Source: Gari tellinella (lineage: Eukaryota; Mollusca; Bivalvia; Cardiida; Psammobiidae). From it: a stretch of DNA of 64,000 nucleotides. The notes below the pieces were generated by a model. It did no database searches. It was not told the origin of the DNA and worked only from the letters and a program-made list of their open reading frames with translations. The stretch is from positions 45,560,070 to 45,624,069 of the forward strand of contig OV277867.1 of the NCBI GenBank assembly GCA_922989275.2, given 5' to 3'. The position numbers and the translations under genes were made by a program. The stretch's first letter is position 1. Each line of letters starts with the position of its first letter. Shown here piece by piece: positions 1-64,000 of the stretch.

Positions 1-130
1 TTAAAGCAGGTTGAAAGTAAAGCAGAATGTGCCTTAAGGCACATTCTGCTTTACTTTCAGCCTGCTTGAAGCAACCATCTGCTAGAATATACCAGTTGTC
101 TTATAGAGCAATTAATAATACTTTGTTTCT
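1..130 (+). mobile_element. Family A hairpin element, left-truncated by the window
   Basis: The window opens inside the palindromic core (1-66: AAAGCAGGTTGAAAGTAAAG and its inverse about the GCCTTAAGGC apex), followed by the right-hand family A flank (CCATCTGCTAGAATATA). Confidence 0.75.
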
Positions 131-232
131 TATTATGACAACATGTTTATACGACATGTATGCACAGGTGTGCACATAAGTTATCAACAATATATAAACA
201 ATACCACCCTTGTAGAATTAAATGTATCTGCA

Positions 233-499
233 TTAACCCTTTACCCAATAGCCTGTTTCTAGTTTTGAAGAGAAATGACCATTTAAAGCAGATTGAAAGT
301 AAAGCAGAGTGTGCCTTAAGGCACATTCTGCTTTACTATCAGCCTTCTTGAAGCAACCATCTAGAATATACCAGTAGTCTTATAGAACAAATTTCTTAAT
401 ATTGCTACATATTCTTGACTGTATAATGTGGAACTATTTTCTTCAGTGGAAAAATAAATCAAATCTGTGAGAAGGCGTATTTAAGTTTAAATGGGTTAA
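233..499 (+). mobile_element. Family A hairpin MITE
   Basis: Type description for family A. Ends are TTAACCCTTTACCC and its inverse GGGTAATGGGTTAA. The left flank reads GCCTGTTTCTAGTTTTGAAG then ACAGGTGACCACTTAA. The core is a 60-75 nt palindrome whose arm is AAAGCAGGTTGAAAGTAAAG plus CAGAATGTGCC, meeting at a central TTAA. The right flank contains CCATCTGCTAGGATATAG, TTCATGACTGTATAAATTGG and TATTTTCTTCAGTGGAGG. Full copies are 200-270 bp with no ORF. TTAA at both ends and CCC termini resemble piggyBac target duplications and ends (inference). This copy is nearly complete. Confidence 0.85.
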
Positions 500-609
500 A
501 CTGTTACCAGATTAAGAAACTCGGTAGTGTAACCTTAAACAGGGTAATGTCTTGGACTTACTGCATTATGGTTCTACTGCATATTCAAATGAGAGTTTTT
601 TGTTGAAAC

Positions 610-720
610 CTTCTAATCATGGTCTACACTGTTTTGCATAGGACAAGTGCTCTCGCCACTGGTAAACTGTTTGCAAAAGATGCGAATACACATCATTGAG
701 GTTCAATGAATTAATGTATG
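610..720 (+). mobile_element. Family B fragment
   Basis: Carries the family B right half: TCTACACTGTTTTGCATAGG, ACAAGTG and an end resembling TTGAGGTTCAATGAATTAA. The left arm of the palindrome is missing. Confidence 0.5.
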
Positions 721-1198
721 TCACCATCAACTCTTATATTGTGTCTTCATATAGGTTAGACTGCATTGTGACAGGTCTTTGTGAAAATAGAAGGGGCAGA
801 GTGTTAGTGGCCGTAGCCCGTCTATTTCAGGAAGTCTTGTCATTTGTAGTCTTACTAATTTAAACCGCCCATTAATCATGATATTGTTCACAAATCTACA
901 TCCCTAATTGCTTGCTATGTGACATACGATTAGTGGTTGCTATACGATTAGTGGTTGCTATTCTGTACACGCGCCGGAGTCAGCTGTTTTAAGCTGCCAG
1001 CAAAGATAATCTGCCAATCAAAGTTTCCTCACGAGAGTTTCATTTTAGCAGGAATAAACCAGTCTTCATGGAAACGAAAAACTGAATAATTCACACTGAT
1101 TTTAGTTTTGAAGACAGGTGAATACTAAGTCTTAAAGCAGGTTGAAAGTAAAGCAGAATGCTCTTGAAGGAGCACTCTGCTTTTTTTTCAACCTGTTT

Positions 1199-1650
1199 TA
1201 ACCCATTACACCATAAGTATGCCCTTTTACACCTTAATTAATTCCTCCACTGCAGAAAATAGTTGCGCTTTGTATAGTAATGAATAAATACATACAGTCG
1301 AACTTCGTTATCTCGAACTCGGTTAAGTCGAATATACCCATATTTCAAAGTTAAAACGCGGCTAAGCCACGTTTTAACTTTGAAATATGTGTATGTTCGC
1401 CTAACCGAGCATGAATTGATTGCTGTTAATGTGTCGAAATATCGGATAGTTCGAGTTAAGCGAGTTCGAGATATCGAAGTTCGACTGTACTATAAGAAAT
1501 ATTTTCTATTTCCTTGGGGTTGTCGCCTACAGCAGGCTCAGTGTAAAGCAGAATGTGCCTTAAGGAGCATTCTTCTTGACTTTCAACCTGCTTTATGTGG
1601 TCACCTGTCTTTATAGCTTGAAACAGTCCATGGCGCAATAGGATTAGCTT
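1199..1650 (-). mobile_element. Family A copy interrupted by a TA-flanked MITE
   Basis: The left end TTAACCCATTACACCATAAG is the inverse of the family A right end. The copy is broken at 1293 by a 193-bp MITE and resumes at 1490 with AAGAAATATTTTCTAT, then a degenerate core (AGAATGTGCCTTAAGGAGCA) and CTTTATAGCTTGAAACAG. A partial hairpin at 1133-1200 abuts it. Confidence 0.7.
1295..1487. mobile_element. Tc1/mariner-type MITE, 'CAGTCGAAC' family
   Basis: Terminal inverted repeats start CAGTCGAACTTCG and end CGAAGTTCGACTG, each about 38 bp, flanked by TA at 1293 and 1488. The centre is a second palindrome, TTTCAAAGTTAAAACG around GGCTAAGCC. Two more copies occur at 49393 and about 47738. Confidence 0.85.
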
Positions 1651-1770
1651 CCCTCTGGAAAGATACTGGAAATGTCTTCTGTGTTTTATGTTCAGGACTT
1701 TCAAGATGCGGACTATACTTTTCATAGTGCAGAAATAATCAGAGGTATAAAAAGGTGTATATGAAGTAAT

Positions 1771-1857
1771 GAGTTAAAGCAAGTTGAAAGTAAAGCAGAA
1801 AATTTCTTTTGGAGCTTTCTGTTTTACTTTCATCTTGCTTTAAACTACCATATGTAT
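1771..1857 (+). repeat. Family E-type palindromic hairpin
   Basis: Arm TTAAAGCAAGTTGAAAGTAA with its imperfect inverse around a TTTCTTTTGGAG centre; no clear outer ends. Confidence 0.65.
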
Positions 1858-2179
1858 TCAACAGCATCAATAAATATTCATACCATGCATGGTCTAGTGG
1901 TAACACTGTTATTCCAGGGTCATGAGTTAAATTGATTCTCCACCAAACCATGTTTTTAGGATGAGACTTACCGAGGTCCCATGTAAAAGCACTGCTTGGG
2001 CATACAAAGGAATCCGTGTTGGCTCTATGAAAAAGAAAAGGGCATGGCCCGGGTTCTTCTGTATCTGTGTCCCTCCCTCTGGGTGTCAAAATAGACCAAA
2101 GTTGGCATAAAACAGATGTAAATTTAAAATTTTATTGAGGTAGGGTTAAACATGTCTTATGTAGCTTATACAGTTGGGA

Positions 2180-2438
2180 AACTTTTAAAACATTATCCCC
2201 TGAAACTTCCAATGGACAATTCCTGTTTGCAATAAAGTCTGGTCCATTTTAGACTTTTTAGGGTTGATTTTTTTTGTAATAAATTGCAAAATGACAAACA
2301 GTGAAGTCCCTGATCAGAGGGCTCCTGCAGGAGCCCTCTGATCAGAGACTTCACTGTTTGCATAGAACAAGTGTACTTTTCACAGGTACACATTTGGTAA
2401 TGGAGGCAAATATGCGTCACTAGGGCTCAATGAGTTAA
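2180..2438 (+). mobile_element. Family B hairpin MITE upstream of exon 1
   Basis: Type description for family B. Outer ends resemble TTAACCC-x-GAAACTT and AGTGACGC inverted, closing CTAGGGCTCAATGAGTTAA. The core palindrome arm is CCCTGATCAGAGGGCTCCT, inside AACAGTG and CACTGTTTGC. Here the core is at 2300-2360 around CTCCTGCAGGAG. The right TTAA (2435-2438) lies 23 nt before the exon 1 acceptor. Confidence 0.75.
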
Positions 2439-2461
2439 CTATGATTTGTATGTTGTTTTAG

Positions 2462-2669
2462 AGTTGTGTGTGAATAAAGAAGAAGATGTCAGGTGGATCT
2501 TACATGTCCCAGCCATGTTTAAACAGCTGGGCTGTAAAGAGATGTATGGAGATGCCAGACCAGCCCAGGTCCAGCCAGGTGGCCCGACCAATACCCCCAC
2601 AACAACCATTGCAACCAAAACCACCATATGCTTTAGGAAATGACCACAAACCAGCCAGACCATACTCAG
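2462..2669 (+). CDS. LOXHD1: LOXHD1-like exon 1: 5' UTR tail and residues 1-61
   Basis: The start is the ATG at 2486. An in-frame TGA at 2471, five codons upstream, closes the frame, so translation cannot begin further 5' in this exon. A pyrimidine-rich stretch ending TTTTAG at 2461 looks like an acceptor, which would give a 24-nt UTR segment here and an unseen upstream exon. Alternatively transcription starts nearby. The exon encodes a leader beginning MSGGSYMSQP, rich in Pro and Gln with no recognised domain, and ends at the donor GTAAAG (2670) in phase 1. A palindromic element ends 23 nt before the acceptor and another begins 19 nt after the donor. Frame and splice phase are solid; the true start is less sure. 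Confidence 0.8.
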
Positions 2670-5600
2670 GTAAAGTAGCTAGCCCATCTTAACCCTTTAC
2701 CCAATAACCTGTTTAAAACATTAAAGACAGGTGATCTGACTTAAAGCAGGTTGAAAGTAACGCAGAATGTGCCTTAAGGCACATTCTGCTTTACTTTCAA
2801 CCTGCTTTAAACTACCATCATGAGGGTATAAACTTGAACTATTTTCTACTGTGGAGGAAAAAATTAAATACGCTAAAAATGGCTTCTATGGGGTAATGGG
2901 TTAACTCTTCTCCTGCTGAATATGCATTCTATAAAAAGTCACACACTATGAACATCTATCATCTTATCTATTACATTGGCTAATGAAATAAGAAAACTTT
3001 CTCTTGGTGCATAGAGTGAATAAAAATGTTAAAGTTTAAAACAGATTCTATGAGAAAACAGTGTTGACCCAGAAGGAGCTGTCTGATCTGGGTCAACACT
3101 GATTTTCTAAGAGTGTCAATATATGCTAATTGCATTAAGACAAAATTATAATGAAAGGTTATTGTGTTGGACTGTAAATTAATCTTCTTTTAAGTGATGG
3201 CTCTTTACAGGCTTTACTGTTGTACCATTAAACAACCTGTATTTTATTATGCATTTTATTATACATTTAATGACCAGAGAGTACTATTTCTGTCCATTAC
3301 CACAAGGCTCAGATAGAATTGCACTGCGTAACACAGCATTAATCATACAATTAACACTTGGTCCTACTGATTAAATTATTTATTAGCTAACTGGAGAAGA
3401 AAAACCCTACCACAAGTCTTGTGTTGCTCAACCTTCCATGGAAGAAGCTTGTTGAACTATAAAGACAGGTGGCTGTCTACTGCAGGATAAAGATAATGCA
3501 GTAAAGGAGCTGTCTCGGTTACATTTGTTGGCATTGTCAGCTACCATTGACTAATCCTTTCTCTTATAAAGACACCTTTGATGAGGTCATCAATTTCTCA
3601 ATAGCAATGCCTTTTATTGCACATGTGTATCTTTTTTTGGGTCATTAAAGAGCCATATATAGGAAACTGCTTATGGATCCGGACAGGTTTTTGTTCCGTA
3701 AAAATCCAAACAATTTGGGCTCCCTGTATCTTAAAATTAAAAGTACTCTTGTCTTGCTTTAGGCAGAAACCTGTATCAATTTTGTTTTATGCTTCATTAT
3801 AGAGTGACCGCTTAACCCTTTACCCCATGACTTGTTTCTAATTTTGAAAGTAGATGACTACTTAAAGCCTTACTTTCAGCTGGTTCTAAGCTACAACATG
3901 CTAGCATATAGAAACTAATTCATGACTGTATATATTAGAACCAAGTTTTTCAATGGTGAAATGAATTAAAGGCGTTAGAAATGCATATCTATGGAGTAAA
4001 GGGTTAAACATACATGTAGTTGGATGTAGGTGGTTTTGCATTTTTTTGCTGTAGAGAAAAAGGATTACTCATACATATTATGTATGTATTATGTTAACAG
4101 CACCACAGAGAACCATTGTTGCACCATCCTACTCAGACCCCTGGCGGTCCCCAGTCTACAATGACCCCACCCCTCCAACCCGCTCAAGAAGTTACTATGT
4201 TAATGATGAATACCGCCATACACACCCCTGGGCTGGTAAGTATGAACTCCATTGATAATGTCATATAAAGTTATACTGAATTATAGAATACAGTGAAACC
4301 CATCTAAACCAGACATGTGTGGGGACCACATAAATTTCCGGTTCAGAGGGGTTTCCGGTTTAGAGGGGTCTTAACACATAGCTTGTTTCTTTAATGGAAG
4401 ATAACTGATCACTTAAAGCAGGTTGAAAATAAAGCAGAATGCGCCTAAAGGCGCATTCTGCTTTTCTTTCAACCTGCTTTAAGCTACCATCCACTTTAAT
4501 ATAGAAAGCATTTTTGATGATACATATTCATGAATATATTTTCTTCAGTGTAAGAACAAGGGGTAATGATGGTGTAATGGGTTAAAATAAAGAAGTGTTT
4601 GAAGTGGGACCAAAGTTTTTGTCCGGTTTAGAGAGAATTCCGGTATTTAGAGGTTCCGGTTTGGAGGGGTTTCACTGTACATAGAAGTTAATAACTTGGG
4701 CTGGTGTGCCTTTTCATCTCATCTGCATACTGGGAGAGGTATTGGTTCAAGAGCTTTATCCATGGGAGTTTTATATAGAAACACTGCCGTCTAATGCATT
4801 GTCCTGTCTTTACTTTTATGAAAGTGTGAATGTTTTCAAGTGTGTTTTGTTTTTTCAAAAATTCTGTTATTTGAAGAAATGAATAATAGAAATGATGGGA
4901 AAAATGTTTCCATAAGCTTGAAGCTTTCGATCTAATCCTTTACTTTATATGTGTGTGTATTTTCATTCATATTAGTTTGTAGTGTAAATATTATTGAAAA
5001 AAAAAAATGTTTAAACTGAATAAATAATGATCATACATATATATGCAGTTATAGCTAAATTGCTGACAGTTTGTAGGAAACAGACTATAAATTCATTCTT
5101 TAGAATTGACAACACATGTTTAACTGAATGTTGTTTTTTTGTTGATTTTGACAGACCGGAAGCGTGAGAGCTATGTAAACTCCAGCCTAGGTTATCCAGT
5201 TGTACAGGGTGGTAAGGGTGCACCCCTAGCTCCATATGATTCTTTGTATGATCCCCATCTGGTGGAGTACTTTGAGAGAAGATTTGGTGCCATTCAGGCC
5301 AGGGTAAGTTAATAACACAGTATAGTCGCAAGATTACTGCTTATCAAAGCAAAAGAAAAGTATGAATGAATTAATAAATGTTTGCTTTAACACTTTTTAA
5401 ACTTTAAAAGATGTGCAACATAAGAACTATTTCCTATATCCTAGCAGATAGTAACAAAAAGCAGGCTAAAAGTAAAGCAATATGTGCCTTAAGACATTCT
5501 GCTTCACTTTCAACCTGCTTCAAGTGGTTACCTGTCTTTAAAGGGACTCGCAACCGGATGGTGTAATTGTCAAAATAAAATAAATACTCAAATAAAAGCA

Positions 5601-8600
5601 AATTTGTGGCCTTATTTGGCCTCTGACATTAAAAAAATATGATCAGTCCAAAAAAAGTCTTAAGAATCGTCACCGAATCTTAGTTTTTTAGATATTTTCC
5701 ATCGTTTTTCTATAGCGTTAGCTAACGGTATAGTTGTTGTTGTTGCTTCTCTACACGGGCTCAGACATAAACCCGAGCCGAATAAAGTACTATCAATCGC
5801 TACCAGTGAAGTATGTTAATTCACTACCATATAGATAGAGAGCACCAGTAGCCGCGTGGTTAAAGGCGCTTCCCTTTTTGTCATGTTTGTCTCCGCATGG
5901 AGGGTCACGGGTTCGAATCCCACCAGAGCTTCTTTTTTTTTTTTTTTAAATGCATTTTTTAACAGAATTTATTATCCTAAACTAAATCTTACCCATTTAT
6001 ATAAGCATTTGACATATATTTACAAATTACTATTTTTAATGCTAAATCCGGTTGCGAGCCTCTTTAAAGCTAGAAACAGGCTATGAAAAGGGATAAATAA
6101 AGCATGAATGATTATATAAGCTCCACATAACAAGTTACATGACACATAATTTAGATGGCTGACTAGAAGGGTTTTGCTTTCTTGCTTCAAGGTTATAAAG
6201 CGTTTGAGCTCAGTCTGAGTGTTTTCTAAAGCATTTGATTTGTCAGATTTGAGCCTAGGCTCAAATCTTACAAATCAAATGTTTGAGAATGACTTTAGAC
6301 TCAACGCAAAAGCTTTATAACCTTGGACACAGAGGTTTGAGAGAATTTTGCCTTGTTTTATTTCAGAGACGAGTGCGACCATCCAGTGCTTCAAGTTATC
6401 GGTCGTCTAGTCAGGGCACGAAGTACAGGAAGAAGGCTGATGCTGGAGAGGGACCTGTCCTCTACAAGGTGTTTGTTACTACTGCTGATAAGAAAGGAGC
6501 CACCACAGATGCCAAGGTAACTGTCAAATAGGAGTTAACACATTGAACCTTAGCAACTAGTATACTCATCTCGAATGAATCACATACCTATCAAGAGTAC
6601 ACTTGTCCTATACAAACAGTGTAGATCCTGAACAAAGGGCTCCTGAAGGAGCCCTCTGATCATGATCTATACTGTTTGTCCTTTTGTAAAATATTTTTTA
6701 AAAACCTGATTATTCAATAATGGACTTAATTTAATTGTAAATTTGAATTTTCCATTTTAAGTTTCAGGGGTGAATGAGTTAACACTTTACTCCATAGATA
6801 AGCGTTTTTACACATTTGATTTATTCCTCCCTATAATAAAATAGTTCAACTTTATATAGTAATGTATGTATCTCAAGAAATAGTTTCTATATTCTTGCAG
6901 ATGGTCGCTTAAAGCAGGGGGGAAGTAAACAGAATGAACCTTATGCACATTATGTTTTACTTTCAACCTGCTTTAAGCAGTCACCTGTCTTCAAAACCAG
7001 AATCAGGGTAATGGGTTTAGCAACTACTGATCACCATTCTTCTGCTACTAGCACACATTGACACATTTTGAAAACATTGTAGACCCAGATCATTTTGAAA
7101 CATTGTAGACCCTGATCAGACAGCTCCTTCAGCAGCTGTCTGATCAGGGTCTGCACTATTTTCATATAGGATCAGTCTTTCATGAGCCTGTACTCATTCC
7201 TGAAAGAAACAAAATAAAAAACCAATAGGATCTGGTGAAAATATCCTATGGTAAATTTATGTGTTTTAACCACTAAATTCCCATTTGTTTTTTCGCCCCA
7301 GGTGTTTCTCTCCTTCAAGGGAACGAAGGCTAAGATCCAGAGAACTCGCCTTACAAAGAAAGCAGGTTCAGTGAAGTCTAACAAGCATGTAGCCTTCAAG
7401 TTTTCTAAAGGAACCACCCACATGTTCAAGATCCGAGGGCCAGAAGTGGGCAACATCAAATCTATCAACATGGAGGTGGGTACAGTATTCTGTAAACTCT
7501 ACTCATAGGTTGCAGGAATTGACTGCCATTGGCAAACAGTGCTGATTCAGATCACAGAGACCACGGTTATAGTCTGAGCTACTGTCTATGGAAAAGTTTA
7601 GACATTAAACCATGTGTATTTTGCAAACAGTGTATGCCTCCTTAATAAGGAGCCCTCTAACCGGAGTCTGTCTGTTTGTCCCACATACAGTACATAACTT
7701 TGTCCGGCTAACTCCTCCTACAGTTTTCAAACTACAACCTTATAACCTGGCAGAGTGTTTGCATATATACCATATATTTATATTTTGATCTGCTGTAATG
7801 TTTCACAAAATTACAGTCAGTTGAACTTAGTCAATTTTTTGCTGATGGGGGCATCATATTTTACAGTCAAAGCCATCCCTCTAGTCTTTAAAATCCATAA
7901 AATCAATAAAACTTTGTGTATTTATGGAGTAATGGGTATGTGGGACTCCTGGCTATCTAAATACTTATGCTTCTTTATGCCTTTGAGCACATGTTTACTG
8001 TAGTTCTCATCACAATGGTGTTGTTTTTTCACAGCATGACGGTATCAAGAAAGAAGATGGCTGGTACTTACAGGAGGTGGAAATTGTGAACACTAAGAGA
8101 AATAAGTCCTGGCTATTTATGTGTAACTCCTGGCTCTCCTTACATCATAGTGACTGCCATTCTAAACGAGAATTCTTCCCACATCTTGGCTCAAAGACAG
8201 GTAATAGTTTGTGACGAAACCTCATAGTATAGTCATTAGTCAATAGGTGACCATTTAAAGCACGTTGAAAGCAAAACAGAATGTGCTTTAAGGCACATTC
8301 TGCTTTACTTTCAGCCTTCTTTAACTCTTTGAACCCTGGTCTCGCCTATATGCATCATTTGCAAACATCGTTCCTGTGAGGAATACACTTGTCCTATGTT
8401 AACAGTGCAGACCCTGATCAGAGGGCTCCTTATTTGTCATTTTGACATATACTGTAAAAACCAACCCTAAAAGGTCAAAAATGGATTAGACTAAATTGAA
8501 AACTAGAATTGTCCATTTGAGGTTTCAGGGAGGAAAGGGTTAAGTGGTCATCATAAGTACCAGATATGAAGTAAAGGGTTAATTAGACACCTGTATACTG

Positions 8601-11600
8601 TTGATATAATGATAAACACAACTCGCTCACTCATCATCAGTTAATATGTGTGTTCACTAGCTATGGAGACAAGGACTTATGTTAAGCATTATTAAAAAGA
8701 AGGCATGATGATATAGCAGTTCTTATCTTGTTTTTAAGCCACAATTTAGGCAGGAAGCATAATGATCTGACAACTCAGTGCAGAACAAAAGTAATGCAAA
8801 AAGCTCCTATATCCCCAATCTATATTTCTTTAACTATTGACATATATTATTTATCAATTTCTCTGCTATTTCAGATTACGAGGTTGTCGTGGTGACTGGA
8901 GACAAAATGGTGGCTGGTACAGATTCTAAAGTGTTTATTACAATATATGGAAAAACAGGTGCCACTAGTAAAACTAACTTGAAGAGTGCTAAGTCCAAAA
9001 ACCCCTTTCAGCAAGGACAGAGTGATTTATTCAGGATACATTCAAATTGTGTAGGACCTTTGACAAAAGTAAAAATTGAACACGACAACACTGGATTTGC
9101 TCCAGGATGGTTCCTAGAAAGAGTAAGTATAATTTAAGAAATATTAACCAATTACCCCTTAAATATGCATTTTATGCATTTAATTTATACCTGCACTGAA
9201 GAAAATAGTTAAGAAATATTAAGAAATATTTTCTATATTCTAGCAGATGGTAGCTTAAAGCAAGCTGCAAGTAAAACAGAATGTTCCTTAAGGCACATTC
9301 TGCTTTACTTTCAACCTGCTTTAAGTGGTCTCATATCTTCAATACTAGAAATAGGTGATGGGGTAATGGGTTAAAGGCAAATTTGTAAAGAAAAAGTGGT
9401 CCACTACTCCATAAATACACCTTTTAACGCCTCTTATTATTCTTGCACTAAGAAAAGTAGTCCTTAGGTTGGCAATTCTGGAAATAAATCATGGACGGCA
9501 TTTCAAGTGCTTTCCAGATAGAAGCTTTAAGCAGCCCGAAAGTAAAGCAGCATTCTCCTTCAGTGAGCATTCTGCTTAACTTTCAACCTGCTTAATTCTT
9601 TACCTGATAGCCTATTTCTAGAATTTAAGATATGTGACTACTTTAAGCAGGTTGAAAGTAAAGCAGAATGCGCCCTAAGGCGCATTCTGCTTTACTTTCA
9701 GCCTGCCTTAAGCTATCATGTGCCTGAATATAGAAAATATTCCCTATAATATATTCATGACTGATTGAATTGGAACTATTTTCTTTAGTGGAGGAACAAA
9801 TCATATTAGCTAAAAGGCGCACTATGGGGGAAAGGGTTAAAGAGAGAACTTATAACCAAAGCTAGAAACAAGCAATGATGTAAAGGATCAAGTGAACTAT
9901 GAACAACTATAAAATCAAATATTTTATTGGCTAATAAAAATAAGGAAACTTTTCCCCATGCAAAACAACCCACAGATTCATGTCAGGCAAGGAAACAGTG
10001 CAGATCCTGAAGGAGCTGTCTGCTATAGGTCTACACTGTTTAAAAAGGCAGGAATCTTATTGTTCTATGGTCAGAACATGCTAGAAACCTGAACAAGGCA
10101 TTTTCCATCAGGATGTGACTTATATTTTGGTAAAAAAGGGAGATTACTGATGAAAATTCAATAACAAACCAGATTTATAAGCTATAAATGTCTTGTGTTG
10201 TCTCCCTTGTTCTTGTGTATCATCACCATATCACAAGTATCTTAACTTCATTGCGATATGTTTCTGCATCTCTTTGGTACAAACTTTTCTTTGAGCTCTT
10301 TCCTCAATACCTTGCTTTCAGAATTGAGGGCAGATGGTTTTTAAAGTAGGCTGGAAGTAAAACAGAGTGCTCCTTAAGGAACAATCTGCTTTACTTTCAG
10401 ACTGCTTTAAGTTATCATCTGCTAGGATATAGGAACTATTTCTTATGTTGCACATTCATGACTATGAATTGGAACTATTTTCTTCAGTGGAGAAATAAAT
10501 TTATGGCCTAGAAAGACATGCCTATTGGGTAATGGGTTAATTTGGCATGACTACAGCCTTTATAATGTTCATAGTTTTTCTGTCTGTTGATGTCTGCAAA
10601 ATATATCATCATATTTTCATCCTGAACAACAACTTTTTTTCTTCTATTTATGTTAAAAAAAAAAGGTCCTGGACAGCCTCAAAATAATCTGATCTGGAAA
10701 AACTGTTTAAAAAAGTTCTAGAAGACATTTTCGCAGTCAAAGAGTTTTAGAATCCCTCCTTTCTTCCGGCTCACAATAGTTACACCATTGTGATAATACC
10801 CTGGATTAGTACACACATAAGCAAGTGCAGTAATATAAAACTGATGTGATATAAATGTTTTCCCCCTAACTAACTACAGGATATAATCACTACTAGGAAG
10901 TCATTAGCCCCTTTTCCCCATAGAAATACCTTTCAGTGCATTCAAGTTATTCCTACACTGAAGAAAATAGTTCCAATTTATACAGTCATAAACATGGTAG
11001 CATAAAGCAGGCTGATAGTAAAGCAGAATGTGCCTAAGGGCACATTCTGCTTTACTTTCAACCTGCTTTAAGTGATCAGCTGTCTTCAAAACTAGTAACA
11101 GGCTATTGGGTAAAGTCATTCACTACTGAAACTTTAAATGGAAAATTACAATCTTCATTTAAGACTAGTTCATCTATGCCTACTTCGGTTTGTTCCCCAA
11201 TGAATTGCAAAAAAAAACCAAATAGTGCAGACCGCGACGGAGAGTTCAAGTGAAAGTAACAATATAGATTTGGTGGAGACAAAAATAAATATTTAATTCT
11301 CACTTAGAACTTTGTACTGAAGAGTAACACACTGTGTTGCGTTTAAAATCTTATGAAGTAAGTTTAACTCGCCCCTTAGGAGCTTTCTGTTTTACTTTTG
11401 TCCTACATTAAGCAGTCATGCATCTCTGTTGAATAATTGTAAAAACAAGTTTGGTTGTACCAGATAACTGCATCCTCAAGATTATTTTAAAGAGATAGGG
11501 TTTGATGGTGACAAAAAGGAGAACTTGTTGCACATATTTAGTGCATATGTGCTCCCTCGTACCCATAACCTTTTACAAAACAGTAATAATTGCGTTGCTA

Positions 11601-14600
11601 TCTATGCCTTTGATATAGATTCCACTGAAATCTCTTTGGAAGCTGACTTGAAATCCAACCAACTGTTACCCTCAGTCAATAAGAACAGTAGTCCCCCCTC
11701 TGGTAAACACGACAAAATGAGGTTGATATATTATACCCTTGGTTAACCCTGCTGACTGCTTAAAGCAAGATGAAAAGTAAAGCAGAAAGCTCCTTTAGGA
11801 GCTTTCTGCTTTACTTTTCATCTTGCTTTAAGCTGTCACCTTTTTGATACAGTCATATATACTGGAAGTCTGATTTTCATTGTTGGTAATAGAGAGATTA
11901 TTTTGAACTACAGTAATGCTAGGCTTGTATTTTATGATGATTCAGGTATAAACAGTAGGATGAATTTTAAACCATTAATGATATGAAACAAATTAGATGA
12001 ATATTGAAATATATTTTATGAGACAGCAATAAATGTGCAGTGTTACTATTTCTGGCTTCAGTGCAGACTCTTTTCACTCTTTTTTCACCCAGTGGGAAAT
12101 AGAAGATCTATCTAATGTATGTGGTGCATAGACTTCATTATACTGCAGAAATAGATGCTTTGCATTTAATGATGAGTAGGAATTAAGATTAGATAATATC
12201 ATTATGAAGATACGATATAGTACAGTTTACTTTGAGTTAGCTCTACAATCTTGTTATTCTTACGATAAGATAGGAACATTTTGACTATTATTAACAACAT
12301 AAAATGTACCACAACATAGATAATAAGTTGGCAGTTGGTAAACATTTTCTGATTATGATTGCCTGAGAAATAAGAATTCAATAATTTTAAGCAGTCGGTC
12401 CATAGTCCGTGTAGACTATTCCAAAACACTAGTTCAACTTAACCCTTTACCCCATAGCCTGTTTCTAGTATTAAAGATAGATAACCACCTAAAGCAGGTT
12501 GAACGTAAAGCAGAATGTGCCTTAAGATGTATCCTGCTTTACTTCCAGTCATCTTTAACCCTTTACTCCATACCCTGTTTCTAGTTTTGAAGACAGATTG
12601 TTACTTCAAGCAGGTTGAAAGTAAATTGGAATGTGCCTTAACCCTTAGCCCGCCAAATAAATTGTCGTCTGCTTCAAGTTTCAAAGTGCTTCAAAGTTGC
12701 TCAAAATTGCTGAAAATGTTGTCCGAGTGTCAAACAGCTTGGATCCGGATGAGACGCCGAGTTACTCGGCGTCTCATCCGGATCCAAGCTGTTTGCATAT
12801 GGAGCTATAGTCGTGACTGGCAGGCTAAGGGTTAATGCATTATCGCCTGAAACTTCTAATGGTAATTACCAGTTTGCAATAAAGGCTGGTCCATTTTGAG
12901 ACTCCTGTAGGAGCCCTCTGATCAGGGTCTTTACTGTTTGCATAGGACAAGTCTACTCTTTACAGGTACACATTTGGTAAAAGACGCATATGCGTCACTA
13001 GGACTCAATGAGTTAAGGTGCATCCTGCTTACTTCTAGTCTGCTTTAAGCTACCATCTGCAGAAATACAGAATTATGGGTTAAAATAGCCTAGGTTCTTG
13101 GTAGTCCGGCCGCGGACACGTTTAACCTTGCTTGGAGTTGTATAGAAAATGTTTTTGTGGTTTTTGGTAGAATAGACCCTCAGCATCAAGGATCCGATGT
13201 ATGACCGCCGGTCATCCTTGAATATTTTAAGATATTCAAGATGGCGTCCAAGATGGCCGCCGGCATATATCTGGCTAACTGTTAGGTTTGATTCAATAAG
13301 CTTTAACAGATTTTTCAGCAAATTATTGCTCAATTTTATCTTTTGTGACATAATTAAAGTTCAAAATAGAAATAAATAATCTATTATTCAAAATGGCGTC
13401 CAAAATGGCCGACAAAGTACTTTTTTATGTAGAATAAAATGCAAAGTATGTGCGTTGCTTTACAAGGCTACGATTTGCTCCAATTTTTCCCCGTCGTGAT
13501 AATATAATTGTTCATAATTAATAATAAAGCGTGAAAAGATCGCGATTAATTCATTCATAAATGAATTATAAGAGACTGTCACCAGAATAGAGTTTACATA
13601 AAAGCCATACAGCTTAAGTGTACATTGAGATAGTTCTTGCATAACGGTGTAAAATGCAATAAATATTTCAGATTAACAGAAAAGTAATTAGTCAAGTCAA
13701 AACTCAAATATTATAAATTAGTTCATAGAACCCAATTACCTACCTTTAATATATAAATTTCACTGTTTTGTAAGCAAAGAATGCTGAAATTATCGTACAA
13801 AAGTAAAGTTCTGTGTTTGCATTACTGTGACATTTGTCACCACATGTCACCTTTCTTGTTAAATAGTTCAATTACATGTGAGCTTCTTAGGAACAGGGAA
13901 ATAAATTGGTAGAATGGATACCAATAATTCTTCTTGGGATGCAAGTCTCCTGAGGATGTGGTGGCACCTCTTTGAAACCAGATAACTGTGTACAGTATCT
14001 TTCAGTATAAAACTTTGTTCAGTATTCCTTTTCATCAAGCCTTTTAACATGTATTCTGTGAGTTTCTAAGCTAGTACTGCTGCTGCAAAGAATCATCATA
14101 TCTTTGAAATATTGCTGAATGAGTACATGGCTACACAGACACTTGACTGAACAGTCTTTTGGCTTAACCATAGATTAGAATAAGAAAGAATGACATCACA
14201 CATATAATTTCAAATATAAAACATTGCACATCTTTACTCCTGAATTACCAAAGTAAACAGAACTTTGGTACAGTTACTGTCAAAGTCAGTCACTACAAAC
14301 GTGGTCATCTTGTATAAGAAGTGCATAATTCTTGACATGATGATATACTGCAAGGCCGCTGGCCTATCAGGAGTTTAAACCGAGATGGTTAAAGCAGCTT
14401 CGGAGAACAAGGGGTTTGAGATTTGAAGACGACTGACTGATGCGATTTTCAGTAATTGTGTGATCTCTGAGGACAGGGGGGGCAAATTACATCCTCAAAC
14501 AATAAACAATAAAAAAGTGAATAACAAGCTCGTATGAGCGACACTTATCATGTGGTAAAGCTCAAGGACCAGACAATAAAGTTGATGAACCGATTAAAAA

Positions 14601-17600
14601 GATACCTCTGTGCGTGAGATTATCAACATTGATTCATGTAGTTTTGCGTTGTTAAGGGTAGAGATACTATTGATTCGTTCTTAACCGTGTACCATCTATA
14701 GCACAAGTAAAAGGTCGAAATCAAACCTCTGCATGTGGCCTTGGTTGATCTGGAGAAAGCCTTTAGATTCAATACCAAGAATGGGCTTTTGGTTTGAGGA
14801 ATGCGATTTGCATGTCAAACAGAGTTTGAAAACCGCTTACATGAAGCGGGCAGTACTACGTGAAGTTTTTGTGTATGGTTTGCATTAGGTATTTGATCTC
14901 AACCCTCTGCTGTACCAGTGCTTGATGTTCTGCTTTACTAGTGTATGATGCTCTGTCATAAGAGTCTAGCAAAGGTGTTCCATTGGCGCTTCTGTACACA
15001 ATTTTCTGTGATCACAAATTCACTGACAGGGTAACCCAAAAAGGTGGATGGAAGGATGTTATCAAACCGAGTTGACTGAGAGTTAACACGAAGAATTCTT
15101 GGCTCATGATCTCAGAGTAGTCATTGGCTTGGTCTTCTTCGAGACTGTAGGGAATGTTGCTGTGCTGACTGTCAGATTGGAAAACATTCAATTACAGTAG
15201 TTATGTGACATTAATTGTAAAATTACAAGCAGTGTAGACTTTGTATGCCCATGACGTCAGGACTAATCTTGTCTTTTTGATGGAAGACCAGTTACTCAGT
15301 TAGGTGTCGATGGGGCTACGTTTGGTGTCTAGAATAGCTTCTGTAACATGGTGTTTGCTAGAAGAGGATTCGAGCTTGTCATAATCACAGGACATTTCAA
15401 AGAAAGACCTAGCACAATTATATCCTTTGAGACTCGTATAATTGTGTTCAACACCTGTTTGTTATTTTTTCATTTAATATGGAGGTTATTCATTATGTCG
15501 TCATATAAATCAGGTTTGAGGACATTCTAGCCACATTCAGCCTACCTGAGTTGCTAGGACATCCACAGCAGTTGAGAAATAAACGCAGGATCATGTCAAG
15601 TACAACTAACTTAATTGCAAGCTATGTTAGAAACCTGACATGACCTTTTGTTTCTAAATATCATTTATAGTGTGCAATTTTATTCCCTACTAATAAGAAT
15701 ATTCATTTATATAATAGTACAATATGCATGTGCTAATTTATAAACGTACTGTATATCGAAACCAATATGTTTATTAACTCCTTTACATAGTAGGTTGCTG
15801 TGTGCGACATACTCATTTTCAAATGCACAATACATGCAGAAACAGGAATAGTATCCAATTTATATTACATCTCACATAATATTACTTCTTGAAAAACAAA
15901 CAAAACAAAAAGGGTTGCCATTTAGAAAACGAAACATATAATTCATGTTCAAAACACAAACATCAATGGTGACTCAAACTAAATTAACCTCAAATTTTGA
16001 AAACAGTTATTTCATAATTCTAAGTAATTCTTAAAAACACTCATTTGTCTTAAAAAGAGGCTAAAAAGAATGGTACGTATGCTTGGTGGATAGATTATAT
16101 ACTCACTTTTTACATTTATTTTACATTAAGTAAATGTTCAGGCTCCATATCTTTTGAAGTACTTCATCAACTCAAGTTTTGTTTTAGATTTTTAGGGCTC
16201 ATACGTTCACCAATGTATTCCAGTAAAACATTTATATTAAACGACACATGTAACGAAAATGAAACACACAAGGTATATTCTTATTTCAAATCAAAGGGAG
16301 GTAATTTGATATTTGAAGACTTTCTAGTCTTGATAACGCCGTGAATATTGCGATGAATGAAAGTCTAATGTGATTTTATTTTCTTTAAGCAAATGTTCTA
16401 GCGGCTGAATATGAGCACCATTGTATCTCCTCTATGGAGAAAGTTTATAATAAAAAATGCTGTTTTCCGGAAAGAGTTATCGACCTTTTCATTTTCAATA
16501 CAATGTGCCAGTTATTTAGCCACAATGATAAGTTTATGTATGAGACGCTGATAAATAAGAATACAAAAGTGGTTACTTTCTGGGTTTTTTTGCTTATTAT
16601 ATAATATTGAAGAGACAGGCATCTGTTTTGCATATTTTGTCGGCCATTTTTGACGCCATTTTGAAATTAACAGTATACTTTTCTCTGTTTGCTTTTTTAA
16701 ACATCGAAGAAGTATTGAACTACTTTTATTCTTGTTTACAGTTGACAATTACCTAATCTAAACAGACAACAGTTTCATTTTTATTCTCGCAACCATCTTG
16801 GACGTCACCTTAATACTTTGTCGGCCATTTTGGACGCCAATTTGAATAAAGCATTATTATTATTACTTCTATTTTGAACTTAAATAATGTCAAACGTTAT
16901 GAAAGTGAACTATATTCTGCTGAAAAATTTAAATCAAACCCAACAGCTTGTCATTTTAAATCGTTATACATGGACTAACTCAATGTAAACTTAAGCTGTA
17001 TGTTTTTTATGCATACTGTATTCTGGTGACAGTCTCTGATAATTCATTTATGAATGAGTTAATTGCCAACTTGATCTTTTCACGCTTTTTTTTAATTAAT
17101 TATGAACAATTATATTATCACGACGGGATAAAACTGGAGCAAATCGTTGCCTTGTAAAGTGTCATTTTCATTTTATTTCACATAAAAATGGTCTTTGTCG
17201 GCCATTTTGGACGCCATTTTGAATTATAGATTATTTTTATTTCTATTTTGAACTTTAATTATGTCATCAAAGATGATATTGAACTATAATTTGCTGAAAA
17301 TTCCGTTATAGCTTATTGAATCAAACCTAACAGTTAGCCAGATACATGCTGGCGGCCATCTTGGACGCCATCTTGAATATCTGTAAACGCTCAAGGATGA
17401 CCGGCGGTCATACATCGGATCCTTGATGCTGAGGGTCTATTCTACCAAAAACCACAAAAACATTTTCTATACAACTCCAAGCAAGGTTAAGCTAAAATAT
17501 CCTTATCTGCTACCAGACTATGGTAATGAACACAGAGCATAACAAAAAATCCACCCTGTATAATTAAGTTTGATTATCATAACAGAAAAGCATGAGATCT

Positions 17601-20600
17601 CATTTTATAGTCTTGTGGCAAATATAAATGAGCTCTTCTCCTGCTGAATATTCATATATAAAACTCCGCCTACTACGACTTTTATGATCTGTACTATTAC
17701 ATTGGCTAATGAATTAAAGAACATTTTATCTGGGAAAGTGTGCAGACTTATGTCAGACATATCCAAAACAAAACAGTGTAGATCCAGATCTGGATCTACA
17801 CTGTTTTCAAAAAGCGTCAATATATGCTATTTAGCAGAAGGAGGATTGATTATCCCCAATTAGTGTACTGAAGTCAGTGTCTGACAGTCTTCAGAAGTAA
17901 CATATGTTGCCTATCTGACATACTATATATCAACATCCTGTATTTTGAATTAATACTCTACACCTCTCTTTTATAATAACAGACACTCTTGTATTTAGTA
18001 TCTATAGTATTCTAAATTATAATGCATGGGTCGACTTCAGGATACATGAAATTTAATGCAGGACAAATATAATGCAGAAAGGAAGCTTCTGCATTAAATT
18101 TGTCCTGCATTAAACAGCCATCTGTCTGTTGATATATCCCAACTTCTAATCTTTGAATGGTCATAAAAATAAGTTTGTAGTTTTGAAACTTTTGCATGCT
18201 TAATTACAAATGCACTCAGTTGAAGAGATGGCTTAAGTGGTTTTTGAAAGATAACATGGCCATATTCTGTATATTTAAAGACACATTTAAGAGTGAGTTA
18301 TATAGCATGCTTGTTGTTATAACAGAAGGGATTTATTACCTGTAATAGAAGTCTACCACAATTCTTTATAATAATGAACTCAAAGTTATCTGAACCAATT
18401 GCTCAATAGATACACCTTTTTACGCCTTTTATAGTGAAGGGAAATAGTTCCACCTTATAAAGTAAGGAATATACTGCATAAGAAATATGCATAAGAAATA
18501 TTTTCCTATATCCTAGTAGCTTTAAAGCAGGCTAAAAGTAACATAGAATGCTCTTCAAGGAGCATTCTGCTTTACTTTCAGCCTGCTTCATAGAAGCAAC
18601 CATCTGTGTTCAATACTGAAAATAAGTTACGGAGGGAAGTGTTAGCCCTTCTTCTGCTATTAGTATTTCTTGGTGTTTTTGGAAAATCACTGTGTAACGA
18701 TATCAACCAGCTTGTCCTATTATGCAAACAGTATGGACCCAGATCAGAGGAATTTTAAAGGAACCATCCGATCAGGGTCTGCAATGTTGGTAAACTTGCA
18801 ATATAGTTAAAACATCAGCCCTAAATAGTAAAATTTGGAAATTGGATTAAATGGCCATAAAAAGTTTCAGGGATGAACGAATATACAGTAGACCCTTTTG
18901 AATTAGTTAAAACGTTAAATTTTGGCATCAGTTTTTATGCAATGAACAAATATTTCACAAAATTAATGACAGTGTTGATTGTAATTTATAATAAATAAAC
19001 TATTCCAATCTTGTCATGGAAAGTGTGAATATGAACCCATACACCACTGACTTTCCAAATGGAATCTTCTACTTTTAATAATGACAACTTTACATTGAAT
19101 CTTGAGGGGTATGTTCCCACAAAAATATATCTTATAACAAAGTTTTAATTGTGTAGACCCTGAACAGAGGGGACCATTGACATTCTGCTTTACTTTCAGC
19201 CAGCTTTAAGCTACCATCTGCTTAGATATACTAGGAAATATTTCTTATGCTGCACATTCATTACTGTATAAGTATTAGTTATAGTTCATTTTTTGAAAAT
19301 TATGCAATATAACCTGGAGCGACCGTAGGGAGCGAACAGGTTATGTTGTATAATTTTCAAACAAATGAACTATAACTGATTTACCGTTTGCCTCAAATAT
19401 GGCACGTAGCTAGTGTATGGCAGTTACCGTTCAACCTACTTTACCTGAACTAAGTTATCGCTCAACCCAAATTACCACTCGACCTAGTTTGTAAGCCAAT
19501 GAAAGGGCTTTATTTCGGAAGGCGGTGCTTTGTATTTTCGGAAGCCGGCGAGTTCACTTTTACACATGACGTCACACAAAAAACTAGAAAAACGACCGGG
19601 AACCCTGTACGCGTGTAGGGCTCGCTGTAGACATTTCCATTTAGAAACAAAATCAAGCATGAGCTAGCATGTCACCCAAATGGAATTTAAAAATAGATTA
19701 AATTGTAGGATGATTTTTATTTGTGTTCCGACAGTAAAGTGTTGTAAACCGGCGTGAACGAGCTGCTGTGGACTGGTGTGACATGAAAATGCTTGATCAA
19801 TTGATTTGCTAAAAATACCAAGCATTAAGCAGCACCTGATCAACCAAGACCCACTAATGGAGCCAAGCAATAATTGTTTTAAAGTCAGATTAGAAATAAA
19901 CTCCACAGTTTATAGGGTTAAAACATCCTAAGTCAAGAGCATTCTTGGTTTTGAAATGACATTCATCTGGACTGTGTTGTTTAGTGCATTATACAATTAA
20001 TGACAAATATGCCCATGGCACCGAAGGGGTTGAAGACAGGTGGCTGTTTAACGCAAGAATTAAAACGCATATAGGAGCCTCTGTATTAATGCATTGATAA
20101 AAAGCAACTGTATTTTAGTTCAATATTGAAAATAAACACATACCTTTCGAGACGTTTTACAGTCAAATATTTGTAAAACGATTACACAAAAGAAGACAAT
20201 ACCCACAGGTATGCTTAATCCTTTCAACCCAACACTTATACAATGAACAATTCGAGTCTAGGCCATTTTTGTAATAGGAGATCTACGATGTGGTTCTACA
20301 ATGTTTGCTGTGGACAAGTGTAACGGGTATATAAATGACGAGTGTACTCGTCACCTAGGGTTCAATAGGTTAATGCAGGACAGGATTAATGCGTTTCATA
20401 TTAATTTCATTATGCACTAACTATAGTCTCCTGTCTACAGAATTATTTTATTTATTCGGGCCTCTTCATTGAAAGGCCGCAGTACATAGGTTATACTGTA
20501 ATTTGCAGCTGAGCGGTTGTTGTATGACGTAATGATGCGCTATGCTCCTCCTTAGCACGCGGTGTCCTTGGCCGGTTCATGACTTGTTTATTTCTCTGCC

Positions 20601-23600
20601 ATACCCAAGTACAAAATTGAACGAATATGGGATATATTTTTTCATTTCTCGCTGAAATGGAGCCCTTTCATTGGCTGGCAATCTAGGGCAAACGGTAAAA
20701 TGGAGTTATTTAAGAAATAACAAATTCGTAGGTGTTCATTACCGTGCATTAGATCACATTTAGGAGTTGAGATGTGGAGTCATTAGATCACGAGGCCTTT
20801 AGGCCGAGTGATCTAATTACCCGCATCTCAACGACTTACTGTGATCTAATGCACGGTAATGAACACCTACGAATTTGTTATTTTAATTCTAACGCGACTT
20901 TTATTATAAAAATACTGTTTATGTTTTACGCGTAAGGGGCAAATGGAACAGCGTATGGAAACGTAGCGCGTGCAGTTCATTATCGCGGCGTTATATACGT
21001 TTCTCGGTATTTTTTGTCTGTATGCCGTAGGTTTCGAGTCGTGTTAGAATTAAGAAATATCAAATCTTAATTCTAACGCGACTTTTATTATAAAAATACT
21101 ATTTATGTATAAAGCGTATGGGGCAAATGGAACAGCGGATGGAAACGCCGCGCGTGCAGTTCATTATCGCGGGGTAATATACGTTTCTGGGTATTCTTTG
21201 TCTATATGCCGTAGGTTTCGAGTCGTGTTAGAATTTCTTCTAATGGATGCATGAATAAAAAGCATAAAAAGGTGTATCTATGGAGTAATGGGTTAATACA
21301 AGTATGACTGTATAAAAAGTTGTGACTCTTTGTTTACTGATATGCCAGGGAAATCAACAGCTGTTCGATTTTTTTGTGAAACTTTATTACTGTCTAGTTT
21401 TCACAAAAATAACCATTAATAACCAATCTAGAGCCTGGCAAGATGCCTTTTTTTGCAGATTATTATCGGGATCTGCATTGAAGGCAGACAAAAAATGCAG
21501 AAAATGTGCAAATAGACTTCATTGAAAGAATCTAGGTATAAATAGCCTGAAAATAAATTTCCTGGAAAATAATATCACTTAGTCAGTCGAATTGACTGTA
21601 GGAGCTTTCTGCTTTACTTTATCCATGCTTTAAAAAATAAAGCCACCCACCATAAACCTAGAGCATTATCATATTTCCGTAAGGTTAACATTGTAATTGT
21701 TGAGAAGAGACTGTTTATGTTGTATTTGCTTACAGGTGGTTGTCACAGACATGCTGCACCCCAAATGGAAATACTATTTCCCATGTAATCAATGGCTTGC
21801 CAAGGATGAAGCTGATGGAGCTATTTGTCGAACCTTGATGGGTAGTCGAGATCCATTTGCAGTTAGGAAAGGTTGGTACATGTAATCCTTTTATCATGAG
21901 TGGCATACACCTAACTCTTCTCATGCCTAACAAGTTTTTTCAGTGTTTCAAATTGTGATTCACTTAAAAACAGTTACGTCTTTCTTAAAAATTCTATATT
22001 CTGTTAACAGCTGAAAGTGTCCTTTCCTTCCCCTATGGCTTTGGAAGTACAATCTGACTGTCATACAGTTTTGATCCAGATGAGATGCCAACTTGGTTAC
22101 TCAGAATCTCATATGGATCTGAACTGTTTGCAAAGGTCATCAATTTATCCTGTTAACATGAAAACGTACAATAAAGATGATAGTTGTAGCCTGTAATATT
22201 TTAGATACTGTATAGCAGATCTGCTGTATAGAATATTGTATCACAAGTAGAATTTATAATCCCTATGTTTATAACTCAATAGAATTATGTTGAAAAAAAC
22301 TGTTCTAATGAGTAGTTGCAATTAAGTGTTTGATGAAAAACATAAGGGCTTTAGTAATTGATATACACATTTATCAAGATGTTCAACGTTTCAAAAAAAT
22401 TAATATTCTATGACAAAACCAGCCTTATTGCATGGCAACATTGTACAGACCAAGCACAATTTTCACCCTTGGCTCTGTTTTTGAGTTTGGTCTGTACCAC
22501 CTAATACCGTATACATGTATGATACAGCTACATGTACACGTATGTGGGTGTCAAACAGTGTAGATCAAGACCAGCCACCGAGTCTTTGACACAGCGACTG
22601 GCCTTGATCTACATTGTTTGTCATGCAAAAAGTAAGATTTTCTCATGGCACAGCTCATATCTAGATCAATTATAGTTTTCCAAACAAAGTTTCAAACTTG
22701 AAATTTTTCTTCTCTATTGTGGTGGCATAACACACGTTTGACATAACAATTATTGCACTATACTGTTAATGTGAAGGTAATTTAAGATTATGTCAGTTCC
22801 TGTAGATTTGTTTCAGAGTACCATGATGGATACTTATCAATGCATTTATCTAGTTTCTGTCTAGCTCCACTGCAGTGATGATACATACAGTGGGCGTTGC
22901 TTTCCCCAACTGTTAAAGTGTTATTAATTTTGGTTAAAGTTTGAGGTGAATAAGTCCCTTCTTTAACCCTTTCATCCACAGCAGTACATAGTAGTGTTGT
23001 ATAATCGGTCCGAAAACCATAATCGATTATAAACGATTATTGGTAACCATAATCGATCGATGATCGATTATATAAATCGTTTTAACATCAATTATTATAT
23101 ATGTACTCTGAAAAGCTGAATATATGTGATACTCATGTTTGCATTTGTATGTTTTGCAAACAATGCACCCATATGAAGCAAAAAAAAAATCAAAGCAGCA
23201 ATTTGATAAAACAGTTAAATTAATGTCCTATTTTTATTTGCAAATTATTTGAGCTTGCTTTGTACTAATTGTATACCACTTCTTTTACTACCAGTAATTA
23301 CTATTGCTGCGGCAGTTCATCTGGGTAAACATTGTTTGAATAATCTCTTGGTTGGGAATCAACTGTTTCATTTATATATTTGGTGCAAGTAAGTAAAACA
23401 ATTTATGTTTAACATTACAGTCAAAGCTTACTTAACCATACTTTGAGGATACATACATGTATAGTGAACACATGAAAGGCAGATTATTGTTTAATGTGGG
23501 TTGGAGGTAATGCAGAACACTCCCATAGAAGCGTTCTGCATTACTTCCAACCTGCATTAAGCTACAACCTGTCTTTTATATGCACTATGCTTCTTCATAA

Positions 23601-26600
23601 CTTTATCATAAATAATCGAACATAATCGATTATGGCAAATCATAATCGATTATGTTCGATTATGGTCATTTTCGATCGATGATCGATTATAATCGATCAT
23701 CGCTACAACACTAGTACATAGTGTATATGTAAATGACCAGACCTTATATCAAACTGTGTTTATGGCAGGTGACTGTTTAAAGCAAGATGAAAGTAAAGTG
23801 GAAAGCTCCTTTATGATTTTTTTGCTTCACTTTTATCTTTCTTTAAGCTGCCACCTATATTCTAAACAATCAATAAGTAATTATTTGTGATGCCTGCATT
23901 GTGTGTTGGTGGAGGCACCGTAAGGCACCTCTATGGAAGAAAGGGTTAAAGGGTTAACCCTCTCACTGCCATGACGTCATCTGCTTTAAACAATAATTGT
24001 CATCAGCATTTATTTCTCAAATTTAAATTACAGGTATTTTGACCTAAGAAATATTGAATTGAGTGTTAAAGTTTGGATGTTGATCAGACACTGTTTCATG
24101 CAGCATGTGATCAGGAACCAAACTGTCTGCAACTAACCATTGTACTTTGGATAAGGCAGTGGAGGGGTTAATGGGGATTGCTACTGTGGGATTGCCTAGT
24201 GTAAGTTGATGTCATCGTTTGTCAGATAATTCAATACTGTTTCATTGTTTACCTGTTCATAAGTATATGTAGAGAAAGGTAAGTATAACATTTCTAGTGC
24301 TTACGAAATGCATGAGACACTGCATGCAGCTCAAACAGTTTAGTTGCTTATATACTGTACCATCAAACTGGATTTAACCATTTACTACATAGCATATTTC
24401 TAGTACTGAAAATAGGTGACCACTTAAAGAAGGTTGGAAGTAAAGCAGAATGTGCATTAAGGCACATTCTGTTTTACTTTCAGCCTGCTTTAAGCTTCCT
24501 TCTGCAAGGATATAGGAACTTTTTCTTATGTTGCACAATCATTACTGTATAAAACGGAGGTATTTTCTTCAGTGCAGGAGTTATATAATTAAATGTGTAA
24601 AAATGCATATCTATGGACATAGTATGGAGTAATGGGTTAAACAGTCATCCAAGACACAGTCAATGAGCAATCTTTATTCTACATGTATGTGATTGTCCTA
24701 TGCTAAATTTAGAGTATAATAATTACACAACTATTTTGAGTATATTTATCTGCATTTTCTTGAGGAAAATATCATCAGAGTGTCACATTGTTTGGATTCA
24801 AATGAGATGCAGAGTTAGCAGGTATCTCACGTAGATCCAAACTGTTTTCAGTAGTTTCCATAAATCTGGCCTTTTGATTGCAGAAGGTTAAGACTAATGG
24901 TATTGTAATGTAGGACTAAATATACAGTAAAACACCTCTGTTATAACCACTAAAAAGATGACTAATTGATTGTATGAAAGACAGGTGACAGCTTAAAGCA
25001 AGATGAAAGTAAAACAGAAAGCTCCTAAAGGAGTTTTCTGTTTTGCTTTCATCTTGCTTTAAGAAGCCACCTGTCTTAAACACCTTATAATTTATGAATT
25101 ACATAGTTTAGTGGTTGTAATATTGGAGTTTTACTGTATGCAGATAGCTCCTTGGAGCTTTCTGCTTTACTTTTGTCCTGCATTGAGCAGCCAGTTGTCT
25201 TTGGTAATCTCTATGATTGTTCAATGACTGGTCACTGATCTGAAGTTTGAGTGTACATTTATACTGTTCTCAACTGAGCTGTTATAGAATGATGGCTGTT
25301 TCGGTGCATGATTGATTCTATTCAATGAACTCTGTTAAGTTGATTACTTATGTTTAATTTATGATCCTAGGCCGATCAGGTTTGTATTAAATAATTGACT
25401 ACTGCTGTGCCTCTCTCATCAGGATTTTTCATATGAAATAATCTGCTGTATGAACAAACACTGCAGTGTCTTTAGATCACCTGTAACGTCATCTTTCAAC
25501 AAGCACCTAGGGAAAGGTTTGGCAATATCCTGCAGGCATAAATGGATATTAAGTTTAAACTGCCCTGTTTAAGTCATTATCAATAAATAGTTAGTCTTGT
25601 GTAAGTTACATCTTTGGCTGCTCATCAGATTTGAGATTTAAATGGCCAAGAAGGTCGTATGTGCATTGCACCAAATAGTTTAACAAATAAGAATATATTT
25701 TTAAAATGCATCTGACATCTGTCTCTAGACATCTGGGGCCCGTTTCTTAAACTTCGTTCGACAAAAATGGACGTAAGTCAAAACTTTGAAATATTTTTTA
25801 TTTCTGATTTCTCTATCTAATTCTGTCATGTTACAAGACAGGATTAGATTGAGAAATAAATAATGATTGAGAATTTTAGAATCTGACTTACGACAATATT
25901 TGTCCAACGAAATTTTATGAAACGGGGCCCTGTCATCTGTCTCTGGACACCTGCATGTTCCTTCATCTGTACTATTGGTAAAAGCTAAAATAAGCTGTGG
26001 TTTTGTTAAGATTTCCATGCCATATTAGTATAGATTATTTAGTTTGTTGATACATGTACATGTATATTATTTAAGTACACTTTGTTTAGTTTGCATGAGT
26101 TCTTGAACTTATAGACTTTAAGTGTTTAGTTTAAGACTTGAGTTATAGACATTTTGCATGGGAGGTTTAGTTCAAGTTCATTTCCATAAATTATAGTATT
26201 TGGTAATCCAGTCTTAAAACCCCATTTTTTAACGAAGTTTTGTCCCTTTAGGTGTTTTAATCTATTAATCTATGGCCCGTTTCTAGTTTTGAAAACAAGT
26301 AACTACTTACGCAGATTGAGAGTAAAGCAGAATGTTTGTTAAGGATCATTATACTTTACCTCCAGCCTGCTTTAAGTTCCAATCTGGAAAGGTACCTGAA
26401 ATACCTGTTATATTTAATGTTCAGGAGTTCCTAGTGGAGAACTGCTTTTCTTAGTATATGAATGATTAGAAGTGTAAAAATGTGTATTTATTGGGTAAAG
26501 GGTTTATCTTTACAAAACTGGTTTTCTAATAAATTACCAGTTTACTTTGATTCTCAAGAATTTCGTCCCAATAATGAAATATTGAAATTATAGCACACTG

Positions 26601-29600
26601 TGGAGACCCTGATTGGAGGGCTACTGAATGACTTGGTCTACACTGTTTGTAAAGGATATATACACTCAGTCCTCACATGAAAATTCTGTAGGGCAGGTGT
26701 TTTTTTACTCTTTACAATGTTGGAGAATCGACTCTTCTCATTCAGCAAACATCACCAGTTTGGACTGTATTGAATATTATTGGGTTTTGTTCAAGAATAG
26801 CTTGATATATATTGTTTTTAATCACCACAACTTACATCTAAGAATTATTGCACAAAGTTTACTCCTAAAGCAAATATCCTAATAAATAATTGACAAAAAA
26901 TAACAAGGACTGAAGATGTTTATGTTTACAAGTCTAAAACCTGAAAGTTTATGTGCCAAGAAAACCTGTCATGTATCTAGGACTGCTAATTGAATGGTTG
27001 ATAAATAGAAGAACATTTGAAACTGTTTCATCTACACAGTTAGATTGGGATGATTTTGGACTGAAGCAAACATGAGCATCACATGCACTGTTTGCTGTGG
27101 TTTATGCACAGCAGCAAAATTCTTGTGCTTAGCATAAATTAATGCATTGGAAAACAGTGTAAAGCCAGAGCAGACAGCTGGTGATGGAGCTGTTAGATCA
27201 GGGTCTACACTGTTTTCTTGCAAGATCTGCCCGACATGAGTCTTTACTCCACAGATTTAGTAGTTAAAACTTTGCATGCTGAGTAATTTTTCATCTGCAA
27301 CTATTTTCTACTGTTCTAAAAATAGAAGTTTCTAGATTTCTTTTAAAAAAAAAGGGTCAGACACGGTGTAACATGGCGTATCATCAAATATTCAAACGTT
27401 TTGCAAAGGTTATCATGGTTTCACCGCTAGCATGCTAAGGAGTTAAGATGTTAGACTCTCATAGTAGGCAGAGTTTTATATACGAATATTCAGAATGATT
27501 GTAAAAAATTTGTATAATGCCTTTTTCATAGGCCTACATTTTTTAAGGAATGGTCTTGATCTTTTATGGAAATCTATTTGTCAATTTATTAAGAGAAAAT
27601 AGATATTAGTTATTCTGTTGAAAATTCATGTTACAGAAGATTGAAAATGTTTGAGCCATAAGCAGGTTTGTTGTTAGCCTTTGTTGTAAGTTTCAAGATC
27701 AGTGTTGATGTTTCCAATTCCTTGTTTTATACAAGAATGATTTGTTGATGATATTTTGTAGCAGTTGATTAGATAGCCTTGGCATAATAATGACTCCAAG
27801 GAAGCATATATTCTATTCAGAGTAGACATATAGAAATTAAGTCATCTTATCTGGAGTTCTGATGTCGATATAAATTTTGCATGTTTCAGATTCAAAGTAC
27901 AAGATATCAGTGTTCACGGGCGACAAGAGAGGTGCTGGCACAGATGCCAATGTTTATTGCATACTGTTTGGAGAAAATGGGGATTCAGGGGAGAGATACC
28001 TCGATGACAAGAAAAACAATTTTGAGCGTTCAATGTAAGTGCAAATTTCAATTTTAAACTTCCATTTTATCATTACAAATGTGTGTTTTCTTCAGGGTGG
28101 TCTAGAGGCCTGTTTCATGGATACAATTTACTAATTAGAACCTTGCTGTCATAAACAACTCAAAACCTGCTTGATTTTCTGTGTTTCTTAAAGCAAGATG
28201 AAAGTAAAGCAGAAAGCTCCTATAGGAGCTTTCTGCTTTACTTTCATCTTGCTTTAAGCTGGTAAAATCTCAAAAGAAGGCTTATATTTTCATCTTTTAG
28301 AAAAGTGACTGCTTAAAGCAAGCTGAAAGTAAAGCAAAGTAGGAAATACATCTCAAATGACGTCATTTGGTGTCTGGCGACATGCAAGGCTTGTGGACGA
28401 AAAGGTTTGGCCGGAGCCCCAAAAAAGATATTCCACTAGTGGATTACAATATTATTCCACTCCCAGACAGCAAGTTATGTGATAAACAATATTTCATTGC
28501 ATCTAAAGACTGTTTATGGAATGGGCCTGACGTTTAATCTACAAGATAGGTTGTAAAAGATGAAACAGGTCTAAATGAAATAGAACATAGTAAATGTAAA
28601 GTGTATTTGACAGGAGTATCATTTAAAGACATTATGTGTATATAAGAATTTCTTGTTTTATTTCTACAGGAAAGATGAGTTTGTGATAGAGAGTCCTTGT
28701 TTAGGAAGACTTGATAGAATCCGTATAGGTCATGATAACTCTGGGTTTGGACCAGGCTGGTTCCTTGACAAGGCAAGTACCTGTTGTATGATAGTTTGAT
28801 TCCACGTTTGACTTATGAGAAGTGTGTCCCATTTAGATATTTAGATTTATGGCAAATAATGCAGACCCTGGTTCAGAAGACTCCTTCAGTCTACTTTGTT
28901 TGCAAATTATGCATTTACTCAGTTCTAACACACTTGGAAGTTAATCCTTTCCCCTCATATCTTTTTTACAGTATTTAGAACAGATGTCCTGCTTGAAGCA
29001 GGCTGAAAGTAAAGCAGACATCCCAGCCTGCTTTAAACAGCCATCTGTCTTGAAGCAATGAAAACAAGCATTGAAGAAAATTATAAAGATAGATGAGAAA
29101 AAACAAATTCAGAAAAGTACGCCTCTTTAAAAAAAAAGATCAAGAGCTTGGAAAAAATAGATTGTTTCATGTTAACCACTATCTTGCAATCTTGTCTGTT
29201 TTAAATTTTTTGTCTGCAAATTAAGTTTTTATATCTTTTTGACTACAGACACCTAAGGATTGATACAGATCAGGCACTGTATAACACAGCATCTGATCAG
29301 GATACAAACCATTTACAAATGAGCAAGTTGTGCTTAGTTAGGATAATTGTTAAATCTTTACACAGTTATGATGGCCGTGATTACCTTTTGAAATGGTTTT
29401 GAACCTGATAAGATGCTGAGTAAAATGGTGTCTCATCAGGGACAGAACTGTTTGACACTCAGATCTTTTTTAACCCTTTCCCACTTAGAAGCGCCTTTTA
29501 ACACATTCAGTTTATTCTTCCACTGAAGAAAATAGTTCCAGTTTATACAGTCAGAATATGTATCATGAGTAATATTTTCTTTTTTTTTAGCAGGTGGTAG

Positions 29601-32600
29601 CTTAAAGCAGGCTGAAAGTAAAGCAGAATGCGCCTTAAGGTGCATTTTGCTTTACTTTCAACCTGCTTTAAGTGGTCACCTGTCTTAAAAACTAGAAACA
29701 GGCTATGGGGTAAAGGGTTAAAAGAAAATTAGGAATTTTCTATGTTTCAAACATAAGCAGACGCCAAATATTGCTGATGAAAAATGACTTACCCTTCAAA
29801 CATTTAAAAGTGGAAAATCTTGAAAACTCATCAAGAACAACATTTGAATGCTGTAATAGTGATATAACATATGCTAGTTATGAATCAGGCATCAAACCCT
29901 AATGATGGCAAGCTAGGATTTCATTTACAGACTGTGTAAATCTAGATAGGATTTTACATTCAGGTATATCCTATGGTCTGGGCTTAAAATTTTACCTCTC
30001 TGCCATGGCTCATGACAGAACTGTTAACCTATTTATTGCCAAAGTTCAGGAATTCTGAAAGTTTAATCTCTGAACCCTTAATCCAGGGGTTAAGGAAATG
30101 CAGTGTGATGATGAGTGGCCCTTTAGAAGGGTTTTTACAGAAGGTGACTGTTTAAGGAGCTTTCAGCATTACTTTCATTATGCTTTATATAAACAGCTAC
30201 TTGTAGTTTAAGATCGCAACTGCTAATCATAAAAATATGATAGCTAAAAATTCAGATTTGACTGTGATGAGACATAAAGATGTGCGTGGGCTTAAAATGA
30301 TTCAGTTGGCATTATGTCAATGATAGCGCTAGAGAGTCCTTGGCAAAGAAAAGCACATTAAACAGTTTGTACGATAAATTCATCAGCACCTCCTAAAATA
30401 AGACCTTGACATCATTGCATCGAGGCAAAACTTAAATTGTTGATGCAGTAAAGGATACATTTCTTCCAGTAAGAAAGGTGATCTTTAAATGCAGGTGGCT
30501 GCTTAATGCAAAATGAATGTAATGCTGAAAGCTCATGAAGTAGTTTTCTACATTAATTTCATACTGTACTGACCTGTTTAACCCATTACCCCATAATACG
30601 CCTTTTGACGTCTCTTATTCATTCCTCAACTGAAGAAAAAAGTTCAATTTTATATAGTCATGAACATGTATCATAAGAAATATTTTCTATATTCTAGTAT
30701 ATGGTAACTTAAAGGAGGCTGAAAGTAAAGCAGAATGCACCTCATAGGTGCATTTGCTTTACTTTCAATCTACTTCAAACGGTCATATATCTTCAAAACT
30801 AGAAGCGAGCTATGGGGTAATGGGTTAAAAACAGATAATGCGACTTTTTGACACATTTGCCTAATATTCCTCATTGAAATATATGTTTCATGCTTCTACC
30901 TTCTCCTCAAGTGTCAAAACTAAATGTTCAAAATTGGTTTGGAATTGAATAGAGGCTTAAAGCATGTTAAAAGTAAAATATAGAAAACTCTAGCTTCCTG
31001 CTTTACTTTTGTCTTGCTTTGAGCAGTATCTTGCATTAAACACAATTATATAGAGGTGATTTTGACCGATGGCTATGGAGGAAAAGTTTAACCCTTGACC
31101 CCATAGGCTGTATCTAGTTTTGAAGACAGGTACCAACTGAAAGAATATTGAAAGTAAAGCAGAATGTGCCTTAACCCATTACCCAATAAATACGCTGTTT
31201 TACATCTTTAACTTATTCCTTCACTGTAGAAAATGGTTCCAATTTATACAGTTATGAATATGTATTATGTAATATTTGCTATATACTAGCAGATTGAAGC
31301 TTAAAGCAGGCTGAAAGTAAAGCAGAATGTGCCTTAAGGCACATTCTGCTTTACTTTCAACCTGCTTTAAGTGGTCACCTATTTTCAAAACTTAAATCAG
31401 GCTATGGGGTAATGGGTTAAGGAGCATTCTGCTTTACTTTCAGCCAGCTTTAAACTACCATATACTAAGATATAGAAACTATTTTTGATGCTGAAATTCA
31501 AGACTATATAAAGTGGAACATTGTCTTCAGTGAAGGAATAAATATGAGGTGTTAAAAGGCGTATTTATGTGGTAATGGGTTAAGCAACCACCTGTCTGAC
31601 ATTGAAACAAACTGATGAAGGGAGAGAGATAAGAGAAGAAGACTTGGAGAATCCAAGCATGGTACTGATGTCTAGACATGAAGAAGACCTAGTATCTTCA
31701 GTTAGATAGTGCAGTAGATATAAGGAGTAGATTAATGTACACATAGATGAGATCAGTCATACACTGCTTGGATGTAACAATAACACGATCTTGTTCTTTC
31801 CCAAAAAAGGTGCTTGGGCATAAACAATTATTTCAATTGCAAACAATTTGGAGTACCCTGGCATCTGATCAGGCTCCAAACAGTTTGCTGCTCAGAATCA
31901 CACTTTTAAAAAATCTGTCATTTTCCACAATTTATTACACCATGTTTGTGTTTAGCTCCATCTAAATTGAATAAGGATAACGTCTTCTCCACTGTGTAGT
32001 ATATAAATATTTAGACAGTCTGTCAATAGTGTCTGACAATTTAAGCCACCTGTCTGTTTGACTGTCTGGAAGAACTTCTTTGGAAAATAATATACAGTGT
32101 AGAAGAGTATTTGTATGCATTACTTTTGCCCTACTGTTTTTACTCCTTATTCACACAGAAAAAAATTAAACTGTTAGCAATTATTCATAAAATGCATGAT
32201 TTTCCATAAAAATAAGCCTTCGGCTTCGTACGTATACAATAGCATGTCATTCTGAACATTTTCCCGAGCGATCGCGATCAGATTTATGCACTGGTATATC
32301 AGACCTCATAATATGTTATGCACCAAGAAAATACTTATATGTTTTTTTCATAGCTTTGCACCAACATTTTGAATCAAAAGATCCTTTTCAACAAGAAATG
32401 CTATGGCATTTTAAAGAGCCATGCATCAGGCAACCTAAAAGCAGAAAGAACTCTTAAGAAAATTGTACAATAAGCATTTTCTGCAACGAGAATAACAAAA
32501 TATTGATTGAAAGATGTTGAACATTCTCTTATTCAGCTTTCCCTATTCGTCATTGATACATACTAAATGGCCAACATGCAATAAGTATATAAAATGCTGG

Positions 32601-35600
32601 CAAATGATTACTTTAAGCTTACACCTCCTGTGTACTAAAGAGTGGCATGAAGGCCACTTGAGTACAACCTAGCTTTGCTATGGACACAAATTATGCCAGC
32701 ATTCAGTTTGATCAGAAAATCACTGTCAACATGATGGTGGTATACGTGACATTGGGTACATTGACTTTACCCATTAAGCCATACTGACTCATATTGACTC
32801 ATTGCGCAATAGCCTCATACTGACTCATTTTGACACACTTTAATCCACTAGCTTGTATTGAGATAAGCATTGATAATTGTTTATCGCTTATGAGTTAATG
32901 ACCGATGGATTCATGAAGCAAACTAAAAGTAAGAACAGAAATCTCCCAGTGCCCTGAAGTAGGGGTCATTTATGTTAGTATTGTGACTGATCGATTTATG
33001 CAATCTTATTGTGCATTATACCGCCGTTAAGGGGAAGAATTGTTCTTTGAATGGTATATACGTGTACATGCATTTTGCACTTATTATATAGACGTTTTTG
33101 ATCAAGTTGCATTCCCTCATTTAATGGTCCAATTCATCCTTTTCATGCAGTGATAGACCAATGAGTCTGCCCTCTGATTAGCATACTATAATATATAACA
33201 TACTATTTGGCAGCCAAACCCATTGAGATTTTACCCTTTCAATCCTTATTTTCTCTTTGGGTATTTACAATCCTTTTGGACTCTTCTATTACAGGTATTT
33301 TGAACCAGTCTGCTGTTGCATTTTTGATATGATAACCAAAAACTAATGGAAATATCAAACAATGCAGACCCTGATCAGAGGGCTCCTATAGGAGCCATCT
33401 GATTAGGGTCTACACTGTTTGCATATGTAATCAGTATTATAAAGAGGGCTGTAGGGCTGAAAGGTTTAATGTAAACTGGTCATTAATCAGAAAGTAGAAG
33501 AGTTACAGGGTTCCAGATAAGAGGGAGTAAACTGCACAAATCAAACATTTTCTCCCTTATTTCAGCATCAAATCCTATGGTGTTACTACTCATTAGAATC
33601 GTATCTTCGAGACGATTCTAATGAGTAGTGACACCATAGGGTTTAAAATAGAAATAAAAATTTTAGTTTTTGAAATACCCCCCTTATCTGGAGCCCTGGA
33701 GTTAATTTGAAAATTCAGTGTTGTGAGGGTAACATATTTATTGATTCACCTCTTTCTGGCCTGTCAAGAGATTATAATGTTTATAGAGAAAAGATGCCTT
33801 TTTTTCTAGCTATTCAGACATTGAAATACTCATCACAAAAACTTGCAATCAGTGGGTGGTAGGAATAATCTGATAATCATCATGATAAACATTTTTGTAA
33901 AGATAGCATTATATTGGGTAAAGCCAGTGAAAGAAAACACATATCCTTAAACTTTTGCTCAATACCCCTTTTATTATCTTTAATTTATTCCTCCAATGAA
34001 GAAAATAGATGCATTTGTATACAGTCATGAAAATGTACCTTATAAAGCAGAATTCCTTATTGTGCATTCTGCATTACTTTCAGCCTGCTTTAAGCAATCA
34101 TCTGCCGTCAATACTTTAAACATGTTATGGAGGAAAGGGCTTACTTATTCCCCCCCCCCCCCCCACACACACACACCTCAAATGGTTATTTCCTGTCCCA
34201 GATCTTAGTCTACATTGTTTGCATAGGACAAGTATACTATTCACAGGTACATTATCAATAAAGTTCAAGTATACTTGGAGTTACGACTGAAACTGGTTAA
34301 TGCATGATAAAAGTAACCTGGATTAAAACTGTTTTAAAAAATTATCACAAATTAAGCAACTACATAGTGTGTGATAGTTTACCAGTATCTGTACCTATGT
34401 ACCTCTGAGTCTGATTTGTATTTTCGGCAAAAATGTTATTACATTATCATAATTATATGGGATAATTAATCAAAAAGTCAAAACGGTGAATGCTTTTTCC
34501 ATTAGTTACTTTATTTAAAATAGATATTTTTTATATGAAATGAACATCAGTTTCTTACATTTGACACATATACAGTCAGTCTTGTATAAACCCATTACCC
34601 CTTTGCCTACATAAAGTTTTGAAGATAGGTGACAACTTAAAGCAGGTTGAAAGTAAATCAGAATGCGCCTAAGGGTGCATTCTGCTTTACTATCAGCCTG
34701 CTTTAAGCTACCATCTGCTAGAATATAGAGAGTATTTTTATGATTCTTATTTGTAACTCTATAAAATGGATTCATTTTCTTCAGTGAAGGAATAAATTAG
34801 GGACATAAAAAGGCGTATTTATGGGGTAATGGGTTAAGCCACCAATGAGTTGAAGACCCTTTATTAGTCTTAACTCTTTGTATACTGGGTAATTTTTCGT
34901 CTGCAACAAGCGTCATCTGCATTGTTCTAAAAATAGATTTTTCAAAATCTCTTTTTAAAACAGAGTCAAAGTGTCAAAGAGTTTGGATACTGATGAGATG
35001 CCACGTTATGTGGCTTCTTGTCTGGATCCAAACTGTTTGCACAATTAATCACAATTCCGCCACTAGCATGCAATGAGTTAAAGACAAATGATTGCTTAAT
35101 GCAAGATAGAAATAAGCATTCTTTATAGATTGCTAGTTCAATTAGTTGTTGTTTAACCTATTACCCCATAAATATGCATTTTAACGCCTCTTATTTATCC
35201 CTCCACTGAAGAAAATAGTTCGAATTTATACAGTTGTGAATATTTAACATTAGAAATAATTTCTATATTCTAGCAGCTGGTAGGCTGAAAGTAAAGCAGA
35301 ATGCGCCTTAACCTGCTCTTTAAGTGTTCACCTGTCTTCAAAACTAGAAACAGGCTGCAGGGTAAAGGGTTGATACAAGATGGGCTGTAGTCTCAGATAG
35401 TATTTACAGTTTTTTCAGGGGAATGATGTAGAGATTACAAACTTCAGTCACCTCAGTAGAAACATTTATGACAACTAGTAAATCTTAACCAAATAATTGT
35501 CATCATGCAATCACAAACAGCGGCCATTTTCAGTCATTCATCCTTCATACATTCAGTAGCATGTTCAGCCAAGGAAAATGTGTGGACCGATTGAATGGTA

Positions 35601-38600
35601 GCTTCCAGGGCTTAACTCTTTCCCTTTCAGTATTGAAGACAGATGGGTGCTTAAAGCAGGCTGAAAGTAAAACAGAATGCTTCTTAAGGATCTTTCTGCT
35701 TTACTTTCAGCCTACTTTTACCCCTTGCTCCATAGCCTGTTTCTAATTTTGAAGACAGGTGACCACTTTTGTTTTCCTTAGTTGAACATGCTGCAGCATA
35801 ACTTTATATTTTAACAACCAATATATAAACACAATATACACATTGCATGGTTGGGATAAAGAAACAATGTTGCATAGTCAATCTTGTATTACGTGACCAC
35901 TCGAAAGGAGACCTTTGGAGAATCTTTCAGGATAAAGATAATGCAGAAAGCTCCTGTAGGAGCTTTCTGCATTACCTTTATCCTTCTTTAAGCTGTCACT
36001 TGCTATGCAGAGCCCTAGATAAGGGGAGTATTTCAAAAACTAGAATCTTTATTTCTACTTTAAACCCTATGGTGTGACTACTCATTAGAATCGTCTCTTC
36101 GAGACGATTCTAATGAGTAGTGACACCATAGGGTTTGGTGCTGAAATAAGTGAGAAAATATTTGATTTGTTCAGTTTACTCTCTCTTATCTGGAGCCCTG
36201 CTTATGTCTTCAGATATCTCGCATGCTACTTCAATAAGTGGTTAGAGTACAAGATTGACATAGCGTTGAGTTAGCAATAATCGAATTTATTCACCAGTAC
36301 TGAATTGGGCTTGTGCATATTTATGAAATTCTAAACAAACAATTTCTAGTCAATTCACCATTTTGTTGTCAGTCTATGTAACCCTTTACTCCATAAATAC
36401 TCTTTTTTAAGCATTCAATTTATTCCTCTACTGAAGAAAAAAGTTCTAATTTATAAATTCATGGATATTTATTGCAAGAAATAGTTTCTATATTCAAGGA
36501 GTTGTAAGCTGAAAGCAGGCTGAAAGTAAAGCAGAATGTGCTTTAAGGCACATTCTGCTTTACTTCCAACATGCTTTAAGTGGTCACCTGTCCATAAAAC
36601 TAAATGCATTGTAGATAAGTTTTTCAGGGTCCGGGGTTATGGGGCGTTTGTGTTGGGTCTGGAATCGTTCTCGGGTGTTTGATTGGTCAGATTTGAGCTT
36701 TTGCTCGGGTCTGGTCCGTCGGATGCTTGGGACCGGTCTCTTGCTCGGCTTAAGGGCTCTGTAGACTTGGACCAGGGTGATGTATGTTTGGTACGGTTAG
36801 TTATGTTGTTTATTCTCCATAGGAATTATTATAGATTGAGCCTTGTCTAATAGATGTAAAAATGTGTAATCTCCTAAGACACTTAGGTGGGGGAGGGGGT
36901 GATTCAGAAAACTCCTGAAGGAGTTTTCTGCATTGCTTTCGGCCTGCAGTTAGTGGACATCCCCTGAAAATTCAAAAGAAAAAAAATTCCAATCTCCAAT
37001 TTTAAAAGCCAATTCCATTTTAACGATTATAATGACAAGCAGTACAGGGCCTGATCAGATGGTTCATTAAGGAGCCCTCTGATCGGAATCTTTACTGTTT
37101 GCATAAAACAAGCGTACTCTCCGCAAAGATATTGTTGTTATTGATAAGTATATGTGTCGCTATGGTGTAATGTTGTTAGTTACCATCACGTGTTCTGATG
37201 AGGTAGCTATGACGTAATGTAATTACGTCACAAGTATTTTACGAAGAAGTTACAAGTGTATAAAAATAGTACACACTTTTCCCCACGTGGCTTATGGCGT
37301 CATCTATGTACGTCATCATTGCTACGTATACGATGACGTGATGTGTAGTGGGGGGAAAATGTTTGTGGGTTTAAAGATTTATATAGATCTATCTAAATCT
37401 TAATTTATAAGCAAGGTCAAATTTTAATAACTTAGTGAAATATTTGTGATTTGTTTGTTGATGTGCATTACTATATCAAATAGTTTCTTAATTGTGTTAA
37501 ATGCGTTTAACTAGATCTAGTATAGTTTTAAATCTATTCAGTGCAATACTGCCGTATCCTCGAGTAACGCTATTCGCAGATGCGGTGGTGCTGCGCTGAC
37601 TTCGGGTTAAATGTGAGAATGAAAATTTCTTTTCTTATGTTGCTAACAGGGCTGCCATTTTCAAGATTTTTCCAAAATTCTTCGGATTTTTATACTAGCA
37701 GACTAAGCAGAGTGTAGCTTAAACCGGGTTGAGGGTGAAGCTGAATGCGCCTTAAGGTGTATTCTGCTTTACTTTCAGCCTGCTTTAAGTTATCGCGTTT
37801 AAAAAAAAAAAAAATAATAAAAAAAATAATAAATAATAAAATTGAAAATCTTAGAATTTTCTAGTCAACTAGTAGAAGCCCTGTGCTAATGATGAGCACT
37901 CTCGGGATACATGGTCCATGTTGATATTTCTGTTAAACATGCCTTGTATCTCATAACCATCAGTTTATGTTATTATGTATATGTTATGATGATGAGCTTG
38001 TATGCTTAAGTCAAAATAAAACATCTGTTCTGTTCTGTTCTGTTCATAAAACTAGAAACAGGCTAGGGATTAAATGATTTCTTTAATATTTTTTTTCTTT
38101 TAGACAGATTGTTGCTAAAATTAGGCTGAAATTTCTGCTTTACTGACAGCCTACATTAAGCAATCACCTGTCAGGTTGTAGGACATGATTTTCTTTGGCC
38201 GATTATCAGGATAGGATAAAAGCATGAACAGGCATTTTTTATAAGGAACAGGTAAAGTGTGAAATCTCTTACCACGAAGGAAAGCATGAATCAGTTTATT
38301 TGAACTTCTGTTTGTGTCAATTCTTAACCCATTACCCCATAGCTTGTTTCTAGTTTTGAAGACAAGTGAGCACTTAAAGCAGAGTGAAAGTAAAGCAGCA
38401 TGTGCCTTAAGGCACATTCTGCTTTACTTTCAGCCTGCTTTAAGCTAGATTCTGCAAGGATATAAGAATTTTTTCTTGTGGGATATATTCATAAATGTAT
38501 AAAGTGGAACTAATTTCTTCAGTGGAGGAATATATGAAAGGCTTAAAAAGGTGTGTTTATGAGGTAATGGGTTAAATCATTAAATGTTTATGAGCAACTT

Positions 38601-41600
38601 ATTTACAAATACAAAATACAATTGGAAAAGTTATTAAATTATGAATTGAATCAGTTTACAACATGAACGACATGAAAAATAAGTTATATTATAATAAATG
38701 ACATCATTAATATAATTATGATTCTTTGGCAGACAATTATAGATACAACATATCAACATGAAATTATAGGTACTTGTACAACATTATATATAACTATCAA
38801 CATTATCAATAAGTCACGATGATATAGACACAGACATAATAATATATACCTTTCCAAAATGCAGTAAAACATTTTATTATGATGACGATTTAAGATAAGC
38901 CATCTGACTAATAGGTGGCAGCTTAATGCAGGACAAAAATAATGTAGAAATGTAAATTTCTACAGGAGCTTTCTACATTACTTTTCAACTGCAGTAAGCA
39001 GTGATCTGCACAGGAAATGCAGCATATAGACAGGGTTAACATTGTTGTCAGAATCTTTAAAAAATGTCCAAAGGCCTTTTTGCCCTTGATCTTGCTATGT
39101 CAATGAATGATCAAACGTTTTATCACAGTGCATCTTGGATCAGTTCCTGTTTAACCACAGGAACGCCATTAACCCTTTACCCCACAGAAGCACCCTTTAA
39201 CCCATTTTATGTGGGATACACTTTTACTATTAGGTGTACCTCTAGGCAAACAGTTTTGATCTCAGTGTGGGGCCTGTTCTGAGATCAAAACTGTTTGCAG
39301 CTAGTTCAGTATTCTATCAGAAACTGCTGAAATCTTTTGCAAATATTTGAGTTATACCTGCTGCAGATGACATTTTTAAAATGGCCGCCAAATATTACCC
39401 AGCATACAATGGGTTAAGTGCATTCATTTACTCCTCATACAGAGATTCTTTTCATGCTTAGCCCTGTAAAAGTCCTATATAAATTAGTTTGTGCAACCTG
39501 ACAAGTGGATGCTTAAAGCAACCTGAAAGTAAAGCAAATATCTCCAAAAGAAGCTTTTATGCTTTACTTTCAGCCGGCTTTAAGCAACAACCTGTCTTAA
39601 ATATTGAAAACAAACTTTGGGGGAGAGGGTTAAACTTCTGTCTTCTCCTCCAAATCAGGGACATGTTTCATAAAACTTCGTACGACAAAGGTTGTCGTAA
39701 GTCAGATTTTAAAAGTCAATTAATTTATTATTTATTTCTCCATCTAATCCTGTCTTGAAAAGACGATTCCAAAGAGATGTCACAGGACAGGATTAGATAG
39801 AGAACTCAGAAATTAATTGTATTTTAAAGTTTTGACTTACGACCGTTTTTGTCGTAAGATGTTTTATGAAATGGGCCCAGTGCCTTAGGACTCCTGTATC
39901 CTTTACTAAGAACCGAACAATTAGGATCCTGCTTAGATTCTTAGTTACTTAGCTGCAGATCTAAAATGTTTTGAAAGTTCTATAGTCTTAGAGGCACTCT
40001 ATGTAGCAATATTACGTGAAGGGTTAAACTTTGATATTAATCTAAATGAGTTAAAGTGATGTCTGCAGGAGATCTACAAATGTAGGCAACTTGTAAAGTG
40101 ATCAGATTGCAATCTTGTTTGAAAATATGTTGTTTAACCCATTCCCCATACGCCCTTAATTCTATCTTCCTCTGAAAAAATAGTTCCACTTTATACAGTC
40201 ATTAATATGCATCATAAGGAATATTTTCTATGAACTAGCATATTGTAGCTTAAAGCAGGCTGAAAGTAAAGCAGAATGTGCTTTACTTTCAACCCGCTTT
40301 AAGTGATAACCTTTTATCATAACTTGAAATTGGCTATGGTGTAACCCATTACATCATAGATATACTTTTTTATGCCTCCACTGCAGAAAAGAGTTCTGCT
40401 TTATACAGTCATGTATTGCATAGTAAGAAATATTTTCAAACTTTAGCAGATTGTAGTTTAAAGCATGATGTGTGTAATGTGTTTAAGGCACATTTTGCTT
40501 TACTTTCAGCCTGCTTTAAGTGGTCTCCTGTCTTCAAAACTAGAAACAGGCTATGCCGGGTGAAGGGTTAAATATACTGCTTTTTAGACTTTAATTGTTA
40601 AATTGATTTGATTCTGAACTAAATCTGATTCAACTTTGTAACTACATTCAAACTGTTTAAATATATAAGCCATTGGAAGCATGAACCATTCAGAGAAAAT
40701 TTACATGCAGACAGTGAAGATCCAGATGAAAATGATGGATCTCTCAGAAATGGCACTGTACATACTGTATATGATGAAAGCAAATATCAGATAAATGGAT
40801 ATATTGCCTTTAAATCCTGATTACCCCATAAATACGCCTTTTAACGCCTCCAATTTATTCAAACCAAAAAAAAAATAGTTCCAACTTACACAGCTATGAA
40901 TATGTATCATAAGAAATATCTTCTATATTCCAGCAGATGATAGCTTAAAGCAGGCTGAAAGTAAAGCAGAATGCGCCTTAAGGCGCATTCTGCTTTACTC
41001 TCAACCTGCTTTAAGTAGTAACCTGTCTTCAAAGTTACAGGCTATGGGGTAATGGGTTAAAACATCCCTGTAATTGATATTTGACTTAATTCCAATAAAC
41101 AAGATGGAAGCAATCACTAACAGAAATGGGTAAGACACAAAAGTACCAGCGTTCAAGTATGTGCAAGTCTGTTTTTCCAACTTACACAGTAAAACCCTAT
41201 AGCTATTACGACCACTAAAACATAGACTAATTGGTTGTTTAAAAGACAGGTGACAACTTAAAGCAAGTTGACAGTAAAATAGACAAGCTCCAAAGGAAGC
41301 TTTCTGTTTTACTGTCACATTGCTTTAAACAGTCATGATCACCTGTCAGAAAACACCTAATAATTAACACAATTTAGTGGTTTTAATTGAGAGGATTTAC
41401 TGTATGTCCTTAGGGTACAGTCAAACCTGGGAAGCAGCCATTGATATGGTTTGTCTAATATGAGTCTATACTCTCTCCTGGGTCCAAGGTTATAAAGCGT
41501 TTGAGCTGAGTCTGAGCCTAGGCTCAAATCTGATTTTTTCCTAAAGTTATTAGCAAATGTAATTGTTCATAATTATGATAGATGTTCAAACTAGGTGGAG

Positions 41601-44600
41601 TTTTATATTTGAATATTCAGCAGGAGGAGGGTTAACTCTTTCATCACCATGGACCTGTTTAAAATATACTCATTACATTTTGCAAACAGTGTAGACCTAG
41701 ATCAGAGGGCCCCTATAGGAGCCCTCTGATCTTGATCTACACTGTTTGCTCATTAAGACAGGTATTTATAACACTACCCAGAATTGCAAGTAGACTGGTT
41801 CATAATTTGGTAAGTGAAATGATCCACAAGGGAACTTAATTACCCACAAGAGTTACTTAGTGTCGAAAGAGTTAAAACAAGCTTGACTGTACCATGAAGC
41901 ACTTTGTTAGCGAATTGGTGAACTTTGCTCTCAGTCCTGCTGAGTAACATTTGTCACAGCTAGGTCAATCCTGTTCTCTTATGTTGAGGCATGGATATGT
42001 CATGTTGTCTTTAAGGGATGGTAACTCCACATTCATACCAGGATGGTGAAGGGATATAGATTTTTAATCTCCCTTTGATTGGTGTTTGTCCCCAGCATTC
42101 TCTGTAGTATCCTGGAATGAGAATAATATAAAGATAAAATTCTTTTTTTATAAAGCCTGTCTTTAGAACAGCAGCCAAGGTTCGGAAGCATTTGAGTTGA
42201 GTCTTAGATTGTTCTAAAGCATTTGATTGGTCAGCTCTTTATCACCCTGGGACTGGGTATATTTTCTCATGGTATTGTTCCTTTGTCTGTTCCTTAAAGC
42301 TGTGACGCAGTGTCTGATCTTGATTCAAGCAGTTTGTCATTTGTCATTATATTTATTCTATCCAAATGTCAAAATATGTAACTTTGAGGAGAACAGCAGA
42401 CGACAAATTATAAGCTGACAGTATTGCAGCCATGAAAAAGTTGGACATAAATGTCTTGGTTGGAGAACAGCAGCAAATCTCGTTGTAAGGAGGGAGTCTT
42501 TGTTGTGAGAGCTGTTTTAGGGAGGGAGATTTGTAATTTGTTTTTGCTACATCTGGAACTCTGGAAATAGCTGAAATTATTTGTTTTTGGAGTTTATCTC
42601 ATTGCAGTAGCTATTGTGAACTTTTTAACGTATACAAGCACCAGCTCTGATAAAAGGTGCAAAATACTTGAGCAAATTAATAGGTTATTCAGAATTCTGT
42701 AGATAATTTCTAACATAAGTGTTTTCTTGCATAAAATACACTGACGTAAGAAGATAACAGTTTACAGCTGACATTAATCTTCCTGTTAAAATGTAATAAA
42801 ATGCAAACAAATTTATAAGTTTGGAGCCTGATGAGAGGCAGAGTTTTTTGGTATTTGCTCTTGCTCCAGTTGTTTGCAGTGGACAGATGTTCATATAGTA
42901 CAAATATGTACAATAAAACCTGTATTAACCTATTACCCCATAAATACACCTTTTCACACCTCTAATTTATTCCTTCACTGAAGAAAAAAGTTCCAAATTA
43001 TACAATTATAAATATTTGTAGAAGAAATATTTTCTTTTTTCTAGTAGATGGTAGCTTTAAGCAGGCTGAAAGTAAAGCAGAATGTGCCCTAAGGCACATT
43101 CTGCTTTACTTTCAACCTACTTTAAGTTGTCTATTATTTTCAATAGTAGAAAGAGGCTACGGGTTAATGGGTTAAGTGACCATTCAATATAATGACCACT
43201 AGCAGTCTTTCATTCAGGCATTGCAGGATAGAAATAGTGCAGAAAGCAGCAGCATTATTTGTATTCTGCATTTAGCAGAAATGATAGTTGCTTAACCCAT
43301 TACCCCATAAATATGCCTTTTTACGCCTTTATTTTTATTCCTCTACTGAAGAAATTAGTTCCAATTTATACTGTTAAAAATAAGAATTATTTAAACTATT
43401 TTCTATATATTAGTAGATGGTAGCTGAAAGCAGACTGAAAGTAAAGCAGAATGTGCCTTCAGGCACATTTTGCTTTACTTCTAACCTGCTTTAAGTTGTC
43501 ACCCATTTTCAAAACTAGAAACAGGCTATGTCGTAATGGGTTAATACAAGTTTGACTGTAGAGTAGATTTTCAAATGCCAATATGCTAAGGTCTTTTCCA
43601 AACCCTATCATCCATGTGACTAAATCAAGGTCTCAAAGAGATGACTCTAATGACTAGTCACAACATAAGGTTTGGTTTAGATATAGGTGGAGAAACTGCT
43701 GGAAAAGTTCAGTTTACTCTCTATTTTACTGAGCCTGAGGAAAGACCTGTAAAAATGTTCAGGAGTGGTATCATTTTCCAATCAAAACTTGATACAGCAT
43801 AAAACACTTTAACCTCAGTAACCAGTCAAACTTGTCTACTGGCTTAAACCCTTTACCTCATAGCCTGTTGTTTCAAGTTTTGAAGACATTTGACCACTTA
43901 AAGCAGGTTGAAAGTAAAGCAGAATGTGCCATCAGGCACATTCTGCTTTACTTTCAGCCTGCTTTATGCTTACAAGCTACTAGGATATAGAATATATTTG
44001 TTAGGCTGAATATTCATGACTGTATAAATTGGAAGAATTTCCTTTAGTGGAGAAATAAATTAAAGGAGTACATTGTATTTATGGGGTAATGGGATAAGTA
44101 GGACATACCAGTATTTTAAAGTTGAAACATGGCAAAGTCATGTTTTATATTTTTAAATACAGGTAAGTTTGATTGAAGCCAGTCCTTATCTATAGAGATT
44201 CAGGTTTTACTGTAATATAATTATGTTAGTAGTTTACCATAATACCATTAACCTCTTTACAATTTATTACAGAGAAAAGCTATTCATGCTCTTAGTAAAA
44301 CTGCTTGATACAGTAAATCTTCCCCTAATCCCAATAAAACAAACTCACTGTAGCTGATTGAAGGTGTATATTGCCAGCCTAATATTAAAACCTATAGAGC
44401 CAATTTTCAGAAAATCACTTTTTGACATCTTAGGAAAGATTGCGCCTATATGCAGAAAAAACCCGTACTTCTATCCCAATCAGAAAGGCTGTGAACAGTC
44501 ACCTGATGAAATGTCGTATACTGATTGATGCAAAAGTCTTAATTTCAAAACATCATACTTGGTCAGAAAAATTTGTAGTTTTGTGATGTGTCTGTATCTC

Positions 44601-47600
44601 TCAGTCTTTGGAACGACATGAAGCAATAGAATTATAGGTATTGTTTGAGTGGGAGGCGAATCAGGCGATAATGATGAGATATAGTGAAACCTGTAGGTAA
44701 TTAGGTCTAAAGTAATTAGATAAACATACCCATACATTAGATAGTGCAATACATGTACAGTATAACCTCCGTTATCCGACACCCCATGGTTCCATGTTTG
44801 TAAGTCGGTTAAGAGAGGTTGTCGGTTAACAGAATTAGGCCTAAGTTCACAAGTTTACACACCCAAATATTGTCGCTGCGAGGCAAATTTCCCGATGCCG
44901 ATTGACTTATTAAATATGCTTGAACAAGCATGACTGCAGCATATCCTTGTCAGGTTTTTCCAGTTTAAAATAGGAGTCCCGGCTCCGGTTCTACACGGTT
45001 TTCCATTGTTTTTACTACAGTAGGCATAGACGTGTATAGTCAGTGTACAATCGGAAGTAAACACGCATACATGTAGATATTAAGGGATCGACTAAAACAC
45101 CGGCACTTTGGTATTTATATTTTATATACAAGTACAATCTTCTCTCGTTATGTCGAACTAGCGGGAAATTAACAAAAACTTCAAAACGCGAGAATGTTTT
45201 TATTTTCTCTCAATATAACTTGAGCATAGATTTTTACGCCTGCGATTATTACTATAGACTTGACCTATGCGGAGGGCGCATTAGATATATATTTCGTACT
45301 TCTAATATTGACAACGTGACGGAGAGGACGATTGGCATATACCTGTAATTTGAACACGAAATAATAGTTAGCTAATATTGGAAAGGATGGATGAGTTGGT
45401 CTTTTCGGCACTGTGACCCTGAATGGGTTGCTTACACGTGTTGGCTGAATTTATCTTATTAACCCTCTAATTATTCACTCATTGTAAAACAATACATTTT
45501 GTTTTACACGGCCATCCGAGCAATATGTGTCATTATCACCTGGGCGTGTATAGTCGGTCAATGATCAAAGGTCAGCATACCGTCCGATAACGGGGTGTGA
45601 AAAACCTCTTATTTACCTTTTTGGGTCCGTCAAGGTATGTCGGATAACGGTTAACAGAGGATCCGATCAAGAGAGAGTTAGGTTACATAAAATATATAGG
45701 GAAACTGCCGGGACCGAACGACAGGGTCGGATAACAGAGGTTTCCGGTCAAGAGAGGTGTCGATCGACAGAGGTTATACTGTATATCTCAATATGCTGGC
45801 AGCCTGGAACACTATTCAGTGTTACTTTTGAAAACTTAATTCTTTAAAACCTAACCATTCTCTTGCTGAATATTTATACATTAAACTTCGCTCACTACGA
45901 ATATCTATCATTTGAGCAATTACATTGGCTAATTAAATAAGTATATTTTTCCCTAGAATTTGTGCAAACTCATGTCAGCAAGATCCTTTAAGAAAACAAT
46001 GCAGACCCTGATCTGGGTCTACATTGTTTTCAAAAAGCATCTGCACACTTCACTGGAGAAAACTTTTTTTTTTTCATTTATCAATGTAAAAGGTCAGATG
46101 ATAAATATACAAATTTGGCTGAGTGATATGTGAATATTTAGTGGGAGAAGAGTTAAAAACTGTTAGCAAATCTTAAAACAATCAAACAATTAGGGCTGCA
46201 ACAATTTATTGCACAGGACTGGCATAGTGTCTCTGCAGACTGTAATATACTGTGTAGTTTAATTGTAGACAAAGTGGGCCACTCTAAAAACAATCATAGC
46301 AGGTTTTAATTGCACATGCAGCTGTTAAACATAGTTACAGTCACAGCATAATTATGAACCTATTGCAACTTGTTACCCCTTGCCCCCTTTCCACATTGCC
46401 TGTTCCTAGTTTTAAAGACAGGTGAACACTTATAGCAGTAAAGGTACTTTCAGCATGCTTTAACCCATTACACCATAAATACATCTTTTTACACCTTTGA
46501 TTTATTCCTACACTGCAGAAAATAGTGTCAATTTATATATTCATGTATAAGTATCATCAAAAAAAGTTTCTATATTCTTGTAGATGAAAGCTTAAAGCAT
46601 GTTGAAAGTAAAGCAGAATGTGCCTTAAGGCGCATTCTGCTTTACTTACAACCTGGTTTTAGTGTTCATGCAGCTATCTTTCATACTAGAAACGAGCTAT
46701 AGGGTAATGGGTTAATAATGAAAAGAAGTTTTAATCATTGATAGGTTATAATATTACTAGTGCTCAAGAAAACAGAAATTCAAATTGGTCCTTGAAATAT
46801 ATGTCATCTGCAGTCTGTAGAAAGCCTACAACCTTTATTATACTGAATTTTCAAAGGGACTCTTCCATTGACTGATAAATAACTAGTTTAAAATAACTCT
46901 TGAGGGGTTGGTTTTCAAACTAGTTAATAGTATGACAAACAGTGCAGACCCTTTCAGAGGGCAATTCACCATTTGCAAATGGTGCATATATACCGTTACT
47001 TGTTTCCTGTATGTTCAGTTAAGTAATTTTTCTAGAAAATATTAGAGTGTCAAACAGCTGAATCTAGATGAGATGCCAAGTTACAATATATTTTGCTCAC
47101 AACAAGAGTTAAAGGTTGAAAGGTGAAATATATTGTACATTTTTGGGTGATAACAAGCGTTTAGGATAATGTAATAGCTAGCTATTTTCAATGTGTCATA
47201 AATGCAAATTGGTTTGATACACTACCACAATTGCATCATTATGATGCAAAATGCCGAATGCTGCAAAGTCCCTCCATTACGACCATTCAAAAGAAACTGT
47301 CTTTGTGAAATTCTCCATTTTTTATTCATATATAAAATTTTGCCCACTGTGAACATCTATAATCTGAACTATGACCTCTGCTTATAAATTATGAAAAAGT
47401 TTTCTTCAAAAAACAGATCCTATAAGAAAATAGTGCCGACCCTAATCAGACAGCTCCTTAAGGAGCTGACAGCAGGAGAAGGGTTAACACTTCAGATTTT
47501 GTCTTCTGCTTCAAAAATATCTACTTTTGAGATCCTAAAATTCTTAAGACTCAGGAAACAAACAGTTTAGATCCTGATCAGATGTTGAGTTACTGCTTAT

Positions 47601-50600
47601 AACCAATAGCATTCTAAAAGTTACGGATTCTCACAGATATTTATAGAGATACGAGTTTCATGATATTTCTGGAATTTCTTTCAAGTTTGATGCAAAATGT
47701 GTTCAAGCAGTTATTCTTTAATGCATGAAACAAGGTAGTCAAACCTCGATAATTCGAATTTGTTGAAGTCGAAATTACATGCATTCCTTCTGTTTGAATT
47801 GTTTATAGTTCGAGCTAGAAGTCAAACATACCCATATTTCAAAGTTGAAACATGGCTAAGCCATATGTTTTAACCCACTACCCCATACATACGCCTTTTT
47901 ACGCCTTTAAATCAATCCTGTAGTGAAGAAAATACTTCCAAATTATACAATTATGAATATTTATCAGAAGAAATATTTTTTATTTTCCAGTAGATGGTAC
48001 CTTAAAGCAGGCTGAAAGTAAAGCAGAATGCGCCATAAGGCGCATTCTGCTTTACTTTCAACCTGCTTTAAGTGGTCATCTATCTTCAAAACTAGAAACA
48101 GGCTATGTGGTAATGGGTTATAACTTATAAGTGTAAAATATTGGTAAGTTTAAACTAAGCGAGTTGGAGTTGTTGAGATTTGACTGTACATTGCTTTGTA
48201 ATTTCATGAGAAAATTTGGTAATTTGAAAATGATATATTCTGGCAGTTCTTAGAGATGTATCCTTACAGTTTGAAAACATGACAGAAATTATTCAAGAGG
48301 CTGTTTGGTACATTGAAAAAATGCTGGAGTATTATAACCTTAAGCGTTGGAAGTGATGTTTGCAGTCACTTGCATTAATCCATTACTCCATAAATATATG
48401 CCTTTTTATGCCTTTAACCCTTTCCCCCATAGAAGCGCCTTTTAGCGCATTCAGTTTATTCCAACACTGAAGAAAATAGTTCCAATTTATACAGACATAA
48501 ATATGTTTCATAAGGAATATTTTCTCTATTCTAGCAGGTTGTGGCTTAAAGCAGGCTGAAAGTAAAGCAGAATGTGCCATAGGGCACATTCTGCTTTACG
48601 TTCAACCTGCTTTAAGTAGTCACCTATTTTCAAAACAAGAAACAGGCTATGGTGTAAAGGATTATTTTATTCCTCCACTGAGGAAAATAGTTCCATGTTA
48701 TACAGTCATGAATATATTTTCTATATCCTAGCAGGACACCTTTACTCCTTCCTATGCACCACAAATGATTATTGATTGATGCTATTGAAAAAAACAAAAT
48801 CAAAAACTACCAGAAAGCTCCTACTTTCACCTTGCTTTAACCCATTACTCCATAAACACACCTTTTAACGCCCTTAATTAATTCCTTTACTGAAGAAAAT
48901 AGTTTGATTTTATTCAGTCATGAATATGTATCATAAGAAATAGTCTAAATATCCTAGCAGATTGTAGCTTAAAGCAGGCTGCTTTACTTTCAACCTGCTT
49001 GAAGTGATCACCTATCTTTGATACTAGAAACAGACTATGGAGTAAAGGATTAATCCATTACCCCTTAACTTGTTTCAAGTATTGGAGATAGGTGACTACT
49101 TAAAGCAGATTAAAAGTAAAGCAGAATGCGCCATAAGGCACATTCTGCTTTACTTTCAACCTGCGTTAAGCTATCTTCTGCTAGGATACAGAAAACATTT
49201 CTAATGATACATATTCATGACTGTATAAATTGGAACTATTTTCTTAAGCAAAAGAATAATCTAAAGGCGAAAAAAGGTGTATTTATTGGGTAATGGGATA
49301 AACATTTATGCCTGCCAAGTCATAAAAACAGTTGGATATAGGTGATTTGCAATTTTGCCATAGAGTATAGGGTTAGCCTAAGTTTGACTGTACAGTTGAA
49401 CTTCGATATCTCGAACTCGGTTAGGTCGAACATACCTGTATTTCAAAGTTAAAACGTGAACATACTCATATTTCAAAGTTAAAACGTGAGTCAGCCACGT
49501 TTTAACTTTGAAATACGGGCATGTTCGACTCAACCAAGCTTGAAATAATGCAATTCATGTGTCAACAACTCGGATAGTTCGAATTAAGCGAGTTTGAGAT
49601 ACCGAAATTCGACTGTATTTCAAATGAAATCAGCTACCAAAGCCAGATGTAGGTGTATTTGTACATCATTTCAGATTTTTGTATGATATTATGTCATGCC
49701 CCCAGTGGTTAACATCAAGGATGTTTTACATATCGTATAAATAAGTCACCAATCTCCCTATGAACTTTCAAAGCACTTAAACCATTGCATTTCAATCATT
49801 TTACATAATTATTGTATACAGTCCTCAAACTTCCTTTGAGCATTCAACATTACAGTGAGGGAGCCAGGAATGAAGTTTTATACATCTTTCAAATAGTGTA
49901 GACCCTTAAATGAGGTTTACTTATGTAGTACTAGCCTTGATATAAGGGTTACGGTAACTCTATTTGTTCTACCTATAAGTATTTTAAGGACAAACCCCTT
50001 GAGAGTTGTACATTTATCAGTTATCAGAAAATGGTCCATTAAAAAGTTCAGCTTTGAAAAGATTACCTCTGTGCATGCTAGCAGCAAAACCATGATGCAA
50101 ACAATTTGAGTTCTTATGAGGTGTCGGGTAACTCGGCCTCTCATCAAGATAAAAACTGTTTAAGATTCTGACCCTAATTTGAATTTTTTTTTGGAGAAAA
50201 TTCTAAATTTTGAACAGTATGTGAGGAAAAATTGTTGCAGATGACAATATTACTTGGCGTTCACAGGTATATACCCATCACCCAATAGATACACCATTTT
50301 ACACCTTTAATTTATCCCCCAATTAAAGAAAAAAGTTATACTTTGATACAAATATGCATATGCACCTTTCAGTCTGCTTTAAGCAACTACATGTATCTAT
50401 TTTCAATACTGAAAACAAACGATTAGAGAAAAGAATAAGTACTGAGAATAGCATGAATTCTTTACTCCATAGACTATTTTCAGCCTGCCTTAAGTTACCA
50501 TCTGCAGAGAATAGAAAATACTCCTTATGATACATATTCAAGACTGTAAAATTTGAACTATTTTCTTCAGTGGAGGAATACAGTAAAGGCATAAAAATGA

Positions 50601-53600
50601 GTATCTATAGGGTAATGGGTTGAATGTTTCTGTAGAAATATACCTACCTTCTACATTTGGAAGAACATTGTTTACTCTATTTACTTTTATTACAGACTGT
50701 TTATTAGCCCCCACAAACTCGCAGTGGTCCTCGCCTAAATCTTCCTTATCTCCAATGTCTAGAAAAGTATCTTCCAGAGAATCACTCAAGAATATTTTGT
50801 ATCTCGTTGCATTGCACAAAACTACTCCAACAAATACACCAGTTTCATAGCCCGTCTTTTTCACATATTTTTTACCTCCATAACACCCTGTTATTTCAGC
50901 CGAGTACTGAAAGTCATAAGCTATCCACTTATTTTCCTCCAAAGCACTGTTGCGAGTATACCGTTCAACTTCTTCTAAAGATTCCTTAAAGCCTTCCATA
51001 GAGTCCTGTATAGTATCTATTTGCTTCAGTAAGTCACTATGTCTATCTTTAAGTTGGTCATATCTACTTTGAGAATTTACAAAGTCTTGTTTTATAGATA
51101 CAATATCTTTAGCATGAAGCTGGTGAAGGTGTGATATGTTAGGGAATACATATTGCCAATTATCTTGCATGCCTTCTATAAAATGTACTGCTCTTGCAAC
51201 CTTCAACTCTTCTTCAAGCTGTTCTTGATTGAAGTCAGGATATTCAGGATATAGTGTATCATTGATCTGCCCGTTTAATGTAGATATATTGTTCTCCACA
51301 TAGTGTAAAGTTTGTCTCATGTCCGCTTTGAAATTTTGTAAAGCAGTTTTTGTTAGATGCTGTTCCCTTTCGCTATCGTCTAATTTCTCACGGAAATGAT
51401 TTATCTCTTGTCTTAAAGGTTTGCTATATTCAGACAATTTAGAAGTGACTTTAATTTCCATATCTAACAGTCCTTGCTGGAAGAGGTCTTGAAACTGTGG
51501 GTCAGCAAGGAAGTTAGAGCGCAGGCTAGAGATACCAGATGCTAAAGTTTTAATGTCATTTTCAAGACTTTCAATCTTTTTACTTGCATTACCTTCATGA
51601 TGCCCATGTTTTGTCATATTAAACAGTTTATGTTCATACTTAGTTCTAAACCCTTCAATTATGTCCAGTACTTTTGTCATTTTCCTTTCGATTTCTTTCA
51701 AGTGTCTGTTTGTAATAGATTTAACTTTTTCTGTTTGTTTGTCTAAATTTTCTGCCAGGTCACTTTTGAATATTTCGATGAGTCTCTCCATCCTGGAGTC
51801 AAAGCGAGCATCAGCCTGGAAGAATTGAGGTGGTACACCGTTCTCTGGTACCTCATTGTCCAGGGCACTCTGGTCATACTGGAACTGTCGCGCTAGCCTC
51901 TCTAACTGTTGATCAAATCTCCTGGAAAACTGATAACTAGGCTTCGGACCAGCAGCTTTCTTTGTGCCTTTTGTATGTCTAGTTCGTATTGGTTGTGGCA
52001 ACTGAGAACGTTGTCGGGTATTACTCTGTAGTTGGTTGTACAGAATCTCAGATGTTATTTCTTCATAACTGCTATCCACTAAACCATTGTTTGTTGCAGC
52101 GTCTATCTCAGAAAGTAACTGTTTTTTGATTTCCCCAGCTAAACTACTCTTGATATCATCTAACTCTTTATCTACTAAAGGTTTCAGCACTCGTACAAGC
52201 CTCTTCCTTGTTATTGTAAACTTTCCACGCTGTTTATCCTCTTCTAACAATGTCAGTCTGCCTTCTATACTGGGAATTTTATTATTTTCCAGTTTCTCCA
52301 GCCGTTCACCTAACTGTTTGATCTCATGGCCTTTATCATCCTTGGCGAGAAGCTTTGTAAGCCTTATATTGAGCTCGCTAATGTCCTGCTTGACTTGTCT
52401 TATTTCACTAGCTATGGCATGCATCTTCATAGTGGTTTTCCCTTTCTCATCACAGGAGCTTTTAATCTTTTCTTGTGGAATGACCAAACTGACAATACAA
52501 TTTTCCTCATCATCTGTCTTTGACACCGCTGCCGCATCCATTTCACCAAACATCACCATAGTAACATAACAAAACACTAGCGGAATTTTAATATCCATAT
52601 TTCTGCACAGGAGGAACATCAGTAGTTTTGAAAACACATGATAAGCTCTGACACGGTTTTATCCTCCGATGAGATATGCAGAATTCCTGGTGGAGAGGAG
52701 AGGCAGTACCGTATTTCCTTGGCCTTGTTGAGTGGCTGTTGATAAGCAATCGAGGAGAGTAGGAGCGGTACTATTGTAAAGTCTGCTTACATCATCAGCA
52801 CATCAGATCACTGTTACCACATATTTCACCTGTAATATAAAATATCTAAATAAAATATCTCATTCAAACCTAGTCACTAGTATACTTGTCATATACAAAA
52901 TTTTTAATATGCCCTGTGAAAAGTATGCTTGTCCTATACAAACAGTGCAGACCCTGATCAGAGGGCTCCTTAAGGAGCCCTCTGATCAGGGTCTGCATTG
53001 TTGGTCATTTAGCAATTATATTGTAAAGAACACCCCCAAATAGTCAAAATTGGACTAAACTTAATTGGAGATATGATTTTTCCAGTGGATGTTTCAGGGT
53101 TGAATGAGTTAACACAGTAAAGTATTGACAACTTGCTTCACTCAAGCTTTCTCATATTTCAAAGTTAAAACATGGCTTAGCCAGGCTTTAACTTTGAAAT
53201 ATAGGTACCGGTAAGTTTGATTTGAGAAAATTTTAACATACATGTATTTATAATAGACTAATGTAGAAATACAGGTCGATGACTTTGGCAAAGTTTGAAT
53301 TATCAAGAAATGACTGTTTATACAAAGATAAATAGATTTGAAATTAGTCAGGCAGCAAATTTTATTCATATCAGCTATTCTTTCATTAAATCTTTGCACG
53401 CTAGCGGTGGATATAGCTGCAACAGGCATAACCTTTGAAAACAGTTTGGATCCAGATGAGACTGCCCGTAACACGGCATCTCATCAGGATCCAAACTGTT
53501 TGCAATTCTGACACTGAATTTAAAAGAAATTTTGAAAAATTCCAATTTTAGAACAGAAGCAGACAACAACTGTTGCAGACGGAAAAAAATTACCCAGCAT

Positions 53601-56600
53601 GCAAAGATTTAATGCACAACTCATCTTTTTCTCAATTTGATATAAACTAGCGAAATATAAAAACTGTAACAGTCACAATGTTGTGTTACAATCAATCAAA
53701 AGATAAATTGGGTAATCTTAAGTTCATGTGGCTTCTAGATGCAGAACAAAAGTGATACAATCTAGAGAGAAACGTGTCTATAGAGATGGTTCTGTATTAC
53801 TTATGTCCTTCATTTAACAGTAAACTATTTTTAGAGATCCCACTGCTTCTTCAATGAGTTTTTGTTGAATACCGGTTTGTTTGTTACATTATATGTTTAT
53901 GAAATAAACTGATATGGTGACCAATTTTTTAACCCATTAACCCTTTACCACATAGAAGCGCCTTTTAGCGTATTTAATTTATTCCTCCACTGATGAAAAT
54001 AGTTTCACTTTAAACAGTCATAAACATGTATCAAAAGAAATATTTTCTATATTCTAGCAGATGGTAGCTTAAAGCAGGATGAAAGTAAAACAGAATGCAC
54101 ATTAAGGTGCATTCTGCTTTACTTTCAACCTGCTTTAAGTTATCACATATCTTCAAAACTAGACACAGGCTATGGGGTAATAGGTTAAGTCAAAGCTAAT
54201 TTACCTTGAGCCAAACTGTTTTAAATGCTCATGCTTTAAGTATGATAAGGATTAAACTTGAAAGGTTTGTCTGATAAATCAGTTTGAACTATTCTGCTTT
54301 ACCCATCTCCCACTAAAAATCTTACATGTATATATAAAACTCCACCCACTATGAACATCTATCATCTAAACAATTACATTGGCTAAAACATTAAAGAAAT
54401 CTTATTTCCCTTAGAAAGAGTTAAGAATCATTTCAGACAGATCCCATAAGAATACAATGATCTGCTCCTTCAGAAGCTGTCTGATCTTGGGTGACACTGT
54501 TTTAGTAATATACACATGTAGCAGGAGAAGGGTTAACACGCTTCTTATTTATTTGATAAATAAGAAATAAAAACTGCACTAAAAATCCATTAATAAGTTT
54601 TTAATCTGATAGTTTTTGTCACCTTTTTTCTTCATTTGTTTTTCCACTTTTTTCTTCATTTGTTTTTTCCTCTCCCAGTTTATATTTACCATAACCTCCC
54701 ATAATTTGTGAACAGTGTATACAATAGGTTGTTGCTTACAGCCGGCTGAAAGTAAAGCAGAAAATTATTGTAACTTTCTGCTTTACTTTCAATCTGTTTT
54801 CAGCATCCACCTGCCAAGTTGGAAGAAAAGTGCCCCATGGCTCTTTATCTTGATATGGTAGAAGCACGTAAAGGCATTTAGTCATGAAATGGTGCTTAGA
54901 GCTATGGGGGAGGAGGGGCAGGGTTAGATTAATTATTAGATAGGAATTTTATTAGTGAGGTATAATGCTTCAGTTCATTAGAAATATTTACTTGAAGCAT
55001 TCAGTGCATTTCTGTCAGTAACTTCTTATCCCATTACCAAATAAATACACCTTTTAAACCTCTAATTTATTCCTCCATTAAAGGAAATATGTAAAATTTA
55101 TTCAGTCATGAATATGTATCATCATAATCATAATAGCTTCAAGCAGGCTAAATGTAAAGCAGAATGCACCTAAATGCGCATTCTGCTTTACTTTCAATCT
55201 CCTTTAAGTGGTAATATATCTTCTAAACTAGAAACAGGCAATGGGTAATGGGTTAATATGTAACCTAAAACTGTACATTATCTGATTCTGATTCTGATTA
55301 TTTGAAAAAGTTCATAACAATTTACTTCATAATTCATCATCAAAATTAAATGGCAGTAATATAACCCTAAACCATGAAATTGGTTATTGATGAAGCAGAT
55401 AAACGAATAAACTAAACCTTCTCCTGTTAATAGCATACCTGGTTTACATTCAACACACTTTAACCCATTACCCCATAAATACAACTTTTTACGCCATTAA
55501 TTTAACTCCACTAAAGAAAATAAATCCAATTTATACAGTCATGGATATGAACCATAAGAAATATTTTCTATATCCTAGAGGATTGTGTCTTAAAGCAAGT
55601 TGAAAGTAAAGCAGAATGCACCTTGGGGTGCATTCTGCTTTACTTTCAACTTGCTTTAAGTGTTCACCAATATTGTATATTAGAAACAGTCAATGGGGTA
55701 ATGGGTTAAGTGGACATCTATCTTTAAAAATAGAAAGGGTTTGAGGTTAGCAGTATTTGAAATATCCACTTATCTGGAGCCAAGCTGCCTTGGCATTGAA
55801 CAGGTTGATTAAATCCTTTAAACATTTCCTCACTTTGAAATATAAATATATTAATCCATTACACAAATTCAGATTACACAGATTAAAACATTTTTTTTCA
55901 TGTTTATTCCCCTGTTTTTCTTCTTTATTTCTATTCATTAAAATCATATCAAAGAGACAGTTTTGATGATTAGTCACATTAGTTTGTTTTGGTTGAAATA
56001 TAACGAAATCATATTTTGTAATATCCACTTCTCTTAGTGCTTATCTACGTACATTGACTCAGGATGATTCAATCCCTTTAGTATTTCCTCACTTTAAACA
56101 CAGGCAAACACATCTGAATTAAATCCATCATGCTATTTTTTAGCTTTTACATATTTTGCACAATTTTTTTTCCTTCCATTTAAAGATACAAGCGAACCAT
56201 AAACCGATGATTTGGATAAATATTTCAGTGTTACAACGATGCACTGTTATCAAAACCTGTATGAGCTAGCTGTAGTATATACAGCGTAGAAATCTGGGAT
56301 CTTTTGTGTGCTGATGGTTCATTTCCGCGGTAGATCATTTTAATTGTTTTTTAATCCTGTACAGTCAATCTTAAACATGAAATGACAATTAATAAAATAG
56401 CATGGAGGTCTCTAAAGACAGGCAACTGCTTAATGCAGGATATAAATAATGCGGAAAGCTCCTACAGGAGCTAAGTTCTGCATTAATTTTATCCAGCATT
56501 AAGCAAGCACCTGTCTTAAATATTAAGGGTTTTCAATTGAGTGATGGTTTAATAGAAGATTGATTGTAGTATGTTTAACAAGCATGCTTGTATATTATAA

Positions 56601-59600
56601 ATTAGAAACAGCTTGCTAATCCGTAAAAACACTAAACATTATTACAGTCTAACCATGATAATTGCAACAGCTTAAGTCAAACTTACCCATGTTTCATAGT
56701 TAAAACATAGCAAAGCCATGTTTTAACATAGAAATATACTTACGCAAGTTTGAAGAAAGTGAATTCAAGTGATCAAACTTCATCTAGAGAAATACAGATT
56801 TATTTGAATTAAACACTATGTTATTGACTGTACTTATTTACTTAGTAGGCTGAAACATTAGACTTCAACGGTAGACATTATAAATTTCAAAGAACACTTT
56901 AAATGCTTCAGACTAACTGTTGTCTTCATTAAAATCAGCATCTGCTGGACTTTTGAAATTTTCACATTTGTATGTATATTTCCGGAGATTCTATCCAACT
57001 GACAAACAGTTGGGATCCTAATCAAGGACCTATTTCCATAGATATATCTAAGCAAGGACAGTACAGTAAACTCTCTCTGAGCCACTCAAAGTTAGGCTTG
57101 GTTTCTGTGTTTACCTCAGGGCATTGCTTAACATAGGTTGATTGATTGATTGAGTAGGGTTTTACCGCATCGCAGCACATAAAATGGTAATCTGGCGCCA
57201 ATGTAGGACAAAAGTATTATGCTGTATAGTTTGTATTTCAATTTTATCCTGTTTTAGCCAGTCACCTGTGTTTAAAACACTGGCAGGTTTTTACTGTTAC
57301 TTTGTAACAAGAAAGTTTATCAAATAGACACTTGATACTTGGTTACTGGCTGGTATGCAAGTCATGTCACTGTTAGTTCTGTCACAATAAATATAGATGA
57401 CAGTTTTATGTATAATGTGAAATGGATGTAAATAACAAAATTAAGGCTTGACTGGTATTATTTTTATTGTAACTAAAAAGATTTACTAAATGTATAATTA
57501 TGTTCTGATGAATGTAACCAAAGATTAAACTAATACAGTAACATATGAAAAAAAATATTTAAATATGCTAGACTAGACTAGACAGTTGTGTATGATCAGA
57601 TTTTGCTAATTTCGTTCTGTAAAAATGTCTTCTGCTTTCTCAACAGTTTTCTGTTCTATAAAAATATTTTTCAAAAATAAAGTTTTTTATTTTATATGTT
57701 TCTCTTAAAAAATTTCTCAAGAATAAAATTAGTCAATTTTTTCACAATTACAAACGGGTAATAGTGCAATAACCTTTATATCATTTATATCTTGAATAAA
57801 ATTAATGTGTAAATCAACTGAGATAGCTAGGCTGAGGTTTTAATTAATAAAATACAATTAATCTTGTGCTGATTTCCATTTATGAAAAAATGAATAGAGA
57901 CTTTAAAAAAAATCTAATCGCTAAACACAAAATCAAGTTAAGTCTTGCAAGAGTTTTCAATTTTATCCATATTCCTACTTTCAGCCATTACCGATAATAA
58001 ATGTTGCTAATTAATTGCTTTATGAGTAGTCACTTAAGACAAGTTTAATTACGATGCAAGACTGTTAAAACACTGTCTACTCACCCAGTGTATCCCAGTT
58101 GTTGAAAAGCATGAGAGAAAGTGGCTCCATGTGTTTATAAAGAATACCAGTCAACCGCAATAGAACATAGATTATGCAAACTATGTTCATAAGTACTTAT
58201 ATAGCAACCTTTCTCCTGCTTTTAGCATATAATGATGCTTTTTGAAAACAGTGTAGACCCAGATCAGACAGCTCCGTCTGGAGCTGTCTGATCTGGGTCT
58301 ACACCGTTTTCTTATAGGATCTGTTTGACATTGAGTCTGCACTCTATCAAGGAGATAATTTTCCTTTTCTTATTAGCCAATGTAACAGTTCAGATAAGAG
58401 ATGATCATAGTGGGCGGAGTTTTATAACTCAATGTTCAGTAGGAGAAGTGTTAGGTTTTAGAAGATGATGGGACCCACTTGTGTGTGGTTGGTTGGATCA
58501 TACAGATAGCTAGTCAACAATGAGATCTCTTGTTACAGCCAACTTTTAGTGAATCAAACTTTTGTGCAGCTGCCAGTAAAAGCACCTGTGCCCAACTGTG
58601 TTGACGTAGGATACTGTTTAAAGCAAGAAAAAAGTAAAGCAGAAACTCTTAAAGGAGCTTTCTGCTCGACTTTCATCTTGCTTTAAATTGTCACCTGTAT
58701 TGAACAGCATCAATCAATATTGATTTGTGGTGCTTCTTTGGAGGTGTAGGTAGAGGTGATCAAAGACCATTTTATAGGAAAGGTTTTAGAGCATACGCAT
58801 TATGCATGGTCACAAATTAAATTAAATGAACCCTTTCAATATGTTGGCTCTTTATATACAAACAGAGTACCTTTGAAGCATGTATACATTGTAAACCCAA
58901 ATGATACACAGGAGCCCTCTGATCAAGGTCTGCAATATTTGTCATTTTGCAAACATATTGTAAAACAACCATAAACAAACAATAATGGAATAGACTAAAG
59001 CTGGAACTGTAATTTCCATTTGAAGTGTCCTTGACTTTAGTGAGTTAAAAATGTCTAACACCCAAAATCTACTTAACTGTTTTGTGGTTCAATATCTTCA
59101 AGGTTGCAAACATCCTTGTCAGTTCTGATGCATCCAGACTAACTTTGTCTCAGTTTCACACACTCTCTTCGAAATCAGAAAGCTCAAGCATGACCATATC
59201 AATTCTTGGGTGCCTTGTGCATAAGGCAAGTGTAATCTACTGAATATCCAAGGAGATTTCATCATGCAGATCCAGCAGTTCATTGATCTGTCATTTCTCC
59301 GAAGCAGCTGATTGTCTGGTGCTGCTAGGTATCTAAATTTCACTTTCATCCAATAGAACAGAGCGGACACAGGCGTTGAACACTCTCTCACGGGTCATTA
59401 GGGATACATGCTTGGGTATCAGGAGTGGCAGTACATGTAGTTTCTTGAACTTTACAAAGGCAGCACTACCATACGTCTGGTGATGATGGCTAGCTTGCAG
59501 TCTCAGCCAAAACAAAGCATATTCTCCTGCTAAATGTTTATAAATAAAACTCAGTCCAATACAATATCTATCATCTAAACTATAACATGTACATAGGCAA

Positions 59601-61694: not shown

Positions 61695-61733
61695 GTATAG
61701 ACTTCATACAATCTGTAGCAGTTTTAACCCATT

Positions 61734-61978
61734 ACCCAAATTCAATAATCCGTTTCTACTTTTGAAGATATTGGACCACTAAAAGCAGGTTGAAAGTAAA
61801 GCAGAATGCGCCTTAAGGCGCATTCTGCTTTACTTTCAGCATGCTTTAAGCTATTAATATGCTAGAATATAGAAAATTATTATGATTTTTATTTGTGACA
61901 ATATAAATTGGAACTTTTTTCTTCATTATAGGAATTAATTAAAGGCATAGAAAGGCATATTATGGGGTAATGGGTTAA
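61734..61978 (+). mobile_element. Family A hairpin MITE just after exon 11
   Basis: TTAA at 61734 and 61975; core 61780-61852 with perfect apex GCGCCTTAAGGCGC. It starts 39 nt after the exon 11 donor. Confidence 0.86.
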
Positions 61979-62127
61979 CTCACTAATATGTTACATAGTT
62001 TCAGAGTCTTGGAGCACATGGCTTTGTATGTGAATAGACAGCGGGTTGTAATGTACATGTTTGTATAGAGTTTTACAAAGTTCATACATCAGAATTGATA
62101 ATAAATTGTAATGTATTTGACCAGAGT

Positions 62128-62278
62128 TTAACTCTTTACTATATAACCCTTTTAAAGTATTGAAGACAGGTGACCACTTAAAGCAGGTTGCCTTCAGGCA
62201 CATTCTGCTGTACTTTCAAACTGCTTAAAGTGGTCACCTGTCATCAAAGCTAAAAACAGGTTATGGAGTAAAGGGTTA
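62128..62278. mobile_element. Fully symmetrical family A variant
   Basis: Both ends carry the same (left) flank: ATTGAAGACAGGTGACCAC and GTGGTCACCTGTCATCAAAG pair, as do TTTACTATATAACC and GGTTATGGAGTAAAGG. The inner core is partly deleted (AGGTTGCCTTCAGGCACATT). Confidence 0.8.
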
Positions 62279-62829
62279 TAATTCTGATGCATGAACTTTG
62301 TATACAATTTATAACACCAAGTTTATTGTCTGTATATTACTATCAGTATGAGATAATTTGCATTAAATATTCATGTAGTTGTAGACTTAAATAATAGATT
62401 TAATTATAGGTTTAAAAGATATAATCATTTTAAATGTATGATGAGATATTAAAAAAAAAAAATTCTCATGATCAGAATATATGACTACCCATTCAACAAT
62501 AAATCTAGTTCAGTTTTCTTTGTTGAGATTGAAATACATGTATCAGATTCATATGGAAACTGACCTGGCAGCATATACCATATAAAATGTCCTTCAATTT
62601 GCATATAATTAGCAATAATGAGAATTTAAACCTTTTCCCACAAAACCTTTCAGCTGATCTCCAAGACCACAAGACAACTATACCTGAGAATAGTCATTTT
62701 CTAGCTAATACATTACTTGTTTCAATATAACCACTACAAACTCTTTAAACTTAGTTGCTTTATGTCTATTTTTTACTGAAAGATATATTCAGATCAACTT
62801 TTGAGTTTTTATTCAGCAAGTGATCTGCA
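62279..62829. other. Intron without a clear feature
   Basis: AT-rich with a poly-A run near 62451; no exon, ORF or hairpin supported. Confidence 0.5.
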
Positions 62830-63056
62830 TTAACTCTTCGTATGCTGGGTAATTTTTGGTCATCTGCAACCATTGTCGTCTGCTACTGTTCTAAAATGAG
62901 AATTTTCAAAATTTCTTTTCAAAAACAGGGTCAGAGTGTCATACAGTTTGGATCCTGATGAGACACCGCATTACGCGGCGTCTCATTTGAATCCAAACTG
63001 TTTGCAAAGGTAATCACTGTGGCAGATATATATGTCGCTAGCATGCAAAGAGTTAA
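62830..63056 (+). mobile_element. Family D hairpin MITE, complete
   Basis: TTAACTCTTCGTATGCTGGG and GCTAGCATGCAAAGAGTTAA ends; core 62944-63002 (ACAGTTTGGATCCTGATGAG and ACACCGCATTACGCGG). Confidence 0.86.
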
Positions 63057-63344
63057 AGCTGTTTGTAAATGTGAATGAAAAAGGGAGTAATTTGACCAAT
63101 CGTTATAGGTTTATCACTTAGGCTGACACATCATGGCTGACATATCATCTACTAGTGTTTCCTTTCTAGTTTTGAATTTCTGGTGAAACAGACTTTTATG
63201 CTTTTAAAATTATAAAACCCATTCAAATGTGAGAAAGTTTCGAAAAGTGATTCCCACAATAGAATTATTTAATTGTTCAGTGTCCTGGTTTTTTTGCAGT
63301 AAAATCTGTTGCAAAATCGTCATGTTGAGTAAGAATCGCCAGGA

Positions 63345-63415
63345 TCTCGAAGAACAAAAGTAATGCAGAAGTTCCTTTAGAACTTTGAGGATTACTTTTG
63401 ATCTTCATTAAGTTT
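63345..63415. repeat. TTAATGCAG-type decayed hairpin
   Basis: GAACAAAAGTAATGCAGAAG, TTCCTTTAGAAC and an inverse arm ATTACTTTTGATCTTCATTAAG. Confidence 0.58.
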
Positions 63416-63515
63416 AAATTTATTTTTCGGCAAGATGTCTATTTGTTTTTTGCATTGACTCTATAGCAAAGAGTAGTCTGGATATTTTAATTTTGTACCA
63501 TCTATGAATGTTTAA

Positions 63516-63775
63516 TTAACCCTTTACCAAAAGCCTGTTTCTAGCTCTGAGGACAGATGACTGCTTAATTTAGATTGAAATTTAAGCAGAATGCACCTTA
63601 ACCCTTAAGGTGCATTCTGCTTTATTTTCAGCTTGCTTTAAGCTACAATCTGCTAGGATAATAAAAGAAAATATATTTATGGTGCATATTCTTGACAGTA
63701 TAAAGTAGATCTATTTTCTTCATTGTATGAGTAAATAAAAGGTATAAAACATGTAGTTGCAGAGTAATGGGTTAA
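63516..63775 (+). mobile_element. Family A copy with a TTAA-CCC-TTAA apex
   Basis: TTAA at 63516 and 63772; the core apex reads CACC-TTAA-CCC-TTAA-GGTG (63598-63608) instead of CCTTAAGG. Confidence 0.85.
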
Positions 63776-63822
63776 ATGAAATCTTAGTTTTCACTGCAAG
63801 GAGACATGCATTGGGATAGGCT

Positions 63823-64000
63823 TAAAACCCTTTACCCCATAACCTGTTTTTAGTTTTGAAGACATGTTACCACTAAAAGCAGGTTGAAAGTAAAGCAGAA
63901 TGTGCCTTAAGCATGCTTTGCTTTCAGCCTGCTTTAAGCTATTATCGGTTTGGATACAGAAAATATTTCTTACACAGCATATTCATGATCGAATAGAATT
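63823..64000 (+). mobile_element. Family A copy cut by the window edge
   Basis: TTAAAACCCTTTACCCCATAAC, GAAGACATGTTACCACTAAAAG, a core with a shortened right arm, and the flank to 64000. Confidence 0.8.

Follow-up and report, generated by a model that had tools for sequence, protein, structure and literature searches.

Long palindromic cores are common to several transposon types in the bivalve Gari tellinella; this sharing is the new point of the present work, MITEs with internal palindromes already having precedents. Core I is found in TTAA shells as well as in CAGGG shells with 6-bp flanking repeats, and core II in several TTAA shells, in one TA-ended shell and, decayed, in an autonomous piggyBac. 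Lineages of families A, M and B differ less in the core than in the shell, whilst core and shell are much closer in their single-copy mutation rates. That the same hairpin recurs in short elements belonging to two or more further transposon types suggests that it contributes, as such, to the multiplication of short elements, and the explanation towards which, on balance, we lean is that of a shell with a transferable hairpin core, which would be selected for propagation.

Palindrome-cored elements in the window and in the genome

Long hairpins number 57 in the window (i.e., the whole 64-kb stretch analysed), as opposed to 0 in each of three shuffled windows, and TTAACCCATT and TTAACCCTTT occur in it 35 and 19 times (both strands), against 0 to 2 in 20 shuffles. 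The palindrome-cored elements are real, yet they are no peculiarity of one locus: the eight families modelled here cover 36% of the window's first 60 kb and 27% of a 60-kb sample from six other places (10 kb each) of the same 1.6-Gb genome, and the exceptional density in one locus claimed by the initial annotation is not borne out. Hairpins number 54 in the window's first 60 kb and 35 in the sample, and family A matches 77 and 35. Genome-wide, exact TTAACCCTTTACCC occurs 36,567 times (control 45), and the exact 34-base core I in 96,433 places (control 0).

Family A has 88 largely non-overlapping matches in the window (E up to 1e-3, fragments counted), 36 of which lie within 10 positions of both ends of the model and 30 within 3, which puts an earlier count of about 45 full or partial copies in range. 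Its palindrome, first described as central, is off-centre, at model positions of about 50–121 of 252. Copies matching the model at both ends lie on the plus strand at 233–499 (the first copy of the initial annotation), 2689–2904 (with a core I hairpin at 2741–2810), 3812–4007 (most of the core deleted), 4371–4585, 10296–10540, 24374–24640, 26257–26504, 34589–34837, 38324–38575, 43847–44097, 49050–49301, 59861–60113, 60369–60619, 61724–61978 and 63516–63775. On the minus strand they lie at 6779–7016, 9144–9374, 10909–11115, 18393–18644, 29470–29721, 30578–30828, 35153–35372, 40134–40344 (abutting the copy at 40342–40571), 40342–40571, 40820–41060, 42925–43175, 43292–43544, 46460–46715, 47870–48120, 48414–48664, 48837–49053 (with a TTAA in common with the copy at 49050–49301), 53937–54188, 55026–55256 and 55460–55709.

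A further copy at 31171–31420 (minus) splits a host A at 31088–31583 (plus) at the central TTAA of the host's palindrome, and joining the flanks without this insert restores A 1–252 with one TTAA, i.e., an empty site. Another, at 9592–9840 (plus), lies inside an A at 9401–9595 (minus), at the core-end TTAA; the joined flanks of this arrangement (9401–9840) match A 4–247 with 124 bits, as opposed to 99 for one side, again with one TTAA. Both nested A-in-A cases thus carry the TTAA target site duplication: on entering a TTAA, TTAA elements duplicate that site. Among the A end motifs in the window, CCCTTT (19 times) fits the CC[C/T]T given in PMC2872659 as the terminal motif of piggyBac-type MITEs, whilst CCCATT (35 times) has CCC but not CCCT. 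Identity with Kolobok MITEs was rejected: the termini beside TTAA are CC or CT, A beginning with CCC, and not the 5′-RR…YY-3′ of Kolobok (PMC9587614).

Cores in TTAA, CAGGG and TA shells

Core II is common to families B, B3, E and F despite their differing ends (the labels B, C and D used here may differ from those of the initial annotation). Family B, of the TTAA type, is represented by full copies at 6536–6784 and 52856–53114 (both minus), by a copy at 2185–2437 (plus) with a core II hairpin at 2295–2360, by one at 8322–8544 (minus) placed at a TTAA next to a core I fragment, and by one with a deletion at 12830–13015 (plus). B3, with ends unlike those of B and core II of the B type, is found at 33227–33471 (plus) and 41630–41878 (minus). 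Family E, with TTAACYCTTCTCCTGCT-type ends, lies at 2902–3152, 17630–17852 (a hairpin with shortened core II), 45852–46059, 54302–54535 and 59521–59736 on the plus strand and at 58201–58453 on the minus (hairpin, core II at 58244–58311); family F, with TTAACTCTTTGCATGCTGGG-type ends, lies at 34870–35083 and 62828–63058 (plus) and at 50062–50271 and 53384–53614 (minus). Many window copies of these four families start with CTC and some E copies with CCC; outside the window, some B-type ends start with CCCT. As inserts they gave no clean empty site, the join at locus L043 (B as insert) giving no single full match. A piggyBac with an open frame (L022) sits midway through a B core, whose joined flanks match B with 229 bits, compared to 103 and 106 for the halves, and hold one TTAA.

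Core I is also found in an element with CAGGG…CCCTG ends at 37647–37883 (minus), with the repeat TTAGCA, read by eye, at both sides. The CAGGG shell holds 5 of the 30 exact core I loci; among 17 stretches of it inspected, 11 are two-ended, one of them inside the window, and the flanking 6-mers of these 11, compared by eye, are identical at 6/6 positions in seven and at 5/6 in four. It carries A model positions 6–140, a remnant of A's left end included. Family D has CAGGG…CCCTG ends around another palindromic core; by eye, its copy at 33506–33698 (plus, core 33570–33644) has the 6-bp repeat GAGTTA at both sides, and the flanking 6-mers of the copy at 36017–36200 (minus, core 36062–36136) match at 4/6. 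The target duplication of hAT transposons is 8 bp long, whereas all 11 two-ended CAGGG copies and one D copy have 6-bp repeats; the CAGGG shell and D, which we take to be hAT-like, are so called solely by their CAGGG ends.

Core II, in turn, is found in the TA-ended, mariner-like shell M, of which there are 27 distinct full copies and, in the window, a degraded one at 31789–31995 (minus; model 2–236, 93 bits). Family C (1293–1489 and 49391–49617, both plus) has TA…TA ends and a different palindromic core. Copies of M and C have TA at start and end, which may reflect a TA target duplication. TTAA ends, initially ascribed to every palindrome-cored family, are thus a feature of A, B, B3, E and F, and not of C and M (TA) or of D and the element at 37647–37883 (CAGGG); as to the families having unrelated ends, the ends do differ, but the same cores recur across families.

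Apparently intact piggyBac transposons with open reading frames are present in the genome. An autonomous one at three loci (L009, L010 and L036; copies 99.3–99.9% identical) encodes a protein related to piggyBat and piggyBac. It resembles the short elements in its TTAA ends and in a decayed core II (match E 9.5e-14) at 42–110 from one end, and differs from them in being 3.0 kb long and coding, and in that no clean hairpin remains. Its core-side end weakly matches the right side of F (E.002, half of the core being in the match), and its other end weakly matches the right end of A (E.005); these are the resemblances found between family ends and autonomous piggyBacs of the same genome, the other piggyBac ends that were read being different, and none of the piggyBac loci with readable ends held an autonomous element ending like A. 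That the TTAA families would be moved by piggyBac-type transposases, as was suggested at the outset, is well supported, because joined flanks hold a single TTAA, CCC ends occur, and apparently intact piggyBacs with open frames are present, one of them with a decayed core II.

Variation of core and shell

Across the 36 window copies of A, changes found in a single copy have a rate of.020 in the core and.023 in the shell, as opposed to.064 and.146 for shared changes. The core is less diverged than the shell in 32 of 34 window copies, and in 65 of 67 copies when loci chosen by their core are left out. It is 91–92% identical to the consensus, compared to 84–89% for the terminal repeats, so that A, like the coral CMITEs discussed below, is better conserved internally than at its ends. 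For M in the random genome sample, single-copy rates are.031 in the core and.029 in the shell, shared rates.009 and.067, and the core is less diverged in 10 of 13 copies (p.03); in B, shared divergence is.035 in the core and.106 in the shell (core less diverged in 10 of 10). Single-copy changes are somewhat rarer in the core of B (.034 vs.049 in the shell), of eight CAGGG copies (.041 vs.050) and of ten sample copies of A (.044 vs.071). The core–shell contrast is non-significant for the CAGGG shell taken by itself once copies chosen by their core are left out (6/7, p 0.16) and for family F (9/12, p 0.11).

Between the consensus cores of F and B there are seven differences in the left arm and eight in the right, seven of them compensated; M and B differ by six and seven (six compensated), and M and F by two and two (both compensated). 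The seven core pairs involving E or B3 are less clean, showing 3 to 11 differences, of which 1 to 5 are compensated, E resting on three copies and a shortened core model, and B3 on two copies. The M and F cores have retained one unpaired site and one loop in common, an argument against whole-arm copying. Within families, paired changes are in modest excess over arm swaps, 32 of the 45 in A coming from one site. The pairing of the 36 window copies of A (.858) falls within the values given by 200 column shuffles and barely exceeds the highest one from 500 arm swaps; a larger excess in another set of copies arose because these had been picked for being hairpins. G-T mismatches are in no excess over A-C ones (38 vs 36, by hand, with one consensus mismatch set aside), and RNA and DNA action are therefore not distinguished.

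Explanations and precedents

If the explanation we lean towards is correct, the elements would be non-coding MITE-type DNA transposons, made of a shell (ends and flanking arms) around a long palindromic core. Every shell would have a transposase of its own to move it, a piggyBac-type one for TTAA shells, a hAT-like one for CAGGG shells and a mariner-like one for TA shells; the core would be a transferable module raising the output of any short element bearing it, and selection would keep its paired, hairpin-forming state. Our guess is that the core acts as DNA, by a hairpin or cruciform in replication or transposition, and not as RNA or a protein-binding site. A bolder version, which is conceivable though doubtful, would see in the core a selfish, transposase-independent hairpin module, jumping among piggyBac-, hAT- and mariner-type shells, boosting copy number and shaping perhaps a quarter of the 1.6-Gb genome. 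Against a hairpin module speaks the argument from Mos1, where mini-elements of 80–120 bp transposed in vitro, that full palindromy is not required; in the part drawn on here, that study also states that its own model does not explain the internal palindromes of many MITEs (PMC2642840).

The core could instead be a passenger, which entered a new shell on a few occasions, through nested insertion or gap repair, and was then amplified with it without giving any help. TTAA sites within cores have indeed received nested insertions, and the remnant of A's left end within the CAGGG shell is what capture predicts; yet this is made unlikely by the cores of A, M and B, which show less shared divergence at single-copy rates like those of the shell or only somewhat lower, and by the compensated differences between the M, F and B cores. 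Long palindromes are break-prone, and gene conversion or template switching between arms or copies might keep the cores similar without selection, which would fit the modest within-family excess of paired changes and the somewhat rarer single-copy changes in the core of B and two small sets. This we consider very unlikely, given about equal single-copy mutations of core and shell in M and the larger A sets, and an unpaired site common to M and F that was not erased.

Were the palindrome a dimer-binding site (e.g., for piggyBac-type cysteine-rich domains), its half-sites would change together; such domains of piggyBac and piggyBat do bind subterminal palindromes as dimers (PMC11707139), and core II lies 42–110 from one end of the autonomous piggyBac. 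The arms of the core, however, pair over about 33 bases, as opposed to sites of 14–19 bp in that report (PMC11707139), and the core is conserved in the TA-ended M as well, so that we find this quite unlikely. Least probable to us is an RNA hairpin in read-through transcripts, acting, e.g., on small-RNA silencing: whilst A-, B- and F-type cores (those of B and F as folded being one base each off the model consensus) form strong stems of −37.5 to −40.5 kcal/mol with z of about −15 to −16 under DNA parameters, the window has no Rfam match at gathering score, wobble pairs are in no excess, and a mollusc small-RNA survey, in the portion consulted, gives no evidence for a dedicated endogenous siRNA pathway (PMC12479628).

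To call these elements an undescribed class would be too strong, since a MITE with an internal palindrome was published for Lucina pectinata and CMITEs with a conserved centre for corals. The former, a 210-bp MITE-like repeat of haemoglobin genes, is bounded by imperfect terminal repeats of 30 bp and has a centre of 77 bp that is 96% palindromic; a self-complementary segment of 68 bp lies in a second repeat, and fragments more than 80% similar occur in other molluscs (PMC4732748). Compared by description only, these repeats resemble the present elements in being MITE-like with a long palindromic segment, and differ in that, in the part of the report used here, no target duplication was found and neither superfamily nor core sharing is given (PMC4732748). 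Coral CMITEs (Acropora) are piggyBac/TTAA MITEs of several families which, like those studied here, are better conserved internally than in their terminal repeats, occur in tandem copies and include cases of one TTAA element inserted in another (PMC2872659). They are described, in the portion of that paper considered, as TTAA only, and ‘palindrom’ and ‘hairpin’ are absent from its main text (PMC2872659), whereas the present families have a long internal palindrome found also in CAGGG and TA elements. A palindromic core common to TTAA, CAGGG and TA elements was not found in the published literature searched. CORE-SINE type families are retroposons with a central domain common to families of different ends; the likeness is that of a common centre between different ends, the difference that DNA transposons of different insertion types are involved here.

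Covering 27% of the 60-kb sample, the families modelled here matter for the repeat annotation of the genome. One core in shells with different insertion marks, conserved apart from these shells, makes the question of internal palindromes testable, and bears on why so many MITEs have palindromes internally, beyond their ends.

Palindrome-cored families in the window and across the genome

The window (C12:45560070-45624069, in a genome of 1.598 Gb in 80 contigs) has a GC content of 35% and contains 57 long hairpins, against none in each of three shuffled windows. Family A, whose model of 252 nt counts in both TTAAs and has its palindrome (core I) at positions ~50-121, gives 88 largely non-overlapping matches, with both ends reached in 36 copies. 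The other TTAA families (B, B3, E and F) have ends and arms unlike those of A, and related cores (core II) of the form AAACAG...CTGTTT. Contrary to the initial annotation, palindrome-cored families do not all begin with TTAA: family C ends in TA...TA and family D in CAGGG...CCCTG, each with a palindromic core different from the others, and the repeats flanking D are a perfect 6 bp in one copy and match at 4/6 positions in a second.

An almost wholly palindromic TTAA element at 62128-62278 (62-nt arms, 81%) looks like two left halves of A placed head to head, and is a possible origin of the core. Elements at 25715-25956 and 39634-39899, palindromic and of the GGGCCCGTTTC type, make up a further MITE-like family, and an inverted pair of ~540 bp, 88% identical (13122-13656 and 16952-17490), lies outside the palindrome-cored families. 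The window also has exon-like ORFs at 6259-9137, where the PLAT domain of the ORF at 8841-9137 points to a LOXHD1-type gene, its exons surrounded by many palindrome-cored elements; an open frame of 686 aa on the minus strand at 50541-52598, with a C-terminal TARSH_C domain and a 3′ end that enters an A fragment; and degraded, reverse-transcriptase-like ORFs (judged by eye) at 59119-59638. A protein search returned a single, unnamed 31% hit, whilst PLAT and TARSH_C are domains indicative of an animal.

The exceptional density that had been attributed to this one locus is not confined to it. The exact 34-base core I is found at 96,433 places genome-wide (0 for the control) and exact TTAACCCTTTACCC occurs 36,567 times (45 for the control), whilst in 60 kb drawn from six other places 27% of the bases belong to the eight modelled families, compared to 36% of the window's first 60 kb. 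Family A reaches about double the density in the window (77 vs 35 matches, 60 kb each) and M, a TA-ended mariner-like element, is scarcer (16 vs 44 matches, both-ended copies 0 vs 14), although all these density comparisons are rough because cover by the eight families ranges from 10% to 44% between single 10-kb pieces. In one such sample (L041:1-10000) M, with its TA ends and palindromic core, is locally clustered, with nine near-full elements. Core I had no match in viral_contigs (viruses), and core II none in viral_contigs or genome_contigs (viruses and prokaryotes), zeros that say little given this taxonomic range and the possible absence of near records.

Insertion marks, piggyBac elements and shared cores

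Some insertions can be undone in the sequence. At 31088-31583 an A copy sits inside the TTAA at the palindrome centre of another A, and its excision with one TTAA leaves a full A of 209 bits; at 9401-9840 A again lies within A, and the joined flanks match A 4-247 at 124 bits, against 99 bits for one side. Elsewhere, at L022, an open-frame piggyBac lies within a B core at its central TTAA, and the joined flanks score 229 bits to B compared to 103 and 106 bits for the separate halves. In L043 a B lies between the halves of a CAGGG-shell element (hAT-like and carrying core I), both halves starting at the core's central TTAA, and joining them gave no single full-length match. The joins at 46385, 8243, 12700 and L043, having no clear full match, were left out as empty sites. 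Membership of Kolobok was ruled out by the element termini.

Searching with PF13843 returned 86 piggyBac matches, many with open frames. The CCC[TA]TTACCCCATA end of A was absent from the several piggyBac elements with readable ends (about half of 30 loci gave no end pair), and the ends of one type weakly resemble F and A. This element, of 3,044-3,046 bp, is present in L009, L010 and L036 in copies 99.3-99.9% identical, and the L009 copy encodes a protein with similarity to both piggyBat (E 1e-47) and piggyBac (E 2e-41). At 42-110 from one of the element's ends is a decayed core II, which the B model matches at E 9.5e-14; the end on that side matches the right side of F (E.002, with half of the core inside the match), and the opposite end weakly matches the right end of A (E.005), the E-values of these core and end matches being available for ten elements only.

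The same cores are carried by other shells. Among 30 loci with exact core I (L045-L074, all within the first megabase of contig C1), 25 have the A shell, some of them truncated, and five the CAGGG shell. The latter is 254-261 nt long, runs CAGGGCTGCCAT...ATGGCAGCCCTG and includes A model 6-140. Two-ended copies make up 11 of the 17 stretches of it examined, one of them at 37647-37883 in the window, and their flanking 6-mers, compared by eye, are equal at 6/6 positions in seven and at 5/6 in four; the remaining six stretches (L042, two of L043, L004, L059 and L027) are broken or one-ended and their flanking repeats were not compared. Since the A-derived part keeps a piece of A's end, core I seems to have been captured from A by the CAGGG shell rather than the reverse. 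Core II, in turn, is held by M, a 250-nt element (TACAGTGGAGAATCTG...CAGATTCTCCACTGTA) of which there are 27 distinct full copies.

No report of one palindromic core common to TTAA, CAGGG and TA elements was found in a search of papers, few of them from subscription journals, and string searches of the literature gave 0 matches. Parts of the present findings are anticipated by the coral CMITEs (PMC2872659) and by a Lucina pectinata repeat (PMC4732748); a bivalve repeat survey leaves MITEs unclassified (PMC10294476).

Constraint and pairing in the core

Changes found in a single copy are mostly decay after insertion, and shared changes are mostly differences between multiplying copies. Across the 36 A copies of the window, single-copy rates are alike in core and shell (.020 and.023), whilst shared changes are fewer in the core (.064 vs.146), so multiplying lineages kept the core. 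The core is less diverged than the shell in 32 of 34 window copies, and this holds for transversions and without CpG-like sites. In a first comparison of several families, exact core I had been the basis for choosing 5 of the 13 CAGGG copies, and core-chosen loci were present in the A set too; these were removed when the comparison was repeated. That first comparison merged any identical copies that came from overlapping loci and was limited to both-ended copies; B3 (2 copies) and E (3 copies) were too few for the test. Without core-chosen loci, A has the less diverged core in 65 of 67 copies. The same is seen in 10/13 randomly sampled M copies (p.03; single-copy rates.031 core,.029 shell) and in 10/10 copies of B (.034 vs.049), and the contrast falls short of significance in the CAGGG shell by itself (6/7, p.16) and, in the first comparison, in F (9/12, p.11). 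Small sets also show a somewhat lower single-copy rate in the core (.044 vs.071 in 10 sample A copies,.041 vs.050 in 8 CAGGG copies), as expected if some of these changes are lineage differences, but also under conversion.

Concerted evolution of A's arms after insertion receives little support: their mismatch (14%) is somewhat under twice the core divergence (8.4%), and their pairing is within the column-shuffle range and just over the best of 500 arm swaps. Between families, the consensus cores of F and B have 7 compensated changes (differences: 7 left, 8 right), those of M and B 6 (6 and 7) and those of M and F 2 (2 and 2), the other seven pairs, which involve E or B3, having 1-5 compensated of 3-11. 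M and F have one unpaired site and the loop in common, in the same polarity, so the matched changes are not accounted for by one arm having been copied over whole. Inside families, paired changes outnumber those of arm swaps by a modest margin: 45 vs 22 in A (32 of the 45 at one site), 8 vs 1.5 in M, 5 vs 1.2 in B, 10 vs 4.5 in F and 7 vs 3 in CAGGG. A larger excess obtained earlier was inflated, the copies having been chosen as hairpins.

The hairpin core as a proposed transferable module

Family A pairing counts retain no wobble excess, as an RNA signature, once a single consensus mismatch is removed, and no known RNA family reaches the gathering score in the window. Our guess would be that the hairpin core acts as DNA, and not as an RNA or a protein site. 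In a Mos1 study, elements of 80-120 bp moved in vitro, which speaks against the palindrome being needed for mobility, and its authors state that their own model leaves the palindromic nature of MITEs unexplained (PMC2642840). The insertion marks differ between shells, so each shell must rely on a transposase of its own for the integration step. We read the core itself as a transferable hairpin module, one that would help short elements multiply whatever their transposase.
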